This document shows positions 1 through 64,000 of a stretch of 64,000 nt of DNA, piece by piece. The translations under genes were made by a program, and so were the position numbers. Position 1 is the first letter of the stretch. Every line of letters starts with the position of its first letter. This DNA is from Enterococcus hulanensis. Its GTDB lineage: Bacteria > Bacillota > Bacilli > Lactobacillales > Enterococcaceae. A model generated the notes under the pieces. The model was given only the letters and a program-made list of their open reading frames with translations. It searched no databases and was not told the origin of the DNA. The stretch covers positions 22,857 to 86,856 of the forward strand of contig NZ_BJED01000020.1 in NCBI RefSeq assembly GCF_005405485.1, read 5' to 3'.

Positions 1-5
1 TACCA

Positions 6-36
6 AGCGGGATTCGAGGGAATCTCGCTTTTTTTC
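6..36 (+). terminator. Rho-independent terminator of an upstream gene
   Basis: AGCGGGATTC pairs with GAATCTCGCT across a 4-nt loop (one G-T pair) and is followed by a T7 run. It ends a gene that lies left of the window. Confidence 0.85.
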
Positions 37-57
37 TGCAGCCTATTGCTTAATTTC

Positions 58-86
58 TTGCATAATGACATAGTATTTTTTATATA
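58..86 (+). promoter_or_regulatory. Predicted sigma-A promoter of the EamA transporter gene
   Basis: TTGCAT (58-63) and TATATA (81-86) are separated by 17 bp, about 75 bp before the ATG. Predicted by inspection only. Confidence 0.45.
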
Positions 87-161
87 CTTTAAAAAGGAAT
101 CAATATCTTACAAGAGAATCTTTTTGAGATGAGTTAGGATAAGCTGAGAAGGGGGACGATT

Positions 162-1058
162 ATGTCAGAAACAGTGAAGGGACATTTATCTGCCAGTTTG
201 ACTATTTTTATTTGGGCATTGACTTTTATTTCTACCAAAGTTCTGCTACAGGCTTTTTTACCGATTGAAATTCTATTTATTCGCTTTTTAATCGGCTTTA
301 TCGTCTTGACGGTGATTTCCAGAAAAGTTTTGAAATTTAAGGGTTGGCAGGAAGAATTTTATTTTATGATCGCCGGTTTGTTTGGAGTATTTCTTTATTA
401 TTATTTAGAAAACGTTGCTTTAACCTATACGCTGGCAATGAATGTTGGAATCATCGGGTCAGTAAGTCCGTTCATGACTGCATTGATCAGCCGTTTCATA
501 TTAAAACAGGGACAGATTCCTAGGTTGTTTGTTTTAGGCTTTGTTTGTTCAATGATCGGTATCTCATTGATTAGCTTCTCGGGAACCTTGAATGTTCATC
601 CGATTGGTGACGGATTGGCTTTGATTGCGACTGTTTGCTGGGCATCGTATTCTTTGATTATTAAAAAAATCAGCGAATTTGGCTACAGTACGATCGCGAC
701 AACACAGCGCATTTTCTTTTATGGTCTGCTGTTTATGCTGCCAGTTTTATTTTTTAGTGTGGATTCATTTGATGTTGCTCGCTTTAGTGAGACAGTAAAT
801 TTGGGGAATCTATTGTTCTTAGGCGTAGGTGCATCGGCCTTATGCTTTGTTACGTGGAATTTTTCAGTGAAAAATCTCGGCGCTGTTAGGGCAACGGTTT
901 ATATTTATTCGATTCCCATGTTGACAACATTAGCGTCTGTGTTGATACTGGGAGAAACCTTGACCATCAAGTCAGCATTTGGAATTTTATTGACACTAAC
1001 TGGTTTGGTTCTATCCGAACTGCCCAACCTTTTGCGTCAAAGAAAAAGAATAAGGTAA
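162..1058 (+). CDS. EamA/DMT-family transporter
   Basis: A 298-residue hydrophobic protein of the drug/metabolite transporter superfamily, normally ten membrane helices formed from two EamA repeats of about 140 residues. The first repeat opens with a typical segment (GHLSASLTIFIWALTFISTK) and the second starts near residue 150 (DGLALIATVCWASYSLIIKK). The conserved end of the second repeat, a GE-containing helix pair near residues 260-285, is present. GGGGGA upstream supports the ATG at 162. The substrate cannot be told from sequence; family members export amino acids, metabolites or drugs. It is monocistronic, lying between two hairpin terminators. Confidence 0.9.
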   Translation: MSETVKGHLSASLTIFIWALTFISTKVLLQAFLPIEILFIRFLIGFIVLTVISRKVLKFKGWQEEFYFMIAGLFGVFLYYYLENVALTYTLAMNVGIIGSVSPFMTALISRFILKQGQIPRLFVLGFVCSMIGISLISFSGTLNVHPIGDGLALIATVCWASYSLIIKKISEFGYSTIATTQRIFFYGLLFMLPVLFFSVDSFDVARFSETVNLGNLLFLGVGASALCFVTWNFSVKNLGAVRATVYIYSIPMLTTLASVLILGETLTIKSAFGILLTLTGLVLSELPNLLRQRKRIR

Positions 1059-1067
1059 CGCTTTTCG

Positions 1068-1095
1068 CTCACTTCCTCAGGTTGTGAGTTTTTTC
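1068..1095 (+). terminator. Weak Rho-independent terminator after the EamA gene
   Basis: CTCAC pairs with GTGAG around an 11-nt loop, followed by TTTTTT. The stem is short, so termination may be partial. Confidence 0.55.
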
Positions 1096-1128
1096 GTTTT
1101 AGCGAATGAAGCAATCTTAGCGGATATA

Positions 1129-1137
1129 TGATAAAAT
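1129..1137 (+). promoter_or_regulatory. Possible extended -10 promoter of tex
   Basis: TG-A-TAAAAT forms an extended -10 element about 33 bp before the tex start. No convincing -35 is seen. Confidence 0.3.
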
Positions 1138-1169
1138 AAATAGGATTTTGGATGAAATGAGGAATGGAA

Positions 1170-3350
1170 ATGGCAGAAGGTTTAAACCAAGAAATCATTC
1201 AACTATTGAATAAAGAATTGACGGATTATCGTCCGCAGCAAATCAAAGTTGTATTAAATTTATTAAATGAAGGTAATACGGTTCCGTTTATTGCTCGTTA
1301 TCGAAAAGAAATGACGGGAACGCTGGATGAAGTACAGATCCGTGAGATTGAAGAGCGTTACAATTATTTGGAAAATTTGGAGAAGCGTAAACAAGAAGTC
1401 TTGCGCTTAATTGATGAACAAGGAAAATTGACTGAAGAATTGGCACAAAAAATCCAGCAAGCAGTCAAAGTCCAAAAAGTTGAAGACCTATATCGTCCTT
1501 ATAAGCAAAAACGCCGGACCAAAGCGACGATTGCTAAGGAAAACGGCTTAGAGCCTTTAGCAGAATATCTACTGAGTTTTCCAGAATCTGGCGATGTTTA
1601 TGCTAAAGCTGGAGAATTCATCGGAGAAAATGTTGCAAGTGCCGAAGAAGCTTTACAAGGAGCGCACGAGATCGTTGCTGAGCAAATCAGCGACAATCCA
1701 GATTTTCGGACATGGGTTCGCACCTTTACGAAGAACAAAGGGGTCTATCAAAGCAAAGTTAAGGATGCTGATAAAGATGAAAAAGGCGTCTATGAAATGT
1801 ATTATGATTTTGCCGAGCCGATCAATAAAATGGTTTCGCACCGAGTATTAGCTTCTAATCGCGGCGAAAAGGAAGAAATTTTAAAGGTTTCCATTCTGGT
1901 GGAAGAAGAAAAAATCTTTGATTATTTGGAACGTCATTTGGTGGCAAACAATCGGTCAATCACAGTTGAATTTGTGCGTGAAGCTTATAAGGATAGCTAT
2001 AAACGTTTTATCGGACCAGCGATTGAACGGGAAATTCGTAATGAATTAACAGAAGATGCCGATGAACAAGCAATCAATATTTTTGGTGAAAACTTACGTA
2101 ATCTATTATTGCAGCCACCACTGAAAGGAAAGGTTGTATTGGGCTTTGACCCAGCTTATCGTACTGGATGCAAAATAGCAGTTGTCGATGAAACTGGAAA
2201 AGTTTTAGCTATCGAGGTGATCTATCCTCATAAACCGGCTCCGCAAGCAAAACGTCAGGCTGCAGGCCCTGCGTTCCAAACACTGATCAAAAAACATGGT
2301 GTAGAGATGGTAGCAATCGGAAATGGTACAGCTAGTCGTGAATCTGAATTATTTGTAGCAGAACAATTGAAACAAATTCAACAAGAGGTATTCTATGTAA
2401 TCGTCAATGAAGCTGGCGCATCAGTTTATTCTGCCAGCGATATTGCGCGGACGGAATTTCCTGATCTGCAAGTTGAAGAACGGAGTGCGGTCAGCATCGC
2501 GCGACGTCTACAAGATCCATTATCAGAATTGGTTAAAATTGATCCGAAAGCGGTCGGCGTTGGTCAATATCAGCATGATGTTTCCCAAAAACGTTTATCT
2601 GAAAGATTAGATTTTGTAGTGGAAACGGCCGTGAACCAAGTTGGTGTAAACGTTAATACAGCCAGTCCGCAGCTTTTACAATATGCGTCAGGTCTGAACA
2701 AGACAACTGCGCAAAATATCGTAAACTACCGGGAAGAAAACGGCGCTTTTACTTCACGCCCACAGTTGAAGAAAGTTCCGCGCTTAGGACCAAAAGCTTA
2801 TGAACAAGCGATTGGGTTCTTGCGGATTCCAGGCGCAAAAAATATCTTGGATACGACTGCGATTCACCCGGAAAGCTACGCAAGTGCAAAAGAAATCTTG
2901 GCATTGGCTGACGTTGATTTGAAGTCATTAGGTTCAGCAGAAGCAACAGAAAAAATCAAGGCGCTGCAATTGAATCAATTACAACAAGAGCTTGAGGTCG
3001 GCAAAGAAACGATCAAGGATATTTTACAGGCGCTGCTTCAGCCTGGACGCGATATGCGCGATGAAATGCCGGCACCGTTATTAAGACAAGATGTATTATC
3101 AATGGAAGATTTAAAACCAGGAATGGAATTGCAGGGTACAGTACGAAATGTGATCGATTTTGGTGCTTTTGTCGATATTGGTGTAAAACAAGATGGTTTA
3201 GTTCATATTTCAAAATTGAGCAAAAAATATGTCAAACATCCGACAGATGTCGTATCCGTTGGTGATGTGGTAACCGTTTGGGTCGAAGGCGTCGATGTGA
3301 AAAAAGGACGCATCAGTTTGACAATGATTCAAAGTGATAAAAATGACTAA
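1170..3350 (+). CDS. tex: Tex-family RNA-binding transcription accessory protein
   Basis: A 726-residue Tex protein (YdcI/YhgF family), which binds nucleic acid and affects transcription in several bacteria. The N-terminal helical Tex region is followed by a YqgF/RNase H-like domain near residue 325 (VLGFDPAYRTGCKIAVVDE), helix-hairpin-helix repeats near 495-560 and a C-terminal S1 RNA-binding domain from about 650 (GMELQGTVRNVIDFGAFVDI). The ATG at 1164 touches the GAGG ribosome site, so the ATG at 1170 with proper spacing is preferred. The next gene overlaps its 3' end, so the two are probably translationally coupled. Confidence 0.95.
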   Translation: MAEGLNQEIIQLLNKELTDYRPQQIKVVLNLLNEGNTVPFIARYRKEMTGTLDEVQIREIEERYNYLENLEKRKQEVLRLIDEQGKLTEELAQKIQQAVKVQKVEDLYRPYKQKRRTKATIAKENGLEPLAEYLLSFPESGDVYAKAGEFIGENVASAEEALQGAHEIVAEQISDNPDFRTWVRTFTKNKGVYQSKVKDADKDEKGVYEMYYDFAEPINKMVSHRVLASNRGEKEEILKVSILVEEEKIFDYLERHLVANNRSITVEFVREAYKDSYKRFIGPAIEREIRNELTEDADEQAINIFGENLRNLLLQPPLKGKVVLGFDPAYRTGCKIAVVDETGKVLAIEVIYPHKPAPQAKRQAAGPAFQTLIKKHGVEMVAIGNGTASRESELFVAEQLKQIQQEVFYVIVNEAGASVYSASDIARTEFPDLQVEERSAVSIARRLQDPLSELVKIDPKAVGVGQYQHDVSQKRLSERLDFVVETAVNQVGVNVNTASPQLLQYASGLNKTTAQNIVNYREENGAFTSRPQLKKVPRLGPKAYEQAIGFLRIPGAKNILDTTAIHPESYASAKEILALADVDLKSLGSAEATEKIKALQLNQLQQELEVGKETIKDILQALLQPGRDMRDEMPAPLLRQDVLSMEDLKPGMELQGTVRNVIDFGAFVDIGVKQDGLVHISKLSKKYVKHPTDVVSVGDVVTVWVEGVDVKKGRISLTMIQSDKND

Positions 3351-3792
3351 TCAAGAATTACAGGCTCTAGTCGAAAAGATCTCGCAAGAATCTTTTCGAC
3401 AGCCGTTTTGTCATAAAGCCAGCTTTAATCAACGATTGAAAACCACAGGTGGACGCTATCATCTGAAAAGTCATGACTTAGACTTCAATCATCTAGTATT
3501 TGAAAAATATGGTGTGGAAGAATTGGCCAAAGTAATCAAGCATGAGCTTTGTCATTATCATTTGCACATGGCGGGTCGCGGCTATCAGCATAAAGATCGA
3601 GAATTTAAGCAGTTATTGAAAAAAACTGGTGGCTCCCGTTTTACACCGCCGCTGGTAACGATGACTTACCAAGTTTATCTATGTGAGAAATGTGGTCAAG
3701 AGGTCAAGCGTCGTCGGAAACTCGATACAAAAAGATACGTATGCGGAGATTGTCTGGGAAAACTTAAATTTTTGAAGACAATTGAAGCCTAA
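3343..3792 (+). CDS. SprT-like zinc metalloprotease-fold protein
   Basis: A 149-residue SprT family protein. It has the HELCH zinc-binding motif at residues 67-71 and a C-terminal zinc ribbon made of two CxxC pairs (CEKC and CGDC). The family resembles the DNA-protein crosslink protease Spartan, but the bacterial role is not settled. An in-frame GTG at 3334 would add three residues; the ATG at 3343 gives the family-typical MTNQELQALV start. It overlaps tex by 8 bp and has no strong ribosome site of its own, which suggests coupling to tex. No clear terminator follows. Confidence 0.9.
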   Translation: MTNQELQALVEKISQESFRQPFCHKASFNQRLKTTGGRYHLKSHDLDFNHLVFEKYGVEELAKVIKHELCHYHLHMAGRGYQHKDREFKQLLKKTGGSRFTPPLVTMTYQVYLCEKCGQEVKRRRKLDTKRYVCGDCLGKLKFLKTIEA

Positions 3793-3822
3793 CTGCATCA
3801 AAGCTGCAGGGAGAATAAAAGA

Positions 3823-3851
3823 TTGCTATTTTTGCTGATTTATATGATAAT
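3823..3851 (+). promoter_or_regulatory. Predicted sigma-A promoter of murC
   Basis: TTGCTA (3823-3828) and GATAAT (3846-3851) are separated by 17 bp, about 43 bp before the murC ATG. Confidence 0.5.
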
Positions 3852-3893
3852 GTGAACCGCAAACAATTTTGTACATATAAGGAAGAGGATTAA

Positions 3894-5228
3894 ATGAATA
3901 ATAAAGATACGCTTTATCATTTTGTTGGAATCAAGGGTTCAGGTATGAGCTCGCTAGCTTTGGTTTTACATGAAAAAGGCTACGATGTACAAGGTTCTGA
4001 CGTCGAAAAATATTTTTTTACACAACGTGATTTAGAAAAAGCCGGCATTACTATTTTGCCATTTGACAAAGACAATATTAAAGAAGGCATGACGATCATT
4101 CAGGGAAATGCCTTTCCAGATACCCACGAAGAAATTGCTCGGGCAAAAGAATTAGGTCTAGAGATCGTACGTTACCATGATTTCATTGGACAATTTATTC
4201 AGCCTTATACAAGCATTGCCGTGACCGGTTCACATGGGAAGACTAGCACGACGGGCTTATTGGCTCACGTATTAAATGGTTTAGCACCGACGAGTTATCT
4301 GATTGGGGATGGAACAGGGCATGGTGTTCCCGATGCGAAATTCTTCGCGTTTGAGGCATGTGAATATCAACGTCATTTTCTTGCCTACGCTCCTGATTAT
4401 TCAATCATGACGAACATCGATTTCGACCATCCAGATTACTTCAAGAGTATCGACGATGTATTCGAAGCGTTTCAGACATTGGCTTCACAAGTTAAAAAAG
4501 GCATTTTCGCTTATGGCGATGATGAATATTTACGTAAGCTAAAAGCGGATGTTCCGATTTATTATTACGGATTATCCGAAAATGATGACGTTCAAGCACG
4601 CAATATCGTTCGCACTACGAATGGTTCAGCTTTCGATGTCTATCATAAAGAAAAATTCATCGGACGCTTCGCCGTTCCGTCATTTGGCAAACACAATATT
4701 TTAAATGCTTTATCTGTAATCGCAGTGGCTTACTTTGAAGGGTTAGATATGGATAAGGTCAAAGAAGAAATGTTGACTTTCTCTGGCGTAAAACGCCGCT
4801 TCACTGAAAAGAAAGTTGCCGACATGATTATCGTTGATGATTATGCGCATCATCCAGCTGAAATCAAAGCAACGATCGATGCTGCTCGTCAAAAATATCC
4901 CGAAAAAGAATTGATCGCGGTATTCCAACCGCATACCTTTACTCGGACGATCGCTTTGATGGATGAGTTTGCTGAGGCTTTAGATCGAGCAGACAAGGTG
5001 TATCTATGCGATATTTTCTCATCTGCTCGGGAAACAGCCGGCGATGTAAAAATTGAAGACTTAGGAGAAAAGATTCAAAAAGGCGGACAAGTAATCAAAG
5101 AAGAAAACATGTCTCCATTATTAGATCATGAGAATGCAGTAGTGATCTTTATGGGTGCCGGCGATGTTCAAAAATTTGAACGTGCCTATGAAAATCTTTT
5201 AAGCAACACAACACGTAATGTATTATAA
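3894..5228 (+). CDS. murC: UDP-N-acetylmuramate--L-alanine ligase MurC
   Basis: A 444-residue cytoplasmic ligase that adds L-alanine to UDP-MurNAc, the first amino acid of the peptidoglycan stem. The N-terminal UDP-binding domain starts with GIKGSGMSS (residues 12-20). The ATP-binding loop [10 protein letters not shown] is at 111-120 and the Mur ligase C-terminal domain contains DDYAHHP. The length is normal for the family. GGAAGAGG precedes the ATG. It has its own promoter and terminator, so it is monocistronic here. Confidence 0.97.
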
Positions 5229-5234
5229 ATAAAA

Positions 5235-5274
5235 GAAGAAGGGTTCGGACATTTTTTGTCAGGGCCCTTCTTTC
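5235..5274 (+). terminator. Rho-independent terminator of murC
   Basis: AAGAAGGG pairs with CCCTTCTT; an inner GAC/GTC pairing extends the hairpin. A short T run follows. Confidence 0.7.
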
Positions 5275-5329
5275 TAACCTAAGAAACGCTTTTTAACTTT
5301 AGAATTCTTTATACTAGATATGTACAAAC

Positions 5330-5357
5330 TTGTGTTTTACTTACGTTCTGATAAAAT
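5330..5357 (+). promoter_or_regulatory. Predicted promoter of the MaoC-like/BI-1 pair
   Basis: TTGTGT and TAAAAT are separated by 16 bp, just before the GGAGGG ribosome site. Confidence 0.4.
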
Positions 5358-5389
5358 AATGGATAGAACATAATACGGAGGGAATGAAT

Positions 5390-5863
5390 TTGTATAATAT
5401 GAAGGCTCGGAAAATAGGCAAAACGATTGACGAGATTGAGGAAGGTGACTCGTTATCGTTAACGGAATCGATCGAAGATAATCAGATTCTTTTATACTTA
5501 GGTTTGACAAATGATGCGAATCCTTTGTACATCCAACACGACTACGCGAAAGAAACTGAGTATGAGCAACCGCTTGTGCCATCGATCATGCTGATGGGAA
5601 TCATAACAAGTGCGATTTCTAAACATTTACCAGGACCGGGTTCTCACGTTGTGAACTTCTCGATCAATTTTATTGATCCAGTTTTTCACTATGAAACATT
5701 GACCTTTGAGTTTGAAGTAATCAAAGTAGATAAAATGAAAGATGTCGTTACTATTTCTGTGGAAGCAGTGGAAGCTACTGACAATGAAGAGAAACGTATC
5801 TTGGATGCTGTGGTAATGGTAAAACCGCCGCAAGCACACATAGGAGATGAGATAAATGAATAA
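5390..5863 (+). CDS. MaoC-like hotdog-fold protein
   Basis: A protein of about 157 residues resembling MaoC/(R)-specific enoyl-CoA hydratase hotdog domains. The pattern NDANPLYIQHDYAKETEYEQPLVPSIM matches the family (N-D/H-P-h with a later P-S/G-h-h), followed by the hotdog strands NFSINFIDPVFHYETLTFEF. Start choice: GGAGGG (5378-5383) lies right against the ATG at 5384, so the in-frame TTG at 5390, 7 nt from GGAGG, is a better-spaced start; an ATG at 5399 is also possible. The gene overlaps the next one by 8 bp. The substrate is unknown. Confidence 0.8.
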   Translation: MYNMKARKIGKTIDEIEEGDSLSLTESIEDNQILLYLGLTNDANPLYIQHDYAKETEYEQPLVPSIMLMGIITSAISKHLPGPGSHVVNFSINFIDPVFHYETLTFEFEVIKVDKMKDVVTISVEAVEATDNEEKRILDAVVMVKPPQAHIGDEINE

Positions 5864-6539
5864 TCAAGAAACTCAAGTTTACGGATTGAATCGTTTTTAC
5901 GGAAAAATCTACGCGTTCCTCGCTTTAGGTATTGGAATCAGCGCAGTAATTTCATACATGGCTTTAGGACCATGGGCTTATCAAGTTGCAAGCTTCATCA
6001 ATAATTTTCCGTTAGGCTTCTGGGGAATCTGGATCGCAGAGATTGCGCTGGTTATTTTTCTTGGCGCAAAAGCTCAAAAGAATCCAACATTAGCACTTAG
6101 CGGCTTTATCGTATATTCAGCTTTGAACGGCGTGACTTTGGCTGTCACACTAGCAATGTATGATTTGGGTACTGTAACGCAAGCATTTGTGACTGCATCG
6201 GCAACATTTTTAGTCATGTCGCTTGTCGGTTCATTTACGAAACGCGATTTATCGGGAATGGGACGCGCGGCTCTAAGCTGCTTGTTGGGAATTATCATTG
6301 CAATGCTATTAAACGTCTTTGTATTACACAGCAGTGCAGTTGATTTCTTTATTTCTATTTTAATGGTAGTGATCATGTCGGGTATCACAGCTTATGACAA
6401 TCAAATGATCCGTAAAATTTATCATGGAACGAATGGTGAAGCCGGAAATGGCGTGGCTGTCTTTATGGCCCTGCAGCTTTACTTGGACTTCATCAACCTG
6501 TTCATTTCATTCTTACGAATTTTTGGAAACAGCAAATAG
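5856..6539 (+). CDS. Bax inhibitor-1 (BI-1/YccA/YetJ) family membrane protein
   Basis: A 227-residue protein with about seven hydrophobic helices, of the TMBIM/BI-1 family; the B. subtilis relative YetJ is a pH-sensitive calcium leak channel. The C-terminal half carries the family pattern SGITAYDNQMIRKIY, with conserved Asp, followed by a final helix with ALQLYLDFINLF. The N-terminus VYGLNRFYGKIYAFLALGIG is typical of lactobacillales members. It starts inside the end of the MaoC-like gene with AGGAGATGAG as ribosome site, so the two genes are co-transcribed. A functional link between them is not evident. Confidence 0.93.
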   Translation: MNNQETQVYGLNRFYGKIYAFLALGIGISAVISYMALGPWAYQVASFINNFPLGFWGIWIAEIALVIFLGAKAQKNPTLALSGFIVYSALNGVTLAVTLAMYDLGTVTQAFVTASATFLVMSLVGSFTKRDLSGMGRAALSCLLGIIIAMLLNVFVLHSSAVDFFISILMVVIMSGITAYDNQMIRKIYHGTNGEAGNGVAVFMALQLYLDFINLFISFLRIFGNSK

Positions 6540-6567
6540 AGGCGAATATTCGTCTCTATTTTTTTTG
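6536..6567 (+). terminator. Rho-independent terminator after the BI-1 gene
   Basis: A nearly perfect 24-bp palindrome (ATAGAGGCGAAT / ATTCGTCTCTAT, one G-T pair) is followed by T8. The stem begins within the stop codon. Confidence 0.9.
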
Positions 6568-6611
6568 GATACGTCTTTATGATAAGAATCCTGAAAAAAT
6601 CGGCTGCATTC

Positions 6612-6641
6612 TTTTCATTTCGTTCGATACTTTGTTAAAAT
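6612..6641 (+). promoter_or_regulatory. Possible promoter of polA
   Basis: TTTTCA and TAAAAT are separated by 18 bp, about 97 bp before the polA ATG. Confidence 0.35.
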
Positions 6642-6738
6642 GAAGCGTGAAGGTTTAGTGAGTTTTCTTATTTTGCTATTTTATTTAACTGAGGGTATAC
6701 GAGAAAAAATATATTAATTGGAATTAGGAGTCGAAGCT

Positions 6739-9378
6739 ATGAGTGAAAAAAAATTATTATTAGTAGACGGAAACAGTGTTGCGTTCCGTGCTTTTTTTGC
6801 CCTGCATAATTCTTTGGAGCGTTTTAAAAATAAAAATGGTTTGCACACCAATGCAATTTATGCGTTTAACAATATGTTTGAAAATGTAATGGATCGGGAA
6901 AAACCGACTCACGTATTAGTCGCTTTTGATGCGGGAAATACGACTTTTCGGACAGCGATGTATTCTGAATACAAAGGCGGTCGTTCAAAAACGCCGGGAG
7001 AATTCCGTGAGCAGATGCCTTATTTACGCGAATTATTAGTCGGTTTAGGCGTAAAGCACTATGAATTAGATAATTATGAAGCCGATGATATTATCGGAAC
7101 ATTGGCCCATCGTGGAGCAGAAGAAGGGTTCGATGTAGTCGTTCTATCTGGTGACCGTGACTTGACGCAGTTAGCGACAGATAAAATCAAGGTCGATATC
7201 ACAGTAAAAGGTGTTAGTGAAATCGAATCCTACACACCTGAACATGTGGCGGAAAAATATGATGGCTTGACCCCTAATCAAATTATCGATATGAAGGGCT
7301 TGGCTGGGGATACATCAGATAATTATCCGGGTGTAACAAAGGTCGGAGAAAAAACTGCGATCAAATTATTGAAGCAATTCGGCAGCGTCGAAGGTGTTTA
7401 CGAAAATATCGATGAACTGAAGAAAAGCAAAATGAAGGAGAACTTGATCAATGATAAAGATCAGGCTTTTCTTTCAAAAGAATTAGCAACAATTAAATTG
7501 GATGCACCTGTCGATATTTCAATTGATGAACTAGTTTATAACGGAAAAGATTTAGACAAGCTGGTTCCTTTCTTTAAGGAGATGGATTTCAAAGGCTTCT
7601 TAAGTAAACTGAATGTTGAAGAAGAGGAAGTTGAACTAGAAGATATTACATTTGACGTAGTTGATGAGTTTACTGAGGACATGTTCAGTGCGGATTCTGC
7701 CTTATATGTTGAGATGTTGGAAGATAATTACCATCTATCAGATATCGTTGGTGTGGCATGGGGGACGAAAGAAAAAATCTATGTGAGCAATGAATTAGCG
7801 CTATTTGAGAGTGCTGTCTTTAAAAAGTGGTTAGAAACTGCCAACGGTAAAAAAGTTTATGATGCAAAACGCACCTATGTGGCGCTAAATCGCTATATTA
7901 CTAAAACAGAGGGAATCAACTTTGACGTTTTGTTGGCTGCTTATCTGTTAGATACGAATGACAACAGCAACGATATTGCTGGGGTAGCACAGTATTATGG
8001 TTACACAGAAATCCAAACGGACGAACAAATCTACGGCAAAGGCGCTAAAAAAGGCTTGCCGGAAGATGATGAAGTATTCTTTGGTCATTTGGCACGTAAG
8101 ATTAAAGCGATCCATTTCTTGAATGATAAACTAGAAAGCGAATTAGAAGAAAAGAAACAAGACAATTTATTCTATCAAATGGAACTACCGCTTTCTCGGA
8201 TTCTAGCAGAAATGGAGATTGCCGGGATTACTGTCGATGCGCAACGCTTACAAGCAATGCGAGGAGAATTCTCAAAGCGATTACAGGAAATCGAGCAAAA
8301 GATTTATCAAGAAGCCGGCGAAAAGTTTAACATCAATTCGCCTAAACAACTGGGTGTCATCCTATTTGAAAAAATGCAGCTGCCAGTAATTAAAAAGACA
8401 AAAACCGGTTATTCGACTGCTGTAGATGTTTTAGAACAGTTGCGAGAGCAAGCGCCGATCGTGGAGCATATTTTAGATTATCGGCAACTTGCTAAGATTC
8501 AATCAACGTATGTCGAAGGATTGCTGAAAGTGATCCAAGGTGACAATAAAATTCATACGCGTTATATCCAAACACTGACTCAAACAGGCCGCTTAAGTTC
8601 TGTTGATCCAAACTTGCAAAATATTCCGATTCGTTTGGAGGAAGGGCGGAAAATTCGTCAGGCGTTTGTTCCGCGAGATGAGAACTGGCTGATCTATTCT
8701 TCCGATTACTCGCAAATCGAATTACGCGTTTTAGCTCATATTTCTGGTGACGAACATTTGAAGCAAGCGTTCCGTGATGGGATGGACATCCATACTAGTA
8801 CTGCAATGCGTGTTTTCAATGTTTCTGAAGAAGAAGTAACGCCGAATATGCGTCGAAACGCGAAAGCCGTTAACTTTGGGATTGTGTATGGTATTTCTGA
8901 TTATGGTTTGTCACAAAACTTGGGAATCACTCGTAAAGCAGCTCAAGAGTATATCGATACCTATTTTGAGAACTATCCAGATGTGAAACGCTATATGGAA
9001 GAAAGTGTACGCGAAGCAAAAGACAAAGGCTATTCAGCAACCTTATACAATCGCCGACGCTATTTGCCGGACATCAATGCTCGTAATTTCAATCTGCGTT
9101 CATTTGCAGAACGAACGGCTATCAACACGCCGATCCAAGGAAGTGCGGCAGATATTTTGAAATTAGCGATGATTGAAATGGCTAAGCGTCTGAAAGAAGA
9201 AAAGCTGCAGGCGACAATGTTATTACAAGTACACGATGAACTTGTTTTTGAGGTGCCAGAGAGCGAATTAGAGCAATTAGATAAGCTGGTTAAAGAAGTA
9301 ATGGAAAACACTGTTCATTTAGATGTGCCATTATTGACAGATAGCAATTGGGGAAAAACTTGGTACGAAGCGAAATAA
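6739..9378 (+). CDS. polA: DNA polymerase I
   Basis: An 879-residue family A polymerase for Okazaki fragment processing and repair synthesis. The N-terminal 5'-nuclease domain (residues 1 to about 290) begins KLLLVDGNSVAFRAFFALHN. A degenerate 3'-5' exonuclease-like domain follows (about 310-470); the catalytic acidic motifs of proofreading enzymes are not evident, as in other Firmicute PolA. The polymerase domain has motif A DYSQIELRVLAHISGDEHL, motif B RRNAKAVNFGIVYGIS and motif C QVHDEL (830-835). An in-frame TTG at 6718 lies before the TAGGAG site, so the ATG at 6739 is the start. mutM and coaE follow in the usual Firmicute order. Confidence 0.97.
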   Translation: MSEKKLLLVDGNSVAFRAFFALHNSLERFKNKNGLHTNAIYAFNNMFENVMDREKPTHVLVAFDAGNTTFRTAMYSEYKGGRSKTPGEFREQMPYLRELLVGLGVKHYELDNYEADDIIGTLAHRGAEEGFDVVVLSGDRDLTQLATDKIKVDITVKGVSEIESYTPEHVAEKYDGLTPNQIIDMKGLAGDTSDNYPGVTKVGEKTAIKLLKQFGSVEGVYENIDELKKSKMKENLINDKDQAFLSKELATIKLDAPVDISIDELVYNGKDLDKLVPFFKEMDFKGFLSKLNVEEEEVELEDITFDVVDEFTEDMFSADSALYVEMLEDNYHLSDIVGVAWGTKEKIYVSNELALFESAVFKKWLETANGKKVYDAKRTYVALNRYITKTEGINFDVLLAAYLLDTNDNSNDIAGVAQYYGYTEIQTDEQIYGKGAKKGLPEDDEVFFGHLARKIKAIHFLNDKLESELEEKKQDNLFYQMELPLSRILAEMEIAGITVDAQRLQAMRGEFSKRLQEIEQKIYQEAGEKFNINSPKQLGVILFEKMQLPVIKKTKTGYSTAVDVLEQLREQAPIVEHILDYRQLAKIQSTYVEGLLKVIQGDNKIHTRYIQTLTQTGRLSSVDPNLQNIPIRLEEGRKIRQAFVPRDENWLIYSSDYSQIELRVLAHISGDEHLKQAFRDGMDIHTSTAMRVFNVSEEEVTPNMRRNAKAVNFGIVYGISDYGLSQNLGITRKAAQEYIDTYFENYPDVKRYMEESVREAKDKGYSATLYNRRRYLPDINARNFNLRSFAERTAINTPIQGSAADILKLAMIEMAKRLKEEKLQATMLLQVHDELVFEVPESELEQLDKLVKEVMENTVHLDVPLLTDSNWGKTWYEAK

Positions 9379-9381
9379 AGT

Positions 9382-9409
9382 AAAGCTGGAAGAAATTCCA
9401 GCTTTTTTG
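9382..9409 (+). terminator. Rho-independent terminator of polA
   Basis: AAAGCTGGA pairs with TCCAGCTTT over a 6-nt loop, followed by a T6 run. Confidence 0.9.
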
Positions 9410-9593
9410 CCAGTTAATTACTTTAAAGAATGAAAACGATGCTAGTGAAACTAGTCCAGTTTTGTATTGCAAAACAAATCATTTCTTGCTTTTTCCGAAA
9501 AATGATAACGTAAATATGAACACGCTGTTCACTATTTAAGTATGCAGCAAGTTCAAAAGAATCAATAAATTAATGAGAGTTAGGATGATAGAT

Positions 9594-10427
9594 ATGCCGG
9601 AATTGCCAGAGGTTGAGACGGTCAGAAAAGGCTTGGTTTCTTTAGTTAAGGGGAAGACCATTGCAAAAATAGATGTTTATTGGCCGCGAATTATTGAGTT
9701 TCCCGAAGTTGAAATTTTTCAGCAGCAATTGGTTGGCGAGACCATTGAAACGGTGGAACGACGCGGGAAATATTTGATTTTTCAATTTACTCATTGCGAA
9801 ATGGTCTCCCATTTACGGATGGAAGGAAAATATGAATATTTTAATGAACCCACACCGTTAGATAAGCATAGCCATGTACGGTTTATTTTTACAGATGGGA
9901 CGGAGCTGGTTTATCATGATGTGCGAAAATTTGGACGCATGGCCTTATTAAAAAAAGGAACTGCAAACGAGTATAAGGGATTAATGCAGCTAGGACCGGA
10001 ACCAACGGACGCAGATTTTAACTTAGCCGATTTCAAAGAGCAGCTAAAAAATTCTTCGACGATGATCAAGACTCTATTATTGAATCAAAAAGTTGTAGCA
10101 GGATTAGGAAATATTTATGTTGATGAAGTTTTATGGTTGGCAAAAATCCATCCAGAACAGCCTGCGAATACGCTGAGTGCTCAAACTGTGCGACGCTTGC
10201 GAGAAGCAATCATCGAGGTGATCACAAAAGCTAAAGAAGCTGGCGGAACGACGATTCGAACCTATTTAAATGCACTAGGAGAAGCTGGTCATTTCCAACA
10301 AGAGCTGCATGTATATGGTCAGACGGGGACTCCTTGTTCGCGTTGTGGAACACCAATCATTAAAATAAAAGTTGCTCAAAGAGGAACGCATCTTTGTCCC
10401 CATTGTCAGAAATTAAAGAAGGTGTAA
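9594..10427 (+). CDS. mutM: Formamidopyrimidine-DNA glycosylase MutM (Fpg)
   Basis: A 277-residue base-excision repair enzyme that removes 8-oxoguanine and formamidopyrimidines and cleaves the abasic site. The mature protein needs N-terminal proline as nucleophile, so the start must be the ATG at 9594 (MPELPEVETVRKGL), not the in-frame ATG at 9573. The helix-two-turn-helix region carries LLNQKVVAGLGNIYVDEVLW. The C-terminal zinc finger has CSRC and CPHC with the key arginine region AQRGTHLC. coaE begins 2 nt after the stop. Confidence 0.97.
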   Translation: MPELPEVETVRKGLVSLVKGKTIAKIDVYWPRIIEFPEVEIFQQQLVGETIETVERRGKYLIFQFTHCEMVSHLRMEGKYEYFNEPTPLDKHSHVRFIFTDGTELVYHDVRKFGRMALLKKGTANEYKGLMQLGPEPTDADFNLADFKEQLKNSSTMIKTLLLNQKVVAGLGNIYVDEVLWLAKIHPEQPANTLSAQTVRRLREAIIEVITKAKEAGGTTIRTYLNALGEAGHFQQELHVYGQTGTPCSRCGTPIIKIKVAQRGTHLCPHCQKLKKV

Positions 10428-10429
10428 CG

Positions 10430-11029
10430 ATGAGTTTTGTACTAGGTATCACTGGCGGAATCGCCAGCGGAAAATCGACAGTTGTAGATTTTTTCAGAGC
10501 AAAGGGTTTTCCAATCGTAGATGGTGATATTGTGGCACGAGAAGTAGTCGAACCAGGAACAGAAGGCTTGAAGGCATTGGAAAAAGCTTTCGGTTCAGAG
10601 ATTATAGAAAAAACAGGTGGTTTAGATCGCAAAAAATTAGGCGCGCTCATTTTCCATGATGAGGAAAAAAGAAACCTGTTAAATAAAACGCTCGATCCTT
10701 TTATTCGCGGAGAAATCAAACGACAAACGGAAGAAGCGAAAAAGTCAAATGACTTGGTAATTGTCGATGTACCGTTGTTGTATGAAGGAAAGTACGAAGT
10801 GATGATGGATAAAGCGGCCGTGGTCTATGTCACACCGGAAATCCAACTAAACCGCTTGATGGCAAGAAATAAGTTGACTAAAAAAGAAGCCTTAGAACGA
10901 ATCAACAGTCAGCTTTCATTAAATGAAAAAAAAGAACGAGCCGATATTCTTATCGATAATTGCGGCTCACAAGAAACAACGCGCCAGCAAGTGCTTGATT
11001 GGCTAAAAGAAAATAAATATGTTTCTTAA
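10430..11029 (+). CDS. coaE: Dephospho-CoA kinase
   Basis: A 199-residue kinase catalysing the last step of coenzyme A synthesis, ATP-dependent 3'-phosphorylation of dephospho-CoA. The P-loop GITGGIASGKST is at residues 6-17, followed by DGDIVAREVV and the conserved DVPLLYE segment. The in-frame TTG upstream at 10394 lies inside mutM and lacks a ribosome site; the ATG at 10430 follows AAGAAGGTG. Co-transcribed with mutM, as in many Firmicutes. Confidence 0.96.
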   Translation: MSFVLGITGGIASGKSTVVDFFRAKGFPIVDGDIVAREVVEPGTEGLKALEKAFGSEIIEKTGGLDRKKLGALIFHDEEKRNLLNKTLDPFIRGEIKRQTEEAKKSNDLVIVDVPLLYEGKYEVMMDKAAVVYVTPEIQLNRLMARNKLTKKEALERINSQLSLNEKKERADILIDNCGSQETTRQQVLDWLKENKYVS

Positions 11030-11036
11030 AGAATTC

Positions 11037-11065
11037 AGCGTCGTAGCCTTACGACGCTTTTTTTA
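11037..11065 (+). terminator. Rho-independent terminator of coaE
   Basis: GCGTCGT pairs with ACGACGC, followed by T7. Confidence 0.9.
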
Positions 11066-11216
11066 GCGCGCTGGTTATGGTAAACTCATGTTATATAAAC
11101 AGATAATTTTTTTCTTTCTACAAACTTTTGTTTTTAAAAAATTATTCTATATAACAAAAAAGATTTCACGTTTAACAAGTGAATTTAGTCAATATTAGGA
11201 AAGTGTGGGTGAAATT

Positions 11217-11690
11217 ATGCGTTGTCCAAGATGTAATCATAATAATTCTCGAGTAATTGATAGTAGACAAACTGATGACGGGCGAGCGATTCGCCGTCGT
11301 AGAGAGTGTGAAAGCTGCGGATTCCGATTTACAACCTTTGAACGGATCGAGGCAGCACCTTTATTAGTCGTTAAACGTAATGGGGACCGTGAAGAGTTCA
11401 ACCGCGACAAGATTTTACGCGGATTGATTCGTTCTGCCGAAAAACGTCCAGTAGCAATGGAACAGATGGAGCAAATCGTGGATCGAGTAGAAAATCGTGT
11501 CCGCAGCATGGGTGAAAATGAGATTCCGACAAGTCAAATCGGTGAATTTGTCATGGAAGATTTAATGGAAGTTGATGAAATCGCCTATATCCGTTTTGCG
11601 AGTGTTTATCGCCAGTTTAAAGATATGTCTGTGTTCTTGAAGGAATTACAGGAGATCGTTGATAAAGCGAAATCAACGGATGAAGAGTAG
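11217..11690 (+). CDS. nrdR: Transcriptional repressor NrdR
   Basis: A 157-residue zinc-ribbon/ATP-cone regulator of ribonucleotide reductase genes. The zinc ribbon has C3/C6 (MRCPRCNH) and C31/C34 (CESCGF). The ATP-cone runs from about residue 49 ([20 protein letters not shown]). The family begins MRCPxC, so the ATG at 11217 is chosen over the in-frame GTG at 11205; GGGTGA serves as ribosome site. It leads an nrdR-dnaB-dnaI operon, as in Bacillus. No NrdR-box pair was recognised in its own leader. Confidence 0.96.
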
Positions 11691-11702
11691 GAGGCATTTT
11701 AA

Positions 11703-13016
11703 GTGGCAGAAGAACTAAAACCCAGCACCTTTTATACGGTCTATGGTGAGCCACAGCTTGATCAAAGTAAACAAGATGCTTTACTGTATTTATATCAACC
11801 GATCATAGGAAATGCTGCATTGAGTCTGTATTTGACTTTGATGAGTGATATTACGTTAGAAGGTAAAAGTCCCGGTTTGATGCACACCGATTTATTGGCG
11901 GCCGTTGATACTGGGTTAATGAATCTAGTGAAGGCGCGAGAACAGCTCGAAGGCATTGGTTTATTAGAAGCCTACGAAAAGACCGATAGTGAGATCGGTT
12001 TGAGCTTGATTTATCAATTGCGTCTGCCGCTTGGACCCAAAAAATTCTTTCAAGACCCTTTGATGGCCTATTTGCTGATGGATAAAGTTGGAAAGCGCCG
12101 TTATGAACGACTAGTTGAACGTTTTAAACCTAACAGTTTTGAAAAAGGCACAGCGAAAAGCATCACCAAACGTTTTCGTGATGTTTATCGCTTCGACGAA
12201 ACAGCTTTTGCCAGTCATAGCGAGGCTTTAGAACAAACACAAGAAGAATTTGCTGACAAATCAGATTTTGATTGGTCATTATTCACACAACAATTGAAAC
12301 GCTTCAGCTTGATTTTGACTTTGGAAGAGCGGGAGAAACTGCAGACATTTCAAACTTTGTACGGATTGAATGAACTAGATTTAGCAGAATATGTCGCCAA
12401 AGCCAGTGCCGGTGAAAAAGCAGGACTGAACTTCAATTACTTGCGTCAGCTGATCAATAAAGAAAAACGTCCGAATGTTGCTGCTGCTCCTAAAGAAACA
12501 CCAGCAGAGAGTTCGACAAATGGCAGTAATTTTTCGCCGCAGGAACTAGAAATTATCGCCCAAAGTAAAAAAATTGCACCAGTTACTTTTTTACGTGCGA
12601 TTAAACGAGAGAAGGGCGGATTCGAGACTAATACGGAAGTCCGTTTATTGGAAGAGCTGATTGGTCGTAATTTATTACCCAAAAGTGTGATTAATATTAT
12701 TATCAACTATATTTTGGTAATCCAAAATCAGGCGGTTATCAATGCAAACTATTTAAATGCGATCGCCAATGACTGGGCGCAGAAGAAAATCGCGACTCCA
12801 GAAGCAGCGATCACCCATGTGCGGGAAAACAGTCAAAAATTGGTTCGCAAACCGCAAGCAAGCCGACCAGCTTATCAAAAACGCGGAGCTGGAAGAAAAG
12901 AGGCTTTGCCAGAGCATATCAAGCAGCCGCCGCAAGAAAAGAAATTAACACCCGAAAAAGAAGCAGAACTAAACCGTAAGTTAGCGGAATATTTGAGTAA
13001 AGAAGGTGACGATTGA
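11703..13016 (+). CDS. dnaB: Replication initiation/membrane attachment protein DnaB (Firmicute type)
   Basis: A 437-residue Firmicute DnaB, a primosomal loader protein and not the E. coli DnaB helicase. It works with DnaD and DnaI to load the replicative helicase at oriC and at restarted forks. The N-terminal winged-helix region starts TFYTVYGEPQLDQSKQDALL; the C-terminal DnaB/DnaD (DDBH2) domain lies at about 310-375 (NLLPKSVINIIINYILVIQN). GTG start at 11703 with AGGAGG 10 nt upstream. The stop overlaps the dnaI start as TGATG. Confidence 0.95.
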   Translation: MAEELKPSTFYTVYGEPQLDQSKQDALLYLYQPIIGNAALSLYLTLMSDITLEGKSPGLMHTDLLAAVDTGLMNLVKAREQLEGIGLLEAYEKTDSEIGLSLIYQLRLPLGPKKFFQDPLMAYLLMDKVGKRRYERLVERFKPNSFEKGTAKSITKRFRDVYRFDETAFASHSEALEQTQEEFADKSDFDWSLFTQQLKRFSLILTLEEREKLQTFQTLYGLNELDLAEYVAKASAGEKAGLNFNYLRQLINKEKRPNVAAAPKETPAESSTNGSNFSPQELEIIAQSKKIAPVTFLRAIKREKGGFETNTEVRLLEELIGRNLLPKSVINIIINYILVIQNQAVINANYLNAIANDWAQKKIATPEAAITHVRENSQKLVRKPQASRPAYQKRGAGRKEALPEHIKQPPQEKKLTPEKEAELNRKLAEYLSKEGDD

Positions 13017-13942
13017 TGGAAGATGTAGGAAAAGAATTGAATCGCATCATTAGAAGCCGTGGGGTCGATGGTCGTTACCGCCAAATGATGGAGGAGATTT
13101 TGGCCGACCAAGATGTTCGTCAATTTATTGAAGAGCACAAAGAAAAACTAACTCAGGAAGATATCGAAAAATCCTTTGCTAAGCTCTATGAGTTTGTCCA
13201 AGAGAAGAAGAAATATTTGGCAGGCGATTCCTCGATGATTGCACCCGGTTATGAACCGCAATTAAGTCTTAATTTTCATTTTATCGATGTGACTTATGTT
13301 CCGACTGATGAGTTGCTTAGAGTAAAACGCGAAGAAGAGATTCGTAATCGTGTGAACTCATTAGATATGCCAAAGGATATTCGCAAAGCTTCTATTCGGA
13401 CATTCGAAGTTACTTCCGGCCGCAGCGAAGCTTTGGAAGCGTCACTGGATTTTATCAATCAATACGAAGCAAGTCCCAAAATGTTTCATAAGGCATTGTT
13501 TTTAGTTGGTGATTTTGGTGTCGGCAAAACGTATCTATTAGGAGCTGTTGCCCATGAACTGGCTGTCAAAGGCTTTGAAACAACGCTCTTGCATTTTCCA
13601 ACCTTTGCTGGTGAAATGAAGCAGGCAATATCGAATGATAAAGTCGGTCCTAAGCTGGATGAAGTGAAGCGTGCGCCGATTTTAATGATCGACGACATTG
13701 GCGCGGACTCGATGAGCGCCTGGATTCGTGATGAAGTTTTAGGTGTGATCTTGCAGCATCGGATGCAGGAGCAATTGCCGACGTTCTTTTCTTCTAATTT
13801 CAATATGAATCAGTTGGAGCAGCACTTGTCTGTTACGCAACGAGGAGATGAAGAACCATTAAAGGCTAAACGCATCATGGAACGTATCCGCTATTTAAGT
13901 AAGGAAATTTGGGTGATTGGTGAAAATCGCCGAAATGGTTAA
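13016..13942 (+). CDS. dnaI: Primosomal protein DnaI (helicase loader)
   Basis: A 308-residue AAA+ ATPase that delivers the replicative helicase to the origin. The N-terminal DnaI domain (about 1-90) precedes the ATPase domain with Walker A GDFGVGKT near residue 165 and Walker B ILMIDDIGAD near 224. The ATG at 13016 overlaps the dnaB stop (TGATG), indicating coupled translation; the in-frame TTG at 13013 has no advantage. It is the last gene of the operon and is followed by a long hairpin. Confidence 0.95.
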   Translation: MEDVGKELNRIIRSRGVDGRYRQMMEEILADQDVRQFIEEHKEKLTQEDIEKSFAKLYEFVQEKKKYLAGDSSMIAPGYEPQLSLNFHFIDVTYVPTDELLRVKREEEIRNRVNSLDMPKDIRKASIRTFEVTSGRSEALEASLDFINQYEASPKMFHKALFLVGDFGVGKTYLLGAVAHELAVKGFETTLLHFPTFAGEMKQAISNDKVGPKLDEVKRAPILMIDDIGADSMSAWIRDEVLGVILQHRMQEQLPTFFSSNFNMNQLEQHLSVTQRGDEEPLKAKRIMERIRYLSKEIWVIGENRRNG

Positions 13943-13969
13943 AAAAAGAAAATTCTCTTAGAAAAAGGA

Positions 13970-14024
13970 AAACGCCCTATTAAAAAGCGCTGTCATTTAG
14001 CTCTTTTTAGGGGGCGCTTTTTTT
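13970..14024 (+). terminator. Rho-independent terminator of nrdR-dnaB-dnaI
   Basis: A long bulged hairpin pairs AACGCCC...TTAAAAAGCGCT with AGCTCTTTTTA...GGGGGCGCT, followed by T7. Confidence 0.75.
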
Positions 14025-14059
14025 AAGGAGTGTTATAATCAATTTTAGGATGTGAAAAA

Positions 14060-14773
14060 ATGAACGCCAAAGATTTATCGCTTCGTTTACAAAAAGCAGC
14101 AGAATTTGTACCGCAGGATGCGCGTCTAGCCGACATCGGCTCGGACCATGCCTATTTACCGGTTGCTTTGATGCTGCAAGAAAAAATTTCGTATGGTATC
14201 GCCGGTGAAGTTGTTGTCGGTCCGTATGAATCTGCCAAAAGGCAAGTTGCCAAAAATGGATTAGAAAAATCAATTGATGTTCGCTTAGCCGATGGACTTG
14301 AAGCCGTAGAGTTGAGTGATCAAGTTTCCGCTATTACCATTTGCGGAATGGGCGGTGTACTGATCCGCGATATTTTACAGCGCGGGAAAGATACAAATCG
14401 TTTATCAGGAAAAGAACGGCTGATTTTGCAGCCGAATGTTGGTGAGCGTCAATTACGACAATGGCTGGTAAATGAACATTATACGATTACCCATGAAGCC
14501 ATTATTGAAGAAAATAATAAAGTGTATGAAGTAATCGTAGCTGACAAACTTTCAGAGGCTCCTGAGTATTCAGCTAAAGAGCTCTTTTTTGGACCAATGC
14601 TATTAAATGATAAAAATGCTGTTTTCATTGCGAAGTGGCAGCACAAATTAGAAAAAAGCGAAAAGATCCTAGCGAGCTTGCACCAAAGTGATCAGGATGT
14701 CGCTGAAAAAATTCAAGAAATTGCACAAGAAATTGAATGGATCAAGGAGGTACTTGCAGATGCAGGGAAGTGA
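14060..14773 (+). CDS. trmK: tRNA (adenine(22)-N1)-methyltransferase TrmK
   Basis: A 237-residue class I SAM-dependent methyltransferase of the TrmK/YqfN family, which modifies A22 of bacterial tRNAs. The SAM motif ADIGSDHAYLPVALM is at residues 24-38 and the catalytic-region motif ITICGMGGVLIRDIL is at about 93-107. AGGATG precedes the ATG. It overlaps the Nif3-family gene by 14 bp, the same pairing as yqfN-yqfO in Bacillus. Confidence 0.94.
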   Translation: MNAKDLSLRLQKAAEFVPQDARLADIGSDHAYLPVALMLQEKISYGIAGEVVVGPYESAKRQVAKNGLEKSIDVRLADGLEAVELSDQVSAITICGMGGVLIRDILQRGKDTNRLSGKERLILQPNVGERQLRQWLVNEHYTITHEAIIEENNKVYEVIVADKLSEAPEYSAKELFFGPMLLNDKNAVFIAKWQHKLEKSEKILASLHQSDQDVAEKIQEIAQEIEWIKEVLADAGK

Positions 14774-15875
14774 ATTTATCCAACGTTTTAAGCAGTATTG
14801 CCCTGAGTGGTTAGCTGAAGAAGGCGATCCAGTCGGGCTGCATATCGGCACTTTGAATAAAACGGTCGATCGGATCGTGATGAGTTTAGATGTTCGCCCG
14901 GCAGTTGTTGAAGAAGCGATCGCTAAGAAAATCGATTTGCTGATCGTGAAGCATCCGCCGATTTTTCGTCCCGTTTCACGTTTAACAACGGATGACGTTC
15001 AAACGAAAATGTACGCTGATTTAATCAAACACGACATTGCTGTTTATGCGGCGCATACAAATATGGATATCATCCATAATGGATTGAATGATTGGTTCTG
15101 CGAGGCTTTAGACGTTTTTGATACGGATTATCTAATTCATACTCATACTGTAAAAATGAAAAAGCTTGCGGTCTATGTGCCTCAAACTGATGCGAAAGCA
15201 ATGCGTGAAGCATTAGCAAAAGCGGGTGCAGGCGAACAAGGGAATTATCAAGCGACCTCATTCACGGTAAATGGAACTGGACGTTTCACCCCGACGAGTG
15301 CAGCGATACCTGCGATTGGTTCGGCTAATGTGCCGGAACAGGTTCAGGAAAGTAAAATCGAAGTGATCTTTCCAGAAACAAAACAAGCCGAAGTTGAATC
15401 AGCGATGTTAGCAGCGCATCCTTATGAGGAGCCGGCTTATGATATTTATCAGCTTGATAATCTCGCTGAAAACTACGGGATTGGACGTGTCGGAGAGTTA
15501 AAAGAAGCGATGCCGACTGAAGATTTTATCACAAAAGTCAAAAAAACGTTCGATTTGGAAGGTTTACGTGTGATTTATCCTCATAATGAAAAGAAAATGA
15601 TCAAACGAGTCGCGATTTGCGGCGGCAGCGGAGAGAAATTTTATCGCGATGCTATAGCTGCGAACGCTGACGTTTATATTACTGGAGATGTTTATTATCA
15701 TACTGCTCATGATATGCAGGAGACCGGTATGCTGGTAATTGATCCGGGGCATTACATTGAGTCGCTTTGTAAAGAAAAAATGGTGGCTCTATTTAATCAA
15801 TGGAAAAATGAAGAGGACTGGAAGGTTGATTTCTTCGTGTCTGAGACTTCCACCAATCCTTTTTCATTTAAATAA
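14760..15875 (+). CDS. Nif3-like dinuclear metal-centre hexameric protein (YqfO type)
   Basis: A 371-residue Nif3/YqfO family protein, predicted to bind two metal ions and form a toroidal hexamer. Metal-ligand motifs VKHPPIFRP (near residue 68) and AAHTNMDII (near 100) are present, with further ligands near the C-terminus ([18 protein letters not shown]). The length matches the long form with an inserted PII/CutA-like domain in the middle. An AAGGAGG at 14744-14750 fixes the start at 14760 inside trmK. Its cellular function is not firmly known. Confidence 0.92.
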
Positions 15876-15898
15876 TTAGCATTAAAGGAGAGAGTAAG

Positions 15899-17128
15899 AT
15901 GTACGAAAATTTATTACCGCGTTTTTTAAACTATGTTAAGACAGAAACTCGTTCTGATGCGACAAGCACCACAACACCAACAACTCAAACACAGGTAGCT
16001 TTTGCTCATGAGCTGATGAAAGAATTAGAAAAAATCGGCATGAAAGATATTACTTATAATGAGACTAATGGCTATGTGATTGCGACTTTGCCAAGCAACC
16101 TTGACAAAGAAGCGCGGACTATCGGATTCATCTCTCACATGGATACCGCAGATTTCAATGCTGAAGGTGTCAACCCGCAAATCGTTGAAAATTATGATGG
16201 CGAATCAACCATCAAATTAGACGCTGATGGAAAATATACATTAAATGTCAAAGATTTCCCTAACTTGAAAAATTATGCCGGTCAAACATTGATCACAACA
16301 GATGGTTCAACATTACTTGGCTCTGATGACAAGTCTGGAATCGCTGAAATCATGACCGCGATGGAACACTTGATTAATCATCCTGAAATCAAACACGGCG
16401 AAGTACGTGTCGGCTTTGGTCCCGATGAAGAAATCGGTATCGGTGCTGATAAGTTTGATGTTGACCAATTCAAAGCAGATTTTGCCTATACAATGGATGG
16501 CGGACCAATCGGTGAATTGCAATTCGAAACATTCAGTGCAGCACAAGCTGAAATTACGATGCATGGTAAAAACGTTCACCCAGGTACAGCTAAGAACACG
16601 ATGATCAATGCGCTGCAAATGGCGATTGATTTCCATAATCAATTACCTGAAGACGAACGTCCAGAAAACACAGATGGTCGCCAAGGCTTCTATCATTTAC
16701 TTGCTTTAGACGGAAATGTGGAAGAAGCGAAAATGACTTATATCATCCGTGACCATGTTCGCGAAAAATTTGAAGCACGGAAACAAATGATTACGGATAT
16801 CCAAGCAAAAATAAACAGCCAATTTGATGAAGAACGTGTGGAAATAAACATGTATGATCAATACTACAACATGGGGGAAATCATCGAGAAGGATATGAGC
16901 GTCATCGACCTAGCGAAAGGTGCGATGGAAGAAGTCGGTGTTACACCAACTATTGAACCAATTCGCGGCGGTACTGACGGTTCTAAGATTTCTTTCATGG
17001 GTCTTCCTACACCAAACATTTTTGCTGGTGCTGAAAACATGCATGGACGCTTTGAATTTGTTTCATTACAAACGATGGAAAAAGCCGTTGACGTGATTGT
17101 GAAGATCATTGAAAACAATGCTAAATAG
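15899..17128 (+). CDS. pepT: Peptidase T (tripeptide aminopeptidase)
   Basis: A 409-residue M20B zinc metallopeptidase that removes the N-terminal residue of tripeptides in the cytoplasm. Metal-site motifs SHMDTAD (near residue 80), the GSDDKSG segment (near 143) and the catalytic pair DEEIG (near 178) are present. The dimerisation domain includes the conserved HPGTAK histidine. AAGGAG is 9 nt before the ATG. It follows trmK-Nif3 after 23 nt and may read through from them; it ends at a hairpin. Confidence 0.96.
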
Positions 17129-17137
17129 TTTTATTTC

Positions 17138-17177
17138 GAAAAAGCTTTGAGGAAACTTGAAGCTTTTTCTTTTTTTG
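17138..17177 (+). terminator. Rho-independent terminator of pepT
   Basis: AAAAAGCTT pairs with AAGCTTTTT over a 12-nt loop and is followed by further T residues. Confidence 0.85.
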
Positions 17178-17278
17178 CTCATTCGCATGTGGTAGGCTAT
17201 AGCAATAAAGAGAAATGATATAGATTTATTGCTATTTAAGAAATAAAGTCATTTATCGGAATTAGGAGTTTTTTAAAA

Positions 17279-18313
17279 ATGAACCTATCAATCAATCGTA
17301 AATTGATTCTAAATATCTTGTTGTTTGTTGTAATGATCGGTGTAATTATTTTTGTGATCCGTGATTCATTAAGCGATATTTTTACTGAGCTTGGCAGAAC
17401 TTCTTTACCGGTGCTTTTAGGTGTGACCGGATTGGGATTACTTAGTCAGGTAATCGAAGGATATACTATCAAAAATATTGCTGGAGAGTTTAATCCAGAC
17501 TTTACTGTTCGCGATGGTTTTTTTGCATCGGCATACGCGACCTTTTATCGGGTCGTTACTTTCGGAACGGGTTCAATCGTATCTGAGGTGATCTATTATC
17601 ATAAGAAGGATCTGAGGTACTCTGAAGGGACAGGGACGAGTGCTTTGCGGATGGTCACCTACAAAATTGCCCTGATGATTTGGGCTTTGTTCTTCTTAGT
17701 CGTGAAAAGCAATGCGATTCAAGCGCATATTGCCAATGGGATTTTTTTGGTGCTTGCCGGGATTCTGGTGACTTTGCTGATTATCTCAGCTCTATTAGTT
17801 TTGAGTTTGAATATCAATGCCCAAGTGTTGCTGGTGATTATTTGTAATCGGCTGTTCAAAAGTCAAAAGCTGCGGAATATTGTGGATCAGGTGAACAATC
17901 AAGTCTATTCTTTACGAGGAGCAATCAAAACTTTTATTCAGGATCGAAATGCGGTTCTTCGTGTCTTTTGTTCAAATATGGCAAAATTGGTTGTATGGTA
18001 TTCGCTGCCGTTCTTTATTTTAGTAAAAGATTATCCTGATATCGATCTGTGGTTGACGGTGGCATTGATCAGCTTTACGGTGATTATCGGAGGAATTTTA
18101 CCAGCACCGGGAGGAATCGGCGGCTTTGAATTTGTTTATGTACTATTATTCCGACATGTTGTTGGGAAAGTCGATGCGGTGTCTTCTTTGCTGCTATACC
18201 GCTATGCTACGTATTTATTGCCATTTCTGATCGGTATGATTTACGTGCTCTTCAATAAGCAGCGTCAAATCAATCATGAAATTAAAGAAGCAAAAAAAGA
18301 AGTGAACGACTGA
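17279..18313 (+). CDS. LPG-synthase transmembrane-type (UPF0104/COG0392) membrane protein
   Basis: A 344-residue polytopic protein with about eight hydrophobic segments, of the lysylphosphatidylglycerol synthase transmembrane (flippase-like) family. The conserved region GGILPAPGGIGGFEFVYV is at about residues 276-293. The cytoplasmic aminoacyl-transferase domain of MprF is absent, so this is not a complete MprF. Such short members are thought to move or modify lipids, but the substrate is unknown. TTAGGAG precedes the ATG. It is monocistronic. Confidence 0.88.
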   Translation: MNLSINRKLILNILLFVVMIGVIIFVIRDSLSDIFTELGRTSLPVLLGVTGLGLLSQVIEGYTIKNIAGEFNPDFTVRDGFFASAYATFYRVVTFGTGSIVSEVIYYHKKDLRYSEGTGTSALRMVTYKIALMIWALFFLVVKSNAIQAHIANGIFLVLAGILVTLLIISALLVLSLNINAQVLLVIICNRLFKSQKLRNIVDQVNNQVYSLRGAIKTFIQDRNAVLRVFCSNMAKLVVWYSLPFFILVKDYPDIDLWLTVALISFTVIIGGILPAPGGIGGFEFVYVLLFRHVVGKVDAVSSLLLYRYATYLLPFLIGMIYVLFNKQRQINHEIKEAKKEVND

Positions 18314-18334
18314 TTTCGTTGACTTCTTTTTTTG
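18299..18334 (+). terminator. Rho-independent terminator overlapping the UPF0104 gene end
   Basis: GAAGTGAACGA pairs with TCGTTGACTTC with one mismatch, followed by T7. The 5' arm is coding. Confidence 0.75.
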
Positions 18335-18356
18335 TCAAAATTTCTATATTCGTTAT

Positions 18357-19367
18357 CTAGTAATGTACAACCAGTTTGCCGATCATAGTATCTTCTTCGA
18401 CAAATCGGTGGGCTTGATAGAAGACTCTAGGTGAAAACCCAGGAATAATCTTGGTCAAGGTACTCTTGATTTTTTTCTCCTGCATCAGTTGAACGAGGAG
18501 TTCTAAAATCGCTCCTTGTGAGGCGATATTATGATCATAGTCGGTCTTAGCAAACATGTATTCCCAATCAAAGCTGCCGGATTTATTTTTCAATTTCGCC
18601 AAATTCAAGTCTTTATTTGTTCCAACGATCGAGCCAAGATGACCAAAAGGCTCAAGCAGGTCGCTCATTTCATCAAAGTAGCGATCGGTTGAATGTAGGA
18701 TCAAAATATAAGGCAATGATTGGTAACCGATTTTCTTTAATTGTTTAGTCAGATCCTTATGATGATCGATAATATGGTCAGCGCCCATTTTTTCTGACCA
18801 CTCCTTGCTTTCTTTGCGAGAGGCAGTAGTGATCACAGTTAGCCCAGCCCATTTTGCTAACTGGGTAGCTACTGATCCGACACCGCCAGCACCATTGATG
18901 ATCAGGATCGATCCTTCATTCTGTCCTTCTTGAGGTGTTAAGCCCATTTTTTCAAACAACATTTCATAAGCAGTTATAAAGGTTAATGGCATCGCTGCTG
19001 CTTCGTCGGTTGAGATTCCGCCGGGCACCTTTGCGACGATTCGAGAATCGACCACTTGTCTATTGCTATAACTACCGAATCGTGTCGTTGTACCGGCAAA
19101 TAATACCCGATCACCAATCTCGATATTTTTTACGTCACTGCCTAAATGAGACACAATACCCACGCTGTCAAAACCTAAGATATGGGGTTTTGGTATACTT
19201 TTGCTGTCTTGTCTCAGTTTTGTATCTACTGGATTGATCGAAACAGCCAGATTCCTTACAACAAGATCAAATTTATTTAATTTAGGCAGCATGACTTCAT
19301 ATTTTTCAAAATGGTTTCCATCCTTAAGTTGAAATCCTCTTTCAAATCCGATTACGCGAGAAATCAT
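18357..19367 (-). CDS. Zinc-type alcohol dehydrogenase-like / quinone oxidoreductase
   Basis: A 336-residue medium-chain dehydrogenase/reductase. The N-terminal GroES-like domain has the pattern GFDSVGIVSHLGSDVKNIEIGDRV, and the nucleotide-binding site is IINGAGGVGSVATQLAKWAG near residues 153-172. The zinc-ligand cysteines of true alcohol dehydrogenases are absent, so it is a zinc-free NADPH:quinone reductase-like member (zinc-binding ADH family by name only). AAGGAG precedes the ATG on the minus strand. It stands alone between genes on the opposite strand; its substrate is unknown. Confidence 0.88.
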   Translation of the reverse strand: MISRVIGFERGFQLKDGNHFEKYEVMLPKLNKFDLVVRNLAVSINPVDTKLRQDSKSIPKPHILGFDSVGIVSHLGSDVKNIEIGDRVLFAGTTTRFGSYSNRQVVDSRIVAKVPGGISTDEAAAMPLTFITAYEMLFEKMGLTPQEGQNEGSILIINGAGGVGSVATQLAKWAGLTVITTASRKESKEWSEKMGADHIIDHHKDLTKQLKKIGYQSLPYILILHSTDRYFDEMSDLLEPFGHLGSIVGTNKDLNLAKLKNKSGSFDWEYMFAKTDYDHNIASQGAILELLVQLMQEKKIKSTLTKIIPGFSPRVFYQAHRFVEEDTMIGKLVVHY

Positions 19368-19597
19368 CGAATCACTCTCCTTATTTATCCTAAAGCCCTC
19401 ATCCTTTTTTAGTGAAAGATGAGCTTGATTTTCACGTTTTTATAATAATCCAGTTAGCATTTTACAGCTCATCTTATAAAAAATTGATGTGCTATAACGT
19501 AAATATACTAACTGTCGTCTTATTAGTAATGAAAGAATTGTAGCATTATTTTGTTTTTCTTCATAATAATAAACTTGGAAAACGATGAGCTTTATTG

Positions 19598-19614
19598 TTT
19601 GACCTTTACTGACC
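19598..19614 (-). promoter_or_regulatory. CtsR operator of clpB
   Basis: On the minus strand this reads GGTCAGT-AAA-GGTCAAA, matching the CtsR heptad consensus GGTCAAA-NAN-RGTCAAA with one perfect and one diverged half. It overlaps the -35 hexamer of the clpB promoter, the expected position for repression released by heat or protein stress. Confidence 0.85.
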
Positions 19615-19627
19615 AAAGTTATATACT
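19599..19627 (+). promoter_or_regulatory. Sigma-A promoter of clpB
   Basis: TTGACC (19599-19604) and TATACT (19622-19627) are separated by 17 bp. The -35 lies inside the CtsR operator. Confidence 0.85.
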
Positions 19628-19665
19628 AGTATATGTAAAAAATTGATTATGTCGGAGGTATGTTT

Positions 19666-22269
19666 ATGAATATCGAAAAAATGACGACAACTTTACAAGA
19701 GACGATCGCAGAAGCACAGCAGATCGCGGTAACAAGACATCATCAAGAAATCGATATCGCCCATGTGTGGAAGATTTTTTTACAGCCAAATCATTTTGGC
19801 CGAAATTTTTATACGGATGCTGGGATTGATGTTGACCAATTTGAACGGGAAGTAGATAAGGCCTTGGATGAATATCCTACCATCAGCGGCGGCAACGTTC
19901 AGTATGGGCAAAACCTTAGCCAAAATCTCTTTAACCTGTTAAACGAAGCAGATAAATTACGTGAAAAATTTCAAGATGATTTCTTATCAACGGAAATCGT
20001 CATCTTAGCGTTGATGAAATTAAAAAATTATTCCTTGACGAAATATTTGAACCAGCAAGGCTTGAATGAAAAAGAAGTACAAAAAAATATTGAAGAAATG
20101 CGAGGAGGGGATCGGGTGACCTCACAAAATCAAGAAGAAACTTATAAAGCATTAGAAAAATATGGCGTTGATTTAGTTCAGCAAGTCAAAAACGGTAAGC
20201 AAGATCCAATTATCGGCCGTGATGAAGAAATTCGCGACGTGATCCGGATACTTTCACGTAAAACAAAGAATAACCCAGTGTTAATCGGTGAACCCGGTGT
20301 TGGTAAGACGGCCATCGTAGAAGGACTGGCCCAACGGATCGTGCGTAAAGATGTGCCTGAAAACCTCAAAGATAAGACAGTTTTCTCATTGGACATGGGC
20401 TCGTTGATTGCCGGTGCGAAATTCCGCGGCGAGTTTGAGGAACGCTTGAAGGCAGTATTGAAAGAAGTCAAAAAATCGGACGGTAGAATTTTGCTGTTTA
20501 TCGATGAGATTCATAATATTGTCGGAGCAGGAAAAACAGAAGGCAGCATGGATGCTGGAAATATTCTAAAACCCATGCTGGCTCGCGGTGAACTGCACTT
20601 GATCGGCGCAACGACGCTCGACGAATATCGTCAATACATGGAAAAGGATAAGGCCTTAGAACGCCGCTTCCAAAAAGTATTAGTCAAGGAACCAACAGTT
20701 GAGGATACGATCAGTATTTTACGTGGATTGAAGGAACGTTTTGAAATCCATCACGGTGTCAATATTCACGACAACGCTTTGGTGGCCGCTGCAACACTGT
20801 CTGATCGTTATATCACCGATCGTTTCTTACCAGATAAAGCGATCGACCTAGTCGATGAAGCCAGTGCCAGCATCCGAGTGGAAATGAACTCGATGCCGAC
20901 TGAGCTTGACCAAGTAACTCGTCGTTTGATGCAGCTGGAAATCGAAGAAGCAGCCTTGAAAAAAGAAAGCGACGACGCAAGTAAAAAACGCCTAGAAAAT
21001 CTGCAAGAAGAATTAGCAGATCTGCGGGAAGAAACCAATGCGATGAAATTGCAATGGGAAACCGAAAAAGAAGAAGTTAATGTGGTTTCTAATAAGCGGG
21101 CCGAAATCGATCAGGCCAAGCACGAATTAGAAGATGCTGAAAACAACTACGATTTAGAACGCGCTGCGGTTCTTCGTCATGGAACGATTCCAAATTTAGA
21201 AAAAGAACTAGCTGAATTGGAAGAAAAGAATCAAAAGAATGACATCAAGATGGTCCAAGAATCGGTGACTGAAAATGAAATTGCTCAAGTTGTCGGCCGT
21301 TTAACTGGAATTCCTGTAACCAAATTAGTCGAGGGTGAACGAGAAAAACTCTTGAGTCTAAACAGTACGTTGCATAAACGCGTAATCGGTCAAGACGAAG
21401 CGGTGGACGCTGTTAGTGATGCGGTATTACGTTCGCGTGCGGGTCTGCAAGATCCGAACCGTCCGCTAGGTTCTTTCCTATTCTTAGGTCCGACTGGTGT
21501 AGGTAAAACTGAACTTGCCAAAGCACTAGCAGAAAATCTATTTGATTCGGAAGACCACATGGTACGGATCGATATGAGTGAGTACATGGAAAAACATTCA
21601 GTGTCACGACTTGTTGGAGCGCCTCCAGGTTATGTCGGTTATGAAGAGGGCGGACAATTAACCGAAGCTGTTCGTCGCAATCCTTATACGATCATTTTAC
21701 TGGATGAAATTGAAAAGGCCCATCCTGATGTGTTCAATATTTTACTGCAAGTATTAGATGATGGACGTTTAACAGATTCTAAGGGACGTTTAGTTGATTT
21801 CAAAAACACTGTGTTGATCATGACCAGCAATATCGGGTCACAGGTGCTGTTGGATGGAGTGACGGCTGACGGAAAAATCCCCGAAGCTACGAAAGAGCAA
21901 GTTTTAAGTATGCTGCGGGGCCACTTCAAACCAGAATTTTTAAACCGTATCGATGATACGATTCTCTTCACACCGTTAAGCTTAGAGGATGTGAAAGGGA
22001 TCGTTGAGAAAATCGTGCAGCATTTGTCACATCGTTTGGAAGAACAAGAAATTCAATTAGCTATTACGGAAGATGCCAAGAGCTGGATCGCCGAAAAAGC
22101 TTACGAACCGCAATATGGTGCACGACCTCTAAAACGTTTCATCACACGCGAAGTAGAGACGCCGCTAGCGAAAGAAATAATTGCTGGACGTGTCATGCCG
22201 AAAACAAAAGTTTCCATCGAATTATTCGATGATCAATTGGTTTTTCAGAACCAACAATTAGACGCATAA
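19666..22269 (+). CDS. clpB: ATP-dependent chaperone ClpB
   Basis: An 867-residue Hsp100 disaggregase that threads aggregated proteins through its hexamer together with DnaK. The Clp N-domain (about 1-150) precedes AAA-1 with Walker A GEPGVGKT (208-215), a coiled-coil middle domain (about 395-520) rich in Glu and Lys, and AAA-2 with Walker A GPTGVGKT near residue 610 and an arginine-rich D2-small domain. No ClpP-docking tripeptide is evident. GGAGG sits 1 nt before the ATG at 19660 but 7 nt before the ATG at 19666, so the latter is the start. A CtsR operator overlaps the promoter. Confidence 0.97.
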
Positions 22270-22305
22270 AATAATTATGTAAACAAAATATAATTAGAAA
22301 TTAAA

Positions 22306-22349
22306 GAGTGAAACAGCAGAAGCATTTTTTCTGCTGTTTCACTTTTTTA
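22306..22349 (+). terminator. Rho-independent terminator of clpB
   Basis: A 14-bp stem, AGTGAAACAGCAGA with TCTGCTGTTTCACT, is followed by T6. Confidence 0.92.
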
Positions 22350-22473
22350 CAAAATTATCGCAGTTAATAAGCTAGATACAAAAAAATCAAGTAGTTTAAA
22401 AGCGAAACATAACAACTTTTTCATTACGCATGTTACGAAGTAATGACAAATTAGTGAATTTGTGGGATTTAAA

Positions 22474-22502
22474 TTGTTTGTTAATTGTTCTTGGATTATA
22501 CT
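22474..22502 (+). promoter_or_regulatory. Predicted promoter of the GH73/LysM gene
   Basis: TTGTTT (22474-22479) and TATACT (22497-22502) are separated by 17 bp, about 52 bp before the ATG. Confidence 0.55.
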
Positions 22503-22554
22503 TTTAAAGTAATTAAAAATGGAGAGCTCTGTAAAGGTTTCTTGGAGGTATAGA

Positions 22555-23424
22555 ATGAACCAATTTAAAACCCGCATTGAAAAGTACAATTATATAAAAG
22601 CACAGCAAAAAGAAAAACGGCTGAAAACAGCAAAAAGAACAGTTCCTTTGTTAGGAACTGCGATGATCCTTTCACCCGCTGTTTTAAACATGAACACTGT
22701 AAAAGCCAACGCAGCTGAAACTGGTCAAGTTCAAAATCAATCCGCCTTCATCGAGCAATTAGGTGCTTCGGCGATGCAGGTCTCAGCATCAAGCGATCTT
22801 TATGCATCAATCATGGTGGCCCAAGCTTTGGTTGAAACCGGCTTTGGTACTTCTACCTTATCTGCTGCACCTTATTACAATTTATTTGGGGTAAAAGAAT
22901 ATAGCGGCGGACCATCAGTAACCATGAGTACACAAGAATATTTAAATGGGCAATGGGTAACAATGAATGAACCATTCGCTGTTTACAGCAGTTATGCTGA
23001 ATCATTCCAAGCTCATGCCAGCTTATTAGCCAGCTCTTATTATGCAGGCGCGTGGAAAAGCCACACAAATAGTTACCAAGATGCGGCAGTTTATTTAACT
23101 GGTCGTTATGCAACAGACCCTAGCTATGCCAGCAAATTGATCTCATTGATCCAAAGCTACAATCTGACCCGCTTTGACACACCGGGAGCAGGCACAGCGG
23201 TTCAGACAACGGATCAAACCCAGACTGCAGCTGATCAAGGAGTACAGCAGGCTACTCAAACGACATCTTCATCACAAGCGAGCGGTCAATCTTATACTGT
23301 TCAATCTGGTGACTCAATCTGGGGGATTGCTGAAAAATTCGGTATCAGTGTCGATCAATTATTGGCGGACAATGGTTGGACTACTGATTCAACAATCATG
23401 CCAGGCGACACTATTGTCATTTAA
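22555..23424 (+). CDS. Secreted GH73 N-acetylglucosaminidase with LysM domain
   Basis: A 289-residue secreted peptidoglycan hydrolase. It has a long basic N-region, a hydrophobic core near residues 30-45 and a likely signal peptidase site after ANA (about residue 54). The glucosaminidase (GH73) domain spans about 62-205 with the catalytic-region motif ALVETGFGTS (Glu94) and the family segment YYNLFGVKEY. A Thr/Gln/Ser-rich linker (about 208-245) leads to one C-terminal LysM (about 246-289, YTVQSGDSIWGIAEKFGIS) that binds cell wall. GGAGG is 7 nt before the ATG at 22555; an in-frame ATG at 22519 lacks one. It probably acts in cell separation or wall turnover. Confidence 0.93.
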   Translation: MNQFKTRIEKYNYIKAQQKEKRLKTAKRTVPLLGTAMILSPAVLNMNTVKANAAETGQVQNQSAFIEQLGASAMQVSASSDLYASIMVAQALVETGFGTSTLSAAPYYNLFGVKEYSGGPSVTMSTQEYLNGQWVTMNEPFAVYSSYAESFQAHASLLASSYYAGAWKSHTNSYQDAAVYLTGRYATDPSYASKLISLIQSYNLTRFDTPGAGTAVQTTDQTQTAADQGVQQATQTTSSSQASGQSYTVQSGDSIWGIAEKFGISVDQLLADNGWTTDSTIMPGDTIVI

Positions 23425-23430
23425 CTTCTA

Positions 23431-23458
23431 AAAATGGAGCAATCTGCTCCATTTTTTT
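23431..23458 (+). terminator. Rho-independent terminator of the GH73 gene
   Basis: AAAATGGAGC pairs with GCTCCATTTT over a 5-nt loop, followed by more T residues. Confidence 0.92.
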
Positions 23459-23493
23459 GTCGATTTAATTTCTCGTAAATGCTAGGGACACTT

Positions 23494-23520
23494 TTAGATT
23501 GATCTAAGAATTGGTATAAT
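23494..23520 (+). promoter_or_regulatory. cysK promoter region with internal palindrome
   Basis: A TATAAT -10 is at 23515-23520. The perfect palindrome TTAGAT-TG-ATCTAA (23494-23507) lies just upstream of it, roughly between -35 and -10, where a repressor could bind. No regulator is identified. Confidence 0.45.
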
Positions 23521-23649
23521 AAGTATAGAGGTTCGTTGATTGAACCTTAAGAAAATGTCTGTATAGAGCTTTTAAAGTCGAAATTCTCGCATCTTTTCTT
23601 ATTATTCGTTAAGATAACTTACATAAGGTAAGAAATGGAGCGAGGAAAA

Positions 23650-24579
23650 ATGACAAAAATTTATAATTCGATTTTGGATACAATTGGCGAGACACCTATC
23701 GTAAAACTGAGACACATGACAACCGACGAGATGGCGCAAATTTATGTTAAGGTAGAATCATTTAATCCTGGCGGCAGTGTTAAAGACCGAATCGCATTGA
23801 GAATGATTGAAGACGCAGAAAAAAGTGGTAAGCTAAAAGCTGGAATGACAATTATAGAACCAACTTCTGGTAATACTGGAATTGGTCTAGCAATGGTTGG
23901 CGCAGCAAAAGGTTATCCTGTCACTTTAGTAATGCCGGAAACGATGAGTATTGAACGTCGCAAGTTGATGCAAGCTTATGGTGCCAATTTAGTTTTAACG
24001 CCCGGATCAGAGGGGATGAAGGGCGCGATCGCAAAAGCGAAAGAACTAGCAGATGAAAATGGTTGGTTCGTTCCAGCACAGTTTGACAATCCAGCAAATC
24101 CCAAAGTTCATGAAGAAACAACGGCTAAAGAGATCGTTAACGCCTTTGAAAAAAATGAATTGGATGCATTTGTTGCAGGTGTAGGTACTGGCGGTACTAT
24201 CACAGGTGTTGGAAATGAATTAAAGCGGATGTATTCAAACATCAAGATTTACGCGGTGGAACCAGAAGAATCTCCTGTTTTAGAAGGCGGACAATCAGGT
24301 CCTCACAAAATCCAAGGAATTGGTGCGGGATTTGTTCCAAGTATTTTAAATACAGAGATCTATGATGAGGTTTTACCAGTAAACAGCAGTGATGCAATGG
24401 AAACGGCTAGAGAAATCGCGAAAAAAGAAGGGATTCTAGTAGGTGTATCTTCAGGTGCGGCATTGTTTGCAGCGTTGAAGGTAGCAAAAGAAATGAGTCC
24501 TGATCAGAAAGTATTGGTTTTATTACCGGATAATGGCGAACGCTATCTATCGACCGAATTATTTGAATTTAACCAATAA
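23650..24579 (+). CDS. cysK: Cysteine synthase A (O-acetylserine sulfhydrylase)
   Basis: A 309-residue fold-type II PLP enzyme making cysteine from O-acetylserine and sulfide. The PLP lysine is K45 in [11 protein letters not shown]. The phosphate-binding loop is TSGNTGIG (near 72), and GTGGTITG (near 180) and the C-terminal [11 protein letters not shown] motif are present. The in-frame ATG at 23635 precedes the GAGGA ribosome site, so the start is 23650. It is preceded by its own TATAAT and no terminator lies before perR. Confidence 0.94.
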
Positions 24580-24672
24580 TTTTACAAAAACTTTTAATTT
24601 TTGAATCGAACTAGTATTTCCCCTCAGATAATAGTATCATTTTAATATAGAATCCAATTAGGAGGGGCTTAT

Positions 24673-25110
24673 ATGGTAAATGAGGCAGTCGATAAAGCGG
24701 TCAAGGAATTGAAGGCCGGCGGAGTCCGAATCACGCCACAACGTTATGCCATTTTAGAGTATTTGATCCAGTACCGTAATCATCCAACAGCTGATGAAAT
24801 TTTTCGTTCACTAGAAAGCCGCTTCCCAAATATGAGCGTGGCTACTGTGTACAACAATTTGAGAAAATTTGTTGAGATTGGTATCGTTCAGGAAATGAAT
24901 TATGGTGATGCAGCAAGTCGTTTTGATTTTACGAATCAGCAGCATTATCATGCAATTTGTACTGACTGTGGGAAGATCGTTGACTTTTTCTATCCTGGGC
25001 TGGAAGATGTTGAAATGGCATCTAGTAAATTGACAGGTTATCAGATTAATAAGCATCGCTTAGAAGTATACGGTTTATGTCCAGATTGCCAAAAAAAAGC
25101 TGAGGAATAA
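24673..25110 (+). CDS. perR: Peroxide-responsive repressor PerR (Fur family)
   Basis: A 145-residue Fur-family metalloregulator. All PerR ligand positions known from B. subtilis are conserved with identical numbering: H37, D85, H91, H93 and D104 for the regulatory metal, and the structural zinc cysteines C96, C99, C136 and C139. D104 (KIVDF) favours PerR over Fur or Zur. It would repress peroxide-defence genes until His oxidation by H2O2. AGGAGGGG precedes the ATG. No convincing PerR box was recognised in its own leader. Confidence 0.95.
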   Translation: MVNEAVDKAVKELKAGGVRITPQRYAILEYLIQYRNHPTADEIFRSLESRFPNMSVATVYNNLRKFVEIGIVQEMNYGDAASRFDFTNQQHYHAICTDCGKIVDFFYPGLEDVEMASSKLTGYQINKHRLEVYGLCPDCQKKAEE

Positions 25111-25127
25111 TTCCTCGGCTTTTTTTG
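25093..25127 (+). terminator. Rho-independent terminator of perR
   Basis: AAAGCTGAGGAA pairs with TTCCTCGGCTTT, followed by T7. It overlaps the last codons of perR. Confidence 0.9.
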
Positions 25128-25364
25128 TTATCATTTAAGATAACAGAAAATCCATTTCAACTAATGAGAGTAATCACATAATTTTATGGCAGCGTTTGCT
25201 GTATTTTTTATTAAAAGAACTTTTTTAAGAGAAGATATAAAACTAAAATGAAAGTATTCTTATCTAATAATGCTGATATAACAGCGTTTTTGGGTATTTT
25301 TTTTTATTTAAATGAAGATGTATTTAAAATAAATGAGATATCAATAACACTTGAGGCATGATCG
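25128..25364. other. A/T-rich intergenic region before ald
   Basis: No ORF with a ribosome site, RNA gene or repeat was recognised here. The stretch is very A/T-rich and includes a T-tract. The ald promoter lies at its right edge. Confidence 0.5.
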
Positions 25365-25392
25365 TTGCTTATAAAAGGCATTGTGATATATT
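25365..25392 (+). promoter_or_regulatory. Predicted promoter of the ald operon
   Basis: TTGCTT (25365-25370) and TATATT (25387-25392) are separated by 16 bp. Confidence 0.5.
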
Positions 25393-25403
25393 AAACTTGT
25401 TCC

Positions 25404-25419
25404 GAAGTTAAAGAACTTC
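25404..25419 (+). promoter_or_regulatory. Inverted repeat in the ald leader, candidate operator
   Basis: A perfect repeat GAAGTT-AAAG-AACTTC lies about 5-20 nt after the predicted transcription start and about 28 bp before the GTG. It lacks a T run, so a protein operator or 5' mRNA hairpin is more likely than a terminator. Confidence 0.5.
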
Positions 25420-25447
25420 AATAATAAATCTATAGGAGTGATTTACA

Positions 25448-26557
25448 GTGAAAATTGGCGTAATTAAAGATCCAAAACAAGGTGAGGCACGTGTAGGCAT
25501 GACACCTGAAAACGTAAAGATTTTAGTAGAAGCAGGAAATGAAGTATTAGTGGACGATAATGCTGGTGCAGGTTCAGGCTTTACTAATGAACAATATATT
25601 GAAGCAGGCGGTAAAATTGTCGATACAGATACTGCATGGACTGCAGAACTGATCGTGAAAGTTAAAGAACCAATGGAAAGCGAATATCACTATTTCAAAA
25701 AAGGACAAATCATTTGGGGCTTCTTGCATTTAGCCGCCAATAAAGCCTGCGTTGAAAAAATGATGGAAGTTGGCGTAACGGCTTTATCAGGCGAAAATAT
25801 TTCAATCAACGGTGTTTTAGAATTATTGAAACCAATGAGCGCGATCGCTGGACGCCGTGCAGTAAACTTAGGACAATATTATTTAGAAAAACAACACGGT
25901 GGTGAAGGAATTCTACTTCCGGGTATCGATGGTGTTGAAGCTGGAACGGTTGTCATTTTAGGCGGCGGTAATGCGGCTGAAAATGCAGCAGATATGGCTG
26001 TTGGTATTGGTTGCCACGTAATTATTCTTGAAGTGAACGAAAACCGTATCAAACAATTGCAAGATCGCTACAAAGATCATAACGTGGATGTACTTGTTTC
26101 AAATACAGAAAACTTAGCAGAAAAAATCAAAGAAGCTGATGTATTTATTTCAACTGTCTTGATTCCAGGAGCTAAACCACCCAAATTAGTTAAAGAATAC
26201 ATGGTTGAATCAATGAAACCGGGTTCTGTAATCGTTGATATCGCGATCGACCAAGGTGGTACGGTTGAAACAATCGACAAACCAACGAACCATGCAGATC
26301 CTGTATTTACTAAACATGGAGTTATCCATTATGCGGTTCCAAATATGCCAGGCGCAACACCAAGAACAGCAACGATCGCATTAGCTAAAGGAAATATCTC
26401 ATTCCTTAAAGATGTTAGCGTGAAAGGTTTGGAAGATGCCTTGAAATCTGATGAATCACTATTATCAGGTTTGAGTGTTTACAACGGAAAAGTCGTTTCT
26501 AAAGCTTTAGCAGATTCAATCGATGTTACTTATACCGAGGTAGGAGATGTTCTGTAA
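25448..26557 (+). CDS. ald: Alanine dehydrogenase
   Basis: A 369-residue NAD-dependent enzyme interconverting L-alanine with pyruvate and ammonia. The N-terminal domain begins MKIGVIKDPKQGEARVGMTP, and the Rossmann loop VVILGGGNAAENAADMAVGIG is at about residues 167-187. GTG start with AGGAGTG upstream. Its TAA overlaps the ATG of the next gene by one base, so the pair is translationally coupled. With the threonine dehydratase it would deaminate amino acids to 2-oxo acids. Confidence 0.95.
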   Translation: MKIGVIKDPKQGEARVGMTPENVKILVEAGNEVLVDDNAGAGSGFTNEQYIEAGGKIVDTDTAWTAELIVKVKEPMESEYHYFKKGQIIWGFLHLAANKACVEKMMEVGVTALSGENISINGVLELLKPMSAIAGRRAVNLGQYYLEKQHGGEGILLPGIDGVEAGTVVILGGGNAAENAADMAVGIGCHVIILEVNENRIKQLQDRYKDHNVDVLVSNTENLAEKIKEADVFISTVLIPGAKPPKLVKEYMVESMKPGSVIVDIAIDQGGTVETIDKPTNHADPVFTKHGVIHYAVPNMPGATPRTATIALAKGNISFLKDVSVKGLEDALKSDESLLSGLSVYNGKVVSKALADSIDVTYTEVGDVL

Positions 26558-27564
26558 TGACTGATACAATGACAAAGTTGCCTGTATCTATTGAAGATAT
26601 TCATGAAGCCAAGAATGTTGTAAAACAATACGGCCGTGTAACACCATTGATCCAATCAATGTTTCTAACTGCCAAAACCGGCGGTCAAGTATTCATGAAG
26701 TTGGAAAATATGCAATTGACTGGTTCATTTAAATTCCGAGGCGCATTTAACAAAATCGCTCACTTAACTAAAGCGGAAAAAGATAAAGGGGTTATCGCTG
26801 TTTCTGCTGGTAACCACGCACAAGGAGTTGCTTTGACTTCTAAACTATTAGGAATCCAAAGCACGATCGTCATGCCGGAAACTGCACCTAAAGCAAAGGT
26901 TGAAGCAACGGAAGGCTATGGTTCAAAAGTAATCTTGCACGGCGCTGGTTTTGATGATGCAAAAGCTTATTGCGAAAAGATCGTTGAAGAAACTGGTGTG
27001 ACCTACATTCCACCTTATGATGATGAGTTCGTAATGGCAGGACAAGGAACGATCGGTCTTGAAATTCTAGATTCAATCTGGGATGTTGATACTGTGATCG
27101 TGCCAGTCGGCGGTGGTGGATTGATCGCTGGTATTGCAGTCGCAATGAAAACATTTAACCCAAATATCAACATTATCGGTGTCCAAGCAGACAATATTCA
27201 TGGAATGACCGCTTCTTTCCGCGCTGGTCATAAAGTAGGATATAAAAAAGCTGCGACGATCGCTGATGGCTGTGCGGTAGAGTTCCCAGGGAATCTTACC
27301 TTTGAAGTTGTCGAAGAATTAGTAGATGATATGGTAACTGTCTCTGAACAAGAGATCGAACTTGCGATGAAGGATTTGATTCAACGGACAAAAATCGTCG
27401 TTGAAGGGGCTGGCGCTTTGGCTACAGCAGCGATTCTCTCAGGTAAAGTGGATAAATATGTGAACGGTAAAAAAGTTGTTGCTGTCGTATCCGGCGGAAA
27501 CGTTGACTTGAACCGCATCACTGATGTTATCGGACACTTCTCAGTAGCAAATGAATTAAAATAG
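26557..27564 (+). CDS. Threonine ammonia-lyase (catabolic type)
   Basis: A 335-residue fold-type II PLP enzyme that deaminates threonine to 2-oxobutanoate, with likely serine activity as well. The PLP lysine is K59 in TGSFKFRGA; the glycine loop VGGGGLIAG is near residue 188. No C-terminal ACT/regulatory domain is present, so it resembles catabolic TdcB more than biosynthetic IlvA of long form. It starts on the last base of the ald stop (TAATG). The neighbouring alanine dehydrogenase supports amino-acid catabolism rather than isoleucine synthesis, but a short IlvA cannot be excluded. Confidence 0.9.
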   Translation: MTDTMTKLPVSIEDIHEAKNVVKQYGRVTPLIQSMFLTAKTGGQVFMKLENMQLTGSFKFRGAFNKIAHLTKAEKDKGVIAVSAGNHAQGVALTSKLLGIQSTIVMPETAPKAKVEATEGYGSKVILHGAGFDDAKAYCEKIVEETGVTYIPPYDDEFVMAGQGTIGLEILDSIWDVDTVIVPVGGGGLIAGIAVAMKTFNPNINIIGVQADNIHGMTASFRAGHKVGYKKAATIADGCAVEFPGNLTFEVVEELVDDMVTVSEQEIELAMKDLIQRTKIVVEGAGALATAAILSGKVDKYVNGKKVVAVVSGGNVDLNRITDVIGHFSVANELK

Positions 27565-27574
27565 ATCAGCAAAA

Positions 27575-27608
27575 AGAAGTAACGGCAGCTGTCGTTACTT
27601 CTTTTTTA
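27575..27608 (+). terminator. Bidirectional terminator between the ald operon and corA-like gene
   Basis: GAAGTAACGGCAG pairs with CTGTCGTTACTTC (one G-T pair), followed by T6. On the minus strand the same hairpin is followed by T5, so it can also end the convergent corA-like gene. Confidence 0.9.
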
Positions 27609-27631
27609 TGGATTGAATTCGAAAAATCATT

Positions 27632-28549
27632 TTATGCATCGTAATCTTTTTTAAATAGATAAATCCCGCTTACGATGGAGACAAGCAACGCCAATAGAAC
27701 GACCATGATCGAGCCAATCTCCGAATCGCGCCATAGCAGCCCACCTGTGTTAATCCCCCATAGACTGAAAATCAAAGTCGGCAACGCCAGTAAAAGAGAG
27801 GCAGTATTAAGAAATTTCATCAATTGATTCAACCGATTGTCCATCATACTGTCAATCAAGCCGCTGATGGAGCTTAACATCTCACGATAAATTTGGACCG
27901 AGGTAGTCGCTTGTTTTGTTTGCAGTTCAATCTCGATCGCTAAATCTCGATCCGAAGCAACTAAGCTAGAATCTAAAAGATGGGTGATCGTCTTACGTTG
28001 TTCCTTTAAGAGATTATCGATGTAGACTAAATTTTTTTCAGTGTGGGTGGTTTTTTCTAAAATATTTTTATTAGAGCCGTTTGATGTACCTTGGCTGATC
28101 ACTTCAATTGTTTCTCGCTGTTTTTTTAAAAAAATCAGATAATGTTCATTGATAATTTGCAAAGTATGCAGGATCAAGCCTGCTTTAGTAAAAATTTCTG
28201 ATTTGTAATTATCTAAAACCTCATCAATCAACGGGCTCTCGCTCACGGTAATCAAAACATCCTGTGTTAGGAAAACTGTAACGGCCGAGGATCGTGACTC
28301 TGGTTCATCAATGGAGTCAATGTTGATAAAGAGCATTAGACAATGCGGTTTTTCATCTTCGGTTTGATATTTCTTGAAAAAGGAGACATGGGAATATTTT
28401 TCTCCGAGGGAAAAGAAATTTTTGGGTAATTCATAAGCTTCATGTAATTGTTCTTTCTCACGGTCGGTTGGATTGCAGACCGATAACCAATTACCTTCGC
28501 GAATATTTTTTTGTACTCCTTCACTTGAAATAGAAAAGTAATCAATCAA
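27632..28549 (-). CDS. CorA-family divalent cation transporter with GIN motif
   Basis: A 305-residue protein of the 2-TM-GxN family. A long cytoplasmic N-domain with helices is followed by two C-terminal membrane segments (about 240-263 and 274-297). The signature loop reads GIN at residues 265-267, where classical CorA has GMN; GIN is also the form known from the zinc transporter ZntB. The protein may therefore carry Mg2+ or another divalent ion. The start is TTG at 28549, 8 nt after AAGGAGG on the minus strand. It is monocistronic. Confidence 0.88.
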   Translation of the reverse strand: MIDYFSISSEGVQKNIREGNWLSVCNPTDREKEQLHEAYELPKNFFSLGEKYSHVSFFKKYQTEDEKPHCLMLFINIDSIDEPESRSSAVTVFLTQDVLITVSESPLIDEVLDNYKSEIFTKAGLILHTLQIINEHYLIFLKKQRETIEVISQGTSNGSNKNILEKTTHTEKNLVYIDNLLKEQRKTITHLLDSSLVASDRDLAIEIELQTKQATTSVQIYREMLSSISGLIDSMMDNRLNQLMKFLNTASLLLALPTLIFSLWGINTGGLLWRDSEIGSIMVVLLALLVSIVSGIYLFKKDYDA

Positions 28550-28737
28550 CGAAGAAACCTCCTTATCATGTAGTCATGTTTATCTAATCATCTCAAATTG
28601 GCCGATGATTGCCAAATTTTTTGAATCATTAAATTTGTTAACGAGGGATTTCTTCCTATATAATAGGAAGAGCTTTTGATAAAAGTGAGATAATTATTTA
28701 ATTCAGCTATAATTCTTCTCATTTGAAATAATTCTAG

Positions 28738-28765
28738 TTTACAGATAGCCTGTATCTGCTATAAT
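28738..28765 (+). promoter_or_regulatory. Promoter of xpt-pbuX
   Basis: TTTACA (28738-28743) and TATAAT (28760-28765) are separated by 16 bp. The spacer holds an inverted repeat CAGATA-GCCTG-TATCTG (28742-28758). Confidence 0.7.
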
Positions 28766-28784
28766 AGGCTTCATATTTCATAAA

Positions 28785-28808
28785 CTTCAATGAAAATTTT
28801 CATTGAAG
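28785..28808 (+). repeat. Perfect 24-bp palindrome at the 5' end of the xpt leader
   Basis: Two 12-nt arms (CTTCAATGAAAA and its exact complement) meet without a spacer, ending 3 nt before the riboswitch P1 stem. It starts about 12 nt after the predicted transcription start. It could form a cruciform, a protein operator or a 5' mRNA hairpin. Confidence 0.85.
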
Positions 28809-28811
28809 ACC

Positions 28812-28876
28812 ACTTATATATCGTCATAATATGGATGACAGTTTCTACCTTGTGCCGTAAACGCAAGACTATAAGT
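28812..28876 (+). ncRNA. Guanine-specific purine riboswitch (xpt leader)
   Basis: P1 is ACTTAT/ATAAGT, P2 is GTCAT/ATGAC with loop AATATGG, P3 is TTGTG/CGCAA with loop CCGTAAA, and the core has TTTCTACC. The specificity base in GACTAT is C (position 74 in the B. subtilis xpt numbering), so the ligand is guanine/hypoxanthine rather than adenine. It controls xpt-pbuX by termination. Confidence 0.95.
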
Positions 28877-28891
28877 AAAAATCGTACGGTT

Positions 28892-28930
28892 ACGTACCTT
28901 TTTTGCTTTGCAGATAAGGTGCGTTTTTTG
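28892..28930 (+). terminator. Riboswitch expression-platform terminator
   Basis: ACGTACCTT pairs with AAGGTGCGT (one G-T pair) across 15 nt and is followed by T6. An alternative hairpin GTACG-GTTA-CGTAC (about 28884-28897) would use the terminator's 5' arm and could act as antiterminator. Confidence 0.85.
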
Positions 28931-28967
28931 TATTAATCAAAAAACGACAAAAAAGGAGAAGAGTATA

Positions 28968-29549
28968 ATGAAAGAATTGACAGATCGTATCAAGAACAAC
29001 GGCCGTGTTTTAGGTGAAGGGGTACTCAAAGTTGATGAATTCATCACCCACCAAGTAGATCCTGAATTGATGGATGCAATGGGAAAGCGTCTAGCTGATG
29101 TGTTTGCCGACAAAAAGATCACTAAAGTAGTGACTATCGAAGCTTCGGGAATCGCCCCGGCAGTCTACGCAGCCCAAGCATTAAAAGTGCCTATGATCTT
29201 TGCCCGCAAATCAAAAAGCCTGACAATGGACGAAGAATTATTGACGGCCTCTGTATACTCTTTTACCAAACAGGTGACAAGTACTATTTCTATTTCTCGT
29301 AAATTCCTTTCTGCAGAGGATAATGTCCTATTAGTCGATGACTTTTTAGCGAACGGTCAAGCCGCAAAGGGATTGATTGAATTGTGTCAGCAAGCTGGTG
29401 CTAGTGTTGCCGGAATCGGGATTTTGATTGAAAAATCATTCCAGGATGGCCGCCAATTGATTGAAGACATGGATATTCCAGTTGTTTCCCTAGCGAGAAT
29501 CTCTTCCTTACATGACGGTAAAGTAACATTTATCGAGGAGGACGCATAG
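28968..29549 (+). CDS. xpt: Xanthine phosphoribosyltransferase
   Basis: A 193-residue salvage enzyme converting xanthine and PRPP to XMP. The PRPP-binding motif [13 protein letters not shown] is near residues 123-135, and the N-terminus [20 protein letters not shown] is typical of Xpt. AAAGGAG precedes the ATG at 28968; the longer in-frame reading back to 28908 lies in the terminator. It is controlled by the guanine riboswitch and followed immediately by its permease. Confidence 0.96.
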
Positions 29550-29550
29550 A

Positions 29551-30834
29551 GTGACAAGCGAGACAGGAAATGGAAAATCAGCAGTATTAGGTCTGCAGCA
29601 TTTATTAGCGATGTATGCAGGAGCAGTAGCGGTACCACTTTTGATCGGAACAGGTTTGGGATTCAATGAAGCGCAAATGACGTATTTGATTTCTATCGAT
29701 ATTTTTATGTGCGGTATTGCCACTTTGCTGCAATTGACAGTAAATAAATTTTTCGGTATCGGTTTACCGGTTGTTTTAGGCTGTGCCATCCAAGCTGTAG
29801 CACCATTGATTTTGATTGGACAAACACATGGTGTTGGAACCGTCTATGGGTCAATTATTGCTGCTGGGATTTTTGTTGTATTGATCTCAGGTATTTTTTC
29901 TAAGGTAGAAAAATTATTTCCGCCAATCGTAACCGGAACTGTAATTACAACGATTGGGTTGACTTTGATTCCCGTTGCGGTCACAAAAATGGGCGGTGGC
30001 GATGCTGCGGCGAAATCTTTTGGTGATACAACGAACTTATTATTAGCTTTTGTAACGATTATTTTGATTTTAGCCGTGCAGGTTTTTGGACGGGGGTTCA
30101 TCCGATCAATCGCTGTGCTAGTCGGTTTAGTTGGCGGAACGGTTCTTGCGGCGCTTTTAGGTCAAGTTGATCTAGCGGCTATCGGTCATGCACCGATGTT
30201 CCACGTACCTCAACCATTTTATTTTGGTACCCCAAAGTTTGAGCCATTTTCGATTATATTAATGATCATTATTTCGATTGTAAGTATGGTGGAATCAACA
30301 GGTGTTTATTTTGCCTTAGGCGATATTGTTGGTAAAGAGGTAAAAGAGGATGATTTGAAGCGCGGGTATCGTGCAGAAGGATTAGCCGTTATCTTAGGCG
30401 GATTGTTCAATACATTTCCTTATACCGGATTTTCACAAAATGTTGGACTAGTACAACTATCTGGTATCAAAACGCGACGTCCAATTTATTTTTCAGCTAT
30501 CTTTTTGATTATTCTAGGACTTTTTCCCAAGGTAGGCGCACTGGCTCAAATTATTCCTGAACCTGTTTTAGGCGGCGGGATGCTGGTAATGTTCGGCATG
30601 GTGGCTGTACAGGGAATGAAGATGCTGTCTAAAGTTGATTTCAACGATGAAAAGAATTTATTGATCATTGCGATCTCGATCGGTTTTGGTTTAGGCTTTA
30701 ACGCATTACCAACATTGTTCGCGAAGTTACCGGAGACTGTTCAAATGTTTACCGGCAATGGTATCGTCATGAGCAGCTTGTCAGCAATAGTATTGAATCT
30801 TTTATTTCATGGGTATAAAAAGGAAACGAAATAA
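29551..30834 (+). CDS. pbuX: Xanthine permease PbuX
   Basis: A 427-residue NCS2 (nucleobase:cation symporter-2) family permease with 12-14 hydrophobic segments. It starts GLQHLLAMYAGAVAVPLLIG, the family's first helix, and carries the signature QNVGLVQLSGIKTRRP near residues 297-312. GTG start with GAGGAGG upstream, one base after the xpt stop. Uptake of xanthine feeds Xpt, and both are under the guanine riboswitch. Confidence 0.94.
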   Translation: MTSETGNGKSAVLGLQHLLAMYAGAVAVPLLIGTGLGFNEAQMTYLISIDIFMCGIATLLQLTVNKFFGIGLPVVLGCAIQAVAPLILIGQTHGVGTVYGSIIAAGIFVVLISGIFSKVEKLFPPIVTGTVITTIGLTLIPVAVTKMGGGDAAAKSFGDTTNLLLAFVTIILILAVQVFGRGFIRSIAVLVGLVGGTVLAALLGQVDLAAIGHAPMFHVPQPFYFGTPKFEPFSIILMIIISIVSMVESTGVYFALGDIVGKEVKEDDLKRGYRAEGLAVILGGLFNTFPYTGFSQNVGLVQLSGIKTRRPIYFSAIFLIILGLFPKVGALAQIIPEPVLGGGMLVMFGMVAVQGMKMLSKVDFNDEKNLLIIAISIGFGLGFNALPTLFAKLPETVQMFTGNGIVMSSLSAIVLNLLFHGYKKETK

Positions 30835-30870
30835 AAAGTAAGCGCGGCTTTTGTCGTGCTTACTTTTTTA
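30835..30870 (+). terminator. Rho-independent terminator of xpt-pbuX
   Basis: AAGTAAGC-GCG pairs with CGT-GCTTACTT, followed by T6. Confidence 0.88.
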
Positions 30871-30878
30871 ATCATTAA

Positions 30879-30922
30879 AAACACGAACATTAGATTAAAA
30901 ATCACTTTTAATATTCGAATTA
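30879..30922 (+). promoter_or_regulatory. PurBox pair upstream of purE
   Basis: ACACGAACATTA (CGAA core 30884-30887) faces an inverted TTCG core (30914-30917). The 26-nt gap between cores equals two 14-bp PurBoxes separated by 16 bp. The first core is 43 bp before the -35, consistent with PurR acting as activator as in Lactococcus. Confidence 0.8.
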
Positions 30923-30926
30923 CGTT

Positions 30927-30955
30927 TTGACTTACCATAGGGGTCTTGCTAAAAT
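30927..30955 (+). promoter_or_regulatory. Promoter of purE-purK-purB
   Basis: TTGACT (30927-30932) and TAAAAT (30950-30955) are separated by 17 bp. Confidence 0.75.
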
Positions 30956-31037
30956 AAGTTTGAATAATGGTAAAGCTTATCAATTGACTTGATTTCTCTA
31001 AAGGAATCAAGCCTTTAACAGGAGAAGGGAGCAATTT

Positions 31038-31526
31038 ATGAATCCAGAAGTTGCAGTTATTATGGGCAGTACCTCTGATTGGGAAACGATGAAGCATGCG
31101 TGTGAAAGCCTTGATGAATTAGGTGTCGCATATGAAAAACGGGTCGTTTCGGCACATCGAACACCTGATCTAATGTTCGACTTTGCAGAAAAAGCTCGCG
31201 AAAAAGGAATCAAAGTGATTATCGCAGGTGCTGGCGGTGCAGCGCACTTACCGGGAATGGTAGCCGCGAAGACCACCTTACCAGTAATCGGCGTACCCGT
31301 TCAATCGAAGGCATTGAACGGTTTGGATTCTCTGTTGTCGATCGTGCAAATGCCGGGCGGAATTCCAGTTGCTACGACAGCCATTGGAAAAGCTGGTGCA
31401 ACTAACGCCGGACTACTTGCGGCACAGATGCTTTCAATGTATGATAAAAAAGTAGCTGAGCGCTTGGAAGAAAAGCGCCAGCAAATGACACAATCTGTAT
31501 TGGAAAGTAGTGAGCAACTTGGTTAA
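31038..31526 (+). CDS. purE: N5-carboxyaminoimidazole ribonucleotide mutase PurE
   Basis: A 162-residue class I PurE that converts N5-CAIR to CAIR in purine synthesis. The substrate-binding region GSTSDWETM is near residue 10 and the AHRTPD and [11 protein letters not shown] motifs are present. GAAGGGAG precedes the ATG. purK, which makes N5-CAIR, overlaps its 3' end by 17 bp. Controlled by the PurBox promoter upstream. Confidence 0.97.
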
Positions 31527-32640
31527 ATCGATAAAACCAGGCTCTACGATTGGTATCGTAGGCGGAGGACAATTGGGCCGGATGATGGCTATCAGCGCAA
31601 AGGAAATGGGTTTTCGTACGGGCGTGATCGATCCGACAGAAGATTGTCCGGCTGCGCAAGTTTCGGATTGGCATATCGTAGCTGATTATGATGATCAAAC
31701 GGCTTTGGAAGAAATGGCTCGTAGATCACAAGTTATTACGTATGAGTTTGAAAATGTTGATGTGGACACGATCAATCATATCCAGCATTTCGCGAATATT
31801 CCTCAAGGGACCGACTTGTTAGCAATCAGTCAGGATCGTTTGATGGAAAAATCTTTTTTAGAAAACAATAATATTGTGATCGCTCCATACGCGACGATCA
31901 TCAGTCCAACGGATATCCAAGATGCTATCGAGGGTATCGGTTATCCTTGTGTGTTGAAAACAACGCGCGGCGGTTATGATGGACATGGTCAGTACGTGTT
32001 GAAAAGCACGGCTGATTTAGCACCTTCGATGAATCTGCTGCGGCAAGGAACCTGTGTTTTGGAAGCGTGGATTCCTTTTGAAAAGGAATTGTCTGTTCAA
32101 GTGGCAGGAAATAATATCGGTGATTACGTAACATTTCCAGTAGTAGAAAACGTTCATCGTAATAATATTCTTCATGAAACGATTGCACCAGCAGGAATTG
32201 ATACAGCTGTGGCGAAGGAAGCGACTCGTATCGCGAAAGTGATTGCGCAAGGTGTGGATTTAGTCGGCACCTTATGTGTAGAATTCTTCCTTACAAAAGC
32301 AGGCGCATTATACGTGAATGAAATTGCCCCTCGGCCACATAATTCGGGACACTACACGATTGAAGCCTGCAGCATGAGTCAATTTGATGCGCATATTCGC
32401 GGAATTTGCGGCTGGCCGTTGAGTGAACCAAAGTTATTATCAAACGCAGTAATGGTCAATGTCTTAGGGGAAAATCTTTTGAAGACATACGAAATGATTG
32501 ATTTATGGCCAGACTGGCATTTCCATTATTACGGCAAAGCAATGCCGAAAAAAGGTCGCAAGATGGGACACGTTACCATTCTGACCGACAGTATTCAACG
32601 AACCTTAGACGATGTTAAAAAAACCGAAACTTGGGATTAG
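31510..32640 (+). CDS. purK: N5-carboxyaminoimidazole ribonucleotide synthase PurK
   Basis: A 376-residue ATP-grasp ligase that carboxylates AIR with bicarbonate. [20 protein letters not shown] opens the first domain; the ATP-grasp region includes [12 protein letters not shown] and the metal-site segment [16 protein letters not shown] start at 31510 inside purE. No terminator follows; instead a tandem repeat separates it from purB, so all three genes are likely one transcript. Confidence 0.96.
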
Positions 32641-32653
32641 TAATCACAAGCAA

Positions 32654-32941
32654 CAGTAAATTAAGTAAATAGTGGAACAACAAACCATTAAACTATCAGC
32701 GTAAAAACAGATAGCAGAATGATATACGGCGCGACAATCAGACTCATTTTTTCTTAGGAAAAAAAGACTACATTAATAGGAGCAAGGATGTCAGTTCTGC
32801 TCTTCCCAGTTAACTAAGTAAAGCATGTAACACCAAAGTTTTATGATATCAGCGTAAAAACAGATAGCAGAATGATATACGGCGCGACAATCAGACTCAT
32901 TTTTTCATAGGAAAAAATGACTACATTAATAGGAGCAAGGA
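32654..32941 (+). repeat. Tandem duplicate of a hairpin repeat element between purK and purB
   Basis: Two units with a 153-bp period: the best-conserved 95-bp cores are 32694-32788 and 32847-32941, with only a few differences, and weaker similarity extends about 40 bp upstream of each. Each core has GATAGCAG, AATCAGACT, an A/T hairpin (32744-32767; 32897-32920) and ends in ATAGGAGCAAGGA. In the second unit this end supplies the purB ribosome site. The second hairpin is a perfect 10-bp stem (TCATTTTTTC/GAAAAAATGA). Confidence 0.9.
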
Positions 32942-32949
32942 GAAATATA

Positions 32950-34245
32950 ATGATACCTCGATATGCAAGAGCTGAAATGGCAAATATTTGGAGCGATGAA
33001 AATCGTTATAAGGCATGGCTGGAAGTGGAAATCTTAGCGGATGAAGCTTGGGCTGAGTTAGGAGAGATTCCAAAAGCCGATGTAGAAAAAATTCGTGCAA
33101 ATGCCGGATTTGATATTGATCGTATTTTAGAGATCGAACAATCAACAAAGCATGATGTGGTAGCTTTTACCCGTGCTGTTTCTGAAACTCTAGGAGAAGA
33201 AAGCAAGTGGGTTCATTATGGCTTGACCAGTACCGATGTGGTGGATACTGCGTACGGGTATTTATATAAACAAGCAAATGATATTTTGCGCCAAGATTTA
33301 CAAGACTTTTTAGCAATCATTGGTGAAAAGGCGAAAGAGCATAAAAACACTGTAATGATGGGGCGAACTCATGGTGTTCATGCGGAGCCAACAACATTTG
33401 GACTGAAATTAGCTACTTGGTATTCAGAAATGAAGCGAAATATCGAACGTTTCGAACATGCGGCTAAAGGTGTTGAAGCAGGAAAAATCTCAGGAGCGGT
33501 TGGTACGTTTGCGAATATTCCGCCATTTGTGGAAGAATATGTTTGTGAGAAATTAGGGATTCGACCACAAGAAATTTCAACACAGGTTTTACCTAGAGAT
33601 TTGCATGCGGAATACTTCTCAAGTCTTGCATTGATTGCAACATCAATCGAACGTTTTGCCACTGAAATCCGTGGTTTACAAAAATCTGAAACGCGTGAAG
33701 TCGAAGAATTTTTCGCGAAAGGGCAAAAAGGGTCTTCTGCTATGCCCCATAAACGCAACCCAATCGGTTCTGAAAACATGACTGGTTTGGCCCGAGTGGT
33801 GCGTGGACACTTGATCACTGCTTTTGAAGATGTAGCTTTGTGGCATGAACGTGATATTTCTCATTCTTCAGCGGAGCGGATCATTACACCAGATACGACT
33901 ATTTTAGTGGATTATATGCTGCATCGTTTCGGCAACATCGTTAAGAATTTGACGGTCTTCCCAGAAAATATGAAGCGCAACATGCAAGCTACTTTTGGTT
34001 TAATCTATAGCCAACGTGTGATGTTGAAGTTGATTGATAAAGGAATGACACGTGAACAAGCCTATGATTTAGTTCAACCCAAGACGGCTTATGCTTGGGA
34101 TCATCAAACACAATTCCGTCCGTTACTGGAAGACGATGAAAAAATCACCAGCATTTTATCAGCTGCGGATTTAGATGATGCGTTTGACTATAACTATCAT
34201 TTGAAAAACGTCGATAAAATTTTCGAACGTGTAGGAATCAAATAA
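32950..34245 (+). CDS. purB: Adenylosuccinate lyase
   Basis: A 431-residue fumarase/aspartase-superfamily lyase acting in both IMP and AMP synthesis (SAICAR and adenylosuccinate cleavage). The superfamily signature [16 protein letters not shown] is at about residues 263-278 and the catalytic-histidine region [14 protein letters not shown] is at about 139-152. AAGGAG is 8 nt before the ATG at 32950; this ribosome site is the 3' end of the repeat unit upstream. In-frame start candidates upstream lie inside the repeat. Confidence 0.97.
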
Positions 34246-34247
34246 AA

Positions 34248-34281
34248 AAAATCTCTTGCCGCTGGGCAAGAGATTTTTTTA
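34248..34281 (+). terminator. Terminator of purB, probably bidirectional
   Basis: A perfect AAATCTCTTGCC/GGCAAGAGATTT stem is followed by T residues on both strands, so it can also end the convergent small gene. Confidence 0.9.
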
Positions 34282-34282
34282 T

Positions 34283-34654
34283 TTATGCGTATGAATAGAC
34301 ATCTACAAAACAACTTTCGTGAAGCTTTGCTAAAAGGCAATCAATCAATTGATAGTCATAGTTCTCTGAATTCAGCAGGATTTCAATCCGATAAGAATTC
34401 TTTAGGAAAGAATGATCCTTAAATTGTCGAATAACTAATTTATCTTGGGCGGTATTAGCAAACTGCAGAGATTGCATAGCTTGAGATTGTCTTGGATGCA
34501 AAAGTTTTTTTAGGTTACGGTAGGAATAAAAGCTCGTGTTGCGATTAAGATTGTGGGTCGTATCTAATCCTAATAAAGCATTTAATAAATGTTGCTTATC
34601 TGTTTCGTTCATTGAGTTTAGAAATTTTTGAGCTGCTGCCGGCGCATCTAACAT
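34283..34654 (-). CDS. Unrecognised 123-residue protein
   Basis: Not recognised. The 123-residue protein is predicted soluble, with no signal peptide or membrane segment. The N-terminal half is helical and Leu/Asn-rich (KFLNSMNETDKQHLLNALLG), and the C-terminal half looks alpha/beta (YRIEILLNSENYDYQLIDCL). GGGGGA precedes the ATG on the minus strand and the gene ends at the shared terminator, so it appears real. It interrupts the pur block between purB and purC, transcribed opposite to both. Confidence 0.7.
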   Translation of the reverse strand: MLDAPAAAQKFLNSMNETDKQHLLNALLGLDTTHNLNRNTSFYSYRNLKKLLHPRQSQAMQSLQFANTAQDKLVIRQFKDHSFLKNSYRIEILLNSENYDYQLIDCLLAKLHESCFVDVYSYA

Positions 34655-34761
34655 AATAATTCCCCCATATATTTCATTCGAATTAAATATAGCACCATTT
34701 TCACAAAATGTAAACGCTCTCTTAGAGTGGGTTTGATTTTTAACTAAATAGACAAGGTTTT

Positions 34762-34806
34762 AAACACGAACATTAGATAGTTTATTTCATTATAATATCC
34801 GATAAA
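34762..34806 (+). promoter_or_regulatory. PurBox pair upstream of purC
   Basis: AAACACGAACATTAGA (CGAA core 34767-34770) is nearly identical to the purE PurBox. A weaker inverted core TCCG lies at 34798-34801. The first core is exactly 43 bp before the -35, the same distance as at purE. Confidence 0.75.
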
Positions 34807-34809
34807 TTG

Positions 34810-34838
34810 TTGAAATATTTTTTTCCTGTTGTTACACT
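34810..34838 (+). promoter_or_regulatory. Promoter of the purCSQLFMNHD operon
   Basis: TTGAAA (34810-34815) and TACACT (34833-34838) are separated by 17 bp. Confidence 0.65.
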
Positions 34839-34911
34839 AAAGATGAAATTGAGAAACGAACGATTTTTAATGATTTGTTTTAGAATGTTCATCAAAAGGG
34901 AGCGTTATGAC

Positions 34912-35628
34912 GTGGAAAAAGGAACTTTATTGTATGAAGGAAAAGCAAAACAATTATTCCGAACGGATGATCCAGAAGTTATCTGGGTCGAATATTTGAA
35001 CCAAGCGACAGCTTTGAACGGTGCTAAGAAAGACCAAATCAGCGGTAAAGGCGAACTTAACAATCAAATCACTGGATTGATTTTTGTTTTCTTGAAAAGT
35101 AAAGGAATTAAGAATCATTTTATCCAGCAACTTTCCACGAACGAACAGCTGATCCAAACAGTTGGAATTATTCCTTTAGAAGTAGTCGTGCGCAATGTCG
35201 CAGCGGGCAGCTTTTCAAAACGACTAGCTATTCCAGAGGGCACAGCTTTAAAAACACCTATCGTAGAGTTTTATTACAAAAACGACGAGTTGGATGATCC
35301 GATGGTCGTTGACGATCACATCAGAATTTTGGGAATTGCAACGACTGAGGAGATTGCGCAATTGCGTCAAATGGCTCTGGAAGTTAATGAGGCGCTGATC
35401 GAACTATTTGACTCGATAGACATTAAGCTGATTGATTTTAAGTTAGAATTTGGTCGTCAAAAAGACGGTACAATTTTATTGGCAGATGAAGTTTCGCCAG
35501 ACACTTGTCGTTTGTGGGATAAAAAGACGAACGATCATTTAGACAAGGATATTTATCGTCGCGACTTAGGCGACATCATTCCGGTTTACCAAGAAGTACT
35601 AAATAGATTAGAAAAGCGAGGAAAATAA
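34912..35628 (+). CDS. purC: Phosphoribosylaminoimidazole-succinocarboxamide synthase (SAICAR synthase)
   Basis: A 238-residue ligase joining CAIR and aspartate. The N-terminus EKGTLLYEGKAKQLF and the later motifs PLEVVVRNVAAGSF and DEVSPDTCRLWD are characteristic. AAGGGAG at 34896-34902 places the start at GTG 34912; the longer in-frame reading back to 34807 overlaps the promoter and is rejected. It leads the large pur operon. Confidence 0.96.
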   Translation: MEKGTLLYEGKAKQLFRTDDPEVIWVEYLNQATALNGAKKDQISGKGELNNQITGLIFVFLKSKGIKNHFIQQLSTNEQLIQTVGIIPLEVVVRNVAAGSFSKRLAIPEGTALKTPIVEFYYKNDELDDPMVVDDHIRILGIATTEEIAQLRQMALEVNEALIELFDSIDIKLIDFKLEFGRQKDGTILLADEVSPDTCRLWDKKTNDHLDKDIYRRDLGDIIPVYQEVLNRLEKRGK

Positions 35629-35630
35629 GG

Positions 35631-35885
35631 ATGTATTTTGTAAAAGTTTATGTAACGTATAAGGACTCTGTATTGGACCCACAAGGAGAAGCAGTAAAGG
35701 GCGCTGTTCACCGCTTAGGTTATGATGAAATTGAAGATGTTCGAATCGGCAAGTACTTCGAAATCAAAGTTGCTAAAAGCGATCGGCCAGTTGAAGAAAT
35801 GATTGAAGAAGTTTGCGACAAATTGTTAGCCAACGTCAATATGGAAACGTATCGTTATGAAATTTTAACATCGGAGGAAGTTTAA
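35631..35885 (+). CDS. purS: Phosphoribosylformylglycinamidine synthase subunit PurS
   Basis: An 84-residue small subunit of the three-part FGAM synthase complex (PurS-PurQ-PurL) of Gram-positive bacteria. It begins [20 protein letters not shown] and has the typical [19 protein letters not shown] region. It starts 2 nt after purC and is followed directly by purQ. Confidence 0.95.
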
Positions 35886-35886
35886 C

Positions 35887-36567
35887 ATGAAATTTGCGGT
35901 CATTGTGTTTCCTGGCTCAAATTGTGATCTGGATATGTACTGGGCAATGAAAGAAATCATGGGAGCTGATTGTGAGTATGTTCGCTATGATGCAGACAGC
36001 TTAGAGGGCTTCGATGGTGTGCTATTGCCGGGTGGGTTCTCTTATGGGGATTACTTGCGTTGTGGAGCGATTGCTCGTTTTGCCAATATTATGTCCGAAG
36101 TCATTCGTTTCGCGGAAGAAGGTAAGCCAGTTTTCGGTACGTGTAATGGATTCCAGATTTTGACAGAAGCCGGTCTATTACCAGGGGCTTTGCGTCGGAA
36201 TGAGTCATTAAAATTTATCAGCAAAATTACGCCGTTAAAAGTTGTGAACAACCAAACAAAATTTACATCCGAATATGCTGCAGATGAAGTAATCCAAATT
36301 CCTGTCGCCCATGGTGAAGGAAATTATTATTGTGATGAAGAAACTTTGGCTGAGTTGAAGGAAAATAATCAAATCGTTTTTACTTATGAAGGTGAAAATA
36401 TCAACGGCAGCGTGGAAAGCATCGCTGGAATTACCAACAAAGCAGGAAATGTTTTAGGAATGATGCCCCATCCAGAACGAGCAATGGAGAAATTGCTAGG
36501 TTCGGATGATGGCAAGAAATTCTTTGCTTCTATTTTAACTAATTTTGGAAAGGTGACTGCAAACTAA
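35887..36567 (+). CDS. purQ: Phosphoribosylformylglycinamidine synthase glutaminase subunit PurQ
   Basis: A 226-residue class I glutamine amidotransferase supplying ammonia to PurL. The nucleophile cysteine lies in [10 protein letters not shown] (near residue 87), with the catalytic His and Glu in MPHPERAME near 196. GGAGGAAG precedes the ATG. Its stop overlaps the purL ATG by one base. Confidence 0.97.
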
Positions 36568-38786
36568 TGATGAAATTAGAACCAACGGCTCAAGAAATCA
36601 AAGATCAGCGTATTTACGCTGGATGGGGTTTGACCGATGAAGAATATCGCTTAATTTCAGAAGACATTCTTGGTCGCCTGCCCAATTATACTGAAACAGG
36701 ACTATTCTCTGTAATGTGGAGCGAACACTGTTCTTATAAAAACTCAAAACCAGTTTTACGTAAATTCCCGTCCGATGGTCCGCAGGTTTTGCAAGGACCA
36801 GGTGAAGGCGCTGGGATCGTCGATATTGGCGATGGACAGGCAGTCGTTTTCAAAGCGGAAAGCCATAATCACCCATCAGCAGTTGAACCTTATGAAGGAG
36901 CGGCAACCGGTGTCGGCGGAATCATTCGCGATATCTTTAGTATGGGTGCTCGCCCGATTGCTATTTTAGATTCGCTGCGTTTTGGTGAATTAGATACACC
37001 TCGTACTAAGTATTTATTAGAAGAAATCGTCGCTGGAATCAGCGGATACGGCAACTGTATCGGAATTCCGACTGTCGGCGGTGAAGTTGCTTTTGATCCT
37101 TGTTATGAGGGAAATCCTTTAGTAAATGCTATGTGTGTGGGCTTGATGGACCATAAAGACATTCAAAAAGGACAAGCCAAAGGTGTCGGCAACTCAATCA
37201 TGTATGTTGGTGCAAAAACCGGCCGTGATGGGATTCATGGTGCGACCTTTGCCTCTGAGGAATTTGTTGAAGGAGAAGAACAACAACGTTCTGCCGTTCA
37301 AGTAGGCGATCCTTTTATGGAAAAATTATTATTGGAAGCGTGTCTGGAACTTATTCTGGAGCATTCTGATATTTTAGTCGGCATTCAAGACATGGGAGCA
37401 GCTGGGTTAGTTTCATCTAGTTCAGAGATGGCTTCTAAAGCTGGTTCAGGCTTGAAACTTTATTTGGATGATGTACCGCAACGGGAAACGAATATGACAC
37501 CATACGAAATGATGTTGTCAGAATCACAAGAACGGATGCTGATTTGTGTTGAACAAGGACACGAAGAAGAAGTTGTTGAATTATTCAAACGTTATGAGTT
37601 AGATGCTGTGACGATCGGTGAAGTTACAGATGATGGCATGTATAGCTTATATCACCATGGCGAAGAAGTAGCCAATTTACCAGTTGATGCTTTGGCCGAG
37701 GATGCTCCTGTTTATGAGAATGAAAAGAAAGAGCCTGCGCGTATTCAAGAATTTGCGAACATGGCAGTTTTCAAACCAGAAGTAAAAGATGCGAGTGAAA
37801 CATTGCTTGCTTTATTACAGCAGCCGACGATTGCTTCGAAGAGAATGATTTACGAAACGTATGATTCACAGGTTCGGACGAATACTGTCGTGCGTCCGGG
37901 AAGCGATGCAGCAGTAATGCGTGTGCGTGGAACGAATAAAGCGTTGGCGATGACGACTGACTGTAATGCTCGTTATCTTTATTTAAATCCAGAAGTTGGC
38001 GGACAAATTGCGGTTGCAGAAGCGGCTCGTAATATCGTAGCGTCTGGTGGACAGCCTTTAGCAATTACAGACTGCTTGAACTATGGTTCACCTGAAAAAC
38101 CAGAAGGCTTCTGGGAACTATGGACTTCAGCCGATGGAATATCTGAAGCATGTCGTACGTTGAATACACCAGTTATCTCTGGAAATGTTTCGATGTATAA
38201 CGAAACGAACGGTAAAGCGATCTACCCGACACCAATGATCGGTATGGTAGGTTTGATTGAAGACTTGAATCATATTACGACGCAAGAATTCAAACAAGCC
38301 GATGATTTGATCTATGTAATCGGAGAAACAAATGCTGACTTTAACGGCACAGAGATTCAAAAAATGCAAAAAGGGTTGATCGAAGGTAAATTGATGGACT
38401 TTGATTTAGCTGTTGAAAAAGAAAATCAAGAATTGGTACTTTCAGCAATCAAAGCCGGTTTAGTAGCAAGCGCGCATGATTGTGCAGAAGGCGGCTTAGC
38501 CGTGGCAATTGCAGAAGCAGCTTTTAATAATCAATTAGGTGTTGATGTTGAAGCAGCGATGCCGGTTGAGAATCTTTTTGCAGAAACCCAATCACGCTTC
38601 GTTTTATCGATTCATTCTGAAGATCAAGCAGCCTTTGAAGCTTTAGTCGGCGAAAAAGCAGTGAAAATCGGTAAAACAACCAATACTGGTGAATTGAAAG
38701 TAACTGCTGACGGCGGTGAAATCAAGGTTGCTACGCAAAAGGCAGAAGAATTATGGGAGGAAGCCATTCCATGTCTAATGAAGTAA
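36567..38786 (+). CDS. purL: Phosphoribosylformylglycinamidine synthase subunit PurL
   Basis: A 739-residue short-form PurL, the ATP-dependent synthetase subunit working with PurS and Pur[19 protein letters not shown] (near residues 50-67) and [21 protein letters not shown] (near 94) are typical. Two adjacent ATG codons at 36567 and 36570 could serve; the first overlaps the purQ stop (TAATG). The 3' end overlaps the purF ribosome site and start. Confidence 0.97.
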
Positions 38787-40210
38787 GAAGTTTAAATGAA
38801 GAATGTGGCGTATTTGGCATCTGGGGTCACCCAGATGCTGCTCGCGTCACTTATTTTGGCTTGCATAGTTTGCAGCATCGAGGTCAAGAAGGTGCTGGGA
38901 TTGTCAGTAATGACGGCGGGAATTTGATCAGCACTCGAGGATTAGGCTTGTTGTCAGAGGTTTTTAAAGACGAACGCCAATTAAATCAATTGACCGGCCA
39001 AGCAGCCATCGGTCATGTACGTTACGCAACGGCAGGAACCAGCAGTGTTGATAACATTCAGCCTTTCTTGTTTAATTTTTATGATGGAGACTTTGCTTTA
39101 GCCCACAATGGAAATTTGACGAATGCGAAAAGTTTGCGAAAAGAGCTGGAGGTCGACGGTGCGATTTTCCATTCGAACTCTGATACGGAAATCTTGATGC
39201 ATTTGATTCGCCGCAGTCAAAAGGAAACGTTATGTGAGCGAATGAAGGAAGCGTTAAACACCGTAAAAGGCGGTTTTGCTTATTTGATGTTAACTGAGGA
39301 ATCGATGGTTGCTGCTCTTGATCCGAATGGTTTTCGACCGTTGTCAATTGGTCAAATGGTCAATGGTGCTTATGTTGTCGCTTCTGAAACATGCGCATTA
39401 GAAGTTGTTGGCGCAAAATTTATCCAAGATGTTAATCCTGGTGAGATCATTACGATCAATGATGACGGATTGAAAGTGGAACGCTTCACTGAGGATACTC
39501 AGCATGCGATTTGTTCAATGGAATATATTTATTTTGCTCGACCTGACTCAAATATTGCCGGTGTCAATGTCCACAGCGCTCGAAAAAATATGGGACGCAT
39601 TTTGTCACATGAAGCAGAGATTGAGGCGGATATGGTTGTCGGTGTTCCTAACTCCTCACTATCAGCCGCGAGTGGTTATGCGGAGGAATCTGGTATTCCT
39701 TATGAGATGGGTTTGGTAAAAAATCAATATGTTGCAAGAACCTTCATTCAGCCAACCCAAGAATTGCGGGAGCAAGGTGTGCGTATGAAGCTTTCTGCTG
39801 TGCGGGGTGTCGTTGAAGGAAAACGGGTGATTATGGTTGATGATTCGATTGTACGAGGAACGACCAGCCGCCGAATTGTAAATCTTTTAAAAGAGGCCGG
39901 TGCGAAAGAAGTTCATGTAAGAATTGCTTCACCACCTTTACGCTATCCATGTTTTTACGGCATTGATATTCAAACACGCAAAGAATTGATCGCTGCGAAC
40001 CATTCAATCGAAGAAATTCGCGAAATGATCGGCGCAGACTCATTGTCATTCCTAAGCGAAGACGGATTGATCAATGCTATCGGATTAAATTTCGATGCAC
40101 CATATTCAGGATTATGTATGGCATATTTCAATGGAGATTATCCAACGCCGCTATATGATTATGAAGCACATTATCAAGCAACACTAAAAGAAAAAACTTC
40201 ATTTTATTAA
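38771..40210 (+). CDS. purF: Amidophosphoribosyltransferase PurF
   Basis: A 479-residue glutamine PRPP amidotransferase, first committed step of purine synthesis. GGAGG at 38756-38760 points to the ATG at 38771 and an 11-residue propeptide before catalytic Cys12 (ECGVFGIWG), as in B. subtilis PurF. The PRPP loop [16 protein letters not shown] is near residue 355. Of the four Fe-S cysteine ligands known in B. subtilis, CSMEY and PCFYG retain cysteine, but the C-terminal CxxC reads CMAY, so one ligand appears lost. The start lies inside purL by 16 bp. Confidence 0.96.
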
Positions 40211-40246
40211 AAATGAATACTTAATTATGAGTAAGGGGCGAATCGA

Positions 40247-41290
40247 GTGGGAAATGCATATTCTAAAGCTGGCGTTGATGTGGAAGCTGGTTATGAAGTA
40301 GTTGAACGCATCAAGAAGCATGTAAAGAGAACCGAACGTTTAGGTGTAATGGGAGCAATCGGCGGTTTCGGCGGCTGCTTCGATCTAAGTCAATTTCAAT
40401 TGAAAGAGCCTGTTTTAATTTCTGGAACAGATGGAGTAGGAACAAAATTAATGGTGGCGATCCAAGCAGATAAGCATGATACGATCGGGATCGATTGTGT
40501 CGCCATGTGTGTGAATGATATCGTGGCTCAAGGCGCAGAACCGTTATACTTTTTAGATTATATCGCGACAGGTAAAAATGTTCCCGCCCGATTAGAGCAA
40601 GTAGTTGCAGGCGTGGCAGAGGGGTGTGTTCAGGCTGGCGCTGCCTTGATTGGCGGAGAGACAGCAGAAATGCCTGGTATGTATGGCGAGGATGATTATG
40701 ATTTAGCTGGTTTTACAGTCGGTATTGCTGAGAAAAGTCAAATGATCACCGGCGAGAAAATCAAAGCTGGAGATATCTTAGTCGGTTTGCCTTCAACAGG
40801 GATTCATTCAAACGGCTATTCCCTTGTTCGAAAAATTTTCTTTGAAACACATAATTTTTCAGTTGACGAAAAATTACCGGAATTAGCTGAAACATTGGGA
40901 AATGAAATTTTAACGCCGACACGAATCTATGTTGAAGCGATTCTGCCTTTAGTCAAAAAAGAATTAGTGAACGGTATTGCACACGTAACTGGCGGAGGCT
41001 TTGTCGAAAACTTGCCGCGGATGCTGCCGGAAAATCTGGCTTGCGAAATCGAATTAGGTACATGGCCAGTTTTACCGATTTTTGATGCGTTAGCCAAATA
41101 TGGCGAAATTCCTGAAATGGAAATGTATGAGATCTTTAATATGGGAATCGGTATGGTCCTAGCGGTTGCACCAGAAAAATTAGCGGAGCTGCAGGCAGAT
41201 TTAAATGGACGAAACGAAGCGTCATTCGTTATTGGGAAAGTGACTGAAAAACAAGAAGCGGCGATTGTTTTCAAAGGAGCGAAGGCATGA
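40247..41290 (+). CDS. purM: Phosphoribosylformylglycinamidine cyclo-ligase (AIR synthetase)
   Basis: A 347-residue PurM of the same fold as PurL, closing the imidazole ring to give [23 protein letters not shown] at the start and [13 protein letters not shown] near residue 64 are characteristic, as is [16 protein letters not shown] near 184. GTG start at 40247 after AAGGGG. Its stop overlaps the purN ATG (ATGA). Confidence 0.96.
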
Positions 41291-41865
41291 GAATAGCTGT
41301 CTTAGCTTCAGGCAACGGGTCTAATTTTGAAGTGATCGCCCAAGCAGTCAAAGACAAAGAAATCCCAGCAGAGTTGGTACTATTATTTTCTGATCACCAC
41401 GATGCTTATGTATTGGAGCGCGGAAAGAAATTCGGAGTCACCTGTGAAAGCTTTGAGCTGAAAGAATTTTCGGATAAGAAAAGCTATGAGGCTGCATTAT
41501 TAGCGCTATTGAAGAAATATGATGTGGAGCTCGTTGTTTTAGCAGGCTATATGCGAATTATCGGCAAAGACTTACTAGCGGAGTTTCCTAACCGGATCGT
41601 CAATATCCATCCTGCGTTATTACCTAATTTTCCAGGCCTGCACGGGATTAAGGATGCTTATGAAGCAGGCGTGAAGGAAACAGGAGTCACCATCCATTAT
41701 GTCGACAGCGGTGTAGATACTGGTCCGATCATTGCTCAAGGCAAAGTCCAAGTCTCAGAAAATGACAGCTTGAGTGATTTAGAAACAAAGATTCATCAGG
41801 TGGAGCATCAGCTCTATCCGCAAGTTCTTGCAGATATTGTAAAAGAAGCGAACTCAAAATTATAA
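41287..41865 (+). CDS. purN: Phosphoribosylglycinamide formyltransferase PurN
   Basis: A 192-residue formyl-tetrahydrofolate-dependent transformylase. The GSNFEVI loop is near residue 11, the folate-site motif [15 protein letters not shown] near 106 carries the catalytic Asn/His, and [13 protein letters not shown] near 137 carries the catalytic Asp. The start overlaps purM by 4 bp and purH follows after 37 nt. Confidence 0.96.
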
Positions 41866-41902
41866 AAGGGAATATTCTAGTTAGTAAGATAGAAGGAGTG
41901 TC

Positions 41903-43438
41903 ATGATGACAAGAGCATTGATTAGCGTTTCAGATAAAACCGGAGTTGTAGAATTTACTAAAGGATTGGTTCAGGCAGGCGTTGAAATTATTTCAACCGG
42001 CGGAACTAAAAAAGTCTTAGACGAAGCGGGCATTCCAACGTTGAGTATTGATGAAGTAACCGGTTTTCCGGAAATGATGGATGGTCGGGTAAAAACATTG
42101 CATCCGAAGATCCATGGCGGATTATTAGGCCGACGTGATTTAGCAACGCACATGGATGCGATGAAGGAACACGATATTCAACCGATTGATTTTGTTTGTG
42201 TGAATTTGTATCCATTTAAAGAGACGATTTCTAAGCCAGACGTGACTGAAGCAGATGCAATCGAGAACATTGATATCGGCGGACCTAGCATGCTGCGTTC
42301 TGCTGCTAAAAACTTCAGCTCGGTAACTGTGGTAGTCGATCCGAAAGACTATGCTCTAGTTTTGGCCGAAGTAAAAAGTAATCAAGCGACTTCCTTAGAA
42401 ACACGTAAACGATTAGCTGCAAAAGTATTCCGTCACACAGCGGCATATGATGCTTTGATCGCGGATTACTTAACGAAGAGTGTCAGCGAAGTAGAACCAG
42501 AGAAATTAACGCTGACTTATGAATTGAAGCAAACTCTGCGTTATGGCGAAAACAGCCATCAAACAGCTGCTTTCTATCAGAATGCATTGCCAGTACCTTA
42601 TTCAATCGCCAGTGCTCATCAGCTTCATGGGAAAGAATTGTCTTATAACAACATCAAAGACGCCGATGCAGCTATTCGTATTGCCCGTGAATTTAGTGAA
42701 CCGACGGTCGTGGCGTTGAAACATATGAATCCTTGCGGTATCGGAAGCGGACGCACGATTTCAGAAGCGTATCAGTTTGCTTATGAAGCTGATCCAACCT
42801 CAATTTTTGGCGGTATCTTAGTAGCAAATCGGGAAATTGATTTGGAAACTGCGGAAGAGATGCATAAATTATTCTTAGAGATCATCATCGCACCAAGTTT
42901 CAGCAAAGAGGCTTTTGATGTTTTATCTGGTAAGAAAAACCTGCGCTTAATGACGTTAGACTTTGCTGACCAAGTGAACAATCAGCCAGAAGTCGTTTCT
43001 GTCTTAGGCGGTCTGCTGGTTCAAGACCAAGATGTAATTGAAGAGATTCCTGAAGAGTGGGAAGTCGTTACCGATCGTAAACCAACAGAAGAAGAGTTAA
43101 AAGCTTTGGCATTTGCTTGGAGAGCGGTAAAACACGTGAAATCAAATGCGATCGTTGTTGCAAATGAGCATCAGACTGTCGGAGTCGGTGCCGGACAAAT
43201 GAATCGTGTCGGTTCAGTCAAGATCGCTTTGGAAGAAGCGAAAGGTCGAATGAACGGTGCTGTTTTAGCTAGTGATGCGTATTTTCCAATGGATGATAGT
43301 GTAGAATACGCTGCTCAGCATGGGATTAAAGCGATCGTTCAACCTGGCGGAAGTATCCGCGACAAAGACTCGATTGCTATGGCAAATAAATACGGCGTCG
43401 CGATGGTCTTTACTGGTGTCCGTCATTTCAGACATTAA
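41903..43438 (+). CDS. purH: Bifunctional AICAR transformylase/IMP cyclohydrolase PurH
   Basis: A 511-residue bifunctional enzyme for the last two steps to IMP. The N-terminal MGS-like cyclohydrolase domain (about 1-195) begins [20 protein letters not shown]; the AICAR transformylase domain has [14 protein letters not shown] and KHMNPCGIG. It ends GVRHFRH, as is common. AAGGAGTG precedes ATG-ATG at 41903/41906. Confidence 0.97.
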
Positions 43439-44704
<1,266 letters not shown>

Positions 44705-44708
44705 GCAG

Positions 44709-44736
44709 AAAAACGGCCTTAGGGTCGTTTTTTTGC
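44709..44736 (+). terminator. Rho-independent terminator of the pur operon
   Basis: AAACGGCC pairs with the facing GG-T-CGTTT arm (one G-T pair), followed by T7. Confidence 0.75.
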
Positions 44737-44918
44737 GTGCAAAAGCAGGCGAGATTTAAAAAATGACAGCTTTGATTAAAAGTGGTAAACTAAATATGAA
44801 AAAAGCGTTAAAAAAATATATGAATTCGAAGAAAAATAAACTGAATTTAACTCATACAGGCAGTTGCATTAGTTAGAATTATTTTTCGTTCCAGAGTGTA
44901 TTGAAAGAGGAGAGGACC

Positions 44919-45347
44919 ATGGAAAGAAAACGATCCAAAGCTGATGATGAGAAGCACGAATTGCAGACGATTTTGTCCGGACTACCCAATTCTCAGTATT
45001 TAAAGATTTTATTAGCTCAAATCATGAGACATTATGATCCGAAAATAAAATATATTTTCCAAAAACAAACAGGCTGGCAGCTTGTAATTGAACAATATGA
45101 TGGACTGCTTTGCCGCATTAAGATCCACGAGGAGTATTTTTCAGTGATCACACCATTCCCGGATTTCGGGATAAACTACTTAACCCCGATGGTAAAAGTA
45201 ATGTCTGATGAGTTTAAAGAAAAATTCGAAGATGTGTCAAAAAATACTCAGCAGATCGAAATGAAAGTGACCAATGAGGAAGAAATGGAAGATGTTATCT
45301 TTTTAGTTAGTCTGCAGGCAAAAAAATTAAGGAATGCCTTAGTCTAA
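44919..45347 (+). CDS. Unrecognised 142-residue protein
   Basis: Not recognised. A charged, soluble 142-residue protein with no signal or membrane segment. It has a Lys/Asp/Glu-rich start, a central aromatic stretch (GWQLVIEQYDGLLCRIKIHE) and an acidic C-terminal half. GAGGAGAGG precedes the ATG at 44919; the in-frame TTG at 44901 has no such site. It sits alone between the pur operon terminator and the guaC leader, with a reverse-oriented PurBox immediately after its stop. Confidence 0.7.
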   Translation: MERKRSKADDEKHELQTILSGLPNSQYLKILLAQIMRHYDPKIKYIFQKQTGWQLVIEQYDGLLCRIKIHEEYFSVITPFPDFGINYLTPMVKVMSDEFKEKFEDVSKNTQQIEMKVTNEEEMEDVIFLVSLQAKKLRNALV

Positions 45348-45350
45348 AAA

Positions 45351-45368
45351 GTTAATGTTCGTGTTTTT
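45351..45368 (-). promoter_or_regulatory. Single reverse-oriented PurBox upstream of guaC
   Basis: On the minus strand this reads AAACACGAACATTAAC, matching the purE and purC boxes over the ACACGAACATTA core. No facing CGAA partner is found at the expected spacing. The CGAA core is 33 bp before a possible -35 (TTGCTT, 45391-45396). Confidence 0.6.
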
Positions 45369-45390
45369 TGCTATAAAATTCAAAATCAGC

Positions 45391-45419
45391 TTGCTTTTTA
45401 AGTGAATATGTTGTAAATT
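45391..45419 (+). promoter_or_regulatory. Possible guaC-leader promoter
   Basis: TTGCTT and TAAATT are separated by 17 bp. Transcription would start inside the following hairpin, so this is uncertain. Confidence 0.3.
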
Positions 45420-45449
45420 ACATAGGGCGATAACGCCCTATGTTTTTTT
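45420..45449 (+). terminator. Strong hairpin terminator between the unknown gene and guaC
   Basis: A perfect ACATAGGGCG/CGCCCTATGT stem with ATAA loop is followed by T7. Confidence 0.92.
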
Positions 45450-45510
45450 ATCTGTCACGCTTTTCACAGTTTGCAGAGTGAAAAAACAAAAAAATGAAGA
45501 CATTAAAATG

Positions 45511-45522
45511 AGATAGCTATCT
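45511..45522 (+). promoter_or_regulatory. Palindrome beside the guaC ribosome site
   Basis: AGATAGCTATCT is a perfect 12-bp palindrome ending 7 nt before the GGAGG (45530-45534) of guaC. Flanking AAT and ATT could extend the pairing past one mismatch. Confidence 0.5.
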
Positions 45523-45540
45523 TATTCATTGGAGGCCATT

Positions 45541-46518
45541 ATGAAAGTATTTGATTATGAAGATATTCAGTTGATCCCGAATAAATGTATTGTAAACAGT
45601 CGTTCAGAATGTGACACGACTGTACAATTAGGGAAATTTAGTTTTAAGATGCCGGTTGTACCTGCCAATATGCAAACGATCATCGATGAGAACATTGCAG
45701 AATTTTTGGCGGAAAATGGTTACTTCTATATTATGCATCGCTTTTATGAAGACGAACGAATTCCCTTCATAAAGAAAATGCAATCTCGCGGCTTATTTAC
45801 ATCAATCAGTGTTGGTGTAAAAGGATATGAATATGATTTTGTAAAACAATTAGCAGATGAGAAATTGAACCCTGATTTTATTACGATCGATATTGCTCAC
45901 GGACATTCTGATCCGGTAATCAATATGATCAAGCATATTAAAAAATTGTTACCAGAGACTTTTGTGATTGCCGGAAATGTCGGTACGCCTGAAGCTGTTC
46001 GTGAATTAGAAAATGCTGGAGCTGACGCGACGAAACTGGGCATTGGACCTGGTAAAGTATGTATCACTAAAATCAAGACCGGCTTCGGTACAGGCGGCTG
46101 GCAGCTGGCGGCGTTGAGCTGGTGTGCAAAAGCAGCGCGCAAACCTATTATCGCGGACGGCGGAATCCGTACGCATGGTGATATCGCGAAATCAATTCGC
46201 TTTGGCGCGACGATGGTGATGATTGGTTCATTATTCGCAGGTCACGAAGAATCACCTGGCGAAACAATGGTTGAAGATGGTGTTGTATATAAGGAATACT
46301 TCGGCAGTGCCTCTGAGTTTCAAAAAGGCGAAAAGAAAAATGTTGAAGGTAAAAAAATCTGGATTCCTTATAAAGGTTCTTTAAAAGACACTTTAGTTGA
46401 AATGCAGCAAGATTTACAATCATCAATTTCTTATGCAGGCGGAAATGATTTAGAAGCGCTGCAAAAGGTTGATTATGTAGTTGTTAAAAATTCGATCTTT
46501 AATGGAGATACGATTTAA
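45541..46518 (+). CDS. guaC: GMP reductase GuaC
   Basis: A 325-residue NADPH-dependent GMP reductase returning GMP to IMP. It belongs to the IMPDH/GMPR TIM-barrel family without CBS domains. Catalytic Cys174 lies in [15 protein letters not shown] and the phosphate-site motif is [28 protein letters not shown] precedes the ATG at 45541; the longer in-frame TTG start at 45529 is part of the ribosome site. A PurBox and two hairpins lie upstream. Confidence 0.96.
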
Positions 46519-46536
46519 AGATTTTTAGAAGACTTT

Positions 46537-46573
46537 AAAAGCTCATGCTGATTTTTGGCATGAGCTTTTTTTG
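46537..46573 (+). terminator. Rho-independent terminator of guaC
   Basis: AAAAGCTCATGC pairs with GCATGAGCTTTT over a 9-nt loop, followed by more T residues. Confidence 0.92.
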
Positions 46574-46642
46574 CACGAATAATTGACAGTCTTTCATAAT
46601 TGGGTTAGCGTTAAGTCATCCAATAATAAATGAGGGAATACT

Positions 46643-48064
46643 ATGTGGGAGCTATCAGAAAATAAATCAACACCGATCTATCAACAGATCATGGAGCAAA
46701 TTATTACTTATATTCAAGATGGGACCTTACAGCCGGGAGACCGATTGCCGGCTGAACGGAAATTGGCAGATTATTATCAAGTGAATCGTTCAACAGTTGT
46801 GCATGCATTAGATGAATTGGTGAGTCTCGGTTGGGTGTTGCGGCGTCAGGGGAGTGGAACGGTCGTCAATGAAGGAAACTGGGGAAGAAGTACAATCCCT
46901 CGTGTTGATTGGCGAAGTTTATTCACGCAGGAATCACATCCGAAAGAACCTTTTTTAGAGAAGCTTCAGCAATTATTAAATGATCCGGAGGCGGTTGATC
47001 TTTATTCTGGAGAATTACCACTGAACTTGATCCCTGATTTTCGTTTTCCTTCCTATACATGGGAAGAATTATTGTTGGAAGAACGCAAGCAAAGTCCATT
47101 AGGGTATCGACCGTTGCAGCAGGTTATTTGCCAGCGGATCAAGGCGGATCAAAAAATCGAGGTTTCTTCGGATCAAGTCTTGATCACATCCGGTGCGCAA
47201 CAGGCGATGTTTTTATTATTGCAGGTAATGCTGCAAAGCGGGGATAGTGTTGCTATTGAAGATCCGTCCTTCCTTTATTCACTGCCGATCTTCGCGACTG
47301 CCGGAATCAAGCTTTATGGTGTAGAAATGGACAAAGAGGGCATGCGAATCGATAAACTTGAACAATTGATTCTGACTAAGAAAATCAAGCTGATCATTCT
47401 TAATCCTACTTTTCAAAATCCGACAGGTTCAACAATGTCAAAAAAACGTAGAAATGAATTGATCGAACTTAGCCGTAAATATCAGCTGCCGATCGTAGAA
47501 GATGAAGTCTTCAGCGAAATGAATTTTGACGAAATTCCGCCTTCTTTGAAGGAACTGGCTCCTCATCAAGTAATACATTTAGGCTCGTTGTCGAAAATCT
47601 TTGGTTCGTCTATCAAAATTGGTTGGATCGTGGCTGATCGGGATTTGATTCAACGATTGTCTGAGGCCAAGCAGATGATGGATTTTTCTATCAGTGTCTT
47701 TCCTCAGGTCATTGCTCATACGGCTTTAACTGATCCGCGGTTTGAACAAAACCAAAAAAATCTGGTCGTTGAGCTGGAACAAAGAGCTGCGGCATTTATT
47801 GAGGCGGCACAGGTTGTGGCCGAAGACTGGGAGTTTTCTGCGATTGATGGTGGAATCTATGTTTATTTCACTTGGCGACATCAAAAATTGACGCGAACGG
47901 ACTGGGAAATTTTTTTGAGAGAAAAATTATTGATCGCCCCCGCATTTTTGTTTAGTAATGATACAATGGCAATGAGAGTGAACTACACTCGGTTAACAGA
48001 AAGAACACGAGAAAAGTTTTTTTCGAAGCTGCAGACTATTTCAAAGGAACTAAGGAGGAATTAA
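46643..48064 (+). CDS. MocR-type GntR regulator with aminotransferase domain
   Basis: A 473-residue fusion of an N-terminal GntR winged helix (about 1-75, with GDRLPAERKLADYYQVNRST) to a class I aminotransferase-fold domain. The predicted PLP lysine is K318 in LGSLSKIFGSS. MocR proteins use the PLP domain as a sensor and control PLP, GABA or amino-acid genes. The ligand here is unknown. The nitroreductase gene starts directly after its stop, suggesting co-transcription. Confidence 0.93.
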   Translation: MWELSENKSTPIYQQIMEQIITYIQDGTLQPGDRLPAERKLADYYQVNRSTVVHALDELVSLGWVLRRQGSGTVVNEGNWGRSTIPRVDWRSLFTQESHPKEPFLEKLQQLLNDPEAVDLYSGELPLNLIPDFRFPSYTWEELLLEERKQSPLGYRPLQQVICQRIKADQKIEVSSDQVLITSGAQQAMFLLLQVMLQSGDSVAIEDPSFLYSLPIFATAGIKLYGVEMDKEGMRIDKLEQLILTKKIKLIILNPTFQNPTGSTMSKKRRNELIELSRKYQLPIVEDEVFSEMNFDEIPPSLKELAPHQVIHLGSLSKIFGSSIKIGWIVADRDLIQRLSEAKQMMDFSISVFPQVIAHTALTDPRFEQNQKNLVVELEQRAAAFIEAAQVVAEDWEFSAIDGGIYVYFTWRHQKLTRTDWEIFLREKLLIAPAFLFSNDTMAMRVNYTRLTERTREKFFSKLQTISKELRRN

Positions 48065-48787
48065 ATGAAAGCACTAGAGGTTTTGAAGGAGCACCGAACT
48101 TATCGGAATTTTGATGAAAACTATCAGATAACTGATGATGAGCTGCAAAATATTTTACAAGCAAGCCGGCAAGCACCAAGTTGGATGAATGGGCAAATGT
48201 ATAGCATTATTGTTGTAAAGGATCGGGAAATTCGCGAAAAAATGGTGGCGTTGAATCCTGGAAACCCTCATATGCTGCATAGTTCGGTTTTCCTAGTATT
48301 TGCGGCAGATTTGAAGCGGACGAAAAAAGTTGCTGAGCATTATGGTGTAGATTATCCTATTAATGAAGGACTTGATCCGTTGATCACAGCTGTGACAGAT
48401 GCTGCTTTAGCTTTAGAAAATGCAGTGATTGCGACAGAAGCCCTAGGTCTGGGTTCAGTAGTTGTAGGTTCGATCAGAAAAGATATTGCAGAGGTCAGCG
48501 AGCTGCTGAACCTGCCTGAGTATGTACTGCCGATTGCTGGATTAAGCATTGGCAAGCCAAATGTGGAAATGCGAAGCAAACCCCGTTTGCCTGAAGAAGC
48601 TGTCATTCATTATGATACGTACCAAGACTATGACTATCAGCTGATCGAAGACTATGATGATACAATGGAAAAATTTGCTGAAGCTCGGGAAACCAAAATT
48701 TGGAGTAAAAAATTTGCGGACTACTTTAGCAACAAACCTAATCAGAAAATTGACGAGTTTCTGAAAACGAAAAAGTTTTTCAGTTAA
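48065..48787 (+). CDS. NADPH-dependent nitroreductase/flavin oxidoreductase
   Basis: A 240-residue FMN-dependent nitroreductase-family enzyme close to NfrA-type NADPH oxidoreductases. HRTYRNFDENYQITDDEL near the start and SRQAPSWMNGQMYSIIVVKD form the FMN site; GLGSVVVGSIRKDI and LPIAGLSIGKP are typical. AAGGAGG sits in the end of the MocR gene. The substrate is not evident. Confidence 0.9.
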   Translation: MKALEVLKEHRTYRNFDENYQITDDELQNILQASRQAPSWMNGQMYSIIVVKDREIREKMVALNPGNPHMLHSSVFLVFAADLKRTKKVAEHYGVDYPINEGLDPLITAVTDAALALENAVIATEALGLGSVVVGSIRKDIAEVSELLNLPEYVLPIAGLSIGKPNVEMRSKPRLPEEAVIHYDTYQDYDYQLIEDYDDTMEKFAEARETKIWSKKFADYFSNKPNQKIDEFLKTKKFFS

Positions 48788-48790
48788 TGT

Positions 48791-48819
48791 TTGACACCGG
48801 AAGGTAAGTAACATATAGT
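48791..48819 (+). promoter_or_regulatory. Sigma-A promoter of the mgtA leader
   Basis: A consensus TTGACA (48791-48796) and TATAGT (48814-48819) are separated by 17 bp, just after the nitroreductase stop. Confidence 0.85.
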
Positions 48820-48841
48820 AAGGATGTAAATAAGAATAATT

Positions 48842-48990
48842 GTTAGGTGAGGCTCCTATATGGACACAGGCTGCTGCCCAAAAATGTCGAGAGACGCCAA
48901 TGGGTAGAACAGGGATCATCGTGAAGGTGATTCATAACGTAGCTGACAGATTTTGTCTACGCCCTATAGTGCTAAAGCTCGACGATGAAC
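48842..48990 (+). ncRNA. M-box (ykoK) magnesium riboswitch
   Basis: Highly conserved M-box blocks appear in order: GTTAGGTGAGGCTCCTATAT, GGACACAGGCTGCTGCCCA, GTCGAGAGACGCCAATGGGT, AACAGGGATCATCG, CATAACGTAGCTGACAGATT, TTGTCTACGCCCTATAGTGC and AAAGCTCGACGATGAAC. In this class, high Mg2+ favours the downstream terminator. The regulated gene is mgtA. Confidence 0.97.
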
Positions 48991-49003
48991 ATGAATGAAT
49001 TTT

Positions 49004-49037
49004 CGCGCGTGCTCATTTTCGAGTGCGCGCTTTTTTG
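49004..49037 (+). terminator. M-box expression-platform terminator
   Basis: GCGCGTGCTC pairs with GAGTGCGCGC (two G-T pairs) over ATTTTC, followed by T6. Confidence 0.92.
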
Positions 49038-49045
49038 CGAGTTTT

Positions 49046-49585
49046 TCTTCCTGCTTTAGCAGGTTAGAAAAATCGTATGCGAAACGAGAATAGAATTAAC
49101 TTTTTCGTTTTTTGAAAAAGTTAACACCTCGAGACGAGTTAGCTGCCAGTCCAACTTTTCGCAGTTGCTCAAAGTTTGGTGGCAAAAAAAAGGATTTTAA
49201 ATCAGATAATAGGGCAGATACTTAGTTGGATGGTATGCGTGGCGAGAATCAGACTTGTTTTTCGTGGTTTTCGAAAAATGAATCCATTAAAACGAGATAG
49301 CTGCTAGTTCAACTTTCTTCCTGCTTTAGCAGGTTAGAAAAATCGTATGCGAAACGAGAATAAAATTAACTTTTTCGTTTTTTGAAAAAGTTAATACCTC
49401 GAGACGAGATAGCTGCCAGTCCAACTTTTCGCAGTTGCTCAAAGTTTGGTGGCAAAAAAAGGATTTTAAATCAGATAATAGGGCAGATACTTAGTTGGAT
49501 GGTATGCGTGGTGAGAATCAGACTTATTTTTCGTGGTTTTCGAAAAATAAATCCATTTGAAACGAGATAGCTGCCGTTCCAACGT
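49046..49585 (+). repeat. Tandem 270-bp repeats with four hairpins in the mgtA leader
   Basis: Unit 1 (49046-49315) and unit 2 (49316-49585) differ at about ten positions. Each holds CCTGC-TTTA-GCAGG (49050-49063; 49320-49333), hairpin A TTAACTTTTTC/GAAAAAGTTAA (49096-49124; 49366-49394), a CCAACTTT...AAAGTTTGG pairing, then hairpin B (49255-49281; 49524-49550). Hairpin B changes from two G-T pairs in unit 1 to A-T and T-A pairs in unit 2. Related to the purB, pdhC and IMPase leader repeats. Confidence 0.93.
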
Positions 49586-49670
49586 TTTGCTACAAGCATG
49601 TGCAATTTTAAAGCCCACCGTCAGTTTTCAATTATTCACTACAGATAATAGATGAAAGGATGTGAGGAAG

Positions 49671-49826
49671 ATGGATTATGAAGATAGTCGACCGAAAGAT
49701 AAATATAACGGGGCGACTTCAGTTGTCCTGAATTTTAGGAGGAACAACTATGATGAACAAAAAAAACCTTCTTGCTCGCAAAATCAACAAAGATCAAGAA
49801 TTGAAAAAATTAGCGATCCTATCTGA
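49671..49826 (+). CDS. 51-codon upstream ORF overlapping mgtA, candidate leader peptide
   Basis: An ATG ORF with AAAGGA and GAGG upstream encodes a 51-residue peptide that starts MDYEDSRPKD, rich in acidic residues and proline early on, and has no recognised domain. Codons 23-24 (AGG AGG) are the mgtA ribosome site and the ORF runs 77 bp into mgtA in another frame. Enterobacterial MgtL leader peptides with early acidic/Pro codons sense low Mg2+ through ribosome destabilisation; a similar role here is inference. It could also be chance. Confidence 0.4.
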   Translation: MDYEDSRPKDKYNGATSVVLNFRRNNYDEQKKPSCSQNQQRSRIEKISDPI

Positions 49827-52359
49827 TCGTGACCTTTTCCTAAACTTGCGGACATCGCTACAAGGCTTATCTGAAGAGGATGCGGAAAGCCGTTTGGAAG
49901 AATATGGTCCCAACGAAGTTTCTGCGCAAAAACCAACACCTGGAATTTTATTGTTTTTACAAGCATTCAATGATCCATTTGTTTATGTATTAGCTCTTTT
50001 AGCAATTGTTTCTTTATTGACGAATGATATTGAAGCGGCAATCGTAATGACAATTATGATTCTGGCGAGTGTTTTGATTACTTTCATTCAAGAATACCGC
50101 TCTCAAAAAGCAAGTATCGAATTAAAGGAAATGATCGAAAACACAGCGGCGATCACACGTAATGGTGAAACAAAGGAAATACCTATGGATGAAGTCGTAC
50201 CTGGTGACATTTTGACGTTAGCGACGGGTGACATGATCCCGGCAGATGCCGTCTTGATTTGGACGAAAGACCTTTTCGTCAACCAATCATCGTTAACGGG
50301 AGAATCAATGCCTGTCGAAAAGTACCTGGCAAAAGATACCGAATTGACAGAAGAAACAACCGCATTGGACTTAACGAATCTGGTATTTATGGGTACAGAT
50401 GTGTTAAGTGGTCAAGGAAAAGCGATTATTTTAAAAACAGGCCAACAAACCTTTTTCGGAGATATCGCGAAAAATGCGACATCGAAACGAGGAAAAACAT
50501 CCTTTGATATTGGTTTAGCCAAGGTCAGTAAATTATTACTGCGGATGGTAATGGTGCTATTTCCCCTTGTGTTTTTGATCAATGGTTTAACAAAGGGTGA
50601 TTGGAGCAGTGCGTTTTTCTTCGCGATTGCGGTAGCGGTAGGATTGACACCTGAAATGCTGCCAATGATCGTAAGCTCTAACTTGGCAAAAGGAGCTTTG
50701 ACTCTTTCAAAGCATAAAGTCATCGTAAAAGAACTGGCTTCGATCCAAAACTTAGGCAGTATGGATGTCTTATGTACCGACAAAACAGGGACGATCACCG
50801 AAGATCGCGTGGTGCTGGTACAACATTTAGATCCATTGGGCAATGAGAATGAACAAGTTTTAGACTTGGCATTTATGAATTCGACCTATCAAACCGGCTG
50901 GAAAAATCTGATGGACATCGCCGTAATCAATTATTTCGAAGAACAGGATCGTCGTTTGCCGTATCAAACAGTCCAAAAAATTGATGAGATCCCTTTTGAT
51001 TTCTCACGGCGTCGTTTAACTGTCGTAGTGAAAACTGACGAACATCAATTAATGATCACCAAGGGTGCCGTTGAAGAAATGGCGACCATCTGTAAATATG
51101 TTGAAATCAATGGCGAAATTCTAGAATTGACGACTGAAATTCGTCAGCAGCTGCAAGCTGTTAACGAAAAAATGAACCGGCAAGGCATGCGGGTAATCAC
51201 TGTAGCTGTTCGTCGTGACGCTCATGAGGAAGCGATCTATTCAACAGATGACGAAAAAGATATGACCTTGATCGGATTTATGGGTTTCCTTGATCCGGCT
51301 AAGGCTTCGGCGAAACCAGCGATCAAATCGCTGCACCAGCATGGTGTTACCGTGAAGGTTTTAACTGGTGATAATGCTATCGTGGCACAAAAAGTTTGCC
51401 AAGATGTTGGAATTCCTGCCGAGGACTTTGTTTTAGGGAGCCAGATTGATGAAATGTCTGACGATGAATTGTATCAAGCGGCAGAAAAAGTCAATTTGTT
51501 CGCGAAATTAAATCCTATGCAAAAATCGCGAATCATCGAATCGCTGCAAACAAAAGGTCATACGGTTGGCTTTATGGGTGACGGAATCAATGATGCACCA
51601 GCTTTGCGTAAAGCAGACGTGGGAATCTCTGTTGATACCGCAGCCGATATCACTAAAGATGCCAGCTCGATCATTTTATTGGAAAAGAGCTTAGGTGTTT
51701 TAGAAAACGGCGTGATCGAAGGCCGTCGTGTCTTCAGCAACATGATGAAATATATCAAGATCACGATCAGCTCGAATTTCGGGAATGTTTTCTCAATTTT
51801 AGTTGCCAGCGCCTTTTTACCGTTTCTGCCGATGCTTTCGATTCAATTGCTGCTGCAAAATTTGATCTATGATATCGCGCAATTGACAATTCCGTGGGAT
51901 AACGTGGATGAGGAAGAATTAGAAGTTCCGACGAAATGGGAAACGAGAGGATTATTGAAATTTACCGTCTGTATCGGACCGATCAGCTCTGTTTTTGACA
52001 TCATTACATTCTTAGTTATGTGGTTTATCTTTGGCGCCAATACAGTTGGGGCGCAAAACCTCTTCCAAACAGGCTGGTTCATGATCGGCTTGACGACACA
52101 AGCCTTAGTTGTCTTGATGGTCCGGACGAAGAAGATTCCATTTATTCAAAGCCGGCCAGCGCCGCAAGTATTCGCCAGCTTATTAATGGCTGTGGTGGTA
52201 GGTGCCTTAGTTGTTTTAACGCCGATTGCTGAACAATTTGATTTTGTTCATCTTCCAAGCAGCTATTGGGTATGGTATGTCGGTATCGTGGTTGCTTATA
52301 TGTTGGCAACGCAATTAGGTAAGGTAATCTATATAAGAATAGCAAAAGAATGGATCTAA
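49750..52359 (+). CDS. mgtA: Magnesium-translocating P-type ATPase MgtA
   Basis: An 869-residue P3B-type ATPase importing Mg2+. The cation-ATPase N-domain (about 30-95) is followed by the actuator motif SSLTGES, phosphorylation site D344 in CTDKTGT, and the hinge motif MGDGINDAPALRKADVGISV near residue 610. About ten membrane segments include a C-terminal six-helix group. AGGAGG is 6 nt before the ATG at 49750; the adjacent ATG at 49753 is equally possible. Control by an M-box about 760 nt upstream fits the function. Confidence 0.96.
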   Translation: MMNKKNLLARKINKDQELKKLAILSDRDLFLNLRTSLQGLSEEDAESRLEEYGPNEVSAQKPTPGILLFLQAFNDPFVYVLALLAIVSLLTNDIEAAIVMTIMILASVLITFIQEYRSQKASIELKEMIENTAAITRNGETKEIPMDEVVPGDILTLATGDMIPADAVLIWTKDLFVNQSSLTGESMPVEKYLAKDTELTEETTALDLTNLVFMGTDVLSGQGKAIILKTGQQTFFGDIAKNATSKRGKTSFDIGLAKVSKLLLRMVMVLFPLVFLINGLTKGDWSSAFFFAIAVAVGLTPEMLPMIVSSNLAKGALTLSKHKVIVKELASIQNLGSMDVLCTDKTGTITEDRVVLVQHLDPLGNENEQVLDLAFMNSTYQTGWKNLMDIAVINYFEEQDRRLPYQTVQKIDEIPFDFSRRRLTVVVKTDEHQLMITKGAVEEMATICKYVEINGEILELTTEIRQQLQAVNEKMNRQGMRVITVAVRRDAHEEAIYSTDDEKDMTLIGFMGFLDPAKASAKPAIKSLHQHGVTVKVLTGDNAIVAQKVCQDVGIPAEDFVLGSQIDEMSDDELYQAAEKVNLFAKLNPMQKSRIIESLQTKGHTVGFMGDGINDAPALRKADVGISVDTAADITKDASSIILLEKSLGVLENGVIEGRRVFSNMMKYIKITISSNFGNVFSILVASAFLPFLPMLSIQLLLQNLIYDIAQLTIPWDNVDEEELEVPTKWETRGLLKFTVCIGPISSVFDIITFLVMWFIFGANTVGAQNLFQTGWFMIGLTTQALVVLMVRTKKIPFIQSRPAPQVFASLLMAVVVGALVVLTPIAEQFDFVHLPSSYWVWYVGIVVAYMLATQLGKVIYIRIAKEWI

Positions 52360-52393
52360 ATTGAAAAGCTAGCTCATTTAGCCCAATACTATA

Positions 52394-52431
52394 ACAGAAT
52401 GGCCTGTGTTGCCATTCTGTTTCTTTTTTTG
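52394..52431 (+). terminator. Rho-independent terminator of mgtA
   Basis: ACAGAATGG pairs with CCATTCTGT over a 9-nt loop, followed by TTCT7. Confidence 0.88.
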
Positions 52432-52657
52432 TGAAAAATTACAACAAATGAATAGCCTCAAGTACCTCTCACAAATTCCATTTAAGTCCTTTTTTAAAAG
52501 CAAACGAGTGAAATAATTATAAAATATCGATTTATCAAGGCACTCGACCGCTACTATTTAATAGACAAATTTTTTTTGAAAAAAACAAGCTGCGCGTGGT
52601 TTCACAAGGTTAAAAAGTGAAACGCTTCAATTCGTTCAGAATCGGTGAGCAAGTTTG
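52432..52657. other. Intergenic region upstream of the pdh promoter
   Basis: No gene is seen. It contains a 7-bp inverted repeat GTTTCAC/GTGAAAC (52599-52623) and the imperfect palindrome TGAAACGCTTCA (52618-52629), which resembles a CcpA cre site but is shorter than the 14-bp consensus. These lie 29-60 bp before the predicted -35. Confidence 0.45.
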
Positions 52658-52686
52658 TTGTCAATTGAATATAAAAATGCTAATTT
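52658..52686 (+). promoter_or_regulatory. Predicted promoter of pdhABCD
   Basis: TTGTCA (52658-52663) and TAATTT (52681-52686) are separated by 17 bp, giving an 80-nt leader. Confidence 0.55.
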
Positions 52687-52750
52687 AGAGAAGAAGGGGC
52701 AATAGCAATAATACAGATTGACTTGCTGTTGCACTGATAACAAGACTTAA

Positions 52751-53884
<1,134 letters not shown>

Positions 53885-53886
53885 TC

Positions 53887-54864
53887 ATGGCACAAAAAAC
53901 AATGATCCAAGCAATTACAGATGCCTTAGCTCTGATGCTTGAAAAAGACAAAGAAGTTTTAATTTTCGGTGAAGACGTTGGTAAAAACGGCGGGGTTTTC
54001 CGTGCGACTGAAGGTCTTCAAGAAAAATTCGGTGAAGATCAAGTTTTCGATACACCATTGGCTGAATCTGGAATTGCCGGACTTGGTTTTGGTTTAGCCT
54101 TGCAAGGCTTCCGTCCAGTTCCTGAAATTCAATTCTTTGGGTTTGTGTTTGAAGCGATGGACGAGATCGTTGGACAAATGGCTCGTACGCGTTATCGTAT
54201 GGGCAATACACGTAACTTGCCAATCACGATTCGCGCACCATTCGGCGGCGGCGTGCATACACCAGAACTTCACTCAGACAACTTAGAAGGCTTGATGGCT
54301 CAATCTCCAGGCTTGCGCGTGGTTATTCCATCTAATCCTTATGATGCTAAAGGTCTATTGATCGCATCGATTCGCAACAATGACCCAGTAGTATTTTTAG
54401 AGCACATGAAGCTTTACCGTTCATTCCGTGAAGAAGTGCCAGAAGGAATTTACGAAGTACCGTTGGATAAAGCAGCCGTTACTAAAGAAGGAACAGATGT
54501 TTCAATCATTACTTACGGTGCGATGGTTCGTGAGGCAATTAAAGCCGCGGACAACTTAGCAAAAGAAAACATTAACGCAGAGATTATTGACTTGCGTACA
54601 GTAGCTCCCCTTGATGTTGAAACAATCATCAAATCAGTTGAAAAAACTGGTCGCGTGGTCGTTGTTCAAGAAGCACAAAAACAAGCAGGCGTTTCTGCAC
54701 AAGTAATCTCAGAAATTTCAGAACGGGCAATTCTTTCATTGGAAGCACCGATCGGACGGGTGTCTGCTCCAGATACGATTTTCCCATTCGGACAAGCAGA
54801 AGGTATTTGGTTGCCAAATGCAGCAGATATCGAAGCAAAAGTAAAAGAAATCGTAGAATTTTAG
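53887..54864 (+). CDS. pdhB: Pyruvate dehydrogenase E1 beta subunit
   Basis: A 325-residue transketolase-fold subunit pairing with PdhA. Characteristic segments are [20 protein letters not shown] near residue 27 and [20 protein letters not shown] near 117. It starts 2 nt after pdhA. Unlike the other operon junctions, its 3' end is followed by a 119-nt gap holding a hairpin repeat before pdhC. Confidence 0.96.
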
Positions 54865-54869
54865 CAACC

Positions 54870-54975
54870 AGTTTCACTTCCTGCTTTAAAAGGTTTGTGA
54901 AATGGTATATGACACAACAATCAAACTTATTTTTTCGATTTTTGAAAAAATAATTACTGAAATATGATAGGAGCG
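54870..54975 (+). repeat. Single hairpin repeat element between pdhB and pdhC
   Basis: It matches the mgtA-leader unit from CTTCCTGCTTT onward, then GTATATGACACAACAATCAA aligns with the GTATGCG...GAGAATCAGA block. The hairpin TTATTTTTTC/GAAAAAATAA (54927-54953) is a perfect 10-bp stem. It ends GATAGGAGCG, like the purB copies, and this supplies the pdhC ribosome site. Confidence 0.88.
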
Positions 54976-54983
54976 ATAAAAAC

Positions 54984-56633
54984 ATGGCTTACCAATTTAA
55001 ATTGCCGGACATCGGTGAAGGCATTGCGGAAGGCGAGATCGTGAAGTGGTTCGTCAAAGCAGGCGACACGATCAATGAAGATGACACCTTATTAGAAGTA
55101 CAAAACGACAAATCAGTGGAAGAAATTCCATCTCCAGTTACAGGAACGGTTAAAAAAATCATCGTAGACGAAGGCACAGTTGCCAACGTCGGTGATGTTT
55201 TGGTTGAAATCGATGCCCCTGGACATGAAGATAACGAAGGCGACTCTGGTGTGGCGGCAGAATCACAAACACCGGAATCTCCAGCGGCTGAACCTGCTGA
55301 CGCTAGCGCAAGCAGCGAAGCTAATGATGGCGGCGGCGTTTTCCAATTCAAATTACCAGATATCGGTGAAGGAATTGCAGAAGGCGAGATCGTTAAATGG
55401 TTCGTCAAAGCGGGCGACAAGATCGAAGAAGACGATACCCTATTAGAAGTACAAAATGACAAATCAGTGGAAGAAATTCCATCTCCAGTCACAGGAACAA
55501 TCAAAAAAATCATCGTAGACGAAGGCACAGTTGCCAACGTCGGTGATGTATTGGTTGAAATTGACGCACCAGGACATAATGATTCCAGTGCTGCTTCAAC
55601 AGAATCAGCAGCTCCAGCGGAAGCACCAAAAGCTGAAGCAAAAGGCGATTCTTCAGTAGTAGAAGCCAGCAATCCAGACAAACGCGTCTTAGCGATGCCG
55701 TCTGTTCGTCAATATGCGCGTGAAAAAGACGTGGATATTACTCAAGTAACTGCTACAGGAAAAGGCGGGCGCGTCGTTAAAGAAGACATCGATGCATTTG
55801 TTTCTGGCGGCGGACAAGCAGCCCCTGCAAAAGCAGAAGCACAAACAACTGAAACGACAGCAGCAGCTTCGAACGCAGCGCCAGCGAAAGCTGAAAAACC
55901 TGCGCAACCATTTACTTCAAATATGGGTGAAATGGAAACGCGTGAGAAGATGACACCTACACGTAAAGCGATCGCAAAAGCAATGGTCAACAGCAAACAT
56001 ACTGCTCCGCATGTAACCTTGCATGATGAAGTAGAAGTTTCTAAGCTTTGGGATCACCGTAAGAAATTCAAACAAGTGGCTTTGGATAATGGCACGAAAT
56101 TGACCTTCTTACCATATGTAGTGAAAGCTTTGACTGCGACAGTGAAGAAATACCCAGTCTTGAACGCGTCAATCGATGATGCTGCTCAAGAAATTGTTTA
56201 TAAAAATTACTACAACATCGGTATTGCAACAGATACTGATCATGGATTGTATGTACCGAATGTGAAGAATGCTGATACTAAAGGCATGTTCAAGATCGCA
56301 GACGAAATCAACGAAAAAGCTGCTCTGGCACATGATGGCAAATTAGCTGCTGATGATATGCGTAACGGCACAATCACGATCTCAAATATCGGTTCAGTAG
56401 GCGGCGGCTGGTTCACTCCAGTTATCAACTACCCTGAAGTTGCGATCCTTGGTGTCGGAACGATTGCGCAACAACCAATCGTGAACGATGAAGGCGAATT
56501 AGCGGTTGGCCGTGTGATGAAACTTTCATTAAGCTTCGACCATCGAATCGTTGATGGCGCGACAGCGCAAAAAGCCATGAACAATATCAAGCGTTTGTTG
56601 GCTGATCCAGAATTATTATTAATGGAAGGATGA
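54984..56633 (+). CDS. pdhC: Dihydrolipoamide acetyltransferase (PDH E2) with two lipoyl domains
   Basis: A 549-residue E2 core. Two lipoyl domains (about 2-80 and 119-197) carry lipoylated K43 and K160 in [14 protein letters not shown] and are nearly identical. Ala/Glu-rich linkers separate them from the E1/E3-binding domain (about 235-272, [13 protein letters not shown]) and the catalytic domain, with active-site FDHRIVDG (H520). TAGGAG from the upstream repeat serves as ribosome site. Confidence 0.97.
54993..55577 (+). repeat. Intragenic direct repeat encoding the two lipoyl domains
   Basis: 54993-55226 and 55344-55577 (351-bp offset) are highly similar in DNA and differ by only about three residues, with long identical stretches such as around K43/K160. 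This indicates recent duplication or gene conversion. Confidence 0.92.
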
Positions 56634-56640
56634 TAAAATC

Positions 56641-58047
56641 ATGGTAGTTGGAGATTTTGCCATTGAATTAGATACAGTTGTAATCGGTGCTGGACCCGGC
56701 GGCTACGTTGCCGCCATCCGCGCCGCTGAAATGGGACAGAAAGTAGCGATCATTGAACGAGAATATATCGGCGGTGTTTGTTTAAACGTCGGCTGTGTTC
56801 CGTCAAAAGCGTTGATTTCTGCTGGACATCATTATCAAGATTCGCTTGATTCATCGATGTTTGGTGTGACTAGTGAAAATGTAAAGCTAGACTTTGCTAA
56901 AACCCAAGATTGGAAAGAAAACGAAGTCGTTAATAAATTAACGACTGGAGTAAAATTCCTGTTGAAGAAACACAAAGTAGAAATCATTGAAGGAGAAGCC
57001 TTCTTCGTAGATGACAAAAACTTGCGTGTGATTCATCCTGATTCTGCTCAAACTTATTCTTTCAATAATGCGATCGTCGCAACAGGTTCTCGTCCAATCG
57101 AGATTCCTGGCTTCAAGTTTGGCGGACGTGTGTTGGATTCTACAGGCGGTTTAGCGTTAGAAGCTGTTCCGGAAAAACTTGTGATTATTGGTGGCGGCGT
57201 TATCGGTGCTGAATTAGGCGGCGCATATGCCAATCTAGGTGCTGAAGTCACGATTCTTGAAGGAACACCACAAATTTTACCGACTTACGAAAAAGACATG
57301 GTGCAGCTTGTAGAAAAAGACTTCAAGCAAAAAGGCATCAAAGTCGTTACCTCTGCGATGGCCCGTGAAGCTGTTGATAATGGCGATAACGTGACTGTTC
57401 ATTATGAAGTTGACGGAAAAGAAGAAACGATCGATGCAGATTACGTAATGGTAACAGTTGGGCGTCGTCCAAACACAAACGACATGGGCTTGGAACAAGC
57501 TGGTGTTGAAATGACAGACCGCGGTCTAATCACAGTTGATAAACAAGGACGCACAAACGTACCTAGCATCTACGCAATCGGCGATATCGTTCCTGGTGCT
57601 GCTTTAGCTCATAAAGCCAGCTACGAAGCTAAAATCGCTGCTGAAGCGATTTCTGGCAAGAAAGTTGCCGTTGACTATAAAGCTATGCCAGCAGTTGCCT
57701 TTACTGATCCAGAATTAGCGACTGTCGGTATGACGATCAAAGATGCGAAGGAAGCCGGATTGGAAGCGAAAGCCTTCAAATTCCCATTCTCTGGTAATGG
57801 TCGTGCACTATCATTAGGCAAGACAGAAGGCTTTATCCGTTTGGTAACTACGGTTGAAGACAATGTTATCATCGGCGGTCAAATCGCAGGTGTTGGTGCC
57901 AGTGATATGATCTCTGAATTAGCCTTAGCTATCGAATCAGGCATGAATGCGGAAGATATCGCTCTAACAATTCATCCACATCCATCATTAGGTGAGATCG
58001 TAATGGATGCTTCTGAGTTAGCATTAGGTATGCCGATCCATATTTAA
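56641..58047 (+). CDS. pdhD: Dihydrolipoyl dehydrogenase (PDH E3)
   Basis: A 468-residue FAD disulfide oxidoreductase that reoxidises the E2 lipoyl groups with NAD+. The FAD loop [20 protein letters not shown] is at 13-32, the redox cysteines are C47 and C52 ([12 protein letters not shown]), the NAD loop is [20 protein letters not shown], and the catalytic His is in HPHPSLGE (445-452). GGAAGGATG precedes the ATG. It ends the pdh operon. Confidence 0.96.
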
Positions 58048-58050
58048 AGC

Positions 58051-58091
58051 AAAAAGCCAAAATCCACTTAACAGGATTTTGGCTTTTTTTA
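58051..58091 (+). terminator. Terminator of the pdh operon
   Basis: AAAAAGCCAAAATCC pairs with GGATTTTGGCTTTTT over an 8-nt loop, followed by more T residues. Confidence 0.93.
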
Positions 58092-58127
58092 TAATCAAAA
58101 TGCTTAACACTTTCCGCGAATCGACCT

Positions 58128-58763
58128 TTAAACCGCCGTAATTGCCACCATTGCCCCCATCAGCCAATCTAGCTGTGAGATCATTACTTGCGTTTGCTTG
58201 GCTACAGGATCACTTTTTACTTCCTTTATTTTCGCCTCCAGCATTTTCCGTTCTGGCTTTTCAATGTACTTTTTCAAGTAAGAGGATTTTTTTAAAAGGA
58301 TCGCCAACTTTAGACCGTCATAATCTAAGCAATTTAAATTCTCTAGGCGAGCAACTAATTGCGCGATCGTTTTTTCCTTTGCTAAGTAAGAAAGCGTATT
58401 TCCATCTGTTTCGACAGTAATTTCTCTAAGGTCGATTAATGAGTTGCGAGTTTGAGCGACCAACAGCTTCAAGTCTTTTTCGAAAAAGGTTGCGCCGTAA
58501 GCCGTGGCAAGTTTGTCGATGCGTTTCTTTTTCAGCTGAGTGATTTTTTCAAATAGGCAATTCAGATATTCCAGTTCTTCTGGCAGTTGATCCGTTAAAA
58601 TGATAATTTCCTTTTGTTCAAGTTCGATTACCTGCGCTTCCTGTAAATCAAGCAGTCCTGCCATGACCAGACACATGCCAACATAATAATTAATAGAAGA
58701 AATTTTTCCATTTCGATTCATGGTAAAGAGCAGGTATTGTTGTGATAAGTTTAAATTTTTCAT
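58128..58763 (-). CDS. GPP34-like (Golgi phosphoprotein 3 domain) protein
   Basis: A 211-residue soluble protein. LNLSQQYLLFTMNRNGKISS at the start and YVGMCLVMAGLLDLQEAQVI resemble the GPP34/GOLPH3 domain, which binds phosphoinositides in eukaryotes and has an unclear role in bacteria. AAAGGAGC precedes the ATG on the minus strand. It stands alone between the pdh terminator and an Rgg-type gene. The family call is by motif resemblance only. Confidence 0.65.
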   Translation of the reverse strand: MKNLNLSQQYLLFTMNRNGKISSINYYVGMCLVMAGLLDLQEAQVIELEQKEIIILTDQLPEELEYLNCLFEKITQLKKKRIDKLATAYGATFFEKDLKLLVAQTRNSLIDLREITVETDGNTLSYLAKEKTIAQLVARLENLNCLDYDGLKLAILLKKSSYLKKYIEKPERKMLEAKIKEVKSDPVAKQTQVMISQLDWLMGAMVAITAV

Positions 58764-58968
58764 TGTCTCGCTCCTTTATTCTTTTGATCTAAGTATAAGC
58801 TTGGAGTGGAAAAATCTATTTTTTCGAAACAATATTTTCAAAATTCTGATTTTCTCGCTTTTTTTTCATGGTATTCTAAGAATGCAGAAACAAAAGTTTC
58901 CTTTTTGCTAGCTCAATCTGCTAGCAAGAGAATAATTAAATGAAAAAAGCGACAAGGAGCTGAATCCA

Positions 58969-59829
58969 ATGACTGGAAAATTTTTCCAAGAAATCAGAGA
59001 AAAGAAAAATCAATCAATCATGAATACGTCTGAGGGGATCGTAACACCTCAGTTTTTAAGAAAATACGAACGGGAAAATGGTGATATTCGTTTTTCGAAT
59101 TTAGTCCAGTTATTAAATCGGCTGAATACCACCATCGATGAGTTCATCTTTGAGATTGAAGAAAGTTTGGATATTTGGTTGTATGAAATCGAAGAAGAAA
59201 TTGATCAAGCCTATCATGCCGGAAATTCATTTTCCTTGAAGAAATTTGTGCAAAAACAAGAAAAACTCTATCAGCAAACAAAGGAGGAACGCTTCTTGTT
59301 TGCGGCACTTATCGGCAAACGTTTCTATAATTATATTTTTTTGCCAAGCTATACAGTTGATTTAGCGCCGATCACCAATTATTTAAGAGAGACGGAGACA
59401 TGGGGGAAGTTTGAATTTTTCTTGATCACTTATAATAGTGATCTTTTCGAGCCGGAAGAAGCTTTCTTTTACGCCAATCAATTAGTAACACAACAGCATG
59501 GCAGCTTTGAAGTTCGAAAGTGGCGCTTCGATGCTGTCTTGCATCTTGTCCGTTATTTAATTGACGAGAATCAGTTGGCTTCGGCAGAAAAAATTATGTT
59601 AGCCTATTTAAAAAACTTGACACCGAATCGTGATTTGAAATATCTTCATCATGACCTGTACGCTAAATTTGTCTATGGGCTGCTTTTGATCAAAAAGAAT
59701 GATCCAAGAGGAGCGCGGCAGTGCGAGCGAGTCATTGAGATATTTGTAGAGGATTGCGGTTATTTAAACTATGGTAATCGTCTGAATATTGTCTATCAAT
59801 CAACTTTAGCGCAAGCTAAGCAGTCGTAA
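58969..59829 (+). CDS. Rgg/GadR/MutR-family transcriptional regulator
   Basis: A 286-residue protein with an N-terminal helix-turn-helix of the Rgg type (about 5-62: FFQEIREKKNQ... FLRKYERENGDIRFSNLVQL ... FIFEIEE) and an all-helical C-terminal repeat domain that in Rgg proteins binds short peptides or ligands. AAGGAG precedes the ATG. It is followed after 18 nt by an acetyltransferase gene without a terminator. No small hydrophobic pheromone ORF was recognised next to it. Confidence 0.88.
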   Translation: MTGKFFQEIREKKNQSIMNTSEGIVTPQFLRKYERENGDIRFSNLVQLLNRLNTTIDEFIFEIEESLDIWLYEIEEEIDQAYHAGNSFSLKKFVQKQEKLYQQTKEERFLFAALIGKRFYNYIFLPSYTVDLAPITNYLRETETWGKFEFFLITYNSDLFEPEEAFFYANQLVTQQHGSFEVRKWRFDAVLHLVRYLIDENQLASAEKIMLAYLKNLTPNRDLKYLHHDLYAKFVYGLLLIKKNDPRGARQCERVIEIFVEDCGYLNYGNRLNIVYQSTLAQAKQS

Positions 59830-59847
59830 TAAGCGAGGAGCAGATAT

Positions 59848-60453
59848 ATGAATGAAATTTTAGGTTTTGAAGCATCAAGATCAGGTGAAATGTATGATGA
59901 CCTTTCGCCTGTATTTAGCGAAATGCGGAAGCAAGCAGTGAAGGCGACGACTGAGTACAATGCGCTGTATGGAAAGGATGAGCAGAAGAGAGAAGCGATT
60001 TTGCGAAATATTCTAGGCTCAGCAGGCGAGTCCCCCTTCTTTGAACCAGATTTTCGTTGTGAATTTGGAAAAAATATCCATCTTGGAGATCGGTTTTTCG
60101 CTAATTTTGACTGCATCTTGTTAGATGGCGGAGAAATCATGATTGGCAATGATGTATTATTTGGTCCGCGGGTAGGGATTTTTACAACGAATCATGCGAC
60201 TGATCCAGAAGAACGAGCGGCAGGTGGCTGTTATTCGAAAAATGTCGTGATAGAAGATAATGTTTGGGTAGGTGCCAACGTTACCATCAATCAAGGTGTG
60301 ACGATTGGGAAAAATACAATCATCGGGTCTGGCAGCGTGGTAACAAAAAATATTCCGGATAATGTAATCGCAGTCGGAAATCCTTGTCGTGTGTTAAGAG
60401 AGATCACTGAACAAGACAAAACGGGTTATCAATCTAAGCGTACGCTAACTTAA
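59848..60453 (+). CDS. Sugar O-acetyltransferase (LacA/Maa type)
   Basis: A 201-residue left-handed beta-helix hexapeptide acetyltransferase. The N-terminal mac domain (about 10-60) precedes hexapeptide repeats, with GPRVGIFTTNHATDPEERAA carrying the likely catalytic histidine and VWVGANVTINQGVTIGKNTI in the helix. It probably acetylates maltose, galactoside or a related sugar. CGAGGAG precedes the ATG. Co-transcription with the Rgg-type gene is likely. Confidence 0.9.
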   Translation: MNEILGFEASRSGEMYDDLSPVFSEMRKQAVKATTEYNALYGKDEQKREAILRNILGSAGESPFFEPDFRCEFGKNIHLGDRFFANFDCILLDGGEIMIGNDVLFGPRVGIFTTNHATDPEERAAGGCYSKNVVIEDNVWVGANVTINQGVTIGKNTIIGSGSVVTKNIPDNVIAVGNPCRVLREITEQDKTGYQSKRTLT

Positions 60454-60517
60454 AAGCGGCTTTAATCAGCGCATGGATGATTCTATGGTAAACTAATTTC
60501 GAATGGAGTGTGGATCA

Positions 60518-60787
60518 ATGGCAAATTATGGTTACCCAATCGATGAGGATTGGACACATGAGGAGATCACGACCGTTATCAATTTCTTGAATTTAGTCGA
60601 GGAAGCGAACGAAAATGGTGTAGATAAAGAAGCTTTTTTAAACGGCCATAAAAAATTTAAAACAGTAGTCAAAAGTATCGGAGAAGAAAAACGAATCGGT
60701 CGAGAATTTGAAGCGGTCAGCGATTATTCAATCTATCGCACGGTACAAAAGGCTAAAGCAGCGACTACGAAACGTTTTAAAATGTAA
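60518..60787 (+). CDS. UPF0223 family protein
   Basis: An 89-residue protein of the UPF0223 (YktA) family, of unknown function. The N-terminus ANYGYPIDEDWTHEEITTVI and the end YSIYRTVQKAKA are typical. GGAG lies 10 nt before the ATG at 60518; the in-frame ATG at 60503 precedes that site. It neighbours an IMPase-family gene, as yktA and yktC do in Bacillus. Confidence 0.9.
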   Translation: MANYGYPIDEDWTHEEITTVINFLNLVEEANENGVDKEAFLNGHKKFKTVVKSIGEEKRIGREFEAVSDYSIYRTVQKAKAATTKRFKM

Positions 60788-60790
60788 ATT

Positions 60791-60828
60791 TGTTAGCTAT
60801 AGGTAAGAAGAATCAGACTTATTAGGAG
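60791..60828 (+). repeat. Hairpin-less remnant of the dispersed repeat before the IMPase gene
   Basis: GTTAGCTATAGG followed by AGAATCAGACTTAT and then TAGGAG matches the flanks of the purB and mgtA repeat units, but the TTTTTC/GAAAAA hairpin is missing. The last six bases are the ribosome site of the next gene. Confidence 0.6.
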
Positions 60829-60836
60829 AGATCAGG

Positions 60837-61601
60837 ATGGAAAAAGAAATTATTGGCTGGATCTATGAGGCAGCTGAAAAAATCAAATCAGGACTAGGGG
60901 ATGCGCTGAAGGTCGATCAGAAAAATGGACGCACGGATTTAGTGACGAACGTGGACAAAGAGGTCCAAGACTTTATCGTCGGAAAAATCAATGCCTATGA
61001 TCCAGATGCATTGATTTTAGGTGAAGAAAATGGACAAGATCAGACGCCGATCGATAAAGGGCGTGTTTTTGTCATCGATCCGATTGACGGGACGCTGAAT
61101 TTTGTGATGCAGCAAGAAAATTTTTGTATCATGATCGCTGTCTATGAAGATGGCGTAGGCCAATTAGGGTTTATTTATGATGTGATGCAAGATGAGCTTT
61201 TCTGGGGCGGACCTAAAGTCGGAAAAGTCTTCCTTAATAAGGAAGAACTTGCGGCTCCTGCCAATCAGTCGTTAAGTGAAGGCTTAATCGGTATGAACGC
61301 GGCCCTTTATCGCAAAAATTTGTATCATGCGCAAGAAATTGGTCAGACATCGATGGGTATCCGCGTATTAGGCTGTGCCGGACTGGATTTTATCGCCATC
61401 ATCAAGGGGACACAGATTGGCTATGTCAGCATGCTGAGCCCGTGGGATTACGCCGCCGGCAAGATTATGATGGAACAGTTGGGAATGACTGTTATCGGAA
61501 AAAATCAGCAGCCGTTAAGCTTCCAAGGACGGGAGTTTTTCATAGGCGCAACGCAGGCTGCGATGGCCGATATTCAAGCGTTTGATAAAGAAAATCTTTA
61601 A
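60837..61601 (+). CDS. Inositol monophosphatase family protein
   Basis: A 254-residue Mg2+-dependent phosphatase-fold protein (SuhB/IMPase/YktC family). Metal-site motifs are LGEEN near residue 60, DPIDGTLNFV near 82-91 and SPWDYAAGKIMMEQ near 203. Substrates in this family include inositol phosphates, fructose-1,6-bisphosphate and PAP; which applies here is not evident. TAGGAG precedes the ATG. It sits between UPF0223 and typA, a recurring Firmicute neighbourhood. Confidence 0.93.
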   Translation: MEKEIIGWIYEAAEKIKSGLGDALKVDQKNGRTDLVTNVDKEVQDFIVGKINAYDPDALILGEENGQDQTPIDKGRVFVIDPIDGTLNFVMQQENFCIMIAVYEDGVGQLGFIYDVMQDELFWGGPKVGKVFLNKEELAAPANQSLSEGLIGMNAALYRKNLYHAQEIGQTSMGIRVLGCAGLDFIAIIKGTQIGYVSMLSPWDYAAGKIMMEQLGMTVIGKNQQPLSFQGREFFIGATQAAMADIQAFDKENL

Positions 61602-61657
61602 GAAACTACTTTTTCTGAAAAAATGAAAATGTTTTACTAACACTCTTAATGATTTTC

Positions 61658-61666
61658 TGTTATAAT
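61658..61666 (+). promoter_or_regulatory. Extended -10 promoter of typA
   Basis: TG-T-TATAAT is an extended -10 with perfect hexamer. Transcription would start near 61673, so a start at GTG 61677 would be leaderless, which supports the downstream TTG start. Confidence 0.6.
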
Positions 61667-61712
61667 TGTCAATCGAGTGAGTCTCGCGTTACAAGAAAAG
61701 GAGCAATTAAAA

Positions 61713-63554
61713 TTGAATTACAGAAAAGATATCCGCAACGTGGCTATCATCGCCCACGTCGACCATGGTAAAACAACACTAGTTGATGAAATGCTTAAAC
61801 AATCTGATACCCTTGACAGCCACGTTAGCTTACAAGAACGTGCAATGGATTCAAATGCAATCGAAAAAGAACGTGGTATCACGATCTTAGCCAAAAATAC
61901 GGCTGTAAACTATAAAGATTACAAAATCAACATCATGGACACACCAGGACACGCCGACTTCGGTGGTGAAGTGGAACGTATCATGAAAATGGTTGATGGT
62001 GTGTTATTAGTCGTCGATGCTTATGAAGGTACGATGCCGCAAACGCGTTTCGTATTGAAAAAAGCGTTGGAACAGCATTTAACACCAATCGTAGTCGTAA
62101 ATAAAATCGACAAGCCTTCTGCACGTCCAGAAGAAGTTGTTGATGAAGTGCTAGAATTATTTATCGAATTAGGTGCGGATGACGACCAATTAGATTTCCC
62201 AGTTATTTACGCTTCAGCGATCAACGGAACATCTAGCTTATCCGATGATCCTGCAGAACAAGAACCAACGATGGCTCCTGTTTTTGATACGATTATTGAA
62301 AAAATTCCAGCTCCTGTTGATAATAGCGACGAGCCTTTGCAATTCCAAGTTTCTTTACTAGATTACAATGACTACGTAGGACGTATCGGTATCGGCCGTA
62401 TCTTCCGCGGAAAAATGAAGGTCGGCGACCAAGTATCTTTAATGAAGCTTGACGGTTCGATTAAAAACTTCCGTGTAACAAAAATCTTTGGTTTCTTCGG
62501 CTTGCAGCGTTTGGAAGTTCAAGAAGCAAAAGCCGGCGATTTGATTGCCGTTTCTGGTATGGAAGACATCTTCGTTGGTGAAACAGTGACACCGATCGAT
62601 CATCAAGAAGCACTGCCGATTTTGCACATTGACGAACCAACCTTACAAATGACCTTCTTAGTTAATAACTCGCCTTTTGCGGGTCGCGAAGGGAAATATG
62701 TGACTTCACGTAAGATCGAAGAACGTTTGATGTCAGAACTGCATACAGACGTTTCGTTACGGGTTGAAAATACTGATTCACCAGATGCTTGGACAGTATC
62801 CGGTCGTGGTGAACTGCATCTATCGATCTTGATCGAAAACATGCGTCGTGAAGGCTACGAATTACAAGTTTCTCGTCCTGAGGTTATCGAAAGAGTCGTT
62901 GACGGCGTGAAATGCGAACCATTTGAACGTGTGCAAATCGACACTCCGGAAGAATACATGGGCAGTGTAATTGAAGCTTTAGGACAACGTAAAGCAGAAA
63001 TGCAAGACATGATCCATTCAGGCAATGGTCAAATTCGTTTGATCTTCTTGGCACCAGCTCGCGGTTTGATCGGATTCACTACTGAATTCTTATCAATGAC
63101 TCGCGGTTACGGAATCATGAACCACACCTTTGATCAATATTTGCCAATGATCCAAGGCGTGATCGGCGGACGTCGTAATGGTGCATTAGTATCTGTTGAT
63201 AATGGTAAAGCAACGATGTACTCAATCATGAGCGTGGAAGAACGCGGTACAGTTTTCGTTGAACCAACTACCGAAGTCTATGAAGGAATGATCGTCGGCG
63301 AAAACAGCCGTGATAAGGACTTAGGTGTTAACATTACCAAAGCTAAACAAATGACCAATGTTCGTTCAGCTAACAAAGACCAAACGTCAGTCATCAAAAA
63401 ACCACGTATCTTAACGCTAGAAGAATCATTAGAATTCTTGAATGACGATGAATACTGTGAAGTAACACCAGAAAGCATTCGTCTACGTAAACAAATTCTA
63501 AACAAAGCAGAACGTGAAAAAGCAGCGAAGAAACGCAAAGTTGCTGCTGAATAA
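61713..63554 (+). CDS. typA: Ribosome-associated GTPase TypA/BipA
   Basis: A 613-residue translational GTPase that binds the ribosome and supports growth and subunit assembly under stress. G1 [11 protein letters not shown]3 DTPGH and G4 NKID are present, followed by EF-G-like domains and the BipA-specific C-terminal domain. AAAAGGAG at 61696-61703 is 9 nt before TTG 61713, giving the usual start of the family ([18 protein letters not shown]); the GTG at 61677 has no ribosome site. Terminated by a hairpin. Confidence 0.95.
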
Positions 63555-63563
63555 AGACTATTT

Positions 63564-63599
63564 AAGAGATCGCATGAATCTATGCGGTCTCTTTTTTAT
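63564..63599 (+). terminator. Rho-independent terminator of typA
   Basis: AAGAGATCGCAT pairs with ATGCGGTCTCTT (one G-T pair), followed by T6. Confidence 0.92.
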
Positions 63600-63868
63600 G
63601 GAAAAATTTTGTCAACTACCAGTTTGCTTATAATAAGGAGAAATAATTATTTTATCCTTAATTAGCCGTTATCAGTAAATAACAACTCTTATTTTAAAAT
63701 TATTTTTAAAAATTTGGATTAGAATTTTTGAGAATTATCGTTTATGTTTGATTTGTGTTGATGAGGGATCGGTGCTTGATTGGGTGATTGAGGATAAGAC
63801 TGCTGTTTTGCGTGACTGATAACACGCACTTTGAATAAATAGAATCAAATGGAAAAGGAGGAGTTTTA
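63600..63868. other. A/T-rich intergenic region
   Basis: No gene or RNA is recognised. A small hairpin TGCGTG/CACGCA lies at about 63808-63828. Short minus-strand ORFs here lack ribosome sites. Confidence 0.4.
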
Positions 63869-64000
63869 ATGGATGAGTATGGCTTGAGCTGCAAACAGAT
63901 TTTTTCGTTAAAGCGTAAAACACTAGAAAAACGCATTAGCAATTTCTATAACGAAACGAATGACAGCGACAGCGCGATCAGACTTTTGGTAGCGCTTCAA
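63869..64000 (+). CDS. Start of an unrecognised gene, cut by the window end
   Basis: AAGGAGGAG at 63854-63862 precedes an ATG ORF open to the window edge (44 codons). The visible start MDEYGLSCKQIFSLKRKTLE is hydrophilic and not recognised. A ribosome site of this quality makes it likely to be a real gene. Confidence 0.6.
   Translation, partial: MDEYGLSCKQIFSLKRKTLEKRISNFYNETNDSDSAIRLLVALQ

Follow-up and report, generated by a model that had tools for sequence, protein, structure and literature searches.

At the ends of IS200/IS605 elements and in REP/RAYT systems, the bases at the foot of a hairpin recognise a short cleavage word, and insertion takes place 3' of a fixed word. In enterococci, EFAR (Enterococcus faecalis repeats) are said, in a 2007 abstract, to be modular two-hairpin elements of 170 bp whose empty sites are stem-loops. 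The excerpt consulted of PMC3733652 names EFAR as an enterococcal MITE family, and that of PMC2267715 lists Efa-1 of E. faecalis as a 163-bp intergenic repeat with two adjacent stem-loops and 65 (18) copies. In Streptococcus pneumoniae, BOX, RUP and SPRITE are small, structured, non-coding repeats that are considered parasitic and over-represented between convergent genes; BOX is modular, with about 125 copies, and terminal inverted repeats as well as target duplications mark both BOX and RUP (PMC3049150). Group IIC introns insert at intrinsic terminators (PMC4424553, in the part available), and the TAACTGA heptamers of Beggiatoaceae are described, in the portion seen of PMC4679880, as forward-oriented repeats at ribosome-binding sites. 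A word search of the accessible text of a MITE review (PMC10969869) gave no Enterococcus or EFAR entry. Our literature search, limited in depth, partly confined to excerpts and with the original EFAR description outside its reach, returned no prior description of insertion into a Shine-Dalgarno (SD) sequence.

Here we analyse a repeat carried by a 64-kb window (the whole stretch of DNA under study) of the Enterococcus hulanensis genome. We consider it likely that this repeat is a non-autonomous mobile element with two kinds of sense-strand target, SD sequences, which it restores, and the position behind the T-run of a terminator.

A two-hairpin repeat family

The unit is made of two predicted hairpins, P1 and P2, with compensatory changes in both, and measures about 110 nt (short loop) or about 155 nt (long loop). 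Its 5' tip, TG[TC]CAG or TGCGAG, pairs with the internal arm P1b and not with the 3' tip, TAGGA or TAGC, and no terminal inverted repeats were seen in the units. An earlier note on this DNA had reported one module at purB (two copies), at pdhC (one) and at mgtA (a duplicated double unit), and a profile of the repeat, R1, recovers all of them on the + strand with E values from 1e-11 to 3e-17: the two purB copies, four mgtA units and the pdhC unit. In purB copy 2, a complete unit (32789..32941, +; R1 match 32864-32941, E 3.1e-17), the order is P1a TGTCAGTTCTGCT, a 64-nt loop, P1b AGCAGAATGATA, the P2 hairpin and a terminal AGGA, with 12/12 pairs in P1. The last four bases of the unit and one more form the purB SD, AGGAG (32938..32942, +), and the start codon lies at 32950. 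A mechanical ORF list puts the start of the purB frame at 32917. Copy 1 (32654..32788, +; E 3.5e-16), found by repeat search, has its core at 32711-32788; the 5' arm of its P1 is lost or replaced and its end AGGA joins copy 2. Between pdhB and pdhC, the short-loop copy (54866..54972, +; R1 match 54894-54972; 10/12 pairs in P1) ends in TAGGA^G (the caret marks the end of the unit), which is the SD of pdhC. The purB and pdhC copies are assigned to class I.

The mgtA units (R1 matches within 49064-49572) belong to the same family, as had been proposed, but form a second class, class II, in which the end is TAGC and not AGGAG. An M-box riboswitch (48832..48996, +; Rfam RF00380, 141.8 bits) precedes them, and its terminator, at about 49004-49036 and positive in the terminator test, marks the point from which the array runs. 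Unit 1 (49036..49143, short loop) lies directly behind the terminator T-run and is followed by unit 2 (49144..49301, long loop), unit 3 (49302..49413, short loop; 8/12 pairs in P1 with the arm at the joint) and unit 4 (49414..49571, long loop), all on the + strand with a 3' TAGC, the last one followed by a truncated P1 arm. The placement of the repeat just before mgtA, as first described, needs amending: the array begins behind the M-box terminator, and the units do not carry the mgtA ribosome site.

Up to E 10, the window holds eight further matches, two of them 25-nt fragments and six (E 4e-4 to 0.54) that may be decayed copies. A likely decayed class II copy (45407..45518, +; E 0.0098) includes the terminator CATAGGGCGATAACGCCCTATGTTTTTTT and ends in GAGATAGCT; a probable decayed class I copy (19378..19456, minus strand; E 7e-4) has AAGGA^G before a minus-strand ORF starting at 19367; and a possible, weak one (17199..17267, +; E 0.54) has TTAGGA^G before an ORF at 17279. 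The remnant suggested before the IMPase-like gene (60808..60828, +) is likely on its letters, AAGAATCAGACTTATTAGGAG, in which core letters are fused to TTAGGAG; it is too short for R1 and gives no match up to E 10.

In the whole E. hulanensis genome, R1 has at least 148 matches, 137 of them at E<=1e-3. As R1 was built in part from window copies, a DNA search with purB copy 2 as lone query served as the R1-independent check, and it found 27 places in the genome, itself counted. R1 matches occur in 20/20 genus genomes (own genome counted) and, under stricter filters, in 43/105 family genomes and 25/395 sampled order genomes, all 25 within one family; copy counts per genome are lower bounds throughout, as at most 150 candidates per genome were scored in the own and genus genomes and fewer in the family and order samples. 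Units are also carried by 10 plasmid records, all from Enterococcus, 6/10 being megaplasmids of 0.9-1.2 Mb. Carriage by phages or viruses was rejected, as phages contained no units and two exact patterns found none among viral contigs. These searches confirm that the window copies are members of a larger structured repeat family, with more copies than first reported; in a group of enterococci, this family explains a substantial part of the intergenic sequence that had no other explanation.

Pairing was assessed on alignment A1, which holds 33 copies (one odd L010 copy of 39 was dropped and 33/38 were then used, leaving out two degenerate and three near-duplicate rows). P2 pairing reaches 93.8%, and 8/13 pairs show two-sided change, although such covariation counts are not independent events because the copies share descent; among these pairs is the C-G/T-A column that underlies the swap of TCA/TGA in purB copy 2 for TTA/TAA in the pdhC copy, which the earlier note had already picked out. 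Shuffled alignments were as high in 0/500 cases on four of five measures and in 5/500 on the fifth. At 52 tandem joints, located without regard to pairing (6/58 joints more than 120 nt apart were left out), P1 forms 11.23 of 12 pairs, as against 9.64 when the partners are shuffled (at most 10.13 in 2000 shuffles). Units of different sites have a median best-match identity of 77% and a maximum of 90% (93 full units; 52/145 units without an accepted P1a were left out and only loops of 15-21 or 60-70 nt were accepted), and no recent dispersal was seen. The units had no match at Rfam gathering scores in the window and 20 class II loci, where the matches beside the arrays are riboswitches, T-boxes and sRNAs; at E<=1, four loci gave two weak matches only, to PyrR (E 0.62) and, on the antisense strand, to a plastid intron (E 0.17). 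A riboswitch or other known RNA was rejected on these grounds.

Two classes of site

The R1 matches (145/148 analysed, 3 with E 0.08-0.16 being left out) were grouped into 83 sites, of which 45 end in AGGA^G and 32 in a TAGC-like sequence. At 44/45 of the AGGA^G sites an ORF starts 6-12 nt further on, and the 45th has a 50-codon L33-like frame at +10; of the GGAG words of these loci taken together, 446/1680 are followed by an ORF start at 3-15 nt. The genes downstream, named by eye, include gyrA, purB, pdhC, glmU, a dnaE-like gene and ABC transporters. Many copies are flanked on both sides by genes of the same strand. The sense placement before downstream genes that had been put forward for the whole family holds for the AGGA^G class but not for the other, as at 8 of 38 non-AGGA^G sites the ORF called next lies on the opposite strand; at these 8 sites the orientation that stays constant is relative to the terminator before them.

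The intact 5' ends of class II sites fall directly behind an intrinsic terminator in 21/29 cases, those of class I sites in 0/17 and random positions in 13/918. Where a class I 5' arm was placed, it starts after GGA at 13/17 sites. The P1a finder used here chose the best-matching complement up to 3 kb away, so that some true weak arms were missed, and 36/83 sites had no accepted arm. A re-run within 85 nt (20/83 sites without accepted arm) placed 21/31 class II sites behind terminators and 4 behind bare T-runs, against 18/1238 random positions and 0/30 class I sites; class I arms then start after GGA at 16/30 sites, and many of the remaining arms look like chance placements. Class II sites are flanked by a T-run on the left and TAGC on the right. 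Finally, the foot of the hairpin next to the 3' end is associated with that end (GC/GC 50, AC/GGA 43, GC/GGA 7, AC/GC 0, other 16; n=116, 29/145 units without TATNNG being left out; Fisher 5e-21). Overall, the copies form one family with compensatory changes, as the earlier note had expected, and their placement is far from random. Neither of the two outcomes that the note had named as refuting it, hits random in orientation and location or a lack of compensatory substitutions in more copies, was thus observed.

Filled and empty sites and the explanations they leave

Sites, sorted by eye into filled and empty, come and go among relatives. Between gyrB and gyrA, 7 of 20 genus genomes are filled and 13 empty; 11/13 empty sites read TGAGGAGGATC, and the own genome reads TGAGGA, the unit, then GGATC. 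AGGA stands on both flanks of the gyrA unit, but the unit itself ends in AGGA; duplication of the target was not seen as a general feature. An ABC-transporter site (genus g13, n=22) is filled in 8 genomes, empty in 9 and a remnant or unclear in 5; the mraY site (genus g4, n=10) is filled in 4, a remnant in 1 and empty in 5; and the pstS site, in 9 relatives, is empty in 4, filled in 2 (one diverged), a remnant in 2 and unclear in 1. At two sites, the difference between strains of E. raffinosus is one of whole units. The 3' side of class II empty sites is less exact than that of class I. The g13 ABC site keeps its SD end in G073, G078 and G080, where P1 is mispaired, and in G076, which has lost P2.

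Of the three options raised earlier (translational control, mRNA processing and a mobile, MITE-like origin), the mobile one fits best, given the filled and empty sites, although terminal inverted repeats and general target duplications are not seen. It draws on what is observed of the unit anatomy, the compensatory changes in P1 and P2, the link between end type and landing site (two of each), the filled and empty sites in relatives and the whole-unit differences between strains. Weighing against it are the lack of any recent dispersal in view, the class I arms that do not start after GGA, the less exact 3' side of class II empty sites and the 8 sites at which the next ORF is on the other strand. 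With the same confidence, which applies to this reading as a whole, the unit would split the SD as AGGA^G and restore it with its own terminal AGGA. Landing would be directed by short sense-strand words, AGGAG or the terminator T-tract, and the hairpin foot next to the 3' end may take part in target choice, since two bases of this foot change together with the end (GC with GC, AC with GGA). After landing, arrays could lengthen or shorten by unequal recombination, and copies would later decay with the 3' end left behind, because by then it serves the gene as ribosome-binding site. As the SD is restored, landing in it would be harmless, and in general the element would cause little damage at its sites. 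More tentatively, and at somewhat less than even odds, the repeat could define a new class of mobile elements homing on the SD, in which a two-hairpin unit inserts in sense into AGGA^G, provides a fresh ribosome-binding site for the gene and can retarget behind terminators by changing two paired foot bases. If landing and restoring at the ribosome-binding sites of gyrA, purB and pdhC is true, it would show how parasitic DNA may settle inside operons. The co-variation of foot and end between the two classes suggests a code for target choice that can be tested directly, with the empty sites as ready substrates.

That the units are instead cis-regulatory RNAs under selection, controlling translation or mRNA stability downstream, is improbable to our mind. 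Their sense orientation with an SD at the 3' end and the many copies between genes on one strand are what such RNAs would show, and the strong compensatory changes despite about 23% divergence between sites suggest a structure kept over time, which could also reflect selection for function. Against this, the downstream genes, named by eye, have no common pathway in view, sites come and go among relatives, and at the g13 ABC site several species no longer have P1 pairing or P2 and yet retain the SD. Class II arrays, moreover, follow predicted terminators, at which many transcripts would already have stopped. Predicted SD accessibility is the same at 43 class I sites as at 89 other SDs (0.40 vs 0.41, p 0.96), on which SD sequestration was rejected; with no shared gene theme and an SD kept in decayed copies, the translational control envisaged earlier is unsupported. 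The repeat counsels caution in taking covariation ahead of genes for regulation. Within the mobile reading, spread at the RNA level by a reverse transcriptase, in the manner of group IIC introns at terminators, is a refinement we regard as possible but rather unlikely. The structured unit, the sense orientation at SD sites and the class II location, which is where group IIC introns insert (PMC4424553, as far as available), favour it, whereas the units have no group II intron match at Rfam gathering scores and hairpins in single-stranded DNA would be expected to give the same covariation.

No transposase or reverse transcriptase was noticed inside a copy among the 93 full units with loops of 15-21 or 60-70 nt, a range outside which a long insert would go uncounted. 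Autonomous copies, in which P1a and P1b would enclose an ORF, were likewise not noticed; the long 'loops' look like nested units, stretches of masked N or pairings by chance. An IS200-type (Y1) transposase was rejected as the enzyme that would move the units: Y1 genes are absent from 8/20 genus genomes, five of which are match-rich (G003, G007, G009, G014 and G018, with at least 144, 82, 132, 48 and 82 matches, respectively), and 18/25 Y1 loci have only weak R1 matches beside them (best E 0.013). A Y1 transposase is thus not needed now.

Comparison with known systems

With IS200/IS605 ends and REP/RAYT, the units share hairpin foot bases, a short word and, on the mobile reading, insertion at a fixed word; they differ in having no transposase link, Y1 being absent from five match-rich genomes. 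The unit letters ATAC....GAAAATCA bear a short resemblance to boxC. Together with the modular structure and copy number of about 125 of BOX (PMC3049150), this could make the family a form of the pneumococcal repeat, which we hold to be very improbable: BOX is biased to convergent genes (PMC3049150), whereas 45/83 sites here are ribosome-binding sites and the next ORF is on the other strand at only 8/83, and R1 has no match outside one family among the sampled order genomes (25/395, stricter filters). BOX, RUP and SPRITE are likewise small structured non-coding repeats, but BOX and RUP have terminal inverted repeats, seen in none of the units, and in place of the convergent-gene bias of all three the units lie in sense at SDs or terminator ends. 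Group IIC introns resemble class II alone in landing at terminators; Rfam recognised no intron domains in the units, and more than half of their sites are SDs. The Beggiatoaceae heptamers, in the part of their description available, share the forward orientation at ribosome-binding sites but consist of a 7-nt sequence in tandem, apparently in place of the SD, whereas the units, of about 110 or 155 nt, supply it.

Identity with EFAR, already described miniature insertion sequences landing on hairpins, many of them terminators, is a closer call, though we think it unlikely. In 200 kb of G080, whose group may include E. faecalis, R1 has one match at E<=1, and the same 200 kb holds several copies of a different repeat, GGGACAGAAGCG..GCTTCTGCTCCC with a terminator-like hairpin, which is a better EFAR candidate without being decisive and from which the units differ in letters. 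For identity speak the modular two-hairpin build and stem-loop empty sites that EFAR reportedly has; the units are modular as well, and terminators are the stem-loop targets of class II (21/29) but not of class I (0/17). The enterococcal MITE status of EFAR and the paired 163-bp stem-loops of Efa-1 (PMC3733652, PMC2267715, both in excerpt) point the same way, and the units match them in being enterococcal, of similar size (long units about 155 nt), intergenic and built of two adjacent hairpins, P1 and P2. SD targeting is not known of EFAR, nor are AGGA restoration and the foot-end code known of EFAR or Efa-1. The repeat, which likely spreads as a small mobile element in some Enterococcus genomes, with scores of copies, has its nearest known kind in the EFAR-type repeats, by description rather than by published EFAR sequence.

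The two-hairpin unit

Copies of the repeat had been noted earlier upstream of purB, mgtA and pdhC, and both a repeat search and reading of the window sequence bear this out. Used as a DNA query, purB copy 2 found 27 places in its own genome, an assembly of 47 contigs and 4.74 Mb. Core copies taken from these places and from the window, 33 in all, were aligned and used to build a covariance model, R1, of 79 positions, which gave at least 148 matches at E ≤ 1 and at least 137 at E ≤ 1e-3 in this genome. Three weak matches in the window (9451-9526, 30959-31030 and 40163-40237; E 4e-4 to 0.015), each with an ORF start 8 to 47 nt downstream, are possibly old copies, or chance matches driven by the Shine-Dalgarno sequence (SD). 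The window also holds a purine riboswitch at 28794-28891 (RF00167, 68.5 bits).

In sense orientation, 5' to 3', the unit comprises P1a (TG.NAG, then 7 variable bases), a loop, the complementary arm P1b, TACG or TGCG, a short and variable foot, YGAN, the hairpin P2 (stem ATTTTT/AAAAAT), N'GAR and an end, AGGA or TAGC. P1b complements P1a apart from a single unpaired G on the 5' side, and the loop, in 93 full units, is either short (16-20 nt; 32 units) or long (62-68 nt; 61 units), the long form usually beginning with TTTTCGCAG. At C38:3225 and 7632 (L134), C5:75265 and C5:162758, one unit apparently lies nested inside another's CTTTT stretch or P1a.

The proposal that this structure is kept by compensatory changes holds for both hairpins. 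In the 33-copy alignment P2 is paired in 93.8% of cells and changed on both sides in 8 of 13 pairs, with Y-R and N-N' co-varying on either side of a GA/AG mismatch; four of five measures were reached by none of 500 shuffles and the fifth by 5. P1 was assessed at 52 joints between tandem units, using the end of the preceding unit alone to position the 5' arm, and forms on average 11.23 of 12 pairs versus 9.64 with shuffled partners (maximum 10.13 in 2000).

Two unit ends and two landing sites

We condensed 145 of the 148 R1 matches into 83 sites and retrieved 69 stretches containing them, inspecting both junctions, at which landing site, orientation and unit end are read directly. The 3'-most unit ends GGA-G at 45 sites (class I, ending at the SD, as at purB and pdhC), and an ORF of at least 60 codons starts 6-12 nt downstream at 44 of these; at the 45th, a 50-codon frame begins at +10 and, by eye, resembles ribosomal protein L33. 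A TAGC-like end (class II) occurs at 32 sites, none with an ORF start, and other ends at the remaining 6, three with one. The suggested sense placement before genes stands for the GGA-G sites; at 8 of the 38 others the next called ORF lies on the opposite strand.

The left junctions differ likewise. At sites with an accepted 5' arm, class I arrays follow GGA in 13/17 cases and a terminator in 0/17, whereas at 21 of 29 class II sites they stand directly behind a strict intrinsic terminator, a test passed by 13 of 918 random positions. Restricting the 5'-arm finder to 85 nt gave 16/30 after GGA and 0/30 behind a terminator for class I, and 21 terminators, 4 bare T-runs and 6 others for class II (n = 31), with 18 of 1238 control positions passing. 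A scan of 20 class II loci placed a T-box match ~17-140 nt upstream of the array start in five (distances from coordinates), and one array begins where the sRNA Ref84 has its 3' end; in the window, an M-box precedes the mgtA array. Between that array and mgtA, overlapping the mgtA start, lies a 51-codon ORF (49671-49826) beginning MDYEDSRPK; by eye, many relatives have an acidic or proline-rich start at this spot (e.g. MDHEDSRPK, MEHPSPSRQ), which resembles the arrangement of an M-box followed by an MgtL-type leader peptide.

The two bases before the foot track the unit end (GC/GC 50, AC/GGA 43, GC/GGA 7, AC/GC 0; Fisher 5e-21), and the other combinations (16/116) include CC/GG (3) and GT/AC (1), which likewise pair. 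Variant units adjoining class II arrays (L096, C9:35413-35759; L101; L105) have a foot and end forming a near-palindromic helix, ATATGTCGACGA ... AGTCGAC-TGCGAG, the end again paired with the foot.

Filled and empty sites among relatives

R1 matches occur in all 20 genus genomes, own included (at least 6 to at least 144 per genome), in 43 of 105 family genomes across 5 of 17 genera, and in 25 of 395 order genomes, all 25 within the same family. One exact pattern identifies E. avium, E. raffinosus, E. malodoratus, E. devriesei, E. viikkiensis, E. pseudoavium, E. songbeiensis and two strains without species name as carriers.

Site states were assigned by eye. In the own genome, the unit between gyrB and gyrA is preceded by TGAGGA and followed by GGATCAATTTGG; the site is filled in 7 and empty in 13 of the 20 genus genomes, 11 of the 13 reading TGAGGAGGATC, and filled in 2/10 genomes of genus g4. 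In genus g13 (n = 22), a second site, separating an ABC ATPase from a permease, is filled in 8, empty in 9 and remnant or unclear in 5; here G073, G078 and G080 show a mispaired P1 and G076 lacks P2, all retaining the AAGGAG end. A comparison of L161 with L157 at this site shows P2 precisely gone in one species, with P1 and the SD end intact. At mraY, g4 has 4 filled, 1 remnant and 5 empty sites (n = 10), and no unit was found among 19 g1 genomes with a match. Full purB copies occur in 1 of 30 genomes, the own, and a few relatives have what are probably remnants of the 3' end; pstS is empty in 4, filled in 2, remnant in 2 and unclear in 1 (n = 9), and pstB has mainly 3'-end remnants. The mgtA arrays occur in the own genome and G007, with decayed forms in several others. 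Copy number varies within E. raffinosus, at a PTS gene (2 units in F162_2, 1 in CX012922) and at cydD (3 in CX012922, 1 each in F162_2 and HG-5). On LR962543.1 (217113-220117), labelled an E. faecalis plasmid, a PTS region ~80% identical to the own genome carries a single diverged unit upstream of the IIC gene.

Function, mobilisation and known repeats

Translational control, raised in the earlier note, is argued against by equal predicted SD accessibility (unpaired probability 0.40 for the SDs of 43 class I sites and 0.41 for a further 89 SDs elsewhere; p 0.96), by the unrelated host genes, and by copies that come and go among relatives; individual copies may have a function. The identity of the inserted nucleic acid and of the inserting agent we infer. 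The IS200-type Y1 transposase, a mobiliser candidate, is not required now, because 8 of the 20 genus genomes lack its genes, and five of these 8 hold at least 48-144 R1 matches. Dispersal here is not recent, as identity between units from different sites does not exceed 90%.

The literature searched gave no precedent for SD homing. Foot-end pairing is a feature of IS200/IS605 ends, which the unit resembles in this respect. A different dispersed repeat in G080 (five loci: L404, L410-L413), GGGACAGAAGCG..GCTTCTGCTCCCACCGTTTAT with a terminator-like hairpin, may be EFAR. EFAR is a named MITE family of enterococci (PMC3733652), Efa-1 is 163 bp long with two adjacent stem-loops (PMC2267715), and BOX, considered parasitic, is over-represented between convergent genes (PMC3049150). 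The class II terminator site resembles the landing of group IIC introns, which insert at terminators (PMC4424553).
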